Assembly (NCBI GenBank): GCA_033558025.1
Contig: JAUCEF010000018.1
Location: forward strand, 1,488,001-1,552,000
Origin: Phytophthora sp. 'mugwort'
Lineage: Eukaryota > Oomycota > Peronosporomycetes > Peronosporales > Peronosporaceae
Direction of reading: 5' to 3'
DNA: 64,000 nt
Shown in pieces: positions 1 through 64,000 of this stretch (position 1 is its first letter; each line of letters opens with the position of its first letter). The notes under the pieces are model-generated. The model was not told the origin of the DNA. It did no database searches and worked only from the letters and a program-made list of their open reading frames with translations. A program made the translations under genes and the position numbers.

Positions 1-449
1 CAAGTTCGTAGGTTGTGCCCCGCCTTCCGACATCGCGAACAGTGTATCGAAGAGTCGCCATTGATATACTCAGAACGGCTGCTCATCCAAATCTTCTTAG
101 GGCGACCTCGAACGGCTGGAATGGCGGGAAGCTTCAAATTGTCGTTTATCAGGAACGACAGGTGGACGGTCTTAGCGCTCCTCTCCACACTTTTTTGCAG
201 CCTAACTACCGAGTAGTATTCCGAAATTTCAGTCAGAGGATCAATTCCGCGCGAAACTAGTGCCGCACACCCATGTACGCATGGATACTTGAGCTCGGTC
301 CATAAACCACACGAACACGGCCTAAGCGCTATGTTTACCGTGGTATAAATGTTGTTGGATTCTCGCATGACTTCAACCGCATCTTCAGAAACTGGAGAAA
401 ACAGCCACTTCCGTCCAATGAGCAGGTTCTTAATAACCTTTCCTTTCAC
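1..449 (-). mobile_element. C-terminal end of a MULE (Mutator-like) transposase, partial
   Basis: The minus strand is open from 449 (stop at 450-452) to the left edge, about 149 codons. It shows a SWIM zinc finger (CSC, nine residues, then CVH, read from about 323 to 282) and, at the very edge, a zinc knuckle CSRCRKAGHNLRT whose last Cys codon begins TG at positions 2-1. SWIM followed by a CCHC knuckle is the usual C-terminal order of MULE/MuDR transposases that cut and paste DNA. The DDE catalytic domain would lie upstream, where the frame is broken at 450, so this is a truncated or decayed copy unless an intron joins it further right. No terminal inverted repeat was found in the window. The family assignment is firm; activity is unlikely. 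Confidence 0.75.
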
Positions 450-556
450 TCACGAAACAAAGTCATCGCCCGAAGACTTGTACTTGAGTCGGCGCTCGTA
501 GGTTTGGTATTGAGCTTTCCGAGTCAGTCCCTGGAAAACGCGCTGGTGTTATTTGT

Positions 557-1067
557 ATGCTTCTTAACTGCAACCGTACGATGGCGACGGGCAGGTTCAC
601 CAATAACTTTGCGGCCAAGCACGGAGGCGGGGATTACCGCATCGAGTACCGAGACATGCACGAGAGCGCCGTCGACGACCCCTCTCTGCTGGCTACAGAG
701 TACAACAGAAACGCCTTCATCGTGGCGCAGCTTCGAACCATCACGACGCGCCTACAAGTACTCGAGGAGCTGGTGAGAGTGATTGCACGACCGGTGCCCC
801 CGCGGAAGATTCACCATCGTCGGAAGAAGAAGAGCAGTCCGAGCCGAGCGAAGAAGAAACCGAAGCACCAGCTCGTGAGGAAACGCTGGACAGCCAAGTT
901 GACGAATCGTCAGAAAGGAGGGAGGACAGGACGAAGAGTCTGCGCCACCGGCAGTACCGGCCCCCAAGACAGCGAAGCGCCGCGCTTCCTCTATGCGCGT
1001 GGCCGACGATGCGGAGCAGAAGAAGAAAGAAAAGCGACTGGCCACTGAGATTAGACGCCTCACTTAA
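557..1067 (+). pseudogene. Frameshifted relic of an acidic/Lys-rich small protein
   Basis: I do not recognise the family. A protein-like reading starts near 581 (MATGRFTNNF) and runs in one frame to about 795. It then continues sensibly only in a second frame from a CCCCC run near 797 (Glu/Ser-rich, EDSPSSEEEEQSE). It continues in a third frame from about 915 (APPAVPAPKTAKRRASS, then Lys/Glu-rich) to a TAA at 1065-1067. Composition is natural across the joined frames and poor if any one frame is followed, which points to two single-base indels at homopolymer-like sites. It lies about 130 bp from the MULE fragment and could be transposon cargo. Sequencing error is an alternative to a true pseudogene. 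Confidence 0.5.
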
Positions 1068-2597
1068 GTACGCCTTCGTGGGTTCGTTTTGTCTACAGGG
1101 TACACTTGGGCACGTGGATACAGTCGCGTGTTAAGGTACACTTTAGGTACAGCATACCTTAAGGGTACAGATCACGCGTGGGGACAGTGCACATTATGGT
1201 TGCGGCATACGATAGGATCACGCTAATATGGCCTTCAGTATACATCTCCTTTGGAATTTCTTCAGAGCACGGTAGGTTCCAATCTAAGGGGCGAGTTTCC
1301 ATTTGAGAAATCCAACGGACCCCAAACCGAATTATTTTTAGAATACGGACCCCAAAGCAGATTTCCCCTATTTTTTACGGATCTTTATTCTAGACCAAAT
1401 TTGGTAATATATTCGTAAAATACCGAGAATAACATTTGTTCCGAAATTTAGACCGGATCCGCAGACGACCCAATAAAAATTCTACCGCTACGCCAGTGTC
1501 CCTATCGAGGCTCGCGCTAAAGATGCGGGGGAGGTGAAGCTTAGTGAGAGAAACATACCCACTTCGGATTTGACAACACGCAAGCGAACTGAAGAAACCG
1601 CGCCCTCCTCGAACGCTAGTCAAAATGTCGACGCATCTCCACCTCCTACATCGGCACCCAGTCACGTCTGTGACTTAAACTCAGCCAACTCGCAGCCACT
1701 TCAACCATTAGTGTCACCCCCTGTGACATCCAGTACTCCCTCTTCTCGCTCGATCCAGCAAGCTTAGTCACTTCAAGCTCACCAAGCGGCCGAGGTACGA
1801 GGTAAAAGCAACAAAAGCGTAAGCGAAATATTCCAAACAGCGATATTGCTGTCAACCAGGCATCAAGCCCATTACGCCAAGAATCCTGGGAGAGTGGCGC
1901 TGGAAACGTTGGGAGCGAGACTAGTGGCGAGAATGGCATCTTTTTTCGCAGCGTATTGGCGGAGGTTGCCAACGACCAAGACAAACGATAATGCTGAAGA
2001 GGTTCTTCGAGCTGCCGTGGGCACCAGCTCTTTACCCGCAAGCTATCAGTCTCGACTCTGTGGCCATCGTTTAAAATGACCGTTACTTCTCCGCTATTGC
2101 CCAAGAGGAAGAAGCAAGCAGGGTACTTCTTGGCGAAGGGCAGGAGGCGAAGAGAGTAGATGTGGAGCTACAGACGAAGAAACCACGACATAGTTGCCAC
2201 CTACAGATCGACACTCATCAAGATTGTCGTCCGTATGCACGCCCTGTACTAGTGTAGGGGAAATGTGGAGATGGCGAGAAGCTACTTGAAAGGGGCTTCA
2301 CCGTCAGACGTGTGGTCACCTGACGATGATCTGCTTTTGTAAATCTCGTTTCTCAGGAAGGAGCCGAAGATGCCGCTGCTGATGCGACTCTGGCTCAGGG
2401 CGATTTTGCTTCCATGCACGCTTCGCGACATAGATGCAATTATGAGACGAGTTCAACTCTGATGGTTTTCTCGGGTACGAGAGCAACTAGATGGTACCTT
2501 TCCGTGCACTAACGATCGTGTGTCATGACGTTCGTCTACACTTCTAATAGTTCTTCTTCAAATTACATTAGGTATCAAGCTCCCACGTCATGAGAAC
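1068..2597. other. Stretch with no supported gene
   Basis: The first part (1200-1460) is AT-rich with the phrase GGACCCCAAA twice (about 1318 and 1351). Short open frames at 1534-1767 (Ser/Pro/Thr-rich) and 1846-2079 on the plus strand, and 1646-2104 on the minus strand, have no recognisable domain and overlap each other. I see no coding sequence here that I would defend; decayed transposon sequence is plausible. Confidence 0.4.
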
Positions 2598-3444
2598 TTA
2601 AAGAGGAGTGCGGCTCGCTTGTGTTCTACTTGCTCCGGTCGAAGAGGTGTCGGTAGTAATGCGCTCAGGATTTCGTCCTTCCAGCCACAGGTAGAGCCAC
2701 TCGTACGTGGTCAACCCGCGGAATGCAATGTAGAGGTGGAAGGTGCTGAGCCCCACGAGGAAGAAGAACTCTAGCAGTGGCAGAACCGAGAGTACACACA
2801 ACAATACAGCTCGAGTCTTCTGGTCTTGTCCCGGGGTAAGCAAACACGAGACAGCATAGCCCGTGACGATCTGCTGGGTGACTAGCAGCAGCATCGAGCA
2901 CGACAGCAAACCGACAAACAGCGGATAATTGCGGGAGCCGATGCACGTGTTGAGGTAGACGCAGTGATGGTCATAGCCCGGGATGCACTTGTTGCACCTG
3001 CCACAATGCCTCGTGTCAAAGGTGAGCGCCATGCGACCGCAGTCGCGACACGTCGCGACCACTGGATGCGACGGCATGAGCTTCGGACCTGCCTTGATGT
3101 CGAGTGCTGTCCTAACGACGACAGTCGCTGCAATTGGCACTGCCACTTGGGTGTCATCAGCCCGTCCACTCGACTGCGATGGGTGCGTTTCCTGGTATCT
3201 CGGTAGCCCCGGGTCGTAGTACGAGATCTGCCACCGCAGCAAAAGGTGAGAGCGATTGCATACCAGCCAGATAGATAGGTCAAGATTCACCAATTGAGAA
3301 TCCTCGTACAATGACAAACAACAGAGCAGTTATGATGAGCTGCATACTGTAGAGCGGCACAACTGTACGTCGCATGAGCGCCGGCAACTCATGCACACTG
3401 AAGATGTAGAAAACAACCGCCGACAGCAACCCAATGGCCACCAC
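2598..3444 (-). CDS. DHHC-type palmitoyltransferase (5' end unresolved)
   Basis: A membrane S-acyltransferase that attaches palmitate to Cys residues of proteins. The exon 3227-2598 encodes a DPG motif (YYDPGLPRY), the Cys-rich domain (CRDC, RHCGRC, then CIPGYDHHCVYLNTCIGSRN), two hydrophobic segments, and the TTxE motif (as TTYE). The DHHC is followed by VYLNTC rather than the usual PWxNNC, a variant worth noting. An upstream exon in another frame, about 3444-3310, encodes two more hydrophobic segments (VVAIGLLSAVVFYIF and LIITALLFVI), giving the usual four membrane passes. The best phase-0 join removes 3309-3228 (GTACGA...GGCAG), but a GTGAAT donor nearby is also possible. The starting ATG is probably further upstream toward 3590 and could not be placed. 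The gene diverges from QTRT2. Confidence 0.85.
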
Positions 3445-3666
3445 CTGCACGCCGGAAACATTATAGTCAGAAGAAGTGCTATACTAAGTAAACGGTGATG
3501 TGCTCACGGAATTGCAACACAACGCACCGCAATCTGCGACGGATGCATCGGAGCTTCACAGCCATGGCGGCGGGGAGCTCCAGCCGCCACCATCGCAGTT
3601 TTCCGTCTCCTTCAATCGGAAGTCGTACTTAGAGCGGAAAAACCGCTGAATGACAGCATAAGGCGA

Positions 3667-5237
3667 ATGGCCAAGCGAATCGCAGTGGACGACTCGCTGG
3701 AGGAGCGCTCCCCGACCAGCGGCGACATGCTCAAGCGCGTGGCCGCGACGACGCTTTCGCGCATAAACTCGCTCTTCAGCAGGACGCAGACGCCCTGCTA
3801 TCTGCCACCAAGTATCGCGGGCAACTTGCCCCACTTAACGCCAGGTGCCAGCAGCACACCCATTGCTACTCATTGGGAGGCGATTGCTGACGGATTGTGT
3901 GCGATGTCGTTGGCAGATAACTGCAGCAAAGTGGAGGATTTGACGGCCCAGGTGGTGGACTTCGCCGACATGTGCGTCTGTAGTTACTTGAGCTCCTGGT
4001 TCTTGGTCTTAGATTTCAGACTTAGCATTAACTGGAGACTCTACCACGCAGCTCGAGTTTAATCAAGCTCGCGAGGAACAGGAGGAGACCTTTTCGGGAG
4101 CTGCTGAATGCGTCTGACTACGAGCTCGTACTTTCGGCTAGAGACTACATTACTGAATCCGTGGGTGCCGGTCGATGCATTCCTTTGGCTTTCATTGATT
4201 GTGCTGACTGGTGGTTTTGCTTTTGTTAGAACCCGCCGAGCTCCAAGGCGACGGGCTTTATGATTGAGACGAGCGGTGGACGACGCATCGTTTCGGTCAA
4301 GGAGTTTATGCAAGCGACGGAGTTGCTACAGCCAGAGCTTGTCGTGCCGCTCGCGGATGAAATTCTCAATGAGAAGGGTCGAAACCGACACCGCGCTGCT
4401 GTCCAGACCTCATTGGATTGGTTAGACGCCTGCCAGCTGCTCAACACTTCACGTATACCCATGTGTGGAGTGGTCGTGGGTGGAAATGACCAACTGTTGC
4501 GGCAGTTGAGCACCCGCGAGACGTGCAAGCGCGATATTAAGGCGATTCTGCTGAGTGGTTTGGGGTCTTGCACCGACAGAGCGAAGCGCTTGGAGCTGAT
4601 CGATGCCATTGTGAGCGAAATCACTCCAGTGTCGCTTCCGCGTGTCATGACTGGGATTGGGCATCCGCTCGACGTGCTGGACACTGTCAATCGTGGCATT
4701 GACGTCTTCGTGTCGCCCTACCCGGCAACTATCACCAAGGCGGGATCTGCGCTGACCTTCTGGATCAGCGACAACGACGACGGAAGCAGCGCCAGTGAAC
4801 GCAACGCCGAACGCGAGCGCTCCGGTGGAGTGCTGCACTTGCGCGAGAAGCGGTTTGCGACTGACTTTGGTCCGTTGCTGGTGGGTTGCGACTGTTTTGC
4901 CTGTCATAAGTACACACGGGCGTACATTCACCACCTGCTGAACGTGCGTGAGATGCTTGGCGACATCCTGTTGTATCTGCACAACTTGCAGCACTATTAC
5001 CGCTTCTTCCGTGAGATCCGATCGACCATCAATACGGACCGCTTTGCCGCCTACCACGCTGAGTTTACAACGAGATTTGAGGAAAAAGCTTCGGCTGCGC
5101 TGCCGCTTATTATTCCTGCGGCGATAGAAGAGCGGAAGCGTAAGGTGGACGCTGAAAAGGCAGCGACCAAGAAGACCAAGGCCAAAGCCGCTGCTATTAA
5201 GCACAAAGCAGAAGTTTTGAAGTGCCAACGTCCGTAG
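3667..5237 (+). CDS. QTRT2: Queuine tRNA-ribosyltransferase accessory subunit 2
   Basis: Non-catalytic partner of the eukaryotic tRNA-guanine transglycosylase, which puts queuine at wobble position 34 of GUN-anticodon tRNAs; in animals it associates with mitochondria. Three exons, 3667-3971, 4052-4160 and 4230-5237, join in phase to 473 residues. N-terminal TPCYLPPSIAGNLPHLT matches the family's opening. GIGHPLDVLD and then FVSPYPATITKAGSALTF match the region where the catalytic paralogue carries its nucleophilic Asp, absent here as expected of QTRT2. Zinc ligands are Cys358, Cys360, Cys363 (CDCFAC) and His372. The C-terminal tail from about residue 440 is Lys/Ala-rich and longer than usual. 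Introns are 80 and 69 nt with clean GT-AG ends. Confidence 0.9.
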
Positions 5238-5709
5238 AAAACTGCATGAAACGGCGCAACGGAAGACTGATAGATTTGCTGTTAGCAAATTCGATTCAAT
5301 GCAATGTGTACACAATATGCACTACACACTCCCCGTCTTTCAAGCTGTACACAAAGTTGTGTGTCTGCGACTTGTGACGGACGCGCTCACTGCCGTTGGT
5401 TTGCTTGTTCATTTGCTTTGCGTGTCAATCATTTGCCAGCTTTCGTCAATCTACTTTCGGATCTTGACAAGAGGAAGCGATTGAGGAAGCCAAGAAGAGA
5501 GAAAAAAAGGTTACTTTTCTCTTCCCCTGTACAGTACAGAGGACCTCGACATGAAACAAGTTTATGAGTGGTGACAGCGCTGACCTTGAGAACCTCAGCG
5601 AGTGATAGCTAACTCGTCGGTCCACTTGAAAGGATACTTGCGGTCAAGTCTCGTCGCTCGACCATCCTGTCTTTTTTTTTTTTAGGCCACAAGGCGCTCA
5701 CATGGCAGA
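5238..5709 (+). other. Intergenic, possible 5' remains of the next relic
   Basis: After the QTRT2 stop there is no convincing gene. Fragments that read like protein (an EEAIEEAKKREKK segment near 5472, a short MSGDSADLENLSE near 5563) sit in different frames and may be the upstream decay of the relic starting at 5710. A poly-T run lies at about 5673. Confidence 0.3.
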
Positions 5710-7325
5710 ATGAGGAAAAGGCTCAGCAATTTTGAGGGGTCTGGGGCTTTGACAAGGTCATCCTATGCTGAGAAGCCGAACGCTCCATCCAACGAGAAGC
5801 CATCCGCGTACAGCTCAAATGAAAGCCTATGTTCGATTTCTATGGCCAGCGAGAATCATCGATAACTGGATCATACAATGAGAAGGCGGCAGCTCCGTTC
5901 AGCTCGTCAACACCCACTTTTTTTTTTTTTTTTGTCCAGTGCATACTGCCATGCGACAACCTTTGCGCCGTATTCGATGACGGATGGAGTGAAGCAAGGA
6001 TAGAAGTATCCGCGGTCGAGAGCAACGAGACGCGGTAGCGACGACCAGACCCAAACATCGACCGACACAGGGTCTGACTGCAAGCCGAATTCGCGGACCA
6101 AGATAGAGGAAATTTTTGTGTCACGCGCTGGGGCCAAAAGCTTCTCGCTCACAGACAAGTCCAGTACCTCGCACCATGGAGATGTCAGCTCTACAAAGAC
6201 AAACTCGTCGGCGTCTGCAGCAGATTTGCACCCAACCGAGGGAGTTGAGGTATCATCGGTGAGTGCTTCTTGATAATATGGAGCGTCAGAGTCGCCCACC
6301 CCAGTGCCTATGATGCGAGTGTGAAGCGACCTCAATCCTCTAGTCTATACAGTGAGTCGGTAAGCTCTCTAATAATCCCTGAGTATGATGAGAGCATCTC
6401 ACTAAGAGACCGTACAACTTCTCCACCAAAAGGTGACAAGTCACTACTTTGTACAGTGAGAACCAAGAGCGTCAAGGAATGATTCATAATCCCTGCGTGC
6501 TGATGGAACCAACTACGGCGTGGAAGTTGCATCCCTTAAGCTAGTGCATCCACATCAACGCGAGCGCAGCTGTCGAATCTCCAAAATTTGAGGCGATTCA
6601 AGAAAGCTGAAGACATGAAGGATAATTTCTCTGCGGCCCAGCATGGCTATAGTCGTCTCGGTCACGAGGGAGTGAGGTCAAATATTCTGTCCGAGGAAAA
6701 TCCAAATGTTCGACCCAAGGAACATCCAGCCTCTCTCCATCGGGCGAGAAGTCAAAGGACGAGGAGCCAACTGCTTCGTATGAGGAGGCGGCGAACCTTG
6801 CGCCATTTCGTTCTCCCATAGAGACAAGCATGAGGATGGAGTGGTGGGGGGATGCTGTGGGGACAGTGAACGATTAAGCTCCAAAAGTATTCCAACGTTG
6901 CAAACCTAACAACACCCCACGAAAATGAAATGTACGAAGATCCTTTTGTAATCACAACGGATCCTCCTGGCATGGAGGCGAGTTCGCTGTACAATAATAA
7001 GGAAAGTGCCACTCAGACGACGGAAATCTAACTTGCCCAGTTATTCGTAGGCTGAGCATTTTGAGCGACGGGGATGAAAGAAGAAAGGGCAATGATGGCA
7101 ACCATTGGGGTGGAAGCACCACGGGCAGCAAGTACACGCGATTTGGTGGCAAGACGGTTGCCTCGTATCGACACGACTCGGATTCTATCCGGTAGTCGAA
7201 ATGGTGACAAGTGGAACGAGCGACAGAAGCCTATTACACAAGTGACAGGAACTAACAACAATTTGTTCACTGATCTGAATGCTACTGGTGGACGTCCTCT
7301 CGAGACTGAAAATGTAGCGATGTAA
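5710..7325 (+). pseudogene. Serine-rich gene relic with many frameshifts
   Basis: I do not recognise the family. Consecutive plus-strand segments each read as natural Ser/Thr/Glu/Asn-rich protein, but in changing frames: 5710-5868 (MRKRLSNFEG...), about 5845-5920, about 6032-6270 (Ser/Thr-rich, ending VEVSSVSAS), about 6312-6482 (SLYSESVSSLIIPEYDES), about 6560-6720, about 6720-6870 (PSGEKSKDEEPTASYEEAAN), about 6875-7030 (YEDPFVITTDPPGMEASS) and about 7030-7325. At least five frame changes, a 15-nt T run at about 5919 and in-frame stops between segments argue for a dead gene rather than a spliced one. The low-complexity Ser-rich style resembles disordered tails of large oomycete signalling proteins, but no domain identifies it. 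The right end lies close to the tail of the coiled-coil gene. Confidence 0.5.
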
Positions 7326-7467
7326 GAATGTGGTGTTTCTCTTTTTAGTCTTAGTTTTACAAAGTAATACCATTTCTTTTTGTTTTCATTCTGTAGTAAA
7401 GCACCACACACGGTATTCTTTATCTTCCGGTTTAGCTCCATTAAAACTTTGTTTGTGTTTTGCTCAA

Positions 7468-9247
7468 TCACTCTTCGTCGTTGTTGTTGCTCCTATTTGA
7501 CTTCGTCCTGCTCAAGATTTTGGCATCTACAAGTGACACACGCGACTTGACCTTACTTTTGCTTCGAACGGGGTCTTTTGAAGCCGTGGGGACTGCCTTC
7601 TTTAACGTGCCACTCGCTCTAGCTTTATTGGTACAGGACGACGGCTGGTTTGCAACGGAACCCGGTGTCTGCTGCTTCAACAGATAGTCCAGAGTGACTC
7701 CGCGAGCTTTGAGAGCTTCTTCCAGGCGGTTCAGTTGCATTCGCGTCTGTGCCAAGTCATGCTCCGCCTTGTCGGCCCGGACTTCAACGGCATCAGCCGC
7801 ATCTTCCGCAAGCTTCCGCAAGCGAGTCTCCTGATCTTGCGTCTCTTTCGCCACGACTTGAGCTTGCTCCGCTTCAAGGGTAGCGATCTCAGCTGCAACC
7901 AGCTTCTCCTGCAACTGTTTCGTGGTGCTCTCCAGCTCGGCTCGACGCTGTGCTTCATGACGCAAGTCATCCTCGTGCCTAGTGTCGATATCGCAAAGCT
8001 TTCGTTCGAGCTCTTGCAGTCTTGTCTGTAAGTGCTTCTTCTCGTCTGTGAGCTCGATGATCTGGGCGGCGTTCTCGGACAATCGCTGCTTGCTCGTTTC
8101 TTCCTCTCGCAAGAACGCCTCATCACGTTGCTCCAGCTTCTTCTGCCACATCTCGGCCATGTTAGCACGCTTCTCCTTCGCTTGCTCCAGCTGCTTCTTC
8201 AGTTGTGGGAGTAGCGCCAATTGGCCGTGGAGCGTCTTCGCGCAGCGTGCCAACTGCTCGTTCTCCTGGAGAGCTCGCTGAGCCTCCTCGCGCTTCTCCT
8301 TCAGCATTTTCTGGCACTTGCGCTTGGTCTCATCAACAAAGAGTTTGGTCTTCTTCAGCTCGTCGTGCAACGATGCTATCTCACGGGTTTTGTCCTCTAA
8401 TTCAGCGATCAACTGAGCGACTGCTGCTGCTTTCTCCGATTCGAGATCCGAGAGTTGCTGCTGCAACTCGCTTGTGCTGGTCTCCCACTCGGTATTTCGA
8501 GCCATAAGATTTTGGATCTGCTGCCTCAACTTCAGGTCCACAGCCTTTTGACTGCCCTGCTTGCCAATCTGGTTGTCATTGCTGGCCCCGGTAGCTTCTT
8601 TCTGGCTGCCTCGAGCTGATTCCTTGCCATCACTACGGTCTGGAGCCGAGACCGCGTTCTTCCGAGCAGCTAAACGCAGTTCCTCTTTCTCCTGGCGCAG
8701 TAGGACGAGCTCCTTCTTGAGTTCTCGTGCCTCGTGCACCGCACGCTTCATCGTGCTCTCGACAGCTTTCCGAGCCTCGATCTCGGAACGGAGTCGGCAT
8801 TTCACAAGGCGCTGCGACGTCAGAAAGAAAGTAAACGAATTAATTCTTGTGAGCTTAAGCGCAGAAAATTGTGGCTTGAAAGGCCATACACAGTCCACCG
8901 TATCATCGACACACACCTCAACATCCTCGTCTTGCTGCTTTCTCGCGTTACTTGACAGCATCGACATGGGGTTCCAGGACTTGAGGCTGCTCTCGTTGAA
9001 GTCGTCGTCACCTCTGATGAGCTAAATTAATTTTTTTTTTTGTGGTATCGACACAGATGAAAGTCGCCCTCACATGTTCATTCCGTTGCCCCAGCCGCTG
9101 AAAATAGTCGACACTCGATTGAAACTGAATGTCGGCAGCGTTTCTTATGTCCGGTAGTGGATCCTTTCTCTCGTTGACTTGGCATTTATACCCAAGGGGC
9201 TGCTGCCGTGTGTGTGTGTGTGTGGCTATGGCGATGAATGCTCGCAT
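7468..9247 (-). CDS. Long coiled-coil protein, left copy
   Basis: Not recognised beyond its architecture. Exon 3 (8811-7468) encodes about 380 residues of nearly continuous heptad-rich, Glu/Lys/Gln-rich coiled coil (for example LQTRLQELERKL), a Ser/Gly-rich break, and a basic tail ending in NNNDEE. A 105-nt intron (8916-8812) has no stop, so retention would add 35 residues. Exon 2 is 9021-8917 (encodes DDDFNESSLKSWNPM). An optional exon 1 (9247-9074) joins in phase by removing 9073-9022, giving 540 residues; otherwise translation starts at 8967. The exon-1 ATG overlaps the start of the divergent cyclophilin by 20 bp, which weakens it. Upstream of 7652 (residues after SVA near the C-terminus) the sequence is unique to this copy; everything else is repeated at 20571-22166. 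Confidence 0.7.
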
Positions 9248-12200
9248 CAAAAGGAAGGACGAGTTTCAAGTGGGGACTGACCATGGCCCGCCGCTGGTGT
9301 ATCTGGATCTGAGTGTGGGCGACCAGCCCCCGCGACGTCTGCACATCGAGGTCTGGGCTGTCATACGATAAACAATGAAGGATCTAGTCATAAGCAAATC
9401 GATCCCAGAACTGAATCAGTTTTGCTGCTGCCCACCAGCTTTTCCACGAAGAACTCCCAATAACGACTGATAACTTCCGTCTGCTCTGTACGGGTAAGGC
9501 CTGCTTGCCTCACACTGAGACTTACTATTGTCTACCTTGAATGACCAAGTGTGACCACCATAGGCGAGCTGAGGAGCAAAGGGAAAGTGAAGGCGCTGTG
9601 GTACAAAAACACGCGTTTCCACCGCGTCATCCCCGGCTTCATGATGCAAGGTGGAGATATCACCCACGGTAACGTCGGCCATGAGGCGAGAGTAGAGCAG
9701 GTTTGTTGGTTGTTCAGACCCATGACTCGAAGACTCATACCTTATACGCCGTGATCTATGATAGGGAACGGAGCGGGAGGGGCGGCTGCGCTGGGGACGA
9801 CGTTCGAAGACGAGGTGCGTTCGTCCCTTGCTGTCTGTTGCGCCATAATCTTTTGCTCGTTACCGTCTTGCTTCTTGTTGCCTGTCGGGTCGATGGGGGG
9901 ATGACTAATCGCGTCAGAGCTTCCTCTACAAGGTTCGTCGGTCAGTTTCCCACCATGACGCGAGCTGATCGTGAACTGACCGCGCTGCTGCAGCATCAGG
10001 TGGGGGCGCTGGCCATGGCGCACCAGAACTCGAGCAACCGGTCGCAGTTCTTCATCTGCTTCGGCACGGTACGTTCTGTGATTAGCAGTCTGACCCGTCG
10101 TTGAAGTTGGCCCTGAATGTTGGTCACTATGCTGGTGCCACTCATTAACAGCCCAGTTGGCTGGACGGCAAGCACGTGGTGCTTGGGCAGGTGCTGCGCG
10201 ACGACCTGCCGCACCTGGTTGTGTTTGAGGCCGCGGGATCCGCGTCGGGACGCCCCATCAGCCCCATCGTGGTCACGGACGCTGGTCAGGTGGGCGGCGC
10301 GAGCTTTACGCCCACGCCAATGCTGCGCAACACAATTGACCGAATCACTTAATATCGATAGCGACAGTTCCTAATTAACGCAAAGTGGTTCACTAGATTT
10401 CGGCCAATGGTCGTCTGCCAGCTCAAAACCTCTGGCGGTATCCTCGATGCAAGGAGAATGCGTGATGGCAGTTCACTTATCTGCGCTACGCGCTTCTGGC
10501 TCTGTACCCTGTATCGCCAGCTATGACACACGACAGGTGAAGCGCACAGCCGGGTCCCTGTTGTCTGCACCAATATGCTCATTCCTACTTCTTCCACCGT
10601 CCTGAACGAGTCTTTTAGCACAAATTAGCGATGACCTCGTTCGGCCGCGATGACCGCTCGGAGGACGCCGACCTGTTCATGGACGACTTCCTGTTCCAGG
10701 AGACGGATGCGTTTGCGCTGCCGCTGCTGGACTTCGACCCGGACGGCGCACTGCTCACGCCCGCGGAGCTGACCATGAGCCAAACGCACCTGCAGCAGAC
10801 GCAGCTGATGCCGTTCCCGATCTTGGACAGCGACATCACTCGCAGCAGCCAGCACCCGGCCAGTCCGGTCAGTACTGACGACAATGATAGCACGGACACC
10901 GACGTGTCCACCCCTCCGTCGGCATTCGTCCAGCGTAACCATCAGCAGCAACAGAGATCGCTCTGTCCTTCGCGGGTTGCGTCCGTTTCAGCAACGGACG
11001 CAGCCTCATCGCCGACTGCGAGAGTGTCTCTACTGAGCTCGTCGATGTCGACGCACTCGCCTCTGCCGAGTGAGCAGAAGCTACTGGCGCCCAGGACTGG
11101 CAACAGTAACAACAGCCGCAGTTGCGTCAACGCGACGACGCCCGCCACCACAGCCAAGTCGATGCAGCCTAGTAAGATGCTGCCGATGCCATCGCCTGCA
11201 TCGTTCGCGGGTGCATTGCCCTACGCCATGCCGGTGGCCTATTTCCCGGCGGCATTCAACGGCAGCCAGAAGCGGTCGTTCCCGCACATGTCGCCTGGCG
11301 CGACGTCTCCCAATGCTACCACTCGTGCGCCATCTTCTGCTTGTGCTGTCTCTACTGCTGCTGCTGCTTCTCCTTCTGCTGATCACGACCCGAACGCTAA
11401 AAAGTCGAAGCGGGAGATCCGACAGATGAAGAACCGCGAGAGCGCCAACAAAAGCCGCCTACGCCGTAAAGCACAGTTGACGACGCTAACAACGGAGGTG
11501 ACGGAGTTGAAGAAGAAGGAGCAGGAGCTGCAGACTATCATTGCCGGCCTGCGAGCGGAGAATAAGTCGCTGTTGGACCAGAATACGTTCTTGCGCTCGC
11601 TCGCGACGAGCTTCAAGCCGGAGCCTGTGTCGTCTCGAAGCAATCACCAGATGGCTGCCGCATTCACGTCGTTGCCTTCACCGGTGGATCAGAGCTGTGT
11701 GGCCCTCAATATGCTGGAGAGCGGTCAGAAAATGGATGTAAATGGCGAGATGCAGGCTGCAGACATGGACCTGACCATGACGCGACCGGGCAAGCGACGT
11801 GCCGTGACGTCCACGCTCTCTACGGCGAGTCTGGCGGTTTGTGCGTCCGTGTTTGGAATCACTGTATTCGCCGACTACGATGGCGGTGCCGTGGACTCGG
11901 GCAACATTCGTGGCGTGGGCCGCGTTTTGCACGAGGCATCGACGGCGTGTGGTATGGAAGGATGCTTTTCCGATACGCCGACGTCTTTGGTGGGGATTGT
12001 GATGACTGCGGTGAGGTCGTGGTGGCAGTTCGTGTCGTCGTCCGAGCTGGTGTTCGGCGTTCTACTGAACGTGTTGTCGTTCCTTGCCATCGTGGCGCTG
12101 TATCGACTGTGGCAGTCGCACTCGGAGGGGAGATGGTCGTGGAAGTGTCTGGTCTTTTCGATGCCTGATCGTCGCGGTGTTCGAGACCAAGCTGACTTGT

Positions 12201-12274
12201 CACGAGCCAACTCTTCGTCGAAGGATGAAAAGAAGCGGAATGGAAGCGGGCGGGATGCCCGACTTCGAGAAAAA
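7652..12274 (+). repeat. Left arm of a 4623-bp inverted duplication
   Basis: The reverse complement of this segment occurs at 17544-22166. Paired positions always sum to 29818, so there is no insertion or deletion between arms. At least three base differences were seen by eye (7712/22106, a Leu/His change; 7981/21837, silent; 9850/19968, intronic); a full alignment was not possible here. The left edge lies in the coiled-coil gene at GTTGC, the right edge in the last codons of the bZIP gene within a run of five A. Confidence 0.95.
9228..10352 (+). CDS. Cyclophilin-type peptidyl-prolyl isomerase, left copy
   Basis: Catalyses cis-trans isomerisation of prolyl bonds; the cyclosporin-binding fold. 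Seven exons join in perfect phase: 9228-9350, 9439-9493, 9564-9668, 9765-9814, 9918-9932, 9994-10068 and 10152-10352, giving 207 residues. Active-site signatures are present: [14 protein letters not shown] (catalytic Arg, Phe, Gln), SQFFICFGT, and [12 protein letters not shown] (Trp and His of the pocket). Exon 5 is only 15 nt (SFLYK). Both ends are diverged from the classic single-domain protein: an N-terminal extension of about 20 residues with KRKDEF and a C-terminal tail after VVFEAAGS. No targeting signal is evident. It is divergent from, and slightly overlaps, the coiled-coil gene; a GT microsatellite sits just before the start codon. Confidence 0.88.
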
Positions 12275-12286
12275 GGTTCTGTGTGA
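10631..12286 (+). CDS. bZIP transcription factor with likely membrane anchor, left copy
   Basis: Single-exon 551-residue protein. Acidic/Ser-rich N-terminal half with Gln runs (a typical activation region); basic region and zipper at about 257-325, with NRESANKSR matching the N-x7-R DNA-contact pattern, and a leucine heptad series afterwards. Unusually, two hydrophobic segments follow: about 395-413 (SLAVCASVFGITVFA) and about 472-493 (ELVFGVLLNVLSFLAIVALY), with a Cys-containing loop between them. This layout resembles membrane-tethered bZIP stress factors (ATF6, CREB3, plant bZIP28), released by proteolysis, though the anchor arrangement here is an inference. The last residues (after REK) are GSV, set by the duplication edge at 12274. 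A 278-bp intergenic stretch separates it from the cyclophilin, transcribed in the same direction. Confidence 0.88.
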   Translation: MTSFGRDDRSEDADLFMDDFLFQETDAFALPLLDFDPDGALLTPAELTMSQTHLQQTQLMPFPILDSDITRSSQHPASPVSTDDNDSTDTDVSTPPSAFVQRNHQQQQRSLCPSRVASVSATDAASSPTARVSLLSSSMSTHSPLPSEQKLLAPRTGNSNNSRSCVNATTPATTAKSMQPSKMLPMPSPASFAGALPYAMPVAYFPAAFNGSQKRSFPHMSPGATSPNATTRAPSSACAVSTAAAASPSADHDPNAKKSKREIRQMKNRESANKSRLRRKAQLTTLTTEVTELKKKEQELQTIIAGLRAENKSLLDQNTFLRSLATSFKPEPVSSRSNHQMAAAFTSLPSPVDQSCVALNMLESGQKMDVNGEMQAADMDLTMTRPGKRRAVTSTLSTASLAVCASVFGITVFADYDGGAVDSGNIRGVGRVLHEASTACGMEGCFSDTPTSLVGIVMTAVRSWWQFVSSSELVFGVLLNVLSFLAIVALYRLWQSHSEGRWSWKCLVFSMPDRRGVRDQADLSRANSSSKDEKKRNGSGRDARLREKGSV

Positions 12287-12426
12287 AGAACTCGCCATGA
12301 TTGTTGGATTTATTAACTCCGTATCTTATTAATGAAAAACTCGCTTAATATCTTGCATCCCGGCGCTTTTAATACTTCGAGTACATCGAGGTCGTGTGAA
12401 TGAACTTCAGCACGTAACTACGGCAT

Positions 12427-15343
12427 TTATTCCTCCTCAAGAAGGGCGTTCTCTTCTGCTACCGGACTGTTTTCCTCTGGAGACCTCGGCTTGGATTGCC
12501 TCGGTGATAGGGGAGATTCAGCGGGTGTCACTTTACCAGCGGAGCTTGCACTTGACCGCAGTTCAATTGGGTTGGACTTGCTAGGATAATCACCATCTTC
12601 CTTGCTAGGAGTCGAGCGGTTGCATCCTCTTGGCCCCATACCAGCACCATCTGTTGAAGTTATTGGCAGTTCAAGCACCGTTGACTCCACTGGTGAACTG
12701 TCCCGCTCGAACAGAAGCTGAATGGCTGCCCTCCCATTGCTCGATTCACGAATCAAGTGGATACACTCGTGGAAAAGCTCCAACGGCGTGGCTGCACCAC
12801 AAGGTCGCGACGCAGCCGTTCTTATAACGCTCTCATTGATGAAGTCAGCGAAGCATTGCGTCTGCGTGAATCCGCATAGAAACCTCTGGTTAGATGACAC
12901 TGCGCTACAAAAAGAGTTATAGTCGAACTGTACGAAGAGCGCTAACGCAGACGAACGATGTCGCAATCGGCCATACTGTTCAGGTGTCAGGAGCGTGTGC
13001 TGTGTGCCAAAGGGGTCGGTCTGAACTGGTTCCCGGTGGTGGACATCGACGTATCGTCGGTAGTCACAGAAAATGCTAGCAAACATTGCAGCAAAAGCCC
13101 CACGCAGCGTATCCACCCACGGAAGCATTTGATTCTCGTGCTCAGTCTGTAGAGCCGAAACGAGGGACAAAACTTGTAGCCGCTCAGCAAAATGGCAAGC
13201 ATTCTCGTATGGAAGTGTCGCGTTCAGGAATCGTAGGCGAATTGGACGGCTTGCACAGCGTAAGTAGTCGATGGTTTCCTCGAACGTCAGGTCCAGCGTG
13301 GATTGACCATTGATACCAATGAGATAACTGCCAGCCGAGATGAGGCCAGAACGCTCTGCTGGTCCTACTAGTCCATTGTAAAGCCGTGGTAGTGCCTTCA
13401 CGACTGCAGATCCGCCCAATTGTCGCTCAGGATCAAAATTACTGGCCGCCAGAAGGCGAAGATGTGTCGACTCGAAAGTAATCCCAAGCTAGAAACAAGC
13501 AATATAGTTTCTGATTAGCACCTGAAGTGAACAAAACCAACAATTTCGTTCGTACCGGCCCCTCATCAAACGTCAGTTCAACTTCATTGACTGTGTTCGA
13601 ATCATATTGTGGCGTTACTGGTGTAGAGTCTACATTGTTGTTCCTGGCTGAAGGGGTGTGACCAATAGGACTCGGGACAACGCTCTCGAGTAATGTGAGA
13701 AGGCCAGTCACTTCCTTTGAGGGTAACCGAGGTAAAACGAAGTCGAGAGGATATTCGTCGACTCGAGAACAAATTGGGGATACAACTTTATCCTTGTCCA
13801 AATGAACAACGACACATGACGCAAACATTTCGGCGCCAACTTGAGTCGCTAAGGAGCTCGTCTGGAGTCCAATGAAATATGGTACAGGTGCCTACAAGAG
13901 AACATGACCGAAGATAGCAAAGAGTAATTAATATAGAAGTAGTGACACGTAATCCAGCATTGCGGTTCTGGCATGTACCTGTAAGTACTCGATCAACTTC
14001 ACGGGCAGGAACGGAATGAAAACATGTTTCCAGCTGAATGGAAAGAGTAGTGCACAAAGCGCCTCGCAAATTGGAGTAAGAAGGCCTAAGTGCTGCAATA
14101 TGACGCACGAGCAAACAGGTTTAGTCGCAAGCACAACCATCACACAATAAGGTACAGTATAGTCTCCTACACTCGAATGGACCAAGACTCGCTGTTCAAG
14201 AAGCAAGCAGTTGACGATGTAAATGACGTTCTTCAGACTCAAACACTGAAACAGCATCTGGAAGCAGTAGTCATCTAAATGAACAGCTTTTCCCCGTTGC
14301 ACATGGTAACGAAAAAAGTCTCGTCCATGCATCCGGATATGCAAGGCCCTGCCTGGAAGAGGTCGACTTACGTTCCGTAAGAGATGCAAGATAATACGAT
14401 GGTACAGCTCGCAGACTCTAGTGCTCTGATGTCCATGACCACCTTTCCAGGCAGGAGTTGAAGCGCGGATACGGTCAATGGGGCCTCTGCTGCTACATAG
14501 TGGTTTAAGTCGCTCCTGAGCTGACAACACTGGTGATGCATGTCGGGGCGAGAGGAACCAATTACAGTCCTCACATGCATACGCGATCTTGGTCTGTACA
14601 AGTGATTCTTCCGACGTCAATTGCTGACTTCGATACATCCAGCTGTCAATCCGCAACAAGAGAGGGAGGGACCCGTTAGCACCGACCTTAAACTGTACAG
14701 AGCCATTCCCCACAGCGCATGTACCTGACAACCTCCTTGAAGAGTGAGAAGAAGGGGTGGTGCGAAATCAAGCACAGCACTCGAGGTCTCCAATCGGAAG
14801 CTGCAGCCATAAAACAGACAGTTCGTGAAATCGGTACCACGTCGTTAGATCAGTACCAGCGCCGTCAAATCAGCCCAATTGCAACCCACCAGCAGTATAT
14901 TCCTCAAAGAAGTGCAAGGCAAACCCGTACGCATGGATGCCGTCTCCTCCCGTAAGGATAAAGGAGAAGAACGTGGGTTTGCGCTCGTAGACTGTCGGGT
15001 TGAAGAACGTCTCACTCTCTGGAATGCAAAACTGACAGCAGCAACTCCGTCAGCATATAATCATCACGGGCCACTACAGCACTAGGTTAACTTACGTAAG
15101 GTACTCCATCGGGAAGTGCAAAGTCGAGGTGGTCGCTCGATGGGATCCGCGTCACAATTTTCCGCTCAAAGTCCTCGCATTGCTGCTCCTGTTGCTGCAC
15201 TGAAGCACCTGACGTCAGTCACGCGCACGCTCGGACGCAGGGATGAAAGGTCTCTATTTACCCAGTGGCTCCGCCACCACCTCGACAAAGTAATCCGCTA
15301 GTCGTGCCATCGCTTCGGCGCTGCTCACCAAGTGATGTATCAT
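12427..15343 (-). CDS. DENN-domain protein with an inserted PDZ domain
   Basis: DENN proteins are exchange factors for Rab GTPases in membrane traffic. Seven exons join in phase: 15343-15262, 15208-15096, 15031-14890, 14800-14725, 14642-13979, 13891-13556, 13488-12427, giving 824 residues (813 if the second ATG at 15310 is used, encoding MARLADYFVEVV). uDENN: TRIPSSDHLDFALPDGVPY and PTFFSFILTGGDGIHAYGFA. cDENN: VLCLISHHPFFSLFKEVV, then MLFQCLSLKNVIYIVNCLLL and ICEALCALLFPFSWKHVFIP. A PDZ domain follows at about 463-545 (GPLGITFES binding loop; SAGSYLIGINGQSTLDLTFE). dDENN-like: RGAFAAMFASIF and FLCGFTQTQCFADFINES. The C-terminal 130 residues are Ser/Pro/Glu-rich. It occupies the spacer of the inverted duplication and diverges from the zinc transporter. 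Confidence 0.88.
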
Positions 15344-15501
15344 GTTGCGAAGTTGTTGTATTCTCTTATTCGAACCTAACATAGCACCACGCAAGACTTG
15401 TGTGCAGTACATCACGGCAACCTGAGGACGGATCGGAAGTACGGTATCGTTCCGTCACCCATCACCATTCGAGCTTCAGCCTCGAGCTAACGTCAGTGGC
15501 G
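15344..15501. promoter_or_regulatory. Short bidirectional promoter between DENN and SLC30A9-like genes
   Basis: Only 158 bp separate the two divergent start codons, so both promoters and 5' leaders must share this space. No clear TATA box is seen. The role is inferred from spacing alone. Confidence 0.5.
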
Positions 15502-17187
15502 ATGCTGGGCTCCTTGCGCGTGCTGCGCGCGGTGCGGCCGTCGCTGCGGCAGCCTCAGAGCTTGCGCGGTCTGTCATGTGCGGCTCTGCGTCGTCGTGCG
15601 CCGCTGCCTGCGATGCTGCCGCCGTTCCGGAACCGCGAGTCGCTCTTCCTGACGCAGCCACCGTCATTCCGGTGGCTGGCGACCGCGGTGTCCAACGAAA
15701 AGGACGCGGTCGAAGAGAAGGACAAGGAAGATGCCAGCAAGAAGAAGCTCGACGAGAATAGTGACGAACCGTTCCTGACCAAGATCGTGGAGCCCACGTA
15801 CCCCATGCCCAAACCGCGCACGGACATCAACAAGGCCTACTTCCCGGGCAAAGTGTACAGGTCCACGTCGAAGGATGTGGTGTTCCGGGCCATGGCAGGC
15901 AACACGGCTATCACGGCGCTCAAGGTGCTCGCTTGGCTTAAGACTGGCTCCAGCGCGATGCTCTCGGAGGCCATCCACTCGCTTGTGGACACTGGCAACC
16001 AGGCCATCCTTATCTTGGGCTTGAAGCAGGCGTCGGGCGTACCCGACAAGAAGCACCAGTATGGTTACGGACGCGCTGCATACTTTTGGTCGCTCATCTC
16101 GGCGCTGGGGATCTTCTGGCTCGGCTCTGGTGTGACTGTTTTCCACGGTATCCAGTCCATTTTGGAGCCTCCGAAAGAACTCGTTTTGTCATGGGAGATT
16201 TGGTTTGTGCTCGCAGCTTCGTTTAGTATCGACGGTTGGGTGTTGAAGCGGTCAGTGCAGGAACTTCTGACCTCCAAGCCCAAGAACATGTCATTTTATC
16301 AGCACGTAAAGCGTACAAAAGACCCGTTTATGATGGCTGTGCTGCTCGAGGACATGTCGGCTTGCACGGGTGTTGTGATGGCAGGATGTGGCATCGGAGC
16401 TACCCACATCACAGGGAACCCGCTGTGGGATAGCCTCGCAAGTATCTCGATCGGTCTGCTTCTCGGTGGCGTCGCAGTGTCGCTTATCCGTCTAAATCAG
16501 AAGTTTTTATTGGGCCAGTCAGTGGAGCCCGAGATTGAAAAGGGCATTCGTGAGTTGCTGTTGGCGCGTCCGTCCATTGATAACGTGTATGCTGTCCAGT
16601 CACAGTGGGTCGGTCCGTCAACGTTTAGCTACAAGGTACGATCTGATGGTAGGGTGAAGTGACCACACTTGGCCTCCTCGTTCTGTGGACACACAGTTCT
16701 GACACATTTGCTTATGAATACTATAGGCTGAAGTCGACTTTGACGGCACGTACCTGGCGGCAAAACTACTTCGAATGTACGGATCATGAGTGTTGTTGCC
16801 CCTGCCCTGTTCGTGTCGTTGGCACTGATGGTGCTACGTTTTACTTGCCTGGATAGGTACAAGCCGGTGTTTTTAGAGACGAAAGAGTTGGAGAATGATC
16901 TGCCGCTCATCCTTGCCTGGTACGCAGAGGATGTAACCCGCCTGGTCGAGAAGGAAGTCCAGGAGGTCGAAGAGGTGATCCGTGGTATTTACCCTGAGGC
17001 CGCCTTCATCGAGTTGGAGCCTGATAGTAAGGAGTCAGAGATGCGTGCCGTATTAAGCATGCAAACGAAGTCATCCCGCACAAGCGAGCGTGAAGCGATG
17101 ACGCGCGCGCTGGCCCTCCTTGCACGAACATTAGAGCGCAAGACGACGGAGGTTGATCGTCCTGTTACTACCGGTACAAGTAATTAG
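15502..17187 (+). CDS. SLC30A9: SLC30A9-like cation-efflux protein, mitochondrial
   Basis: Cation diffusion facilitator; SLC30A9 exports zinc from mitochondria in animals. Exons 15502-16635, 16727-16776 and 16857-17187 join in phase to 504 residues. The N-terminus is Arg/Leu/Ser-rich with almost no acidic residues for 50 positions (a mitochondrial presequence). Membrane-domain marks: SEAIHSLVDTGNQ (metal-site His and Asp), HQYGYGRAAYFWSL, then LLEDMSACTGVVMAG. The C-terminal domain carries KAEVDFDG and a long Glu-rich helix (VEKEVQEVEEVIRGIYPEA), both typical of the SLC30A9 branch rather than classical ZnT proteins. Start chosen at 15502 because it opens the presequence; the frame is open further upstream without a better start. 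The gene ends about 360 bp before the right arm of the inverted duplication. Confidence 0.88.
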
Positions 17188-17501
17188 TTTCTCGAAGACG
17201 CTATGTGCATTGAAGTGTTCGTGTCGCCTGGCCGATGATATACAGTACTGCGGTGAGGACGTAGACAGATCTGTATTTCCTTTAAAAGTAAGCAAGATAC
17301 AGCAGATACAGAGACTGGATTTCATCAAAGTGGCCAGAATCCCAAAGGCAGACAGACATCAACGTGATACTTGAAGCCGATCGGTGAATCACTTTCATTT
17401 AAAGCCTGAAACCCGCTAATTAAGGGCCTGGAGAATAACTTATGCAGGTACCAGACTGAAGTAGTACAGTACTACTAGTAGTATGTACATTACGTAGTAC
17501 A
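17188..17501. other. Intergenic with a palindrome-rich patch at the duplication edge
   Basis: No gene seen. Positions 17461-17475 form a perfect palindrome with 7-bp arms around one base (GTAGTACAGTACTAC), followed to 17505 by more interleaved GTAGTA/TACTAC/GTAC elements. This patch sits 39-83 bp outside the right arm edge at 17544. Confidence 0.7.
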
Positions 17502-19187
17502 CTACATGAAGGCAGCATCTCGTGTGCCGTTCTTCGTACGAAGTTTTTCTCGAAGTCGGGCATCCCGCCCGCTTCCATTCCGCTTCTTCTCATCCTTCGA
17601 CGAAGAGTTGGCTCGTGACAAGTCAGCTTGGTCTCGAACACCGCGACGATCAGGCATCGAAAAGACCAGACACTTCCACGACCATCTCCCCTCCGAGTGC
17701 GACTGCCACAGTCGATACAGCGCCACGATGGCAAGGAACGACAACACGTTCAGTAGAACGCCGAACACCAGCTCGGACGACGACACGAACTGCCACCACG
17801 ACCTCACCGCAGTCATCACAATCCCCACCAAAGACGTCGGCGTATCGGAAAAGCATCCTTCCATACCACACGCCGTCGATGCCTCGTGCAAAACGCGGCC
17901 CACGCCACGAATGTTGCCCGAGTCCACGGCACCGCCATCGTAGTCGGCGAATACAGTGATTCCAAACACGGACGCACAAACCGCCAGACTCGCCGTAGAG
18001 AGCGTGGACGTCACGGCACGTCGCTTGCCCGGTCGCGTCATGGTCAGGTCCATGTCTGCAGCCTGCATCTCGCCATTTACATCCATTTTCTGACCGCTCT
18101 CCAGCATATTGAGGGCCACACAGCTCTGATCCACCGGTGAAGGCAACGACGTGAATGCGGCAGCCATCTGGTGATTGCTTCGAGACGACACAGGCTCCGG
18201 CTTGAAGCTCGTCGCGAGCGAGCGCAAGAACGTATTCTGGTCCAACAGCGACTTATTCTCCGCTCGCAGGCCGGCAATGATAGTCTGCAGCTCCTGCTCC
18301 TTCTTCTTCAACTCCGTCACCTCCGTTGTTAGCGTCGTCAACTGTGCTTTACGGCGTAGGCGGCTTTTGTTGGCGCTCTCGCGGTTCTTCATCTGTCGGA
18401 TCTCCCGCTTCGACTTTTTAGCGTTCGGGTCGTGATCAGCAGAAGGAGAAGCAGCAGCAGCAGTAGAGACAGCACAAGCAGAAGATGGCGCACGAGTGGT
18501 AGCATTGGGAGACGTCGCGCCAGGCGACATGTGCGGGAACGACCGCTTCTGGCTGCCGTTGAATGCCGCCGGGAAATAGGCCACCGGCATGGCGTAGGGC
18601 AATGCACCCGCGAACGATGCAGGCGATGGCATCGGCAGCATCTTACTAGGCTGCATCGACTTGGCTGTGGTGGCGGGCGTCGTCGCGTTGACGCAACTGC
18701 GGCTGTTGTTACTGTTGCCAGTCCTGGGCGCCAGTAGCTTCTGCTCACTCGGCAGAGGCGAGTGCGTCGACATCGACGAGCTCAGTAGAGACACTCTCGC
18801 AGTCGGCGATGAGGCTGCGTCCGTTGCTGAAACGGACGCAACCCGCGAAGGACAGAGCGATCTCTGTTGCTGCTGATGGTTACGCTGGACGAATGCCGAC
18901 GGAGGGGTGGACACGTCGGTGTCCGTGCTATCATTGTCGTCAGTACTGACCGGACTGGCCGGGTGCTGGCTGCTGCGAGTGATGTCGCTGTCCAAGATCG
19001 GGAACGGCATCAGCTGCGTCTGCTGCAGGTGCGTTTGGCTCATGGTCAGCTCCGCGGGCGTGAGCAGTGCGCCGTCCGGGTCGAAGTCCAGCAGCGGCAG
19101 CGCAAACGCATCCGTCTCCTGGAACAGGAAGTCGTCCATGAACAGGTCGGCGTCCTCCGAGCGGTCATCGCGGCCGAACGAGGTCAT
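17502..19187 (-). CDS. bZIP transcription factor with likely membrane anchor, right copy
   Basis: Mirror copy of the gene at 10631-12286: the translations are identical through REK at residue 548. The tail then differs: here the protein continues about 13 residues (starting LRTKNG, ending AAFM) because the arm ends at 17544 inside the coding sequence. Domains, the two hydrophobic segments and the N-x7-R basic region are as in the left copy. The codons match exactly in all frames inspected, so both copies are intact and presumably expressed from the same duplicated 5' region (19188-19465). Confidence 0.88.
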   Translation of the reverse strand: MTSFGRDDRSEDADLFMDDFLFQETDAFALPLLDFDPDGALLTPAELTMSQTHLQQTQLMPFPILDSDITRSSQHPASPVSTDDNDSTDTDVSTPPSAFVQRNHQQQQRSLCPSRVASVSATDAASSPTARVSLLSSSMSTHSPLPSEQKLLAPRTGNSNNSRSCVNATTPATTAKSMQPSKMLPMPSPASFAGALPYAMPVAYFPAAFNGSQKRSFPHMSPGATSPNATTRAPSSACAVSTAAAASPSADHDPNAKKSKREIRQMKNRESANKSRLRRKAQLTTLTTEVTELKKKEQELQTIIAGLRAENKSLLDQNTFLRSLATSFKPEPVSSRSNHQMAAAFTSLPSPVDQSCVALNMLESGQKMDVNGEMQAADMDLTMTRPGKRRAVTSTLSTASLAVCASVFGITVFADYDGGAVDSGNIRGVGRVLHEASTACGMEGCFSDTPTSLVGIVMTAVRSWWQFVSSSELVFGVLLNVLSFLAIVALYRLWQSHSEGRWSWKCLVFSMPDRRGVRDQADLSRANSSSKDEKKRNGSGRDARLREKLRTKNGTRDAAFM

Positions 19188-22166
19188 CGCTAATTTGTGC
19201 TAAAAGACTCGTTCAGGACGGTGGAAGAAGTAGGAATGAGCATATTGGTGCAGACAACAGGGACCCGGCTGTGCGCTTCACCTGTCGTGTGTCATAGCTG
19301 GCGATACAGGGTACAGAGCCAGAAGCGCGTAGCGCAGATAAGTGAACTGCCATCACGCATTCTCCTTGCATCGAGGATACCGCCAGAGGTTTTGAGCTGG
19401 CAGACGACCATTGGCCGAAATCTAGTGAACCACTTTGCGTTAATTAGGAACTGTCGCTATCGATATTAAGTGATTCGGTCAATTGTGTTGCGCAGCATTG
19501 GCGTGGGCGTAAAGCTCGCGCCGCCCACCTGACCAGCGTCCGTGACCACGATGGGGCTGATGGGGCGTCCCGACGCGGATCCCGCGGCCTCAAACACAAC
19601 CAGGTGCGGCAGGTCGTCGCGCAGCACCTGCCCAAGCACCACGTGCTTGCCGTCCAGCCAACTGGGCTGTTAATGAGTGGCACCAGCATAGTGACCAACA
19701 TTCAGGGCCAACTTCAACGACGGGTCAGACTGCTAATCACAGAACGTACCGTGCCGAAGCAGATGAAGAACTGCGACCGGTTGCTCGAGTTCTGGTGCGC
19801 CATGGCCAGCGCCCCCACCTGATGCTGCAGCAGCGCGGTCAGTTCACGATCAGCTCGCGTCATGGTGGGAAACTGACCGACGAACCTTGTAGAGGAAGCT
19901 CTGACGCGATTAGTCATCCCCCCATCGACCCGACAGGCAACAAGAAGCAAGACGGTAACGAGCAAAAAATTATGGCGCAACAGACAGCAAGGGACGAACG
20001 CACCTCGTCTTCGAACGTCGTCCCCAGCGCAGCCGCCCCTCCCGCTCCGTTCCCTATCATAGATCACGGCGTATAAGGTATGAGTCTTCGAGTCATGGGT
20101 CTGAACAACCAACAAACCTGCTCTACTCTCGCCTCATGGCCGACGTTACCGTGGGTGATATCTCCACCTTGCATCATGAAGCCGGGGATGACGCGGTGGA
20201 AACGCGTGTTTTTGTACCACAGCGCCTTCACTTTCCCTTTGCTCCTCAGCTCGCCTATGGTGGTCACACTTGGTCATTCAAGGTAGACAATAGTAAGTCT
20301 CAGTGTGAGGCAAGCAGGCCTTACCCGTACAGAGCAGACGGAAGTTATCAGTCGTTATTGGGAGTTCTTCGTGGAAAAGCTGGTGGGCAGCAGCAAAACT
20401 GATTCAGTTCTGGGATCGATTTGCTTATGACTAGATCCTTCATTGTTTATCGTATGACAGCCCAGACCTCGATGTGCAGACGTCGCGGGGGCTGGTCGCC
20501 CACACTCAGATCCAGATACACCAGCGGCGGGCCATGGTCAGTCCCCACTTGAAACTCGTCCTTCCTTTTGATGCGAGCATTCATCGCCATAGCCACACAC
20601 ACACACACACGGCAGCAGCCCCTTGGGTATAAATGCCAAGTCAACGAGAGAAAGGATCCACTACCGGACATAAGAAACGCTGCCGACATTCAGTTTCAAT
20701 CGAGTGTCGACTATTTTCAGCGGCTGGGGCAACGGAATGAACATGTGAGGGCGACTTTCATCTGTGTCGATACCACAAAAAAAAAAATTAATTTAGCTCA
20801 TCAGAGGTGACGACGACTTCAACGAGAGCAGCCTCAAGTCCTGGAACCCCATGTCGATGCTGTCAAGTAACGCGAGAAAGCAGCAAGACGAGGATGTTGA
20901 GGTGTGTGTCGATGATACGGTGGACTGTGTATGGCCTTTCAAGCCACAATTTTCTGCGCTTAAGCTCACAAGAATTAATTCGTTTACTTTCTTTCTGACG
21001 TCGCAGCGCCTTGTGAAATGCCGACTCCGTTCCGAGATCGAGGCTCGGAAAGCTGTCGAGAGCACGATGAAGCGTGCGGTGCACGAGGCACGAGAACTCA
21101 AGAAGGAGCTCGTCCTACTGCGCCAGGAGAAAGAGGAACTGCGTTTAGCTGCTCGGAAGAACGCGGTCTCGGCTCCAGACCGTAGTGATGGCAAGGAATC
21201 AGCTCGAGGCAGCCAGAAAGAAGCTACCGGGGCCAGCAATGACAACCAGATTGGCAAGCAGGGCAGTCAAAAGGCTGTGGACCTGAAGTTGAGGCAGCAG
21301 ATCCAAAATCTTATGGCTCGAAATACCGAGTGGGAGACCAGCACAAGCGAGTTGCAGCAGCAACTCTCGGATCTCGAATCGGAGAAAGCAGCAGCAGTCG
21401 CTCAGTTGATCGCTGAATTAGAGGACAAAACCCGTGAGATAGCATCGTTGCACGACGAGCTGAAGAAGACCAAACTCTTTGTTGATGAGACCAAGCGCAA
21501 GTGCCAGAAAATGCTGAAGGAGAAGCGCGAGGAGGCTCAGCGAGCTCTCCAGGAGAACGAGCAGTTGGCACGCTGCGCGAAGACGCTCCACGGCCAATTG
21601 GCGCTACTCCCACAACTGAAGAAGCAGCTGGAGCAAGCGAAGGAGAAGCGTGCTAACATGGCCGAGATGTGGCAGAAGAAGCTGGAGCAACGTGATGAGG
21701 CGTTCTTGCGAGAGGAAGAAACGAGCAAGCAGCGATTGTCCGAGAACGCCGCCCAGATCATCGAGCTCACAGACGAGAAGAAGCACTTACAGACAAGACT
21801 GCAAGAGCTCGAACGAAAGCTTTGCGATATCGACACCAGGCACGAGGATGACTTGCGTCATGAAGCACAGCGTCGAGCCGAGCTGGAGAGCACCACGAAA
21901 CAGTTGCAGGAGAAGCTGGTTGCAGCTGAGATCGCTACCCTTGAAGCGGAGCAAGCTCAAGTCGTGGCGAAAGAGACGCAAGATCAGGAGACTCGCTTGC
22001 GGAAGCTTGCGGAAGATGCGGCTGATGCCGTTGAAGTCCGGGCCGACAAGGCGGAGCATGACTTGGCACAGACGCGAATGCAACTGAACCGCCTGGAAGA
22101 AGCTCACAAAGCTCGCGGAGTCACTCTGGACTATCTGTTGAAGCAGCAGACACCGGGTTCCGTTGC
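17544..22166 (-). repeat. Right arm of the 4623-bp inverted duplication
   Basis: Reverse complement of 7652-12274, same length with no gaps. The arms face each other across 12275-17543 (5269 bp), so a single-stranded copy could fold into a huge hairpin. Edges: five T at 17544-17548 in the bZIP gene and GTTGC at 22162-22166 in the coiled-coil gene. Confidence 0.95.
19466..20590 (-). CDS. Cyclophilin-type peptidyl-prolyl isomerase, right copy
   Basis: Mirror of the left copy, with exons 20590-20468, 20379-20325, 20254-20150, 20053-20004, 19900-19886 (15-nt microexon), 19824-19750 and 19666-19466. The protein is predicted to be identical (207 residues). One base differs in the intron at 19968 (left 9850). 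All splice sites and active-site residues are intact, so the gene dosage is doubled. Confidence 0.87.
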
Positions 22167-22359
22167 TAGTCTGATTGACAGAAACAATGAAATGACTAGA
22201 ACCAGCAGCACGATCAAGAAACCCCCTGCAAATCTCACAAGTAAGACGGTACCAACAGCTCAGCGCTCGAGGAGGACAGGATCGGTAAGAGACTTAGAGT
22301 ATACCCCCTACGTAATACGACTGCAATTCAGTCAACCTCAACTGATACCTCGTTGTTGA
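20571..22359 (+). CDS. Long coiled-coil protein, right copy
   Basis: Copy of the gene at 7468-9247: exons 20571-20744 (optional), 20797-20901 and 21007-22359, 543 residues if exon 1 is used; otherwise the start is 20851. Identical to the left copy except Leu to His in EEAHKARG, up to the arm edge at 22166. Beyond it the tail is unrelated in exact sequence (it starts SLIDRNNEM, ends LIPRC). Yet both tails are Ser/Thr/Lys/Arg-rich and share loose phrases (left SGTLKKAVPTASK, right SSTIKKPPANLTSKTVPTA), which may mean that the tails are diverged homologues rather than accidental fusions. Confidence 0.7.
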
Positions 22360-22889
22360 TCTCTACTTAAAATACGGCTGCATCACTGTCGTTACTGGGC
22401 GTGTGCATAATCGTTTGCTTCACTGGAAACCGTGCAAGGCCGCAAATAAGTTGTGTAGATTGTGTAGCATCGATAGATTTCGACACAAGCAGCACTATTC
22501 GTCTTTGTCGTTGCTGGATCTGTATCCGTGAGCTTGTCAGGAAGAGTTTCACCTAAGGCGCTGGCTTGTCACCCGAGATCGAATTTTCTGTTGCCGCGTC
22601 GATTGGTGTTCCGTTTGTCTCCATCTGAAGACTCGGACTGGTCCGGATCAAAAGCTTTGCATGGGAGAGAGCGTTCAATCTCATTAGAAGCAGCCACTTG
22701 TTGTTGCTGAAGCAGGACACGCTGGTTGCCCCGGTTGGGTTCGATCCTGAGCAGCAGAATGTGTGCAAGAGTGCCTGTCCTCGACAAGAAGTATACTCTT
22801 CTGCAATGCAGCACCGTGTTTCCGGATGACGACTACAGTAAAACATTTCTTGTCCACAAGGGAGAGTGCTATCGTTCCTGACGGCCTCG
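22360..22889. other. Intergenic, no firm gene
   Basis: Between two convergent genes. On the minus strand, 22814-22569 reads like protein (VLLQQQQVAASNEIERSL, then a Ser/Asp/Arg-rich end) and could be a lost 3' exon or relic of the Gln-rich gene that stops at 22890. No splice join could be found that keeps phase, so it is not called. Confidence 0.35.
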
Positions 22890-25800
22890 TCAGTAGCTTG
22901 CATCAGTATCCATATTCTTATCGGAGGCTGGACTAGTGGCGACAACATCAACAGATGCTGCTTTCGCGGCGGCGCAAACGAGAGTTGTGATCTCGACAGT
23001 AGCATTAGGCGGTGCATCAGCAACGATGATGGGGTCGATACACCCATTGGGTGCTGCATCGGTGCCGAGGTCTGCGCTGGTGGATTCGATAGTGCAACTA
23101 GACACCGATTCGGTGACTAAAGGGACGTCATTTCCACTCGGTGATTCGTCGGGAGCAGCGATGGGGGAGTTATTGCCGGGTATTGGGTTGGTATCCTCGC
23201 CACTGCCACTTGGCGGTGCATTGGCTACGAAAGGGTCCACATTCTCAGATACTCCTTCCGAAAGAGACGGGATGGTCTCAATATTACCACCAGACAATGC
23301 GTCAGCAACGGCATCGCCATTGGACGCAACGCCAGCAGTTGCAATTTCTAGACCACCACCATCTGACGTTTTGCCGTCTACATGTAGTCCTGGATGCACC
23401 GTCGCGTTTGCGACCATGGCGCACTTACTGCTTGGCTCGTTATGGACACTTGTCTTTACTGTACTTTTTTTTTTGGCTTCGTCTTCAATCTGTGACGGCT
23501 GTTGTTGTGGTAATTCCGATGCATCTTGTACTGTCATATGAATCTCGTCGTTCGCTCCACCAGATTTTGCATTAAACGCAGGGACGCCATTAACACTGAA
23601 GGAGGTGCCAGAATCAGGTGCCTTGACGTCGCATGTCTGGCCAGGTTCAAGTGTCTTAGAGTTCTCATCATCTTCGTTTTCTACTGACGTAGACGATGAA
23701 GACATGGTAGAATCCACCGGAGCTCCTTCTGCTGTTAAGGACGTCGCCACGTGATTGCAAGTTTCCTTGGCCACCTTCGTTGGTTTTCGACGCGGTTTTC
23801 CGGATCGCGTGTACGTCCTTCTGTGTGTTCTTTGAAGTTCATCATCATAACGAGAATTGAGATACCGTGTTCGTTTGCCGGCTACACGAACTTCCCGCCA
23901 TTCTTCGTGTTTCTTGAGTTGCTCTTGATATTTACGCCAAATCTTCGCTGCTTGATAGCGCATAAAGTCCCGCTTGCAAAAGATTACCACCGTTCGATTC
24001 TCTACACGGGGTAAGCCGGATACAAGCGGTGTTTGTAGCACTGAAGACGAAGTTCCAGCGATTAGTCCCGTCATCGTAGTACGTTCCTCAATCGACGGCT
24101 GTGTGCTCGAAGACGAGGCTCGGGGCCTCTTCTTTGATGAAACACCAGCTTGAATTGTCTCGATAACTTCCACTTTGCTCGAGGGTTGAACGCTGCTCAT
24201 CAACTTTCCAGATACGGAGCGTTTTGGTAAACTTTGCTGCTGTCCAAACGCCCCGTCCATTCGGCGATCAGATTGGCCCCCAACATCAATTTGGCTGCTA
24301 ACGAGTGGATACTGTTCACCCGCTATGTGCAAGCTTTCGGTAGCATTTGGTTGCGGGCATTCGGATACTCGCTCGTTTCTCAGCAAAGCGTCATACTTTG
24401 CTGCAGTCTGCAGTGACGTACTGGTGCTTACAACCGGCTGATGAGTAGACTGGTACACAAAAGAGGGATGGAACGCTCCTGGCGGTGCCACGATCTTCTT
24501 CCTTTTGACTGGATCCGGTCCTCCCATGGTAACATCAACAGCTTCTTCATGGGGCTGACTACCAAAGTAGGTGGTCGACTGGATGGTGGGAGTCACTGGG
24601 GCTCGTCTTGCACTCGGATGACCGACTGTCTGCTGCAGCGCTCGAGCGGCTCGAGACTCCATAAAGTCTCGATACATGGGGGTGGACAGCTTGGAAGGTG
24701 CCCCCATGGATTGTGCTGGACTTGTCCCCTGCCTTGATTGAATACCTCCCGCTAGCCTGTTGGACGGAGCTGGTTGAAACATTCGCTCGTTTTGCAAACC
24801 GGGCGATCTTTGGCGTTTGACTGCGGTATTTTTCCTCGGTATCTTGCGCTTTGGAGGGACCCGCCTCTGTTTGTTTCCTTGTGATTGATTTCTCGACGGG
24901 TCCACCCCGTTGAGCAGGTCTTGCATACATAGAAGGCGTATTGATTGCGATGCCAGCGAAACTCCAGGGACGACCGCAGTTCCAGTGGGTGGAACTGGCA
25001 GCTTTGAGTGTGTATCAAGCTGCCCCTGTGTCTGTAATTCTGTCGAGGACGGAATCCGAGTCTGAGTCGAGATCGCAGGGTTGAATCTGGACGGAATGTT
25101 ATGATTGGCAGCATATCCAGCGCTCGAGCCGTAAGCAGCACCAGTCGAGGTGGCAGGAACACCAGTAGAAGGCCCATAAGTCGTGGGGAAATGCTTCGAT
25201 ATGCCATTCAAGAAAGTCGCATCCGAGTGAGATCTGCTTGCTTTATCCCGCAGTGTGGTCGACTCTGGCCGACTACGCTCAGTCATTTCACCGGAGTGGT
25301 ACGGCTGTGGCTGCTGGGGCACGAATTGTTGCGTCATCTGCCTCTGGAACGCCGTCTGAGCTCCTGTATTTGACATCGGATCCCGTCTTCCCCATTCGTG
25401 GTGGGCACTCCTCGAAAACTGTCCAAGATCTCGAGCCTGCAAGTGCGGCTGAGCTGGTTGTGGAACCTGTTGAGGGTCAAACATCCCCTGGCTTCTGCTC
25501 GTGCTCCCTGCCTGTGAACTCTCACGAAAATTCGTCTTAAACGAGGGCGTCGATCTGGTCGATAATTGCTGACCGCGTCCAGCTCTAGCATCGTAAAACT
25601 GACCGGGTTGCTGCACCTCACGCCGCATCTCAATGTCCTGCCTCCCACTATCCCCATTACCGCAAGCATTTGACGTCGCTATCGCCGCCGTCACTTGTTG
25701 CATATGCACCTCGTTATTCCATCTCGCTTGATCGAATGCACCTGCCCCGGACGAGTAACAAGGCTGTTGTACCCTCTCCACTTGTCTCTGTATCTGTTGC

Positions 25801-26279
25801 CTCTGAGTTTGTTCGTGTTGCTGCTGTATCTGCGCCTGCATCCGCTGCAGTTCCACCAGCATATCTCGTTGCTCTTGCTGATGCATCTGCGCCTGAAGTT
25901 CCCGCTGCTGCTGCTCAATCTGTTCCTGAATTGCGCGCTGTTGCTGTCGGTGCCAGTCGTCGCTCATCGTCGCGGGTGCATGCATCTCCACAAGCATCGA
26001 CGCTGCCTCGTTGAATCGTGCAGACCTGGGCATCGTGCGGTACGTGGCTTGATCTGGATATCCAGAGGCGGAGAGGCCGTTGGCAGCTCGAGCGCCCGGT
26101 GCAAGCTGCGGCATCTCGTGGTCATCGTTGCGCGGGTGATACAGAGGCGCGACTGGCGGCTGCTGGTGCGGCCCGCGGTGCTGATTCGGCAGCTGCTCCG
26201 TGTGTTGGAAGGCGCACAATGCGCGCGCCATCTCTTCGTCAGACAGCGACGATGTCGAGCCCCACGCCGGGTCCGCCAT
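22890..26279 (-). CDS. Large Gln-rich protein of unknown function
   Basis: Not recognised. One exon of 1129 residues from the ATG at 26279 (MADPAWGSTSSLSDEEM); the frame is open 13 codons further but without better context. Residues about 110-185 are a Gln-rich, probably coiled-coil tract (QEQIEQQQRELQAQMHQQEQ). The middle is low-complexity Ser/Gln/Pro. Residues about 765-835 form the only compact-looking block: aromatic/basic, with KRDFMRYQAAKIWRKYQEQL, then YLNSRYDDELQRTHRRTYTR and a Lys/Arg patch (GKPRRKPTK) like a nuclear localisation signal. The C-terminal 250 residues are acidic, Ala/Ser/Gly-rich and probably disordered. Overall it looks like a nuclear regulatory or scaffold protein, an inference from composition only. 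Confidence 0.75.
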   Translation of the reverse strand: MADPAWGSTSSLSDEEMARALCAFQHTEQLPNQHRGPHQQPPVAPLYHPRNDDHEMPQLAPGARAANGLSASGYPDQATYRTMPRSARFNEAASMLVEMHAPATMSDDWHRQQQRAIQEQIEQQQRELQAQMHQQEQRDMLVELQRMQAQIQQQHEQTQRQQIQRQVERVQQPCYSSGAGAFDQARWNNEVHMQQVTAAIATSNACGNGDSGRQDIEMRREVQQPGQFYDARAGRGQQLSTRSTPSFKTNFRESSQAGSTSRSQGMFDPQQVPQPAQPHLQARDLGQFSRSAHHEWGRRDPMSNTGAQTAFQRQMTQQFVPQQPQPYHSGEMTERSRPESTTLRDKASRSHSDATFLNGISKHFPTTYGPSTGVPATSTGAAYGSSAGYAANHNIPSRFNPAISTQTRIPSSTELQTQGQLDTHSKLPVPPTGTAVVPGVSLASQSIRLLCMQDLLNGVDPSRNQSQGNKQRRVPPKRKIPRKNTAVKRQRSPGLQNERMFQPAPSNRLAGGIQSRQGTSPAQSMGAPSKLSTPMYRDFMESRAARALQQTVGHPSARRAPVTPTIQSTTYFGSQPHEEAVDVTMGGPDPVKRKKIVAPPGAFHPSFVYQSTHQPVVSTSTSLQTAAKYDALLRNERVSECPQPNATESLHIAGEQYPLVSSQIDVGGQSDRRMDGAFGQQQSLPKRSVSGKLMSSVQPSSKVEVIETIQAGVSSKKRPRASSSSTQPSIEERTTMTGLIAGTSSSVLQTPLVSGLPRVENRTVVIFCKRDFMRYQAAKIWRKYQEQLKKHEEWREVRVAGKRTRYLNSRYDDELQRTHRRTYTRSGKPRRKPTKVAKETCNHVATSLTAEGAPVDSTMSSSSTSVENEDDENSKTLEPGQTCDVKAPDSGTSFSVNGVPAFNAKSGGANDEIHMTVQDASELPQQQPSQIEDEAKKKSTVKTSVHNEPSSKCAMVANATVHPGLHVDGKTSDGGGLEIATAGVASNGDAVADALSGGNIETIPSLSEGVSENVDPFVANAPPSGSGEDTNPIPGNNSPIAAPDESPSGNDVPLVTESVSSCTIESTSADLGTDAAPNGCIDPIIVADAPPNATVEITTLVCAAAKAASVDVVATSPASDKNMDTDASY

Positions 26280-26450
26280 GAGCCTCGTCTCGCCTGTTGT
26301 AATCACCAGCCAAAGCAACTAGCGAGAGAGAGAGCTGTCCGAGCAATTGCGATGCAATCGTTTCAAGACAGTTATCTTGATTTAAGTATGTGTACCTTAT
26401 ATAAAGGTTTACACCATGAGCTTTCTACTGTAAAGTGTCTGGACGTGCAC

Positions 26451-27964
26451 TCAGTCGTGTCCAAGCTCCTTGAGCGAGTGCTGCGCCGAGCCGCGACGCA
26501 GCGGCTTCTGCTGTGACTCGTGCGGCGACCAGCCAATGAGGTAAATGATCTGGAACGTGGCCGGCACCGTACCGTCCGGGTTGCCGAACATGGATTGGTA
26601 GATGGAGGCGGTGGCCAGTAGCGAGTCGCGCGTTGCCGGCGCTCCTCGCGAGTTCACGGCGTTGTTCTCGCCCATGCCGCGCAAATGCTCCATGAGGATG
26701 AAGGCATTTGGGTAGTCCACCTGGATGTAGTCCGTGTCCACTGCGAGCCAATGACATGGTTTAGTTTTCAGTACGTCACAAGGTGCAAACGCAAGCACCT
26801 GCTACACCTGTGCACAAGTTGAAACCGGTGGCCGACAGGAGGTTGCCAGCGTCTGCAACGTTCATGAATGGAGATATGTGCGGTGAGATGCCACCTTGAC
26901 GCTCTTGGTCACCGAGGATGAAAGCGCTTCTGCAATACGAAGCTGTGTCAGTCAGTGCGAGGGTCACACACAGTTGTGGAGCAGCTTGCAGACACACCTG
27001 AGCTCCTGCAACGAGTCTCCTCCCAGCACTGCGCCGATAAACGCGCCATCTGGCTTCAACGTGTCCAGCACCTGGTGGAACGTGCTCTCGAGGTCGTTTA
27101 CCCAGTGTAGAGCCAGAGAGCTCATGACCAAGTCGAAGTGATGTTTCGGGAATGGCAAGAACTCCTCGTCCGCTACCAGACGTGACGTTTTCACTTTAAT
27201 ATTCCAACGACAAGCAGTACAACAGACAAAAGAGTAAGACGAACATCTGAGCAAATACCTCTGTACCAAATACACAGATCAAAACAGCTCGCCACTTGCA
27301 GCTAGTGTTCTCCGTCTCCAGATCATCGCGAAAAAGCAATTTCTCTGCTTGATGCAACGTTAGCACACATCATACGCTAGCCCCCCCCATTACTAGTTTA
27401 GTTCACAGGAACACGCACCAGCAGAGTCGCACTGGACCAGTTTCTTGACGCCACCCAGCCCGTCGTCAACGCTCAGGTTCTTGTACAAGTGGCCACTGCC
27501 GCACCCTAGATCCAGCGCCAACGGAAACTCCCGCTCGATATCCTACAAGTAGCAAAAGTCACACGGTTATCCAATGTCCATGCATGCGAAGCACTTCTTC
27601 AAGTTGCCCAGCCATTGGCTCGTAGTGCACCTCCAGACGGTCGATGAGGCGACGGGCGACCTCGTCCTTGAGATACTCGTACTCGTCACTGTTCTCCAAG
27701 AGCGCAATGTTGTTGCGCTGCTGCCTCTTCGTCGCTAATACGTGGGGCAGATAGAGAAAAAGAGTTTAAAAGCCCATTCTCGTTGCTCTCTCTTTGTTTC
27801 AAAGAGCTCCAGCCGCACGCACCTCGGTTAAAGATCGGCGCCGTCGAGAACGAGCATCTCGTCACCGAGCGCTGCGCTCGGGCAGCCAAGCGGTTCTGCA
27901 AGGCAGACATGCACAAGTTAGGCGCAAGTAACGCCGGCCACGACAGCGCGCTACTCGTGCGCAT
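26451..27964 (-). CDS. NDUFAF5: NDUFAF5-like methyltransferase/hydroxylase, complex I assembly factor
   Basis: Mitochondrial SAM-fold enzyme; in animals it hydroxylates an Arg of NDUFS7 during complex I assembly. Exons 27964-27823, 27734-27631, 27542-27419, 27344-27267, 27193-26998, 26929-26808 and 26740-26451 join in phase to 351 residues (human about 345). The N-terminus is Arg/Ser/Ala-rich without acidic residues (presequence). Family marks: FNRATKRQQRN, YLKDEVARRLIDRLE, SAM loop LALDLGCGSGHLY, DEEFLPF, LALHWVND, GGDSLQELRSAF, GGISPHISPF, VDTDYIQVDYP and FQIIYLIGWSPHESQ. The exon 4-5 junction (GTACAG...TTAAAG) is the least certain, since its acceptor is weak. It lies tail-to-head with the V-ATPase gene, both on the minus strand. 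Confidence 0.9.
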
Positions 27965-28165
27965 GTATCATACTGTACCATGGTGGTGTGCGGCTCACGT
28001 TAAGCAATTGGGGAATAACAACATAAAACCATAATCATTGGCCAATCACATTGGCCGATAGAGAAGAGATAAATGCTTATTCAAGTTAGGAACGGTCGAT
28101 CTGCGGCAAGTCTGATCTGGTTGCCAGCGAGTGACGGTGTGTCCGCCATCTCCTCCCCCCATCAC

Positions 28166-29904
28166 TTAACGTTTGGTAGAGCCCTTACCACGCCATGGCG
28201 CACTGTCACTGAAGATCGGGATGAAGTTGTTGATGGCGTCGCGCTGGTTCTGCACAATGCACTCGCAGATCCACACCAGGTTGCGCACCTCTTGCTCTTT
28301 CAGCTTCACGTACGCGTAGAAGCATGCTGCAGCACAAACCGAGAGTCCGTCAGCTCACGTACAACTAGGTATTATTCCGCGGGTTGATGCTATTGTGGCG
28401 CGTACCGAAGTGCATTTGGCTCTGGAACGCCAGCTCCGTCATCTGGACGTCACGCTCGTAAAACGCATCGTCGATAGACTTGCTGTCCACGCCCTCACCC
28501 TGGTGCACCTCCCAGATCTTGCGGTACACGGGGAACGACTCCAGTGCCGCTCCAAGCGCGGACTCGTCGCCCGCTTCCGCCAAAAGAGCTGTCGCGTCAG
28601 GGTAGAGCGTGCCGATAGACGGATACAGCGGCTTGCGGTCCGAAATACGCATCGCAGGCTAGAGCAAGCACGACACGGTTAGTTCTTAGACCGTCAGCAT
28701 CAAAGAAGTCACCGCAGCAACATGCCTCATTCAACGGTGTCCCGAACGAGTTCAGCGTGATGTTAATGGCGATGCGGTCGGCCCGCGCGTTAAGGATTTC
28801 TCCCATAATGACAGCGGTGTCGCCACCAATCTCCTACAGAAAGAAAAACAAGATGGTTCAGTTCATGCTCTTAAAACCTCGACCGTGCTACAGTCCAGCA
28901 ACCAGTAATGTAGTTCACCTGACAGAAGTTGTAGAAATCCTCGAGCCAGAGCTTCAGCATGCTGTTCTTAATGAGCTCCATCTGCACCTCCTCCAAGACG
29001 TTACGCACGTCTGACGTGCCGTCCATGCGATCACCGCCAGCACTCTCCTCCAGGAACTGGCTAAAGTACGACCCTGCACGTTAACAACAAACAACATCGT
29101 CAGTCTGGAAGAGCTAAAAGAGGCACTTCTGCTTGATCTACCGCGCGTACCGATGGGGGTATCAATCAGCACGGTCTCGTACAAGTCCGAATAGCCCTTG
29201 GCGTTTGGCTCGAACGTGCAAATGCTTCGCATAATGGACTCGTCAAACTTTCCAAGCGGGTGAAGCTGTCCGATGAGCTCATTCACGTCGCGTCCGTTCA
29301 GAGTTCCCTTGAGAAGAAGGATCACGTTGTCAATCATGTACTCGTATCTGTGCGTCCAGATCCCCCCACATAATAAGCAACCGTCAGCACCACTTCGCGG
29401 TCAACAGGCAGCACCAGCGAAGGCCATCGCACGCACGTGATGAAGTCGAGGAACTGTCCCAGGGGCTCCATGGCCTGTGCGCGCAGGAAGTTGAACTCCT
29501 CTACGAGCTTGTGAGTCGTGCCGGCCTGGATCAAGCCGGGCGAGATTGTGCCCGACGACTGTAACGACAGCAATGCAAAGGAGCAGGCAGACAATCAGTA
29601 CGTAAGAGTCTCTCGGCTACCCTTTCTCTCTCAACTGCACGGACGCACCTCATCTGCCAGGAACTGGTCATAGTCCGTCTCCTGCAGGTTCAGCTTCACA
29701 TCTGCGGGGGGCAACAGAGCGGGATCAGCACAGACAAACTGAGTTCTGTGACTTCTTTGCCTTTGTACCTTCGAGACTCTCGCACTGCGTGAGGTGATGA
29801 TAGTCCACATCGTCCAGGAAGCCAGAGCGGAAGCCGCGCACCAGCCCCTCCACGTAGCCATGCTGAATGTTGAAGGTCGAGATGTCTCCTGCTGCTGCGA
29901 CCAT
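28166..29904 (-). CDS. ATP6V0D: V-type ATPase V0 sector subunit d
   Basis: Cytosolic stalk subunit coupling the rotor of the vacuolar proton pump. Eight exons join in phase: 29904-29769, 29701-29649, 29558-29437, 29347-29151, 29073-28919, 28833-28726, 28658-28406 and 28326-28166, giving 394 residues. Strong family matches: [85 protein letters not shown], and the conserved C-terminus [16 protein letters not shown] followed by NNFIPIF. A short extra tail ([14 protein letters not shown]) follows. Between exons 6 and 7 the only phase-compatible donor is GAG|GCATGT, so this looks like a GC-AG intron (28725-28659). It diverges from the leucyl-tRNA synthetase. Confidence 0.93.
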
Positions 29905-30065
29905 CGTCTCTACTGCCTGCCGTCTGCGCCTTCTCAAGAGCTACTTTCGGTATGATTGTTCCCGGTAAAAATCTTTTCGAAAACGGATAGTAGAGTTTTG
30001 GCCACTCACAGAGCTGCATTATCCGAAGCCACACACTTTAGCCGATCAATTGGCTCATCATTGCC
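29905..30065. promoter_or_regulatory. Bidirectional promoter, V-ATPase d / mitochondrial LeuRS
   Basis: 161 bp between divergent start codons. It contains a CCGATCAATTGGC stretch near 30042 with an inverted CCAAT (ATTGG), a plausible but unproven CCAAT-box. Function is inferred from spacing. Confidence 0.45.
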
Positions 30066-32867
30066 ATGCTGTGCTGTCGGGTCCGTGGGGCGCTCGCGGC
30101 GCGTCGCAGCTTCGCGACGACATCGGCCGCTTCGCACGCATGGGAGCCCATCGAGGCCAAGTGGCAGAAGCGCTGGGCGCAGCAGGAGTTGCACCCTAGT
30201 CCATCCTTGGCCGCCAAGAAGGAGCCATTCTACTGCCTCGCCATGTTCCCGTACCCGTCAGGCCAGCTGCACATCGGCCACGTGCGCGTGTACACCATTA
30301 GCGACTGCATGGCGCGTCTCAAGCGTATGCAGGGATACGACGTTCTCCACCCCATGGGCTGGGACGCCTTCGGGCTGCCAGCCGAGAATGCGGCTATCGA
30401 GCGCGGCATATCACCCGCGGACTGGACCGTGGCTAACATTGCGCAGGCCAAGAAGCAACTTAAGGCGCTTGGCATCCAGTTCAACTGGGACCGCGAGGTC
30501 ACCACATGCGCGCCTGAGTACTACAAGTGGACGCAATGGCTCTTCCTGCAAATGTTCGATAAAGGACTGGCTTACCGCAAGGAGGCGCTTGTGAATTGGG
30601 ACCCCGTGGATAAGACGGTGCTTGCCAATGAACAGGTGGACGCCGAGGGAAGGTCCTGGCGCTCCGGTGCCATCGTCGAGCAGCGCTCACTTAATCAGTG
30701 GTTCCTGCGCATTACCGAGTTCGGAGATCGGCTGCTGGATGACCTCAACAAGGTGCGATGGACGGGAATGGAGATGGATATGGATTGTGCTAACGGGTGA
30801 GGAAACTGGTATTGTGCATTTGAACAGCTCACCAAGTGGCCGGATGCCGTCAAGCGCATGCAGTCGGCATGGATCGGACGCTCGCAGGGATCACATGTCG
30901 AGTTTCAGGTCGTGCTGGACGCGGCCAATGCAAAGCCGGTCCCATTAACAGTCTTCACTACGCGCGTTGACACGGTCTTTGGTGTGAGCTTTGTTTCGAT
31001 GGCCCCCGACAGTGTCGAGGTAGAGGCTCTTCTCCCTCACGTTCCAGCGGCACAGCGAGCAGCTGTCGACGCATACGTCACCAAGGTACGTACCATGAGC
31101 AAGGACGACCGTGCCAAGGGCGACACGACGGCAGGCCTCTTCACGGGACTGTATGCACGCCACCCGCTCACAGATCGCCATGTACCAATTTACTTGGCCG
31201 AGTATGTGCTAGCACATTACGGCACTGGTGTGGTCATGGGCGTGCCAGCACACGATAGTCGAGACCTGACCTTTGCGCACCACCATAACCTCGAAGTGCG
31301 ACCTGTGCTAGTAAATAGCGATGGAGCAGTGTGCAACGAGGACGACGTGTTTACAGAGCAAGGCGTGCTTTGCGACAGTGGCGAGTTTTCCGGAATGAAT
31401 TCGCAGGAAGCGTCAGCGGCCATAAATGCTCATCTCGAGAGTAAGAGCGTCGGCGGTGCCACGACCCAGTTCCGTCTGCGTGATTGGCTTGTGTCGCGTC
31501 AGCGCTATTGGGGTACCCCCGTACCAATCATTCACTGCCCATCGTGTGGACCGGTTGGGGTCCCTATTGAGCAGCTCCCAGTCGAACTACCTCCCGTGGG
31601 TAAGGATGTCGCTGACGACCTGCGAGGTAAAGGAAGCAGCGACTCTCCTCTTGCTCGTATGGCTGGCTGGAGACACTGCAAATGCCCAAGCTGTGGTGGC
31701 AAAGCCGAGCGTGACACCGACACTTTAGACACGTTTGTTGACAGCTCATGGTACTATATGCGCTACTGTGATGCTCGCAACGACGCTGCTGCATTCAAAC
31801 CCGAGCATGCGCAGAGATGGCTGAAGCGCACAGGGGTGGATCTTTATATCGGTGGCATCGAACACGCCATTCTGCACTTGCTGTACTCGCGCTTTGTGAC
31901 CAAGTTTATGTTTGATCAAGGATTCCTGGCCACCAACGAACCTTTCGCGCAGCTTTTGGCTCAGGGTATGGTCCTCGGACGCACACACAAGTCACCGAGT
32001 TCGCTGCGGCCACTGGCACCGGATGAATACGAAGACGTGACAGCTGATGGGTGTCCGACCATTGTGGAAAAGAAGTCTGGACTGCCAGTAGTGACGCAAT
32101 GGGAAAAGATGTCAAAGTCGAAGCACAACGGCGTCGACCCGGAGCAAATCCGCACCCGCCACGGCGCCGACGTGACCCGTCTCGCTGTTCTTTTTAAGGC
32201 TCCACCTGCCCACGAGTTGGAGTGGGACGAGGCTGACCTCGCGGGTCAATCGCGCTGGCTGGCGCGCATTTGGTCGCTCTTGGACGGTGCATTGGCTTCC
32301 CGGCGACAGCATGCGAATGTGCGTGCAAGTGAGGAAGAAGAGAAAGAGTTGCGTCATGAGTTGCATGGAACGATCAAGCGCGTGACGGAAGCATTGGATA
32401 ATTTCCAGTCGTTCAACGTTGCCATTGCAGAACTCATGAAGCTGTCCAACCTACTAGGCGAGCGACGCATGCAGTTGCAGGGCTCAGCCGCATATGACGA
32501 ATCTCTGTGTGCGCTGGTTCAGATGTTGTCGCCATTAGCTCCTCATACCGCTGCTGAAATGTATCAGACGCTTCAGAACGGTGATGAAGCGGCTGATGTT
32601 CATGCTTGCGCGTGGCCAACGTACGACCCGGCGCTGCTTGATCGTGCTCAAGTGAAGGTAGTGCTGCAGGTCCAAGGCAAGCCGCGCGATACCATTCTCG
32701 TCAATCCAGACTTGCTCGAGGCCCGGGACTCTGATGCCGTGTTGGCGTTAGCATTGGCCTCCCCTGCCGTTCAGCGCCATCTCCAGGGCCGCGATGTGCG
32801 GAAGGCGATTCTGGTTTCCCCGAAGAAACAAGGCGGTCATGGACTACTGAACATTGTGGCAAAGTAG
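30066..32867 (+). CDS. LARS2: Leucyl-tRNA synthetase, mitochondrial
   Basis: Charges mitochondrial tRNA-Leu. Two exons, 30066-30752 and 30828-32867 (75-nt intron, GTGCGA...AACAG), make 908 residues of the bacterial-type class I enzyme. The first 25 residues ([20 protein letters not shown]) look like a mitochondrial presequence. Motifs: HIGH at about 69-72 ([12 protein letters not shown]), the CP1 editing domain with TRVDTVFG and GVPAHDSRD (the editing Asp), a zinc-finger-like CPSC, the leucine-specific region ending in [10 protein letters not shown], and KMSKS at about 654 ([10 protein letters not shown]). The C-terminal anticodon-binding and tail regions are complete ([12 protein letters not shown]). 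Its 3' end converges on the giant repeat gene with 140 bp between stop codons. Confidence 0.95.
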
Positions 32868-33007
32868 ACGTTAAATTGAGCTGCTGATAGATGAAGAAAG
32901 AGGATACATATTTTGTAGTAAAATGCAAGAAATGAAGTTTGTATTCTTCTCTTAAATGTAAATATACAGCAATATGTAAAAAGCTGTAATAGCGTGCTGT
33001 GTCCCTA

Positions 33008-33560
33008 CTAGTATGTTGCCAAGGCGATCTGCTTCCACACCAAATCGGTTCCACAGAAGTAGATAGCGCCTGCATCATACCGAAGTGTTCCAGCCGTGCA
33101 GGCACTACCTCCAGTTGGAGCTGGAGACGCCGTAGTCACAGCACTACCCACGAAAACGACATCGCCACCATCCAACTTCAGCATTCGTGACGAAATCGTG
33201 AGCGCGTCAGTCGATCCGGTTGGCGAGTGCAAGATAGAAGCCTGTGCAGCACTCAACTGCAGCTGTCCGAGGACATTCGCCGCGAGGGCGTTCACAACAC
33301 TTCCAGCAACGTCCACATACAAAACGTCGGTCGAAGCATCTTTCGACACTCGGAAACTATGCGAGTCCACATGAAGGGGCCCACCCGAAACAGTCGTTGA
33401 CGTTCCAGTGATCATGACCTGCGACGCCGATGTGAGCTGAATGGTAGAAGTTGTCGAAGTGAAAGCCACCGCTAAGCTGCTACCAGCTAATACTGTGCTT
33501 GTGACTTTGAGAAGGTCGGTTGCACCAGTCGTAGTTTTCTTCACGTAGAATCCGCCATCA
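33008..33560 (-). other. Unique C-terminal module of the giant protein
   Basis: About 180 non-repetitive residues. First part: strand-rich (FYVKKTTTGATDLLKV, then two similar phrases SFRVSKDASTDVLYVDV and ILHSPTGSTDALTI). The end, ACTAGTLRYDAGAIYFCGTD then LVWKQIALATY, has the pattern C...G-T-[LIV]-R-Y-(x)n-[FY]-C-x-G/T-x-x-W, which I associate with C-terminal segments of phage tail-fibre-like and secreted bacterial proteins. The two Cys probably form a disulphide. It may be a cap or receptor-binding/trimerisation element; that is inference. Confidence 0.6.
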
Positions 33561-36500
33561 TTTACAGCCGATGATCCTGCCCCGATATACGCGTGCACTG
33601 AACCTCCAGTACCCGCTGTGGAATCACCAGCCGTCAAATCGACGGAGCCACCGATGCCACTTGATGACGTTGTCATGCCAGCAGCAATTGTGACAGCTCC
33701 GCCGTCGCCCGTGTTTCCTCCTCCAACCGATAAAGCAATTGCACCTCCTGTGCCACCAGTAGAGCCGCCTGTACTGAGCATGACGCCGCCGCTATTAGCA
33801 TTTGTCGCTGTACCAGAAGATAGCGTGATGGTACCGCTCGCGGATCCCGAGACACCTGTGCCAGTCTTCAGCGATAAGGCACCTCCTGCTGCGCCAGTGC
33901 TCTGTCCACTTGATAAGTTGACGTCGCCTCCGCTCCCCGTGCCTCCAAGGCCACCGTTAATGTTAACAGTGCCACCGGAGACGCTTCCCACTCCTCCGTT
34001 CATTGTGGCGACACCGCCTGCGCCAGCTGACGTCGTTCCTGCCGAAGCAGTCCAGCTCCCACCTATAGCCGCCGCACTCGATCCCACAGACAAAGTCATG
34101 CTGCCAGCAAGCCCATTGGTTGATGCGCCTGTTGATATCGTTAACGCTCCCGTTGGGCCAGATGCTACGCCGGTGCCAAATGACGCGTCTCCACTTCCTA
34201 CAGAGCCACCAATAGCTGACGCGATTTGAATCAACCCGCTAGAGCTGCCTGTGCTAGTTCCGCTAGTAATAGCGATCGTACCACCGCCACCTGGACTTCC
34301 GGAGCCACCAACAAGTGTTATCTTCCCTCCAATTATGCCGCCACCTGCAGTCATCGTTGCGTCACCACCGGTCCCAGCAGTACTTTGACCAGCAAGAAGA
34401 CTCAGTCCTCCGCCAATTCCAGTCGTTCCCGCACCAACAGAAACGGAAATGGCCCCACCAATACCACTTGAAGTAGCGCCCGAAGAAATCGAGATCGCCC
34501 CGCTGTTTCCAGCGGTTGTTGATCCTGTCTCTATCGTGACTGTACCACTTGCACCCGGCACAGACTTTGCAGCGGACGAGATAATGATCTCTCCGCTAGC
34601 AGCTGCAGACAAACTGGGACCACTCGAGAGTGTGATAGACCCGCCAGTGCCAGCACCACTGCTAGTACTAGTCGTGCCAGCTTGGATCGTCACAGCTCCA
34701 CCGCCATCGCCGCCATTGCCGGATAGAATTGACACTTGTCCACCAACTGCTGCGGCCGCAGAGGCTGTTCCAGCAGTCATTGTCAGGGCTCCACCGGCTC
34801 CGACAGAGCCGGAGCCAACTTGAACTAGTATATCACCACCGGTGCCACCAACCGCATTACCTGTGGAAAGTGTGAGGGAACCAGAGCTACCAGCTCCGGT
34901 AGTACCAGATGCTAATTGCACGTTCCCACTTACACCATTAGTACCTCCGTTCGCACTCAGAATATCAACTTTTCCTGAGCTCTTGGCAGTTCCGGTTCCA
35001 CTCACAAGCGAAAGAAGACCTCCTGTTGCAGAAGTCGAATCGCCAGACGACAGAGTGATACTGCCACCATTGCCGATGCCCGCAGTACTATCAGAAGCAG
35101 CACCACCAACTAAAGCGATTCGTCCTCCATTTCCAACTGTACCACCGCCAACTGACATCACGATTTCGCCACCAACACCACCAGTCGATGCACCTGTCGA
35201 TAATGAAATTGAGCCACTCGAGCCTGGAGACGCAGGACCTGACCGTACCGTAATAGAGCCACTGGAGCTTGCTGCCGTCGCTGCATTAGTCAGTGACCCC
35301 GTGGTCAGAAGCAGGTCGCCACTGATACCACTAGTCGCTTTACCACTCGCAAATGACAAAGCACCACCAGTACTACCTCCAGCGCCAGCAGTTAGCTCTA
35401 GAGCACCACCGGTACCTGTGCTACCGCCATTGCCACCAGACACAGACACCTTGCCTCCAACACCAGAGGCATCACTCATCGAGCCGCCCACAATCGATAC
35501 GGGGCCTCCGATTCCACCTACGCCAGTGCTGGCTCCACCTGCCACCGTCACCAGGCCACTCACACCTCCCGTGCTCGCTCCAGATGTAACAGTGACATCT
35601 CCTGATACTCCAGCACTACTAACACCAGAGCCTACAGTAACTGCACCAGATATGCCACTGGTTGCTGAGCGCAGATATACTTCACCGCTACTTGACTGTG
35701 ACGACGAACCACTCGTAATATCAACTAGTCCTCCAGCACTGCTGGCAGCTGTCGCTGCACCAGCAGCAACTTTAACGTCGCCACCAACGCCAACCGTCCC
35801 ACTGCCAACAGAAAGTGTAATTGTGCCACCAGCACCACCAGTCGATGCACCTGTCGATAATGAAATTGAGCCACTCGAGCCTGGAGACGCAGGACCTGAC
35901 CGTACCGTAATAGAACCACTGGCCCCTGCTGCCGTCGCTGCATTAGTCAGTGACCCCGTGGTCAGAAGCAGGTCGCCACTGATACCACTAGTCGCTTTAC
36001 CACTCGCAAATGACAAAGCACCACCAGTACTACCTCCAGCGCCAGCAGTTAGCTCTAGAGCACCACCGGTACCTGTGCTACCGCCATTGCCACCAGACAC
36101 AGACACCTTGCCTCCAACACCAGAGGCATCACTCATCGAGCCGCCCACAATCGATACGGGGCCTCCGATTCCACCTACGCCAGTGCTGGCTCCACCTGCC
36201 ACCGTCACCAGGCCACTCACACCTCCCGTGCTCGCTCCAGATGTAACAGTGACATCTCCTGATACTCCAGCACTACTAACACCAGAGCCTACAGTAACTG
36301 CACCAGATATGCCACTGGTTGCTGAGCGCAGATATACTTCACCGCTACTTGACTGTGACGACGAACCACTCGTAATATCAACTAGTCCTCCAGCACTGCT
36401 GGCAGCTGTCGCTGCACCAGCAGCAACTTTAACGTCGCCACCAACGCCAACCGTCCCACTGCCAACAGAAAGTGTAATTGTGCCACCAGCACCACCAGTC

Positions 36501-39500
36501 GATGCACCTGTCGATAATGAAATTGAGCCACTCGAGCCTGGAGACGCAGGACCTGACCGTACCGTAATAGAACCACTGGCCCCTGCTGCCGTCGCTGCAT
36601 TAGTCAGTGACCCCGTGGTCAGAAGCAGGTCGCCACTGATACCACTAGTCGCTTTACCACTCGCAAATGACAAAGCACCACCAGTACTACCTCCAGCGCC
36701 AGCAGTTAGCTCTAGAGCACCACCGGTACCTGTGCTACCGCCATTGCCACCAGACACAGACACCTTGCCTCCAACACCAGAGGCATCACTCATCGAGCCG
36801 CCCACAATCGATACGGGGCCTCCGATTCCACCTATTCCAGTACTAGCTCCACCTGCCACCGTCACCAGGCCGCTCGCACCTCCCGTGCTCGCTCCAGATG
36901 CAACTGTAACATCTCCTGATTCTCCAACACTGCTGACGCCCGAGTTCACCGTAATCATCCCTGTAAATGAGTTCGATCCTGAATTAATTGCTACTGATCC
37001 ACTAGTAAATGCCGAAGTAGTGCCACCACTCGAGATCTCCACTGAACCGCCAGCAGTCCCCGCGCCAGTCGCAGAGCTCAGACCAGCAGTGATCGACACC
37101 TTACCGCCGCTACCGCTTGATCCGTCGCCCACACTCATGACCACAGAACCGCCGTTACCGCCAGTGCTCGCGCCACTGCCCAGCAAGAGGTTGCCAGACG
37201 ACCCGGCACTCGCGCTGCCGCTGCTGAAGCTCAGCAGGCCAGACCGACCTGCCGTGCCGCCAGAGCCCGTGCTCAGCGATATCGAACCGCTAGAGCTCGC
37301 CACACCGCGGCCGCTCAACACACTCACGGAGCCACCTGTACCACTTGTTAGAGACGACAAAGCCGTCGAGTCTCCCGCCGTTAAGGAGATAGCGCCACCC
37401 GACATGGCATCGCCAGCGCCCACCGACAGAGAGATCGACCCGCCGTGACCGCCCGTTGACACACCCGTATTCACAGCCACGGAACCGCTGTCGCCCACAC
37501 GGCTTACGCCGCTCGTCAGGCGAAGACTGCCACTCACGCCGCTCGCACTCGCAGCATCCGGCGTCGTCAGCGAGATGTCGCCGCTCGACGTCGTCACACC
37601 CGCGCCGCTCGCCAAAGTGATCGAACCGCCACTCGTCACGCCGCTCCCACCGCTCAGCGAGATCGACCCGCCGACAGTGCCGCTCGTGTGGGTATCGCCA
37701 GACCGCAGCGAGATGGATCCGCCATTGCCGCTGTTGCCAGTTCCCACATTCAGCACCACAGAGCCACCGTTGCCGCCAGTACTGTCGCCAGTGCTCACTG
37801 TCACGTCACCTACCGTGCCCGCCGTCGATGAACCTGTCGTCAGGCTGATCAACCCAGACGAACCGCCCGAGCCACTATTTCCCGAGCCACCATCCGGAGT
37901 GCGCACAAGCACATTGCCGCTCGTGAATGTGCTGCTCGCGCCACTAGATACCTCGACGTTGCCGCCCACACCACTGTCAACACTGCCAACAGTGCCGCCA
38001 CTCACACCACCAGCAGTCAGCAACACCTTGCCGCCCGCTCCCATGTTGCCACTGCCCACGGACAGCTCGATGTTACCTCCACTGCCACCATTCGACAAAC
38101 CCGTCGTAAGACGAACAGACCCGCTCGACAACTGAGACGCAGCGCCGCTCGCCAAGGACAACGACCCGCTCGTGCCAGACGAAGCACTCCACAGCGACAC
38201 GTCTCCACTCGTCGTGCTGGTGCCAGTACCGGCTCCACTGCCCACACTGATGGACCCACCTGTCAACGCACCTTGGCCGCCGATCAGCTCGATCAAGCCG
38301 CCAGCAGACCCCGTCGCAATCGCAGAACTCAAACCAGCAGTGATCGACACCTTACCGCCGCTACCGCTTGATCCGTCGCCCACACTCATGACCACAGAAC
38401 CGCCGTTACCGCCAATGCTCGCGCCACTGCCCAGCAAGAGGTTGCCAGACGACCCTGCACTCGCGCTGCCGCTGCTGAAGCTCAGCAGGCCAGACCGACC
38501 CGCCGTGCCGCCAGAGCCCGTGCTCAGCGAAATCGAACCGCTAGAGCTCGCCACACCGCGGCCGCTCAACACACTCACGGAGCCACCTGTACCACTTGTT
38601 AGAGACGACAAAGCCGTCGAGTCCCCCGCCGTTAGGGAGATAGCGCCGCCCGACATGGCATCGCCAGCGCCCACAGACAGAGAGATCGACCCACCGTGAC
38701 CGCCCGTTGACACACCCGTATTCACAGCCACGGAACCGCTGTCGCCCACACGGCTCACGCCGCTCGTCAGACGAAGACTGCCACTCACGCCGCTCCCACT
38801 CGCAGCGTCCGGCGTCGTCAGCGAGATGTCGCCGCTCGATGTCGTCACACCCGCGCCGCTCGCCAAAGTGATCGAACCGCCACTCGTCACGCCGCTCCCA
38901 CCGCTCAGCGAGATCGACCCGCCGACAGTGCCGCTCGTGTGGGTATCGCCAGACCGCAGCGAGATGGATCCACCATTGCCGCTGTTGCCAGTTCCCACAT
39001 TCAGCACCACAGAGCCACCGTTGCCGCCAGTACTGTCGCCAGTGCTCACTGTCACGTCACCTACCGTGCCCGCCGTCGATGAACCTGTCGTCAGGCTGAT
39101 CAACCCAGACGAACCGCCCGAGCCACTATTCCCCGAGCCACCATCTGGAGTGCGCACAAGCACATTGCCGCTCGTGAATGTGCTGCTCGCGCCACTAGAT
39201 ACCTCGACGTTGCCGCCCACACCACTGTCAACACTGCCAACAGTGCCGCCACTCGCACCACCAGCAGTCAGCAACACCTTGCCGCCCGCTCCCATGTTGC
39301 CACTGCCCACGGACAGCTCGATGTTACCTCCACTGCCACCATTCGACAAACCCGTCGTAAGACGAACAGACCCGCTCGACAACTGAGACGCAGCGCCGCT
39401 CGCCAAGGACAACGACCCGCTCGTGCCAGACGAAGCACTCCACAGCGACACGTCTCCACTCGTCGTGCTGGTGCCAGTACCGGCTCCACTGCCCACACTG

Positions 39501-42500
39501 ATGGACCCACCTGTCAACGCACCTTGGCCGCCGATCAGCTCGATCAAGCCGCCAGCAGACCCCGTCGCAATCGCAGAACTCAAACCAGCAGTGATCGACA
39601 CCTTACCGCCGCTACCGCTTGATCCGTCGCCCACACTCATGACCACAGAACCGCCGTTACCGCCAATGCTCGCGCCACTGCCCAGCAAGAGGTTGCCAGA
39701 CGACCCTGCACTCGCGCTGCCGCTGCTGAAGCTCAGCAGGCCAGACCGACCCGCCGTGCCGCCAGAGCCCGTGCTCAGCGAAATCGAACCGCTAGAGCTC
39801 GCCACACCGCGGCCGCTCAACACACTCACGGAGCCACCTGTACCACTTGTTAGAGACGACAAAGCCGTCGAGTCTCCCGCCGTTAAGGAGATAGCGCCAC
39901 CCGACATGGCATCGCCAGCGCCCACCGACAGAGAGATCGACCCACCGTGACCGCCCGTTGACATACCCGTATTCACAGCCACGGAACCGCTGTCGCCCAC
40001 ACGGCTCACGCCGCTCGTCAGACGAAGACTGCCACTCACGCCGCTCGCACTCGCAGCGTCCGGCGTCGTCAGCGAGATGTCGCCGCTCGATGTCGTCACA
40101 CCCGCGCCGCTCGCCAAAGTGATCGAACCGCCACTCGTCACGCCGCTCCCACCGCTCAGCGAGATCGACCCGCCGACAGTGCCGCTCGTGTGGGTATCGC
40201 CAGACCGCAGCGAGATGGATCCACCATTGCCGCTGTTGCCAGTTCCCACATTCAGCACCACAGAGCCACCGTTGCCGCCAGTACTGTCGCCAGTGCTCAC
40301 TGTCACGTCACCTACCGTGCCCGCCGTCGATGAACCTGTCGTCAGGCTGATCAACCCAGACGAACCGCCCGAGCCACTATTTCCCGAGCCACCATCCGGA
40401 GTGCGCACAAGCACATTGCCGCTCGTGAATGTGCTGCTCGCGCCACTAGATACCTCGACGTTGCCGCCCACACCACTGTCAACACTGCCAACAGTGCCGC
40501 CACTCACACCACCAGCAGTCAGCAACACCTTGCCGCCCGCTCCCATGTTGCCACTGCCCACGGACAGCTCGATGTTACCTCCTCTGCCGCCATTCGACAA
40601 GCCTGTCGTCAGATGAACAGATCCGCTCGACGACTGAGACGCAACGCCGCTCGCCAACGACAACGACCCGCTCGTGCCAGACGAAGCACTCCACAGCGAC
40701 ACGTCTCCACTCGTCGTGCTGGTGCCAGTACCGGCTCCACTGCCCACACTGATGGACCCACCTGTCAACGCACCTTGGCCGCCGATCAGCTCGATCAAGC
40801 CGCCAGCAGACCCCGTCGCAATCGCAGAACTCAAACCAGCAGTGATCGACACCTTACCGCCGCTACCGCTTGATCCGTCGCCCACACTCATGACCACAGA
40901 ACCGCCGTTACCGCCAGTGCTCGCGCCACTGCCCAGCAAGAGGTTGCCAGACGACCCGGCACTCGCGCTGCCGCTGCTGAAGCTCAGCAGGCCAGACCGA
41001 CCTGCCATGCCGCCAGAGCCCGTGCTCAGCGATATCGAACCGCTAGAGCTCGCCACACCGCGGCCGCTCAACACACTCACGGAGCCACCTGTACCACTTG
41101 TTAGAGACGACAAAGCCGTCGAGTCTCCCGCCGTTAAGGAGATAGCGCCACCCGACATGGCATCGCCAGCGCCCACCGACAGAGAGATCGACCCGCCGTG
41201 ACCGCCCGTTGACACACCCGTATTCACAGCCACGGAACCGCTGTCGCCTACACGGCTCACGCCGCTCGTCAGGCGAAGACTGCCACTCACGCCGCTCCCA
41301 CTCGCAGCGTCCGGCGTCGTCAGCGAGATGTCGCCGCTCGACGTCGTCACACCCGCGCCGCTCGCCAAAGTGATCGAACCGCCACTCGTCACGCCGCTCC
41401 CACCGCTCAGCGAGATCGACCCGCCGACAGTGCCGCTCGTGTGGGTATCGCCAGACCGCAGCGAGATGGATCCTCCATTGCCGCTGTTGCCAGTTCCCAC
41501 ATTCAGCACCACAGAGCCACCGTTGCCGCCAGTACTGTCGCCAGTGCTCACTGTCACGTCACCTACCGTGCCCGCCGTCGATGAACCTGTCGTCAGGCTG
41601 ATCAACCCAGACGAACCGCCCGAGCCACTATTCCCCGAGCCACCATCTGGAGTGCGCACAAGCACATTGCCGCTCGTGAATGTGCTGCTCGCGCCACTAG
41701 ATACCTCGACGTTGCCGCCCACACCACTGTCAACACTGCCAACAGTGCCGCCACTCGCACCACCAGCAGTCAACAACACCTTGCCGCCCGCTCCCATGTC
41801 GCCACTGCCCACGGACAGCTCGATGTTACCTCCTCTGCCGCCATTCGACAAGCCTGTCGTCAGATGAACAGATCCGCTCGACGACTGAGACGCAACGCCG
41901 CTCGCCAACGACAACGACCCGCTCGTGCCAGACGAAGCACTCCACAGCGACACGTCTCCACTCGTCGTGCTGGTGCCAGTACCGGCTCCACTGCCCACAC
42001 TGATGGACCCACCTGTCAACGCACCTTGGCCGCCGATCAGCTCGATCAAGCCGCCAGCAGACCCCGTCGCAATCGCAGAACTCAAACCAGCAGTGATCGA
42101 CACCTTACCGCCGCTACCGCTTGATCCGTCGCCCACACTCATGACCACAGAACCGCCGTTACCGCCAGTGCTCGCGCCACTGCCCAGCAAGAGGTTGCCA
42201 GACGACCCGGCACTCGCGCTGCCGCTGCTGAAGCTCAGCAGGCCAGACCGACCTGCCATGCCGCCAGAGCCCGTGCTCAGCGATATCGAACCGCTAGAGC
42301 TCGCCACACCGCGGCCGCTCAACACACTCACGGAGCCACCTGTACCACTTGTTAGAGACGACAAAGCCGTCGAGTCTCCCGCCGTTAAGGAGATAGCGCC
42401 ACCCGACATGGCATCGCCAGCGCCCACCGACAGAGAGATCGACCCGCCGTGACCGCCCGTTGACACACCCGTATTCACAGCCACGGAACCGCTGTCGCCT

Positions 42501-45500
42501 ACACGGCTCACGCCGCTCGTCAGGCGAAGACTGCCACTCACGCCGCTCCCACTCGCAGCGTCCGGCGTCGTCAGCGAGATGTCGCCGCTCGACGTCGTCA
42601 CACCCGCGCCGCTCGCCAAAGTGATCGAACCGCCACTCGTCACGCCGCTCCCACCGCTCAGCGAGATCGACCCGCCGACAGTGCCGCTCGTGTGGGTATC
42701 GCCAGACCGCAGCGAGATGGATCCTCCATTGCCGCTGTTGCCAGTTCCCACATTCAGCACCACAGAGCCACCGTTGCCGCCAGTACTGTCGCCAGTGCTC
42801 ACTGTCACGTCACCTACCGTGCCCGCCGTCGATGAACCTGTCGTCAGGCTGATCAACCCAGACGAACCGCCCGAGCCACTATTCCCCGAGCCACCATCTG
42901 GAGTGCGCACAAGCACATTGCCGCTCGTGAATGTGCTGCTCGCGCCACTAGATACCTCGACGTTGCCGCCCACACCACTGTCAACACTGCCAACAGTGCC
43001 GCCACTCGCACCACCAGCAGTCAACAACACCTTGCCGCCCGCTCCCATGTCGCCACTGCCCACGGACAGCTCGATGTTACCTCCTCTGCCGCCATTCGAC
43101 AAGCCTGTCGTCAGATGAACAGATCCGCTCGACGACTGAGACGCAACGCCGCTCGCCAACGACAACGACCCGCTCGTGCCAGACGAAGCACTCCACAGCG
43201 ACACGTCTCCACTCGTCGTGCTGGTGCCAGTACCGGCTCCACTGCCCACACTGATGGACCCACCTGTCAACGCACCTTGGCCGCCGATCAGCTCGATCAA
43301 GCCGCCAGCAGACCCCGTCGCAATCGCAGAACTCAAACCAGCAGTGATCGACACCTTACCGCCGCTACCGCTTGATCCGTCGCCCACACTCATGACCACA
43401 GAACCGCCGTTACCGCCAGTGCTCGCGCCACTGCCCAGCAAGAGGTTGCCAGACGACCCGGCACTCGCGCTGCCGCTGCTGAAGCTCAGCAGGCCAGACC
43501 GACCTGCCATGCCGCCAGAGCCCGTGCTCAGCGATATCGAACCGCTAGAGCTCGCCACACCGCGGCCGCTCAACACACTCACGGAGCCACCTGTACCACT
43601 TGTTAGAGACGACAAAGCCGTCGAGTCTCCCGCCGTTAAGGAGATAGCGCCACCCGACATGGCATCGCCAGCGCCCACCGACAGAGAGATCGACCCGCCG
43701 TGACCGCCCGTTGACACACCCGTATTCACAGCCACGGAACCGCTGTCGCCCACACGGCTCACGCCGCTCGTCAGACGAAGACTGCCACTCACGCCGCTCC
43801 CACTCGCAGCGTCCGGCGTCATCAGCGAGATGTCGCCGCTCGACGTCGTCACACCCGCGCCGCTCGCCAAAGTGATCGAACCGCCACTCGTCACGCCGCT
43901 CCCACCGCTCAGCGAGATCGACCCGCCGACAGTGCCGCTCGTGTGGGTATCGCCAGACCGCAGCGAGATGGATCCGCCATTGCCGCTGTTGCCAGTTCCC
44001 ACATTCAGCACCACAGAGCCACCGTTGCCGCCAGTACTGTCGCCAGTGCTCACTGTCACGTCACCTACCGTGCCCGCCGTCGATGAACCTGTCGTCAGGC
44101 TGATCAACCCAGACGAACCGCTAGAGCCACTATTCCCCGAGCCACCATCCGGAGTGCGCACAAGCACATTGCCGCTCGTGAATGTGCTGCTCGCGCCACT
44201 AGATACCTCGACGTTGCCGCCCACACCACTCTCAGCAGTGCCAATTGTGCCGCCACTCGTACCACCAGCAGTCAGCAACACCTTGCCGCCGGCTCCAATG
44301 TCGCCACTGCCCACGGACAGCTCGATGTTGCCTCCACTACCGCCATTCGACAAGCCTGTCGTCAGATGAACAGACCCGCTCGACGACTGAGACGCAGCGC
44401 CGCTCGCCAACGACAACGACCCGCTCATGCTAGACGAAGCACTCCACAGCGACACGTCCCCACTCGTCGTGCTGGTGCCAGTACCGGCTCCACTGCCCAC
44501 ACTGATGGACCCACCTGTCAACGCACCTTGGCCGCCGATCAGCTCGATCAAGCCGCCAGCAGACCCCGTCGCAATCGCAGAACTCAAACCAGCAGTGATC
44601 GACACCTTACCGCCGCTACCGCTTGATCCGTCGCCCACACTCATGACCACAGAACCGCCGTTACCGCCAATGCTCGCGCCACTGCCCAGCAAGAGGTTGC
44701 CAGACGACCCTGCACTCGCGCTGCCGCTGCTGAAGCTCAGCAGGCCAGACCGACCTGCCGTGCCGCCAGAGCCCGTGCTCAGCGAAATCGAACCGCTAGA
44801 GCTCGCCACACCGCGGCCGCTCAACACACTCACGGAGCCACCTGTACCACTTGTTAGAGACGACAAAGCCGTCGAGTCCCCCGCCGTTAAGGAGATAGCG
44901 CCACCCGACATGGCATCGCCAGCGCCCACCGACAGAGAGATCGACCCACCGTGACCGCCCGTTGACACACCCGTATTCACAGCCACGGAACCGCTGTCGC
45001 CCACACGGCTCACGCCGCTCGTCAGACGAAGACTGCCACTCACGCCGCTCCCACTCGCAGCGTCCGGCGTCATCAGCGAGATGTCGCCGCTCGACGTCGT
45101 CACACCCGCGCCGCTCGCCAAAGTGATCGAACCGCCACTCGTCACGCCGCTCCCACCGCTCAGCGAGATCGACCCGCCGACAGTGCCGCTCGTGTGGGTA
45201 TCGCCAGACCGCAGCGAGATGGATCCGCCATTGCCGCTGTTGCCAGTTCCCACATTCAGCACCACAGAGCCACCGTTGCCGCCAGTACTGTCGCCAGTGC
45301 TCACTGTCACGTCACCTACCGTGCCCGCCGTCGATGAACCTGTCGTCAGGCTGATCAACCCAGACGAACCGCCCGAGCCACTATTCCCCGAGCCACCATC
45401 TGGAGTGCGCACAAGCACATTGCCGCTCGTGAATGTGCTGCTCGCGCCACTAGATACCTCGACGTTGCCGCCCACACCACTGTCAACACTGCCAACAGTG

Positions 45501-48500
45501 CCGCCACTCGCACCACCAGCAGTCAGCAACACCTTGCCGCCCGCTCCCATGTTGCCACTGCCCACGGACAGCTCGATGTTACCTCCTCTGCCGCCATTCG
45601 ACAAGCCTGTCGTCAGATGAACAGATCCGCTCGACGACTGAGACGCAACGCCGCTCGCCAACGACAACGACCCGCTCGTGCCAGACGAAGCACTCCACAG
45701 CGACACGTCTCCACTCGTCGTGCTGGTGCCAGTACCGGCTCCACTGCCCACACTGATGGACCCACCTGTCAACGCACCTTGGCCGCCGATCAGCTCGATC
45801 AAGCCGCCAGCAGACCCCGTCGCAATCGCAGAACTCAAACCAGCAGTGATCGACACCTTACCGCCGCTACCGCTTGATCCGTCGCCCACACTCATGACCA
45901 CAGAACCGCCGTTACCGCCAGTGCTCGCGCCACTGCCCAGCAAGAGGTTGCCAGACGACCCTGCACTCGCGCTGCCACTGCTGAAGCTCAGCAGGCCAGA
46001 CCGACCTGCCGTGCCGCCAGAGCCCGTGCTCAGCGAAATCGAACCGCTAGAGCTCGCCACACCGCGGCCGCTCAACACACTCACGGAGCCACCTGTACCA
46101 CTTGTTAGAGACGACAAAGCCGTCGAGTCCCCCGCCGTTAGGGAGATAGCGCCGCCCGACATGGCATCGCCAGCGCCCACAGACAGAGAGATCGACCCAC
46201 CGTGACCGCCCGTTGACACACCCGTATTCACAGCCACGGAACCGCTGTCGCCCACACGGCTCACGCCGCTCGTCAGACGAAGACTGCCACTCACGCCGCT
46301 CCCACTCGCAGCGTCCGGCGTCATCAGCGAGATGTCGCCGCTCGACGTCGTCACACCCGCGCCGCTCGCCAAAGTGATCGAACCGCCACTCGTCACGCCG
46401 CTCCCACCGCTCAGCGAGATCGACCCGCCGACAGTGCCGCTCGTGTGGGTATCGCCAGACCGCAGCGAGATGGATCCACCATTGCCGCTGTTGCCAGTTC
46501 CCACATTCAGCACCACAGAGCCACCGTTGCCGCCAGTACTGTCGCCAGTGCTCACTGTCACGTCACCTACCGTGCCCGCCGTCGATGAACCTGTCGTCAG
46601 GCTGATCAACCCAGACGAACCGCCCGAGCCACTATTTCCCGAGCCACCATTTGGAGTGCGCACAAGCACATTGCCGCTCGTGAATGTGCTGCTCGCGCCA
46701 CTAGATACCTCGACGTTGCCGCCCACACCACTGTCAACACTGCCAACAGTGCCGTCACTCGCACCACCAGCAGTCAGCAACACCTTGCCGCCCGCTCCCA
46801 TGTTGCCACTGCCCACGGACAGCTCGATGTTACCTCCTCTGCCGCCATTCGACAAGCCTGTCGTCAGATGAACAGATCCGCTCGACGACTGAGACGCAAC
46901 GCCGCTCGCCAACGACAACGACCCGCTCGTGCCAGACGAAGCACTCCACAGCGACACGTCTCCACTCGTCGTGCTGGTGCCAGTACCGGCTCCACTGCCC
47001 ACACTGATGGACCCACCTGTCAACGCACCTTGGCCGCCGATCAGCTCGATCAAGCCACCAACAGACCCCGTCGCAATCGCAGAACTCAAACCAGCAGTGA
47101 TCGACACCTTACCGCCGCTACCGCTTGATCCGTCGCCCACACTCATGACCACAGAACCGCCGTTACCGCCAGTGCTCGCGCCACTGCCCAGCAAGAGGTT
47201 GCCAGACGACCCTGCACTCGCGCTGCCGCTGCTGAAGCTCAGCAGGCCAGACCGACCCGCCGTGCCGCCAGAGCCCGTGCTCAGCGAAATCGAACCGCTA
47301 GAGCTCGCCACACCGCGGCCGCTCAACACACTCACGGAGCCACCTGTACCACTTGTTAGAGACGACAAAGCCGTCGAGTCTCCCGCCGTTAAGGAGATAG
47401 CGCCGCCCGACATGGCATCGCCAGCGCCCACAGACAGAGAGATCGACCCACCGTGACCGCCCGTTGACATACCCGTATTCACAGCCACGGAACCGCTGTC
47501 GCCCACACGGCTCACGCCGCTCGTCAGACGAAGACTGCCACTCACGCCGCTCGCACTCGCAGCGTCCGGCGTCGTCAGCGAGATGTCGCCGCTCGATGTC
47601 GTCACACCCGCGCCGCTCGCCAAAGTGATCGAACCGCCACTCGTCACGCCGCTCCCACCGCTCAGCGAGATCGACCCGCCGACAGTGCCGCTCGTGTGCG
47701 TGTCACCAGACCGCAGCGAGATGGATCCGCCAGCGCCGCTGTTGCCAGTTCCCACATTCAGCACCACAGAGCCACCGTTGCCGCCAGTACTGTCGCCAGT
47801 GCTCACTGTCACGTCACCTACCGTGCCCGCCGTCGATGAACCTGTCGTCAGGCTGATCAACCCAGACGAACCGCCCGAGCCACTATTTCCCGAGCCACCA
47901 TCCGGAGTGCGCACAAGCACATTGCCGCTCGTGAATGTGCTGCTCGCGCCACTAGATACCTCGACGTTGCCGCCCACACCACTGTCAACACTGCCAACAG
48001 TGCCGCCACTCGCACCACCAGCAGTCAGCAACACCTTGCCGCCCGCTCCCATGTTGCCACTGCCCACGGACAGCTCGATGTTACCTCCTCTGCCGCCATT
48101 CGACAAGCCTGTCGTCAGATGAACAGATCCGCTCGACGACTGAGACGCAACGCCGCTCGCCAACGACAACGACCCGCTCGTGCCAGACGAAGCACTCCAC
48201 AGCGACACGTCTCCACTCGTCGTGCTGGTGCCAGTACCGGCTCCACTGCCCACACTGATGGACCCACCTGTCAACGCACCTTGGCCGCCGATCAGCTCGA
48301 TCAAGCCGCCAGCAGACCCCGTCGCAATCGCAGAACTCAAACCAGCAGTGATCGACACCTTACCGCCGCTACCGCTTGATCCGTCGCCCACACTCATGAC
48401 CACAGAACCGCCGTTACCGCCAATGCTCGCGCCACTGCCCAGCAAGAGGTTGCCAGACGACCCTGCACTCGCGCTGCCGCTGCTGAAGCTCAGCAGGCCA

Positions 48501-51500
48501 GACCGACCTGCCGTGCCGCCAGAGCCCGTGCTCAGCGAAATCGAACCGCTAGAGCTCGCCACACCGCGGCCGCTCAACACACTCACGGAGCCACCTGTAC
48601 CACTTGTTAGAGACGACAAAGCTGTCGAGTCTCCCGCCGTTAAGGAGATAGCGCCGCCCGACATGGCATCGCCAGCGCCCACCGACAGAGAGATCGACCC
48701 GCCGTGACCGCCCGTTGACACACCCGTATTCACAGCCACGGAACCGCTGTCGCCCACACGGCTCACGCCGCTCGTCAGGCGAAGACTGCCACTCACGCCG
48801 CTCGCACTCGCAGCGTCCGGCGTCGTCAGCGAGATGTCGCCGCTCGACGTCGTCACACCCGCGCCGCTCGCCAAAGTGATCGAACCGCCACTCGTCACGC
48901 CGCTCCCACCGCTCAGCGAGATCGACCCGCCGACAGTGCCGCTCGTGTGGGTATCGCCAGACCGCAGCGAGATGGATCCGCCATTGCCGCTGTTGCCAGT
49001 TCCCACATTCAGCACCACAGAGCCACCGTTGCCGCCAGTACTGTCGCCAGTGCTCACTGTCACGTCACCTACCGTGCCCGCCGTCGATGAACCTGTCGTC
49101 AGGCTGATCAACCCAGACGAACCGCCCGAGCCACTATTCCCCGAGCCACCATCTGGAGTGCGCACAAGCACATTGCCGCTCGTGAATGTGCTGCTCGCGC
49201 CACTAGATACCTCGACGTTGCCGCCCACACCACTGTCAACACTGCCAACAGTGCCGCCACTCGCACCACCAGCAGTCAGCAACACCTTGCCGCCCGCTCC
49301 CATGTTGCCACTGCCCACGGACAGCTCGATGTTACCTCCTCTGCCGCCATTCGACAAGCCTGTCGTCAGATGAACAGATCCGCTCGACGACTGAGACGCA
49401 ACGCCGCTCGCCAACGACAACGACCCGCTCGTGCCAGACGAAGCACTCCACAGCGACACGTCTCCACTCGTCGTGCTGGTGCCAGTACCGGCTCCACTGC
49501 CCACACTGATGGACCCACCTGTCAACGCACCTTGGCCGCCGATCAGCTCGATCAAGCCGCCAGCAGACCCCGTCGCAATCGCAGAACTCAAACCAGCAGT
49601 GATCGACACCTTACCGCCGCTACCGCTTGATCCGTCGCCCACACTCATGACCACAGAACCGCCGTTACCGCCAGTGCTCGCGCCACTGCCCAGCAAGAGG
49701 TTGCCAGACGACCCTGCACTCGCGCTGCCACTGCTGAAGCTCAGCAGGCCAGACCGACCTGCCGTGCCGCCAGAGCCCGTGCTCAGCGAAATCGAACCGC
49801 TAGAGCTCGCCACACCGCGGCCGCTCAACACACTCACGGAGCCACCTGTACCACTTGTTAGAGACGACAAAGCCGTCGAGTCCCCCGCCGTTAGGGAGAT
49901 AGCGCCGCCCGACATGGCATCGCCAGCGCCCACTGACAGAGAGATCGACCCACCGTGACCGCCCGTTGACACACCCGTATTCACAGCCACGGAACCGCTG
50001 TCGCCCACACGGCTCACGCCGCTCGTCAGACGAAGACTGCCACTCACGCCGCTCCCACTCGCAGCGTCCGGCGTCATCAGCGAGATGTCGCCGCTCGACG
50101 TCGTCACACCCGCGCCGCTCGCCAAAGTGATCGAACCGCCACTCGTCACGCCGCTCCCACCGCTCAGCGAGATCGACCCGCCGACAGTGCCGCTCGTGTG
50201 GGTATCGCCAGACCGCAGCGAGATGGATCCGCCATTGCCGCTGTTGCCAGTTCCCACATTCAGCACCACAGAGCCACCGTTGCCGCCAGTACTGTCGCCA
50301 GTGCTCACTGTCACGTCACCTACCGTGCCCGCCGTCGATGAACCTGTCGTCAGGCTGATCAACCCAGACGAACCGCCCGAGCCACTATTCCCCGAGCCAC
50401 CATCTGGAGTGCGCACAAGCACATTGCCGCTCGTGAATGTGCTGCTCGCGCCACTAGATACCTCGACGTTGCCGCCCACACCACTGTCAACACTGCCAAC
50501 AGTGCCGCCACTCGCACCACCAGCAGTCAGCAACACCTTGCCGCCCGCTCCCATGTTGCCACTGCCCACGGACAGCTCGATGTTACCTCCTCTGCCGCCA
50601 TTCGACAAGCCTGTCGTCAGATGAACAGATCCGCTCGACGACTGAGACGCAACGCCGCTCGCCAACGACAACGACCCGCTCGTGCCAGACGAAGCACTCC
50701 ACAGCGACACGTCTCCACTCGTCGTGCTGGTGCCAGTACCGGCTCCACTGCCCACACTGATGGACCCACCTGTCAACGCACCTTGGCCGCCGATCAGCTC
50801 GATCAAGCCGCCAGCAGACCCCGTCGCAATCGCAGAACTCAAACCAGCAGTGATCGACACCTTACCGCCGCTACCGCTTGATCCGTCGCCCACACTCATG
50901 ACCACAGAACCGCCGTTACCGCCAATGCTCGCGCCACTGCCCAGCAAGAGGTTGCCAGACGACCCTGCACTCGCGCTGCCGCTGCTGAAGCTCAGCAGGC
51001 CAGACCGACCCGCCGTGCCGCCAGAGCCCGTGCTCAGCGAAATCGAACCGCTAGAGCTCGCCACACCGCGGCCGCTCAACACACTCACGGAGCCACCTGT
51101 ACCACTTGTTAGAGACGACAAAGCCGTCGAGTCCCCCGCCGTTAAGGAGATAGCGCCACCCGACATGGCATCGCCAGCGCCCACCGACAGAGAGATCGAC
51201 CCACCGTGACCGCCCGTTGACATACCCGTATTCACAGCCACGGAACCGCTGTCGCCCACACGGCTCACGCCGCTCGTCAGACGAAGACTGCCACTCACGC
51301 CGCTCGCACTCGCAGCATCCGGCGTCGTCAGCGAGATGTCGCCGCTCGATGTCGTCACACCTGCGCCGCTCGCCAAAGTGATCGAACCGCCACTCGTCAC
51401 GCCGCTCCCACCGCTCAGCGAGATCGACCCGCCGACAGTGCCGCTCGTGTGGGTATCGCCAGACCGCAGCGAGATGGATCCGCCATTGCCGCTGTTGCCA

Positions 51501-54500
51501 GTTCCCACATTCAGCACCACAGAGCCACCGTTGCCGCCAGTACTGTCGCCAGTGCTCACTGTCACGTCACCTACCGTGCCCGCCGTCGATGAACCTGTCG
51601 TCAGGCTGATCAACCCAGACGAACCGCTAGAGCCACTATTTCCCGAGCCACCATTTGGAGTGCGCACAAGCACATTGCCGCTCGTGAATGTGCTGCTCGC
51701 GCCACTAGATACCTCGACGTTGCCGCCCACACCACTCTCAGCAGTGCCAACAGTGCCGCCACTCGCACCACCAGCAGTCAGCAACACCTTGCCGCCCGCT
51801 CCCATGTCGCCACTGCCCACGGACAGCTCGATGTTACCTCCTCTGCCGCCATTCGACAAGCCTGTCGTCAGATAAACAGATCCGCTCGACGACTGAGACG
51901 CAACGCCGCTCGCCAACGACAACGACCCGCTCGTGCCAGACGAAGCACTCCACAGCGACACGTCTCCACTCGTCGTGCTGGTGCCAGTACCGGCTCCACT
52001 GCCCACACTGATGGACCCACCTGTCAACGCACCTTGGCCGCCGATCAGCTCGATCAAGCCGCCAGCAGACCCCGTCGCAATCGCAGAACTCAAACCAGCA
52101 GTGATCGACACCTTACCGCCGCTACCGCTTGATCCGTCGCCCACACTCATGACCACAGAACCGCCGTTACCGCCAGTGCTCGCGCCACTGCCCAGCAAGA
52201 GGTTGCCAGACGACCCTGCACTCGCGCTGCCGCTGCTGAAGCTCAGCAGGCCAGACCGACCTGCCGTGCCGCCAGAGCCCGTGCTCAGCGAAATCGAACC
52301 GCTAGAGCTCGCCACACCGCGGCCGCTCAACACACTCACGGAGCCACCTGTACCACTTGTTAGAGACGACAAAGCCGTCGAGTCTCCCGCCGTTAAGGAG
52401 ATAGCGCCACCCGACATGGCATCGCCAGCGCCCACAGATAGAGAGATCGACCCACCGTGACCGCCCGTTGACACACCCGTATTCACAGCCACGGAACCGC
52501 TGTCGCCCACACGGCTCACGCCGCTCGTCAGGCGAAGACTGCCACTCACGCCGCTCCCACTCGCAGCGTCCGGCGTCGTCAGCGAGATGTCGCCGCTCGA
52601 CGTCGTCACACCCGCGCCGCTCGCCAAAGTGATCGAACCGCCACTCGTCACGCCGCTCCCACCGCTCAGCGAGATCGACCCGCCGACAGTGCCGCTCGTG
52701 TGGGTATCGCCAGACCGCAGCGAGATGGATCCACCATTGCCGCTGTTGCCAGTTCCCACATTCAGCACCACAGAGCCACCGTTGCCGCCAGTACTGTCGC
52801 CAGTGCTCACTGTCACGTCACCTACCGTGCCCGCCGTCGATGAACCTGTCGTCAGGCTGATCAACCCAGACGAACCGCCCGAGCCACTATTTCCCGAGCC
52901 ACCATTTGGAGTGCGCACAAGCACATTGCCGCTCGTGAATGTGCTGCTCGCGCCACTAGATACCTCGACGTTGCCGCCCACACCACTGTCAACACTGCCA
53001 ACAGTGCCGCCACTCGCACCACCAGCAGTCAGCAACACCTTGCCGCCCGCTCCCATGTCGCCACTGCCCACGGACAGCTCGATGTTACCTCCTCTGCCGC
53101 CATTCGACAAGCCTGTCGTCAGATAAACAGATCCGCTCGACGACTGAGACGCAACGCCGCTCGCCAAGGACAACGACCCGCTCGTGCCAGACGAAGCACT
53201 CCACAGCGACACGTCCCCACTCGTCGTGCTGGTGCCAGTACCGGCTCCACTGCCCACACTGATGGACCCACCTGTCAACGCACCTTGGCCGCCGATCAGC
53301 TCGATCAAGCCGCCAGCAGACCCCGTCGAAGTTGCAGAACTTAAACCAGCAGTGATCGACACCTTACCGCCGCTACCGCTTGATCCGTCGCCCACACTCA
53401 TGACCACAGAACCGCCGTTACCGCCAGTGCTCGCGCTACTGCCCAGCAAGAGGTTGCCAGACGACCCTGCACTCGCGCTGCCGCTGCTGAAGCTCAGCAG
53501 GCCAGACCGACCTGACGTGCCGCCAGAGCCCGTGCTCAGCGATATCGAACCGCTAGAGCTCGCCACACCGCGGCCGCTCAACACACTCACGGAGCCACCT
53601 GTACCACTTGTTAGAGACGACAAAGCCGTCGAGTCTCCCGCCGTTAAGGAGATAGCGCCACCCGACATGGCATCGCCAGCGCCCACCGACAGAGAGATCG
53701 ACCCGCCGTGACCGCCCGTTGACACACCCGTATTCACAGCCACGGAACCGCTGTCGCCCACACGGCTCACGCCGCTCGTCAGACGAAGACTGCCACTCAC
53801 GCCGCTCCCACTCGCAGCATCCGGCGTCGTCAGCGAGATGTCACCGCTCGACGTCGTCACACCCGCGCCGCTCGCCAAAGTGATCGAACCGCCACTCGTC
53901 ACGCCGCTCCCACCGCTCAGCGAGATCGACCCGCCGACAGTGCCGCTCGTGTGGGTATCGCCAGACCGCAGCGAGATGGATCCACCATTGCCGCTGTTGC
54001 CAGTTCCCACATTCAGCACCACAGAGCCGCCGTTGCCGCCAGTACTGTCGCCAGTGCTCACTGTCACGTCACCTACCGTGCCCGCCGTCGATGAACCTGT
54101 CGTCAGGCTGATCAACCCAGACGAACCGCTAGAGCCACTATTCCCCGAGCCACCATCCGGAGTGCGCACAAGCACATTGCCGCTCGTGAATGTGCTGCTC
54201 GCGCCACTAGATACCTCGACGTTGCCGCCCACACCACTCTCAGCAGTGCCAATTGTGCCGCCACTCGCACCACCAGCAGTCAGCAACACCTTGCCGCCGG
54301 CTCCAATGTCGCCACTGCCCACGGACAGCTCGATGTTGCCTCCACTGCCACCATTCGACAAGCCTGTCGTCAGATGAACAGACCCGCTCGACGACTGAGA
54401 CGCAACGCCGCTCGCCAACGACAACGACCCGCTCGTGCCAGACGAAGCACTCCACAGCGACACGTCTCCACTCGTCGTGCTGGTGCCAGTACCGGCTCCA

Positions 54501-57500
54501 CTGCCCACACTGATGGACCCACCTGTCAACGCACCTTGGCCGCCGATCAGCTCGATCAAGCCGCCAGCAGACCCCGTCGCAATCGCAGAACTCAAACCAG
54601 CAGTGATCGACACCTTACCGCCGCTACCGCTTGATCCGTCGCCCACACTCATGACCACAGAACCGCCGTTACCGCCAATGCTCGCGCCACTGCCCAGCAA
54701 GAGGTTGCCAGACGACCCTGCACTCGCGCTGCCGCTGCTGAAGCTCAGCAGGCCAGACCGACCTGCCGTGCCGCCAGAGCCCGTGCTCAGCGAAATCGAA
54801 CCGCTAGAGCTCGCCACACCGCGGCCGCTCAACACACTCACGGAGCCACCTGTACCACTTGTTAGAGACGACAAAGCCGTCGAGTCTCCCGCCGTTAAGG
54901 AGATAGCGCCACCCGACATGGCATCGCCAGCGCCCACCGACAGAGAGATCGACCCGCCGTGACCGCCCGTTGACACACCCGTATTCACAGCCACGGAACC
55001 GCTGTCGCCCACACGGCTCACGCCGCTCGTCAGGCGAAGACTGCCACTCACGCCGCTCCCACTCGCAGCGTCCGGCGTCGTCAGCGAGATGTCGCCGCTC
55101 GACGTCGTCACACCCGCGCCGCTCGCCAAAGTGATCGAACCGCCACTCGTCACGCCGCTCCCACCGCTCAGCGAGATCGACCCGCCGACAGTGCCGCTCG
55201 TGTGCGTGTCACCAGACCGCAGCGAGATGGATCCGCCAGCGCCGCTGTTGCCAGTTCCCACATTCAGCACCACAGAGCCACCGTTGCCGCCAGTACTGTC
55301 GCCAGTGCTCACTGTCACGTCACCTACCGTGCCCGCCGTTGATGAACCTGTCGTCAGGCTGATCAACCCAGACGAACCGCTAGAGCCACTATTCCCCGAG
55401 CCACCATCCGGAGTGCGCACAAGCACATTGCCGCTCGTGAATGTGCTGCTCGCGCCACTAGATACCTCGACGTTGCCGCCCACACCACTGTCAACACTGC
55501 CAACAGTGCCGCCACTCGCACCACCAGCAGTCAGCAACACCTTGCCGCCCGCTCCCATGTTGCCACTGCCCACGGACAGCTCGATGTTACCTCCTCTGCC
55601 GCCATTCGACAAGCCTGTCGTCAGATGAACAGATCCGCTCGACGACTGAGACGCAACGCCGCTCGCCAAGGACAACGACCCGCTCGTGCCAGACGAAGCA
55701 CTCCACAGCGACACGTCTCCACTCGTCGTGCTGGTGCCAGTACCGGCTCCACTGCCCACACTGATGGACCCACCTGTCAACGCACCTTGGCCGCCGATCA
55801 GCTCGATCAAGCCGCCAGCAGACCCCGTCGCAATCGCAGAACTCAAACCAGCAGTGATCGACACCTTACCGCCGCTACCGCTTGATCCGTCGCCCACACT
55901 CATGACCACAGAACCGCCGTTACCGCCAGTGCTCGCGCCACTGCCCAGCAAGAGGTTGCCAGACGACCCTGCACTCGCGCTGCCGCTGCTGAAGCTCAGC
56001 AGGCCAGACCGACCTGCCGTGCCGCCAGAGCCCGTGCTCAGCGAAATCGAACCGCTAGAGCTCGCCACACCGCGGCCGCTCAACACACTCACGGAGCCAC
56101 CTGTACCACTTGTTAGAGACGACAAAGCCGTCGAGTCTCCCGCCGTTAAGGAGATAGCGCCACCCGACATGGCATCGCCAGCGCCCACCGACAGAGAGAT
56201 CGACCCACCGTGACCGCCCGTTGACACACCCGTATTCACAGCCACGGAACCGCTGTCGCCCACACGGCTCACGCCGCTCGTCAGACGAAGACTGCCACTC
56301 ACGCCGCTCCCACTCGCAGCGTCCGGCGTCGTCAGCGAGATGTCGCCGCTCGACGTCGTCACACCCGCGCCGCTCTGCAACGAGATCGACCCGCCGCTCG
56401 TCACGCCGCTCCCACCGCTCAGCGAGATCGACCCGCCGACAGTGCCGCTCGTGTGGGTATCGCCAGACCGCAGCGAGATGGATCCTCCATTGCCGCTGTT
56501 GCCAGTTCCCACATTCAGCACCACAGAGCCACCGTTGCCGCCAGTACTGTCGCCAGTGCTCAATGTCACGTCACCTACCGTGCCCGCCGTCGATGAACCT
56601 GTCGTCAGGCTGATCAACCCAGACGAACCGCCCGAGCCACTATTTCCCGAGCCACCATTTGGAGTGCGCACAAGCACATTGCCGCTCGTGAATGTGCTGC
56701 TCGCGCCACTAGATACCTCGACGTTGCCGCCCACACCACTGTCAACACTGCCAACAGTGCCGCCACTCGCACCACCAGCAGTCAGCAACACCTTGCCGCC
56801 GGCTCCAATGTCGCCACTGCCCACGGACAGCTCGATGTTGCCTCCACTACCGCCATTCGACAAACCTGTCGTCAGATGAACAGACCCGCTCGACGACTGA
56901 GACGCAGCGCCACTCGCCACCGACAACGACCCGCTCGTGCTAGACGACGCACTCCACAGCGACACGTCCCCACTCGTCGTGCTGGTGCCAGTACCAGCTC
57001 CACTGCCCACACTGATGGACCCGCCGGTCAACGCACCTTGGCCGCCGATCAGCTCGATCAAGCCACCAACAGACCCCGTCGAAGTTGCAGAACTCAAACC
57101 AGCAGTGATCGACACCTTACCGCCGCTACCGCTTGATCCGTCGCCCACACTCATGACCACAGAACCGCCGTTACCGCCAGTGCTCGCGCCACTGCCCAGC
57201 AAGAGGTTGCCAGACGACCCTGCACTCGCGCTGCCGCTGCTGAAGCTCAGCAGGCCAGACCGACCTGCCGTGCCGCCAGAGCCCGTGCTCAGCGATATCG
57301 AACCGCTAGAGCTCGCCACACCGCGGCCGCTCAACACACTCACGGAGCCACCTGTACCACTTGTTAGAGACGACAAAGCCGTCGAGTCTCCCGCCGTTAA
57401 GGAGATAGCGCCACCCGACATGGCATCGCCAGCGCCCACCGACAGAGAGATCGACCCACCGTGACCGCCCGTTGACACACCCGTATTCACAGCCACGGAA

Positions 57501-60500
57501 CCGCTGTCGCCCACACGGCTCACGCCGCTCGTCAGACGAAGACTGCCACTCACGCCGCTCCCACTCGCAGCGTCCGGCGTCGTCAGCGAGATGTCGCCGC
57601 TCGACGTCGTCACACCCGCGCCGCTCTGCAACGAGATCGACCCGCCGCTCGTCACGCCGCTCCCACCGCTCAGCGAGATCGACCCGCCGACAGTGCCGCT
57701 CGTGTGGGTATCGCCAGACCGCAGCGAGATGGATCCGCCATTGCCGCTGTTGCCAGTTCCCACATTCAGCACCACAGAGCCACCGTTGCCGCCAGTACTG
57801 TCGCCAGTGCTCAATGTCACGTCACCTACCGTGCCCGCCGTCGATGAACCTGTCGTCAGGCTGATCAACCCAGACGAACCGCCCGAGCCACTATTTCCCG
57901 AGCCACCATTTGGAGTGCGCACAAGCACATTGCCGCTCGTGAATGTGCTGCTCGCGCCACTAGATACCTCGACGTTGCCGCCCACACCACTGTCAACACT
58001 GCCAACAGTGCCGCCACTCGCACCACCAGCAGTCAGCAACACCTTGCCGCCGGCTCCAATGTCGCCACTGCCCACGGACAGCTCGATGTTGCCTCCACTA
58101 CCGCCATTCGACAAGCCTGTCGTCAGATGAACAGACCCGCTCGACGACTGAGACGCAGCGCCGCTCGCCAACGACAACGACCCGCTCATGCTAGACGACG
58201 CACTCCACAGCGACACGTCCCCACTCGTCGTGCTGGTGCCAGTACCAGCTCCACTGCTCACACTGATGGACCCACCTGTCAACGCACCTTGGCCGCCGAT
58301 CAGCTCGATCAAGCCGCCAGCAGACCCCGTCGCAATCGCAGAACTCAAACCAGCAGTGATCGACACCTTACCGCCGCTACCGCTTGATCCGTCGCCCACA
58401 CTCATGACCACAGAACCGCCGTTACCGCCAGTGCTCGCGCCACTGCCCAGCAAGAGGTTGCCAGACGACCCTGCACTCGCGCTGCCGCTGCTGAAGCTCA
58501 GCAGGCCAGACCGACCTGCCGTGCCGCCAGAGCCCGTGCTCAGCGATATCGAACCGCTAGAGCTCGCCACACCGCGGCCGCTCAACACACTCACGGAGCC
58601 ACCTGTACCACTTGTTAGAGACGACAAAGCCGTCGAGTCTCCCGCCGTTAAGGAGATAGCGCCACCCGACATGGCATCGCCAGCGCCCACCGACAGAGAG
58701 ATCGACCCACCGTGACCGCCCGTTGACACACCCGTATTCACAGCCACGGAACCGCTGTCGCCCACACGGCTCACGCCGCTCGTCAGACGAAGACTGCCAC
58801 TCACGCCGCTCCCACTCGCAGCGTCCGGCGTCGTCAGCGAGATGTCGCCGCTCGACGTCGTCACACCCGCGCCGCTCGCCAAAGTGATCGAACCGCCACT
58901 CGTCACGCCGCTCCCACCGCTCAGCGAGATCGACCCGCCGACAGTGCCGCTCGTGTGGGTATCGCCAGACCGCAGCGAGATGGATCCGCCATTGCCGCTG
59001 TTGCCAGTTCCCACATTCAGCACCACAGAGCCACCGTTGCCGCCAGTACTGTCGCCAGTGCTCACTGTCACGTCACCTACCGTGCCCGCCGTCGATGAAC
59101 CTGTCGTCAGGCTGATCAACCCAGACGAACCGCTAGAGCCACTATTCCCCGAGCCACCATCCGGAGTGCGCACAAGCACATTGCCGCTCGTGAATGTGCT
59201 GCTCGCGCCACTAGATACCTCGACGTTGCCGCCCACACCACTGTCAACACTGCCAACAGTGCCGCCACTCGCACCACCAGCAGTCAGCAACACCTTGCCG
59301 CCCGCTCCCATGTTGCCACTGCCCACGGACAGCTCGATGTTACCTCCTCTGCCGCCATTCGACAAGCCTGTCGTCAGATGAACAGATCCGCTCGACGACT
59401 GAGACGCAACGCCGCTCGCCAACGACAACGACCCGCTCGTGCCAGACGAAGCACTCCACAGCGACACGTCTCCACTCGTCGTGCTGGTGCCAGTACCGGC
59501 TCCACTGCCCACACTGATGGACCCGCCGGTCAACGCACCTTGGCCGCCGATCAGCTCGATCATGCCGCCAGCAGACCCCGTCGCAATCGCAGAACTCAAA
59601 CCAGCAGTGATCGACACCTTACCGCCGCTACCGCTTGATCCGTCGCCCACACTCATGACCACAGAACCGCCGTTACCGCCAGTGCTCGCGCCACTGCCCA
59701 GCAAGAGGTTGCCAGACGACCCTGCACTCGCGCTGCCGCTGCTGAAGCTCAGCAGGCCAGACCGACCTGACGTGCCGCCAGAGCCCGTGCTCAGCGAAAT
59801 CGAACCGCTAGAGCTCGCCACACCGCGGCCGCTCAACACACTCACGGAGCCACCTGTACCACTTGTTAGAGACGACAAAGCCGTCGAGTCTCCCGCCGTT
59901 AAGGAGATAGCGCCACCCGACATGGCATCGCCAGCGCCCACCGACAGAGAGATCGACCCACCGTGACCGCCCGTTGACATACCCGTATTCACAGCCACGG
60001 AACCGCTGTCGCCCACACGGCTCACGCCGCTCGTCAGACGAAGAGTGCCACTCACGCCGCTCCCACTCGCAGCGTCCGGCGTCGTCAGCGAGATGTCGCC
60101 GCTCGACGTCGTCACACCCGCGCCGCTCACCAAAGTGATCGAACCGCCACTCGTCACGCCGCTCCCACCGCTCAGCGAGATCGACCCGCCGACAGTGCCG
60201 CTCGTGTGGGTATCGCCAGACCGCAGCGAGACGGATCCGCCAGCGCCGCTGTTGCCAGTTCCCACATTCAGCACCACAGAGCCACCGTTGCCGCCAGTAC
60301 TGTCGCCAGTGCTCACTGTCACGTCACCTACCGTGCCCGCCGTCGATGAACCTGTCGTCAGGCTGATCAACCCAGACGAACCGCTAGAGCCACTATTCCC
60401 CGAGCCACCATTTGGAGTGCGCACAAGCACATTGCCGCTCGTGAATGTGCTGCTCGCGCCACTAGATACCTCGACGTTGCCGCCCACACCACTGTCAACA

Positions 60501-63500
60501 GTGCCGACAGTGCCGCCACTCGCACCACCAGCAGTCAGCAACACCTTGCCGCCGGCTCCAATGTCGCCACTGCCCACGGACAGCTCGATGTTGCCTCCAC
60601 TACCGCCATTCGACAAGCCTGTCGTCAGATGAACAGACCCGCTCGACGACTGAGACGCAACGCCGCTCGCCAACGACAACGACCCGCTCGTGCTAGACGA
60701 CGCACTCCACAGCGACACGTCCCCACTCGTCGTGCTGGTGCCAGTGCCAGCTCCACTGCCCACACTGATGGACCCACCTGTCAACGCACCTTGGCCGCCG
60801 ATCAGCTCGATCAAGCCGCCAGCAGACCCCGTCGCAATCGCAGAACTCAAACCAGCAGTGATCGACACCTTACCGCCGCTACCGCTTGATCCGTCGCCCA
60901 CTCTCATGACCACAGAACCGCCGTTACCGTCAGTGCTCGCGCCACTGCCCAGCAAGAGGTTGCCAGACGACCCTGCACTCGCGCTGCCGCTGCTGAAGCT
61001 CAGCAGGCCAGACCGACCTGCCGTGCCGCCAGAGCCCGTGCTCAGCGATATCGAACCGCTAGAGCTCGCCACACCGCGGCCGCTCAACACACTCACGGAG
61101 CCACCTGTACCACTTGTTAGAGATGACAAAGCCGTCGAGTCTCCCGCCGTTAAGGAGATAGCGCCACCCGACATGGCATCGCCAGCGCCCACCGACAGAG
61201 AGATCGACCCGCCGTGACCGCCCGTTGACACACCCGTATTCACAGCCACGGAACCGCTGTCGCCCACACGGCTCACGCCGCTTGTCAGACGAAGACTGCC
61301 ACTCACGCCGCTCCCACTCGCAGCGTCCGGCGTCATCAGCGAGATGTCGCCGCTCGACGTCGTCACACCCGCGCCGCTCGCCAAAGTGATCGAACCGCCA
61401 CTCGTCACGCCGCTCCCACCGCTCAGCGAGATCGACCCGCCGACAGTGCCGCTCGTGTGGGTATCGCCAGACCGCAGCGAGACGGATCCGCCAGCGCCGC
61501 TGTTGCCAGTTCCCACATTCAGCACCACAGAGCCACCGTTGCCGCCAGTACTGTCGCCAGTGCTCACTGTCACGTCACCTACCGTGCCCGCCGTCGATGA
61601 ACCTGTCGTCAGGCTGATCAACCCAGACGAACCGCTAGAGCCACTATTCCCCGAGCCACCATCCGGAGTGCGCACAAGCACATTGCCGCTCGTGAATGTG
61701 CTGCTCGCGCCGCTTGATATCTCAACGCTACCACCCACACCACTCTCAGCAGTGCCAATTGTGCCGCCACTCGCACCACCAGCAGTCAGCAACACCTTGC
61801 CGCCGGCTCCAATGTCGCCACTGCCCACGGACAGCTCGATGTTGCCTCCACTACCGCCATTCGACAAACCCGTCGTCAGACGAACAGACCCGCTCGACGA
61901 CTGAGACGCAGCGCCACTCGCCACCGACAACGACCCGCTCGTGCTAGACGACGCACTCCACAGCGACACGTCTCCACTCGTCGTGCTGGTGCCAGTACCG
62001 GCTCCACTGCCCACACTGATGGACCCACCTGTCAACGCACCTTGGCCGCCGATCAGCTCGATCAAGCCGCCAGCAGACCCCGTCGCAATCGCAGAACTCA
62101 AACCAGCAGTGATCGACACCTTACCGCCGCTACCGCTTGATCCGTCGCCCACACTCATGACCACAGAACCGCCGTTACCGCCAGTGCTCGCGCCACTGCC
62201 CAGCAAGAGGTTGCCAGACGACCCTGCACTCGCGCTGCCGCTGCTGAAGCTCAGCAGGCCAGACCGACCTGCCGTGCCGCCAGAGCCCGTGCTCAGCGAT
62301 ATCGAACCGCTAGAGCTCGCCACACCGCGGCCGCTCAACACACTCACGGAGCCACCTGTACCACTTGTTAGAGACGACAAAGCCGTCGAGTCTCCCGCCG
62401 TTAAGGAGATAGCGCCACCCGACATGGCATCGCCAGCGCCCACAGACAGAGAGATCGACCCACCGTGACCGCCCGTTGACACACCCGTATTCACAGCCAC
62501 GGAACCGCTGTCGCCCACACGGCTCACGCCGCTCGTCAGACGAAGACTGCCACTCACGCCGCTCCCACTCGCAGCGTCCGGCGTCGTCAGCGAGATGTCG
62601 CCGCTCGACGTCGTCACACCCGCGCCGCTCGCCAAAGTGATCGAACCGCCACTCGTCACGCCGCTCCCACCGCTCAGCGAGATCGACCCGCCGACAGTGC
62701 CGCTCGTGTGCGTGTCACCAGACCGCAGCGAGATGGATCCGCCAGCGCCGCTGTTGCCAGTTCCCACATTCAGCACCACAGAGCCACCGTTGCCGCCAGT
62801 ACTGTCGCCAGTGCTCACTGTCACGTCACCTACCGTGCCCGCCGTCGATGAACCTGTCGTCAGGCTGATCAACCCAGACGAACCGCTAGAGCCACTATTC
62901 CCCGAGCCACCATCCGGAGTGCGCACAAGCACATTGCCGCTCGTGAATGTGCTGCTCGCGCCACTAGATACCTCGACGTTGCCGCCCACACCACTGTCAA
63001 CAGTGCCAATTGTGCCGCCACTCGCACCACCAGCAGTCAGCAACACCTTGCCGCCGGCTCCAATGTCGCCACTGCCCACGGACAGCTCGATGTTGCCTCC
63101 ACTACCGCCATTCGACAAACCCGTCGTCAGACGAACAGACCCGCTCGACGACTGAGACGCAGCGCCACTCGCCACCGACAACGACCCGCTCGTGCTAGAC
63201 GACGCACTCCACAGCGACACGTCCCCACTCGTCGTGCTGGTGCCAGTACCAGCTCCACTGCCCACACTGATGGACCCGCCGGTCAACGCACCTTGGCCGC
63301 CGATCAGCTCGATCAAGCCGCCAGCAGACCCCGTCGCAATCGCAGAACTCAAACCAGCAGTGATCGACACCTTACCGCCGCTACCGCTTGATCCGTCGCC
63401 CACACTCATGACCACAGAACCGCCGTTACCGCCAATGCTCGCGCCACTGCCCAGCAAGAGGTTGCCAGACGACCCGGCACTCGCGCTGCCGCTGCTGAAG

Positions 63501-64000
63501 CTCAGCAGGCCAGACCGACCTGCCGTGCCGCCAGAGCCTGTGCTCAGCGATATCGAACCGCTAGAGCTCGCCACACCGCGGCCGCTCAACACACTCACGG
63601 AGCCACCTGTACCACTTGTTAGAGACGACAAAGCCGTCGAGTCTCCCGCCGTTAAGGAGATAGCGCCACCCGACATGGCATCGCCAGCGCCCACCGACAG
63701 AGAGATCGACCCACCGTGACCGCCCGTTGACACACCCGTATTCACAGCCACGGAACCGCTGTCGCCCACACGGCTCACGCCGCTCGTCAGACGAAGACTG
63801 CCACTCACGCCGCTCCCACTCGCAGCGTCCGGCGTCGTCAGCGAGATGTCGCCGCTCGACGTCGTCACACCCGCGCCGCTCTGCAACGAGATCGACCCGC
63901 CGCTCGTCACGCCGCTCCCACCGCTCAGCGAGATCGACCCGCCGACAGTGCCGCTCGTGTGCGTGTCACCAGACCGCAGCGAGACGGATCCGCCAGCGCC
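33008..64000 (-). CDS. Giant Gly/Ser-rich repeat protein (partial, N-terminus beyond window)
   Basis: Stop at 33008-33010; the frame is open without any stop or visible intron to the right edge, at least 10,330 residues (about 0.9 MDa). Composition is dominated by Gly, Ser, Thr, Val and Ala, with Cys essentially only in the C-terminal module. Everything upstream of that module is built from about 15-residue segments, consensus G-[SDN]-[VIL]-x-[LV]-x-[ST]-G followed by a Ser/Gly/Thr turn, as expected of a beta-solenoid or stacked beta-strand fibre. From C- to N-terminus: unique module (33008-33560), degenerate repeats (33560-35170), a 219-residue tandem repeat and a 417-residue tandem repeat. 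An adhesin, cyst-coat or extracellular fibre role is inferred from architecture; oomycetes are known to store giant repetitive glycoproteins in peripheral vesicles (Lpv), but this sequence is not claimed to be one. No start or signal peptide is visible. Confidence 0.85.
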   Translation of the reverse strand, partial: GAGGSVSLRSGDTHTSGTVGGSISLSGGSGVTSGGSISLQSGAGVTTSSGDISLTTPDAASGSGVSGSLRLTSGVSRVGDSGSVAVNTGVSTGGHGGSISLSVGAGDAMSGGAISLTAGDSTALSSLTSGTGGSVSVLSGRGVASSSGSISLSTGSGGTAGRSGLLSFSSGSASAGSSGNLLLGSGASIGGNGGSVVMSVGDGSSGSGGKVSITAGLSSAIATGSAGGLIELIGGQGALTGGSISVGSGAGTGTSTTSGDVSLWSASSSTSGSLSVASGAASQSSSGSVRLTTGLSNGGSGGNIELSVGSGDIGAGGKVLLTAGGASGGTIGTVDSGVGGNVEVSSGASSTFTSGNVLVRTPDGGSGNSGSSGSSGLISLTTGSSTAGTVGDVTVSTGDSTGGNGGSVVLNVGTGNSGAGGSISLRSGDTHTSGTVGGSISLSGGSGVTSGGSITLASGAGVTTSSGDISLTTPDAASGSGVSGSLRLTSGVSRVGDSGSVAVNTGVSTGGHGGSISLSVGAGDAMSGGAISLTAGDSTALSSLTSGTGGSVSVLSGRGVASSSGSISLSTGSGGTAGRSGLLSFSSGSASAGSSGNLLLGSGASTGGNGGSVVMSVGDGSSGSGGKVSITAGLSSAIATGSAGGLIELIGGQGALTGGSISVGSGAGTGTSTTSGDVSLWSASSSTSGSLSVASGAASQSSSGSVRLTTGLSNGGSGGNIELSVGSGDIGAGGKVLLTAGGASGGTIGTAESGVGGSVEISSGASSTFTSGNVLVRTPDGGSGNSGSSGSSGLISLTTGSSTAGTVGDVTVSTGDSTGGNGGSVVLNVGTGNSGAGGSVSLRSGDTHTSGTVGGSISLSGGSGVTSGGSITLASGAGVTTSSGDISLMTPDAASGSGVSGSLRLTSGVSRVGDSGSVAVNTGVSTGGHGGSISLSVGAGDAMSGGAISLTAGDSTALSSLTSGTGGSVSVLSGRGVASSSGSISLSTGSGGTAGRSGLLSFSSGSASAGSSGNLLLGSGASTDGNGGSVVMRVGDGSSGSGGKVSITAGLSSAIATGSAGGLIELIGGQGALTGGSISVGSGAGTGTSTTSGDVSLWSASSSTSGSLSLASGVASQSSSGSVHLTTGLSNGGSGGNIELSVGSGDIGAGGKVLLTAGGASGGTVGTVDSGVGGNVEVSSGASSTFTSGNVLVRTPNGGSGNSGSSGSSGLISLTTGSSTAGTVGDVTVSTGDSTGGNGGSVVLNVGTGNSGAGGSVSLRSGDTHTSGTVGGSISLSGGSGVTSGGSITLVSGAGVTTSSGDISLTTPDAASGSGVSGTLRLTSGVSRVGDSGSVAVNTGMSTGGHGGSISLSVGAGDAMSGGAISLTAGDSTALSSLTSGTGGSVSVLSGRGVASSSGSISLSTGSGGTSGRSGLLSFSSGSASAGSSGNLLLGSGASTGGNGGSVVMSVGDGSSGSGGKVSITAGLSSAIATGSAGGMIELIGGQGALTGGSISVGSGAGTGTSTTSGDVSLWSASSGTSGSLSLASGVASQSSSGSVHLTTGLSNGGRGGNIELSVGSGNMGAGGKVLLTAGGASGGTVGSVDSGVGGNVEVSSGASSTFTSGNVLVRTPDGGSGNSGSSGSSGLISLTTGSSTAGTVGDVTVSTGDSTGGNGGSVVLNVGTGNSGNGGSISLRSGDTHTSGTVGGSISLSGGSGVTSGGSITLASGAGVTTSSGDISLTTPDAASGSGVSGSLRLTSGVSRVGDSGSVAVNTGVSTGGHGGSISLSVGAGDAMSGGAISLTAGDSTALSSLTSGTGGSVSVLSGRGVASSSGSISLSTGSGGTAGRSGLLSFSSGSASAGSSGNLLLGSGASTGGNGGSVVMSVGDGSSGSGGKVSITAGLSSAIATGSAGGLIELIGGQGALTGGSISVSSGAGTGTSTTSGDVSLWSASSSMSGSLSLASGAASQSSSGSVHLTTGLSNGGSGGNIELSVGSGDIGAGGKVLLTAGGASGGTVGSVDSGVGGNVEVSSGASSTFTSGNVLVRTPNGGSGNSGSGGSSGLISLTTGSSTAGTVGDVTLSTGDSTGGNGGSVVLNVGTGNSGNGGSISLRSGDTHTSGTVGGSISLSGGSGVTSGGSISLQSGAGVTTSSGDISLTTPDAASGSGVSGSLRLTSGVSRVGDSGSVAVNTGVSTGGHGGSISLSVGAGDAMSGGAISLTAGDSTALSSLTSGTGGSVSVLSGRGVASSSGSISLSTGSGGTAGRSGLLSFSSGSASAGSSGNLLLGSGASTGGNGGSVVMSVGDGSSGSGGKVSITAGLSSATSTGSVGGLIELIGGQGALTGGSISVGSGAGTGTSTTSGDVSLWSASSSTSGSLSVASGAASQSSSGSVHLTTGLSNGGSGGNIELSVGSGDIGAGGKVLLTAGGASGGTVGSVDSGVGGNVEVSSGASSTFTSGNVLVRTPNGGSGNSGSGGSSGLISLTTGSSTAGTVGDVTLSTGDSTGGNGGSVVLNVGTGNSGNGGSISLRSGDTHTSGTVGGSISLSGGSGVTSGGSISLQSGAGVTTSSGDISLTTPDAASGSGVSGSLRLTSGVSRVGDSGSVAVNTGVSTGGHGGSISLSVGAGDAMSGGAISLTAGDSTALSSLTSGTGGSVSVLSGRGVASSSGSISLSTGSGGTAGRSGLLSFSSGSASAGSSGNLLLGSGASTGGNGGSVVMSVGDGSSGSGGKVSITAGLSSAIATGSAGGLIELIGGQGALTGGSISVGSGAGTGTSTTSGDVSLWSASSGTSGSLSLASGVASQSSSGSVHLTTGLSNGGRGGNIELSVGSGNMGAGGKVLLTAGGASGGTVGSVDSGVGGNVEVSSGASSTFTSGNVLVRTPDGGSGNSGSSGSSGLISLTTGSSTAGTVGDVTVSTGDSTGGNGGSVVLNVGTGNSGAGGSISLRSGDTHTSGTVGGSISLSGGSGVTSGGSITLASGAGVTTSSGDISLTTPDAASGSGVSGSLRLTSGVSRVGDSGSVAVNTGVSTGGHGGSISLSVGAGDAMSGGAISLTAGDSTALSSLTSGTGGSVSVLSGRGVASSSGSISLSTGSGGTAGRSGLLSFSSGSASAGSSGNLLLGSGASIGGNGGSVVMSVGDGSSGSGGKVSITAGLSSAIATGSAGGLIELIGGQGALTGGSISVGSGAGTGTSTTSGDVSLWSASSGTSGSLSLASGVASQSSSGSVHLTTGLSNGGSGGNIELSVGSGDIGAGGKVLLTAGGASGGTIGTAESGVGGNVEVSSGASSTFTSGNVLVRTPDGGSGNSGSSGSSGLISLTTGSSTAGTVGDVTVSTGDSTGGNGGSVVLNVGTGNSGNGGSISLRSGDTHTSGTVGGSISLSGGSGVTSGGSITLASGAGVTTSSGDISLTTPDAASGSGVSGSLRLTSGVSRVGDSGSVAVNTGVSTGGHGGSISLSVGAGDAMSGGAISLTAGDSTALSSLTSGTGGSVSVLSGRGVASSSGSISLSTGSGGTSGRSGLLSFSSGSASAGSSGNLLLGSSASTGGNGGSVVMSVGDGSSGSGGKVSITAGLSSATSTGSAGGLIELIGGQGALTGGSISVGSGAGTGTSTTSGDVSLWSASSGTSGSLSLASGVASQSSSGSVYLTTGLSNGGRGGNIELSVGSGDMGAGGKVLLTAGGASGGTVGSVDSGVGGNVEVSSGASSTFTSGNVLVRTPNGGSGNSGSGGSSGLISLTTGSSTAGTVGDVTVSTGDSTGGNGGSVVLNVGTGNSGNGGSISLRSGDTHTSGTVGGSISLSGGSGVTSGGSITLASGAGVTTSSGDISLTTPDAASGSGVSGSLRLTSGVSRVGDSGSVAVNTGVSTGGHGGSISLSVGAGDAMSGGAISLTAGDSTALSSLTSGTGGSVSVLSGRGVASSSGSISLSTGSGGTAGRSGLLSFSSGSASAGSSGNLLLGSGASTGGNGGSVVMSVGDGSSGSGGKVSITAGLSSAIATGSAGGLIELIGGQGALTGGSISVGSGAGTGTSTTSGDVSLWSASSGTSGSLSLASGVASQSSSGSVYLTTGLSNGGRGGNIELSVGSGDMGAGGKVLLTAGGASGGTVGTAESGVGGNVEVSSGASSTFTSGNVLVRTPNGGSGNSGSSGSSGLISLTTGSSTAGTVGDVTVSTGDSTGGNGGSVVLNVGTGNSGNGGSISLRSGDTHTSGTVGGSISLSGGSGVTSGGSITLASGAGVTTSSGDISLTTPDAASASGVSGSLRLTSGVSRVGDSGSVAVNTGMSTGGHGGSISLSVGAGDAMSGGAISLTAGDSTALSSLTSGTGGSVSVLSGRGVASSSGSISLSTGSGGTAGRSGLLSFSSGSASAGSSGNLLLGSGASIGGNGGSVVMSVGDGSSGSGGKVSITAGLSSAIATGSAGGLIELIGGQGALTGGSISVGSGAGTGTSTTSGDVSLWSASSGTSGSLSLASGVASQSSSGSVHLTTGLSNGGRGGNIELSVGSGNMGAGGKVLLTAGGASGGTVGSVDSGVGGNVEVSSGASSTFTSGNVLVRTPDGGSGNSGSGGSSGLISLTTGSSTAGTVGDVTVSTGDSTGGNGGSVVLNVGTGNSGNGGSISLRSGDTHTSGTVGGSISLSGGSGVTSGGSITLASGAGVTTSSGDISLMTPDAASGSGVSGSLRLTSGVSRVGDSGSVAVNTGVSTGGHGGSISLSVGAGDAMSGGAISLTAGDSTALSSLTSGTGGSVSVLSGRGVASSSGSISLSTGSGGTAGRSGLLSFSSGSASAGSSGNLLLGSGASTGGNGGSVVMSVGDGSSGSGGKVSITAGLSSAIATGSAGGLIELIGGQGALTGGSISVGSGAGTGTSTTSGDVSLWSASSGTSGSLSLASGVASQSSSGSVHLTTGLSNGGRGGNIELSVGSGNMGAGGKVLLTAGGASGGTVGSVDSGVGGNVEVSSGASSTFTSGNVLVRTPDGGSGNSGSGGSSGLISLTTGSSTAGTVGDVTVSTGDSTGGNGGSVVLNVGTGNSGNGGSISLRSGDTHTSGTVGGSISLSGGSGVTSGGSITLASGAGVTTSSGDISLTTPDAASASGVSGSLRLTSGVSRVGDSGSVAVNTGVSTGGHGGSISLSVGAGDAMSGGAISLTAGDSTALSSLTSGTGGSVSVLSGRGVASSSGSISLSTGSGGTAGRSGLLSFSSGSASAGSSGNLLLGSGASIGGNGGSVVMSVGDGSSGSGGKVSITAGLSSAIATGSAGGLIELIGGQGALTGGSISVGSGAGTGTSTTSGDVSLWSASSGTSGSLSLASGVASQSSSGSVHLTTGLSNGGRGGNIELSVGSGNMGAGGKVLLTAGGASGGTVGSVDSGVGGNVEVSSGASSTFTSGNVLVRTPDGGSGNSGSGGSSGLISLTTGSSTAGTVGDVTVSTGDSTGGNGGSVVLNVGTGNSGAGGSISLRSGDTHTSGTVGGSISLSGGSGVTSGGSITLASGAGVTTSSGDISLTTPDAASASGVSGSLRLTSGVSRVGDSGSVAVNTGMSTGGHGGSISLSVGAGDAMSGGAISLTAGDSTALSSLTSGTGGSVSVLSGRGVASSSGSISLSTGSGGTAGRSGLLSFSSGSASAGSSGNLLLGSGASTGGNGGSVVMSVGDGSSGSGGKVSITAGLSSAIATGSVGGLIELIGGQGALTGGSISVGSGAGTGTSTTSGDVSLWSASSGTSGSLSLASGVASQSSSGSVHLTTGLSNGGRGGNIELSVGSGNMGAGGKVLLTAGGASDGTVGSVDSGVGGNVEVSSGASSTFTSGNVLVRTPNGGSGNSGSGGSSGLISLTTGSSTAGTVGDVTVSTGDSTGGNGGSVVLNVGTGNSGNGGSISLRSGDTHTSGTVGGSISLSGGSGVTSGGSITLASGAGVTTSSGDISLMTPDAASGSGVSGSLRLTSGVSRVGDSGSVAVNTGVSTGGHGGSISLSVGAGDAMSGGAISLTAGDSTALSSLTSGTGGSVSVLSGRGVASSSGSISLSTGSGGTAGRSGLLSFSSGSASAGSSGNLLLGSGASTGGNGGSVVMSVGDGSSGSGGKVSITAGLSSAIATGSAGGLIELIGGQGALTGGSISVGSGAGTGTSTTSGDVSLWSASSGTSGSLSLASGVASQSSSGSVHLTTGLSNGGRGGNIELSVGSGNMGAGGKVLLTAGGASGGTVGSVDSGVGGNVEVSSGASSTFTSGNVLVRTPDGGSGNSGSGGSSGLISLTTGSSTAGTVGDVTVSTGDSTGGNGGSVVLNVGTGNSGNGGSISLRSGDTHTSGTVGGSISLSGGSGVTSGGSITLASGAGVTTSSGDISLMTPDAASGSGVSGSLRLTSGVSRVGDSGSVAVNTGVSTGGHGGSISLSVGAGDAMSGGAISLTAGDSTALSSLTSGTGGSVSVLSGRGVASSSGSISLSTGSGGTAGRSGLLSFSSGSASAGSSGNLLLGSGASIGGNGGSVVMSVGDGSSGSGGKVSITAGLSSAIATGSAGGLIELIGGQGALTGGSISVGSGAGTGTSTTSGDVSLWSASSSMSGSLSLASGAASQSSSGSVHLTTGLSNGGSGGNIELSVGSGDIGAGGKVLLTAGGTSGGTIGTAESGVGGNVEVSSGASSTFTSGNVLVRTPDGGSGNSGSSGSSGLISLTTGSSTAGTVGDVTVSTGDSTGGNGGSVVLNVGTGNSGNGGSISLRSGDTHTSGTVGGSISLSGGSGVTSGGSITLASGAGVTTSSGDISLMTPDAASGSGVSGSLRLTSGVSRVGDSGSVAVNTGVSTGGHGGSISLSVGAGDAMSGGAISLTAGDSTALSSLTSGTGGSVSVLSGRGVASSSGSISLSTGSGGMAGRSGLLSFSSGSASAGSSGNLLLGSGASTGGNGGSVVMSVGDGSSGSGGKVSITAGLSSAIATGSAGGLIELIGGQGALTGGSISVGSGAGTGTSTTSGDVSLWSASSGTSGSLSLASGVASQSSSGSVHLTTGLSNGGRGGNIELSVGSGDMGAGGKVLLTAGGASGGTVGSVDSGVGGNVEVSSGASSTFTSGNVLVRTPDGGSGNSGSGGSSGLISLTTGSSTAGTVGDVTVSTGDSTGGNGGSVVLNVGTGNSGNGGSISLRSGDTHTSGTVGGSISLSGGSGVTSGGSITLASGAGVTTSSGDISLTTPDAASGSGVSGSLRLTSGVSRVGDSGSVAVNTGVSTGGHGGSISLSVGAGDAMSGGAISLTAGDSTALSSLTSGTGGSVSVLSGRGVASSSGSISLSTGSGGMAGRSGLLSFSSGSASAGSSGNLLLGSGASTGGNGGSVVMSVGDGSSGSGGKVSITAGLSSAIATGSAGGLIELIGGQGALTGGSISVGSGAGTGTSTTSGDVSLWSASSGTSGSLSLASGVASQSSSGSVHLTTGLSNGGRGGNIELSVGSGDMGAGGKVLLTAGGASGGTVGSVDSGVGGNVEVSSGASSTFTSGNVLVRTPDGGSGNSGSGGSSGLISLTTGSSTAGTVGDVTVSTGDSTGGNGGSVVLNVGTGNSGNGGSISLRSGDTHTSGTVGGSISLSGGSGVTSGGSITLASGAGVTTSSGDISLTTPDAASGSGVSGSLRLTSGVSRVGDSGSVAVNTGVSTGGHGGSISLSVGAGDAMSGGAISLTAGDSTALSSLTSGTGGSVSVLSGRGVASSSGSISLSTGSGGMAGRSGLLSFSSGSASAGSSGNLLLGSGASTGGNGGSVVMSVGDGSSGSGGKVSITAGLSSAIATGSAGGLIELIGGQGALTGGSISVGSGAGTGTSTTSGDVSLWSASSGTSGSLSLASGVASQSSSGSVHLTTGLSNGGRGGNIELSVGSGNMGAGGKVLLTAGGVSGGTVGSVDSGVGGNVEVSSGASSTFTSGNVLVRTPDGGSGNSGSGGSSGLISLTTGSSTAGTVGDVTVSTGDSTGGNGGSVVLNVGTGNSGNGGSISLRSGDTHTSGTVGGSISLSGGSGVTSGGSITLASGAGVTTSSGDISLTTPDAASASGVSGSLRLTSGVSRVGDSGSVAVNTGMSTGGHGGSISLSVGAGDAMSGGAISLTAGDSTALSSLTSGTGGSVSVLSGRGVASSSGSISLSTGSGGTAGRSGLLSFSSGSASAGSSGNLLLGSGASIGGNGGSVVMSVGDGSSGSGGKVSITAGLSSAIATGSAGGLIELIGGQGALTGGSISVGSGAGTGTSTTSGDVSLWSASSGTSGSLSLASGAASQLSSGSVRLTTGLSNGGSGGNIELSVGSGNMGAGGKVLLTAGGASGGTVGSVDSGVGGNVEVSSGASSTFTSGNVLVRTPDGGSGNSGSGGSSGLISLTTGSSTAGTVGDVTVSTGDSTGGNGGSVVLNVGTGNSGNGGSISLRSGDTHTSGTVGGSISLSGGSGVTSGGSITLASGAGVTTSSGDISLTTPDAASGSGVSGSLRLTSGVSRVGDSGSVAVNTGVSTGGHGGSISLSVGAGDAMSGGAISLTAGDSTALSSLTSGTGGSVSVLSGRGVASSSGSISLSTGSGGTAGRSGLLSFSSGSASAGSSGNLLLGSGASIGGNGGSVVMSVGDGSSGSGGKVSITAGLSSAIATGSAGGLIELIGGQGALTGGSISVGSGAGTGTSTTSGDVSLWSASSGTSGSLSLASGAASQLSSGSVRLTTGLSNGGSGGNIELSVGSGNMGAGGKVLLTAGGVSGGTVGSVDSGVGGNVEVSSGASSTFTSGNVLVRTPDGGSGNSGSGGSSGLISLTTGSSTAGTVGDVTVSTGDSTGGNGGSVVLNVGTGNSGNGGSISLRSGDTHTSGTVGGSISLSGGSGVTSGGSITLASGAGVTTSSGDISLTTPDAASASGVSGSLRLTSGVSRVGDSGSVAVNTGVSTGGHGGSISLSVGAGDAMSGGAISLTAGDSTALSSLTSGTGGSVSVLSGRGVASSSGSISLSTGSGGTAGRSGLLSFSSGSASAGSSGNLLLGSGASTGGNGGSVVMSVGDGSSGSGGKVSITAGLSSATGAGTAGGSVEISSGGTTSAFTSGSVAINSGSNSFTGMITVNSGVSSVGESGDVTVASGASTGGASGLVTVAGGASTGIGGIGGPVSIVGGSMSDASGVGGKVSVSGGNGGSTGTGGALELTAGAGGSTGGALSFASGKATSGISGDLLLTTGSLTNAATAAGASGSITVRSGPASPGSSGSISLSTGASTGGAGGTITLSVGSGTVGVGGDVKVAAGAATAASSAGGLVDITSGSSSQSSSGEVYLRSATSGISGAVTVGSGVSSAGVSGDVTVTSGASTGGVSGLVTVAGGASTGVGGIGGPVSIVGGSMSDASGVGGKVSVSGGNGGSTGTGGALELTAGAGGSTGGALSFASGKATSGISGDLLLTTGSLTNAATAAGASGSITVRSGPASPGSSGSISLSTGASTGGAGGTITLSVGSGTVGVGGDVKVAAGAATAASSAGGLVDITSGSSSQSSSGEVYLRSATSGISGAVTVGSGVSSAGVSGDVTVTSGASTGGVSGLVTVAGGASTGVGGIGGPVSIVGGSMSDASGVGGKVSVSGGNGGSTGTGGALELTAGAGGSTGGALSFASGKATSGISGDLLLTTGSLTNAATAASSSGSITVRSGPASPGSSGSISLSTGASTGGVGGEIVMSVGGGTVGNGGRIALVGGAASDSTAGIGNGGSITLSSGDSTSATGGLLSLVSGTGTAKSSGKVDILSANGGTNGVSGNVQLASGTTGAGSSGSLTLSTGNAVGGTGGDILVQVGSGSVGAGGALTMTAGTASAAAAVGGQVSILSGNGGDGGGAVTIQAGTTSTSSGAGTGGSITLSSGPSLSAAASGEIIISSAAKSVPGASGTVTIETGSTTAGNSGAISISSGATSSGIGGAISVSVGAGTTGIGGGLSLLAGQSTAGTGGDATMTAGGGIIGGKITLVGGSGSPGGGGTIAITSGTSTGSSSGLIQIASAIGGSVGSGDASFGTGVASGPTGALTISTGASTNGLAGSMTLSVGSSAAAIGGSWTASAGTTSAGAGGVATMNGGVGSVSGGTVNINGGLGGTGSGGDVNLSSGQSTGAAGGALSLKTGTGVSGSASGTITLSSGTATNANSGGVMLSTGGSTGGTGGAIALSVGGGNTGDGGAVTIAAGMTTSSSGIGGSVDLTAGDSTAGTGGSVHAYIGAGSSAVNDGGFYVKKTTTGATDLLKVTSTVLAGSSLAVAFTSTTSTIQLTSASQVMITGTSTTVSGGPLHVDSHSFRVSKDASTDVLYVDVAGSVVNALAANVLGQLQLSAAQASILHSPTGSTDALTISSRMLKLDGGDVVFVGSAVTTASPAPTGGSACTAGTLRYDAGAIYFCGTDLVWKQIALATY
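33560..35170 (-). repeat. Degenerate short Gly/Ser repeats
   Basis: Same 15-residue strand-turn segments as the arrays but strongly diverged, with a recurring phrase of the type STGGxGGxIxLSVGxG-GxGG about every 100 residues (for example near 33720, 34430, 34820 and 35150). This looks like the ancestral, no longer homogenised end of the array. Confidence 0.75.
35170..36915 (-). repeat. Tandem 657-bp (219-residue) repeat, about 2.7 copies
   Basis: Blocks recur exactly 657 bp apart (for example 35353 and 36010; 35725 and 36382) with almost no differences. The unit contains GGPVSIVGGSMSDASG, SFASGKATSGISGDLLLTTG and SITVRSGPASPGSSGSISL. It is a different higher-order unit from the 1251-bp array beside it but uses the same 15-residue segment. 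Confidence 0.92.
37080..64000 (-). repeat. Tandem 1251-bp (417-residue) repeat, about 21.5 copies, continuing past window
   Basis: The same landmark recurs at 37575 and every 1251 bp up to 63846 (22 occurrences) with no insertion or deletion in about 27 kb. Copies differ by scattered substitutions only. Each unit contains about 26 segments, starting for example GGSISLSVGAGDAMSGGAIS and including DVSLWSAS (the only Trp) and VLVRTPDGGSG. The landmark STGGxGG-(x)5-SVGxG-(x)3-GxGG occurs four times per unit, so 417 is about 4 x 104. Confidence 0.97.

What the first reader, a model, noticed from the sequence alone, without database searches (positions are those of the whole stretch)
33008..64000. 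Reading frame of more than 10,300 codons for a giant beta-strand repeat protein
A single uninterrupted minus-strand frame covers half the window and is still open at the edge. It is almost wholly Gly/Ser/Thr with regular hydrophobic strand residues and no Cys outside the C-terminus. Absence of stops over 31 kb of repetitive DNA, with substitutions present but no indels, implies selection on the protein. I know of no described oomycete family with this exact repeat; the closest concept is the giant peripheral-vesicle glycoproteins of Phytophthora, which have a different repeat length in what I recall.
Basis: partly seen in the sequence, partly recalled or inferred. Interest (0 to 1): 0.9.

Follow-up and report, generated by a model that had tools for sequence, protein, structure and literature searches.

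The report
Giant self-cutting fibre protein gene
A gene in what is probably a water mould appears to encode a secreted fibre protein of about 43,000 amino acids, built from some 2,700 stacked turns with two built-in self-cutting domains, which makes it a candidate backbone or ruler for a micrometre-long cell-surface hair.

Summary
The minus-strand frame ending at 33008-33010 stays open for 41,472 codons, far past the window edge. With three small GT-AG introns near its 5' end it reads as 4 exons, 43,157 aa, 3.83 MDa, starting with a signal-peptide-like stretch and a Cys-rich PSI-like region. The body is 2,724 coils of ~15 residues. Only two inserts over 44 residues interrupt them; both are Peptidase_S74/ICA domains that keep the Pro|Ser site and Ser-Lys dyad of MYRF self-cleavage. 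Repeat units show protein-level constraint (omega 0.22-0.41). A second giant frame (17,510 codons) lies on another contig. Relatives occur in Lagenidium giganteum and metagenomes. Best reading: a secreted giant beta-solenoid fibre, assembled and cut into three lengths by its ICA domains. About 1.3 um of solenoid is close to the 1.5 um of Phytophthora tubular mastigonemes, so a hair backbone or ruler is a bold, testable possibility. Transcription, fold and localisation are unshown; the species is unidentified.

The parts
33008..33010 (-). Stop codon (TAG) of the giant gene
33011..33559 (-). Non-coil C-terminal cap (residues about 42,975-43,157) with two Cys; conserved in Lagenidium giganteum P0001, metagenome P0002 and the C7 paralogue
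   Evidence: coil search, coordinates, alignments
33560..64000 (-). Window part of coil block C (about 15 residues per coil); the block continues to about 102,823 in window numbering
34862..36832 (-). 219-aa repeats, three anchor copies 219 residues apart (the last may be partial)
37712..63982 (-). 21 whole 417-aa (1,251-nt) units of a 40-unit array that continues upstream to 87,751 in window numbering
33008..64000 (-). Last exon, window part. Outside the window (same numbering): ATG 162731, introns 162226-162130, 158121-158044 and 157461-157387; ICA1 serine at 152908, ICA2 serine at 103156

Best explanation
One host gene encodes a secreted, 43,157-residue extracellular fibre protein. SHOWN by sequence: a signal-peptide-like start, a Cys-rich PSI-like head, 2,724 coils of about 15 residues (core G-x-h-x-h-x-x-G) in three blocks (182, 1,089 and 1,453 coils) separated by two ICA/S74 domains, and a conserved non-coil C-terminal cap. 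INFERRED: each coil is one rung of a beta-solenoid; the ICA domains bring three chains together during or after folding in the secretory pathway; each ICA domain then cuts just before its own serine (Pro|Ser, Ser-Lys dyad), giving pieces of about 3,190, 16,580 and 23,380 residues. The result would be rigid fibres of defined length (about 0.09, 0.52 and 0.70 um, 1.3 um in all, at 0.48 nm per coil; three times that if the chains are fully intertwined) on the cell surface. Whole-unit tandem duplication changes fibre length without breaking the frame. The most likely use is a surface hair, coat or adhesive fibre.
For: Open frame of 41,472 codons; spliced prediction of 43,157 aa. Intron 1 is supported by relative P0003, whose alignment runs across the junction at 32% over 200 aa; at introns 2 and 3 the spliced coil rhythm has no spacing above 21 residues. 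Coil-core positions over 6 bits: 2,540 in the protein, 56 in one composition shuffle; motif 2,334 against 168 in one shuffle. Both ICA domains exceed the Pfam cut-off, 52.6 and 50.3 bits against 22; ICA1's best PDB match is a MYRF ICA domain, 7dc3, E 3.1e-9. The P-S bond and the K at +5 match MYRF P586|S587 and K592, where S587A or K592A abolished cleavage (PMC8326128, passages). The same ICA-to-coil junction occurs in metagenome protein P0006, 39% over 236 aa. Codon-level constraint in all four arrays scored. A paralogue has 17,510 open codons, a signal-like stretch upstream, coils and a related cap. All 112 listed matches of P0003 in the genome fall in these two genes (64 of 145 candidates scored), as do all 4 of P0005 (50 of 64 scored).
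Against: No transcript, protein or microscopy data. Both AlphaFold runs were poor: mean pLDDT 40.7 for 560 C-terminal residues and 46.6 for 154 residues around ICA1, from 3 and 4 aligned sequences, so neither the solenoid nor the ICA fold is confirmed; no fold search was run. ICA domains of phage fibres sit at the fibre end, not inside. PSI is just under its threshold, 23.0 against 23.1 bits. Signal peptides were judged by eye. Only about 6,100 of 43,157 residues were scanned with Pfam.
Confidence: 0.6

Rival explanations
1. It is specifically the backbone or length ruler of a flagellar hair (tubular mastigoneme).
For: About 1.3 um of coil at 0.48 nm per coil against 1.5 um for P. parasitica type-1 tubular mastigonemes (PMC9068220, passages); in Chlamydomonas the repetitive MST3 sets maximum hair length (PMC11015965, passages).
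Against: The length estimate has a threefold uncertainty; predicted cleavage would cut the ruler; no localisation; the known shaft component MAS1 is unrelated in size (64 kDa, PMC12223298, passages); presence in species without zoospores was not testable here.
Confidence: 0.18
2. It is a fibre, but the ICA domains only assemble the trimer or are relics; the chain is not cut.
For: P0006 keeps the domain but has lost the dyad; the C7 paralogue has no S74 match.
Against: Both domains of this gene keep P-S and K at +5.
Confidence: 0.2
3. It is a bulk storage or vesicle glycoprotein of the Lpv kind, not a fibre.
For: Large repetitive proteins (>400 kDa) are stored in zoospore peripheral vesicles of Phytophthora (PMC3869178, passages).
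Against: Coil regularity and ICA domains suggest a folded fibre; N-glycosylation sequons are fewer than in shuffles (98 against a mean of 299.5 over 20 shuffles; repeats are not independent).
Confidence: 0.12
4. A recent capture of a phage- or virus-type fibre gene.
For: Similar coil repeats occur in phage-like proteins (P0005 relatives on 6 IMG/VR loci); the genome holds 97 S74 matches, several in virus-fibre-like frames.
Against: Introns and a signal-like exon; among solved structures ICA1 is closest to MYRF, not to phage ICA; relatives with the same head or ICA-coil junction; the C-terminal cap found no viral relative.
Confidence: 0.08
5. Artefact or neutral expansion: the arrays are mis-assembled or non-functional satellite-like DNA that happens to be open.
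For: Units are at least 95.5% identical in DNA, so copy number is uncertain; antisense frames are long too.
Against: Omega 0.22-0.41 and no broken frame in 60 units scored; the largely unique first ~3,700 residues and the cap have relatives in other organisms; a single open frame of 124 kb.
Confidence: 0.07

Closest known systems
ICA / Peptidase_S74 domain of MYRF and phage endosialidases
   Same: Profile match over cut-off, P|S site, Ser-Lys dyad
   Different: Two domains embedded inside one chain with hundreds to thousands of coils before and after; no transcription-factor part seen
Chlamydomonas mastigoneme protein MST3 (PMC11015965, passages)
   Same: Very long repetitive extracellular protein on the micrometre scale
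   Different: MST3 is polyproline with a PKD-like membrane part; this protein is 0.56% Pro and coil-built; likeness of function is only a hypothesis
Phage-like proteins with ~15-residue G-x-h-x-h repeats (P0005, P0007-P0012; phage-like judged by eye, P0005 relatives on IMG/VR contigs)
   Same: Same kind of coil spacing
   Different: 450-1,002 aa; no related head or cap noticed on reading them; no Pfam, PHROGs or NCBIfam family covered the repeat in the pieces scanned
Phytophthora large-peripheral-vesicle proteins (Lpv)
   Same: Very large repetitive secretory proteins
   Different: Reported >400 kDa against 3.83 MDa here; Lpv repeat length (about 178 aa) is recalled; sequences not compared
Other giant proteins: titin (~35,000 aa), PKZILLA-1 (45,212 aa), a bacterial 85,804-aa protein (sizes recalled, from no call)
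   Same: Size class
   Different: Unrelated folds and functions (recalled)

Membership tests
ICA / Peptidase_S74 (PF13884) | Profile match over the curated cut-off | tested here: met
   52.6 and 50.3 bits against 22;
ICA / Peptidase_S74 (PF13884) | Catalytic Ser with Lys at +5, cut before the Ser | tested here: met
   P-S-D-R-R-I-K in both copies against MYRF P586|S587, K592
ICA / Peptidase_S74 (PF13884) | ICA three-dimensional fold | tested here: inconclusive
   AlphaFold mean pLDDT 46.6 from 4 sequences
ICA / Peptidase_S74 (PF13884) | Trimerisation and actual self-cleavage | not testable with these tools
   needs protein
MYRF transcription factors | DNA-binding domain before and membrane helix after the ICA domain | tested here: not met
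   Between residues 215 and 42,959 the only non-coil inserts over 44 aa are the two ICA regions; Pfam on the 251-aa head and 1,200-aa tail gave only PSI and nothing. Membrane helices were not predicted separately
Beta-solenoid repeat proteins | Regular coil with alternating hydrophobic residues | tested here: met
   2,724 coils; 2,464 of 2,723 spacings 13-18 residues, mean 15.1
Beta-solenoid repeat proteins | Solenoid three-dimensional fold | tested here: inconclusive
   mean pLDDT 40.7; strands recur about every 15 residues
Known oomycete mastigoneme protein MAS1 | EGF-like domains, about 64 kDa | tested here: not met
   3.83 MDa; no EGF match in the five pieces of this protein scanned; features from PMC12223298 passages
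MST3-type mastigoneme ruler | Polyproline repeats and PKD-like membrane domain | tested here: not met
   Pro 0.56%; no insert of that size between coils apart from the ICA regions
Large-peripheral-vesicle proteins (Lpv) | Sequence similarity to Lpv repeats | not tested
   no Lpv sequence at hand
PSI (plexin repeat, PF01437) | Profile match over cut-off | tested here: inconclusive
   23.0 bits against 23.1, two stretches, E 1e-4

The most novel reading that the evidence does not exclude
The gene encodes the molecular ruler and backbone of an oomycete surface hair, most boldly the tubular mastigoneme: hair length is written into the gene as the number of 15-residue coils, changes by whole-unit tandem duplication, and segments are made by two MYRF-like ICA domains that trimerise the chain and cut it at fixed points. 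It would be a stramenopile counterpart of Chlamydomonas MST3, built from an unrelated fold.
Probability: 0.18. Interest if true: 0.96.

Novelty: new variant of a known kind. Interest (0 to 1): 0.86.

Why it matters
At 43,157 predicted residues this would be among the largest proteins predicted in any eukaryote (comparison sizes recalled), built almost wholly from one coil. It joins two things that I did not find together in print in the searches named below: a micrometre-scale coil array and ICA self-cleavage domains placed inside the chain. It offers a concrete candidate for what sets the length of micrometre-long surface structures in oomycetes, and it predicts exact cut sites and fragment sizes that can be tested.

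Tried and rejected
Structure: two AlphaFold jobs, both too poor to search with; fold search was not used. Protein searches are limited by length: the 5,000-aa query found nothing at E <= 1e-5 among 1,083 scored candidates, the 1,200-aa query one protein among 7,987 scored, the alignment query 11 among 7,983 scored; relatives of other lengths would be missed. C-terminal cap in viral contigs: 7 pattern matches, none a relative. PHROGs and NCBIfam: no family for 5 proteins each. Attempt to build a gap-free repeat alignment for a third look at the fold failed because coil lengths vary. Species: the rRNA family search got no answer five times and a 5.8S pattern recalled from memory had no match. 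The 86-Mb size recalls P. sojae (86 Mb in 70 contigs, PMC7082073 passages), but this genome has 154 contigs and I do not claim that identity. Synteny: the gene that follows the relative in L. giganteum was not found in the 264 kb read. 'No stops, therefore selection' was replaced by the codon test. Literature: searches of open PubMed Central papers showed no description of such a protein in an oomycete; listings were capped (8-20 papers shown of up to 6,131; one search found none). Papers were seen as passages only; one search gave no passage; the rest are search listings. Passages of PMC5771568 on Saprolegnia cyst hairs, and of PMC6601393 and PMC4316629, gave nothing decisive.

Full report
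Check of the observation. The window's minus-strand frame ends at a TAG at 33008-33010 and is open to the window edge, 10,330 codons. The window is G000:C18:1488001-1552000 of an 86.26-Mb genome in 154 contigs. I fetched the adjoining 200 kb. In window numbering the frame stays open to 157426 (41,472 codons), meets one stop at 157427, and is open again to 162178. That stop lies in a 75-nt GTAAGC...ACAG segment whose length is a multiple of three. A second such segment (78 nt) lies at 158121-158044, and a 97-nt intron separates exon 1. The spliced prediction has 4 exons, 129,474 nt of CDS including the stop, 43,157 aa and 3.83 MDa.

The splices are predictions, without transcripts. Intron 1 is supported by metagenome protein P0003, which aligns from the Cys-rich end of exon 1 straight into exon 2 (32% over 200 aa). 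After removal of introns 2 and 3 the coil rhythm has no spacing above 21 residues at the junctions.

Is it more than chance? Long frames are cheap in this DNA: the opposite strand has a ladder of open frames of up to 899 codons. I therefore tested codons. Over 60 repeat units (37 of 417 aa, 7 of 514, 13 of 900, 3 of 901), distinct variants against the unit consensus were 111 synonymous and 83 non-synonymous, with no stops. The expectation from the synonymous rate, split by transition and transversion, was about 233 non-synonymous and 3.6 stops (binomial P about 9e-13). Omega is 0.37, 0.41, 0.35 and 0.22. Variants in arrays can spread between units, so these counts are not fully independent. 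A step count gives 40 units in the 417 array; three of them are not among the 37 scored because of the anchor residues or the 85% similarity threshold. Spacings are one period or a multiple of it, so no frame-breaking indel was seen in the units scored. Copy number is uncertain, since units are at least 95.5% identical in DNA.

Anatomy. Residues 1-31 look like a signal peptide (judged by eye). Residues 50-162 hold 16 Cys, with a PSI match just under threshold, 23.0 bits against 23.1. A dynamic-programming coil search finds 2,724 coils from residue 215 to 42,959; 2,464 of 2,723 spacings are 13-18 residues, mean 15.1. Only two spacings exceed 44 residues, 207 at residue 3,096 and 194 at 19,693. 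Both regions are Peptidase_S74/ICA domains (5.6e-14 and 3e-13). The coil core G-x-h-x-h-x-x-G occurs 2,334 times against 168 in one shuffle. In order: a largely unique first ~3,700 residues that include ICA1, then 901- and 900-aa units, ICA2, 514-aa units, 417-aa units, 219-aa units, and a cap of about 180 residues. N-glycosylation sequons number 98 against a mean of 299.5 over 20 shuffles, a count that repeats make non-independent.

The ICA domains. In a search of solved-structure sequences ICA1 hits a MYRF ICA domain (7dc3) at E 3.1e-9; two further chains were listed, at 0.14 and 0.84, which is chance level. In MYRF the cut is between P586 and S587, and S587A or K592A abolishes it (PMC8326128, passages). 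Both domains here read P-S-D-R-R-I-K. The inferred cuts would give pieces of about 3,190, 16,580 and 23,380 residues. Against this, relative P0006 keeps the ICA region and the following coil junction (39% over 236 aa) but has lost the Ser and Lys: there the domain can at most assemble.

Relatives. The same genome has one paralogue on C7: stop at 2342634, 17,510 open codons, a signal-like stretch upstream and a related cap; I did not model its splicing and read only its two ends. All 112 listed matches of P0003 in the genome lie in these two genes (64 of 145 candidates scored). No S74 match at E <= 1e-3 lies in the C7 gene. Outside, the C-terminal query found one protein, Lagenidium giganteum N0F65_003511 (46% over 69% of 500 aa). 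Its database model looks like the giant's tail fused to a neighbouring importin/transportin-like gene, on Pfam matches that are weak and under their cut-offs. The alignment query found 11 proteins: P0002 is a tail at 70% identity, P0003 a head, P0006 an ICA-coil piece. P0005 and P0007-P0012 look phage-like by eye and share the coil spacing; P0005 relatives occur on 6 IMG/VR loci. So the coil is not unique to oomycetes, while the head, ICA and cap link this gene to other, probably eukaryotic, giants whose sources are unnamed.

How it probably works. The inferred scheme is secretion, trimerisation at the ICA domains, self-cleavage before each ICA serine, and a rigid fibre. At 0.48 nm per coil (general knowledge of beta-solenoids) the three blocks are 0.087, 0.523 and 0.697 um, 1.31 um together; a fully intertwined trimer would be three times as long. 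Phytophthora type-1 tubular mastigonemes are 1.5 um long (PMC9068220, passages). In Chlamydomonas the repetitive MST3, one copy per hair, sets the maximum length (PMC11015965, passages). This makes a hair ruler a fair hypothesis, and no more: the length carries a threefold uncertainty, cleavage would cut the ruler, and there are no expression data. Cyst coat, adhesive hair and vesicle store remain open.

What is missing. Both AlphaFold models are poor. Signal peptides were not tested by a predictor. Only about 6,100 of 43,157 residues were scanned with Pfam. The literature searched is open PubMed Central only, with capped listings, and papers were seen as passages, not in full.

Verdict. It is a constrained, giant, probably secreted repeat protein with two embedded self-cleavage domains. 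I rate it a new variant of a known kind (ICA-assembled beta fibre), of high interest because of its size, its architecture and the sharp predictions it allows.

Noticed in passing
G000:C7:2342634-2395166 (outside the window; L030, L032): A second giant frame of the same family: 17,510 open codons, a signal-like stretch upstream, no S74 match, and a tail with many short V-x-F-S-type repeats before the related cap.
   Followed up: partly
G000:C12, about 2.34-2.42 Mb (outside the window): S74 matches spaced 26,415-26,420 bases (2339303, 2365723, 2392138, 2418558), which suggests tandem copies of a ~26.4-kb element with a virus-fibre-like gene.
   Followed up: no
whole genome, 97 places; L033-L044: 97 S74 matches in one genome. 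Several frames look like viral fibre genes (L036-L044), whereas L033 (C18:70030) looks like a host gene with S74, short repeats and a coiled coil.
   Followed up: partly
window:10619-12283 (+) and 17505-19199 (-): Two bZIP genes in opposite orientation with Pfam matches at the same residues (261-322) and nearly equal scores (41.5, 41.6 bits), which suggests a recent inverted duplicate.
   Followed up: no
window:34824-37445 (+) and, beyond the window, 103182-152534 (+): Long open frames on the opposite strand inside the arrays (up to 899 codons), best explained by the low-stop codon make-up of the sense frame.
   Followed up: partly
P0001 (Lagenidium giganteum N0F65_003511): The database gene model looks like the giant's tail fused to an importin/transportin-like gene; other genes of this family may be mis-annotated or split in the same way.
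   Followed up: no
full predicted protein (residues 1-43157): N-glycosylation sequons are about three times rarer than in shuffles (98 against 299.5), which is unexplained and may reflect coil constraints.
   Followed up: no
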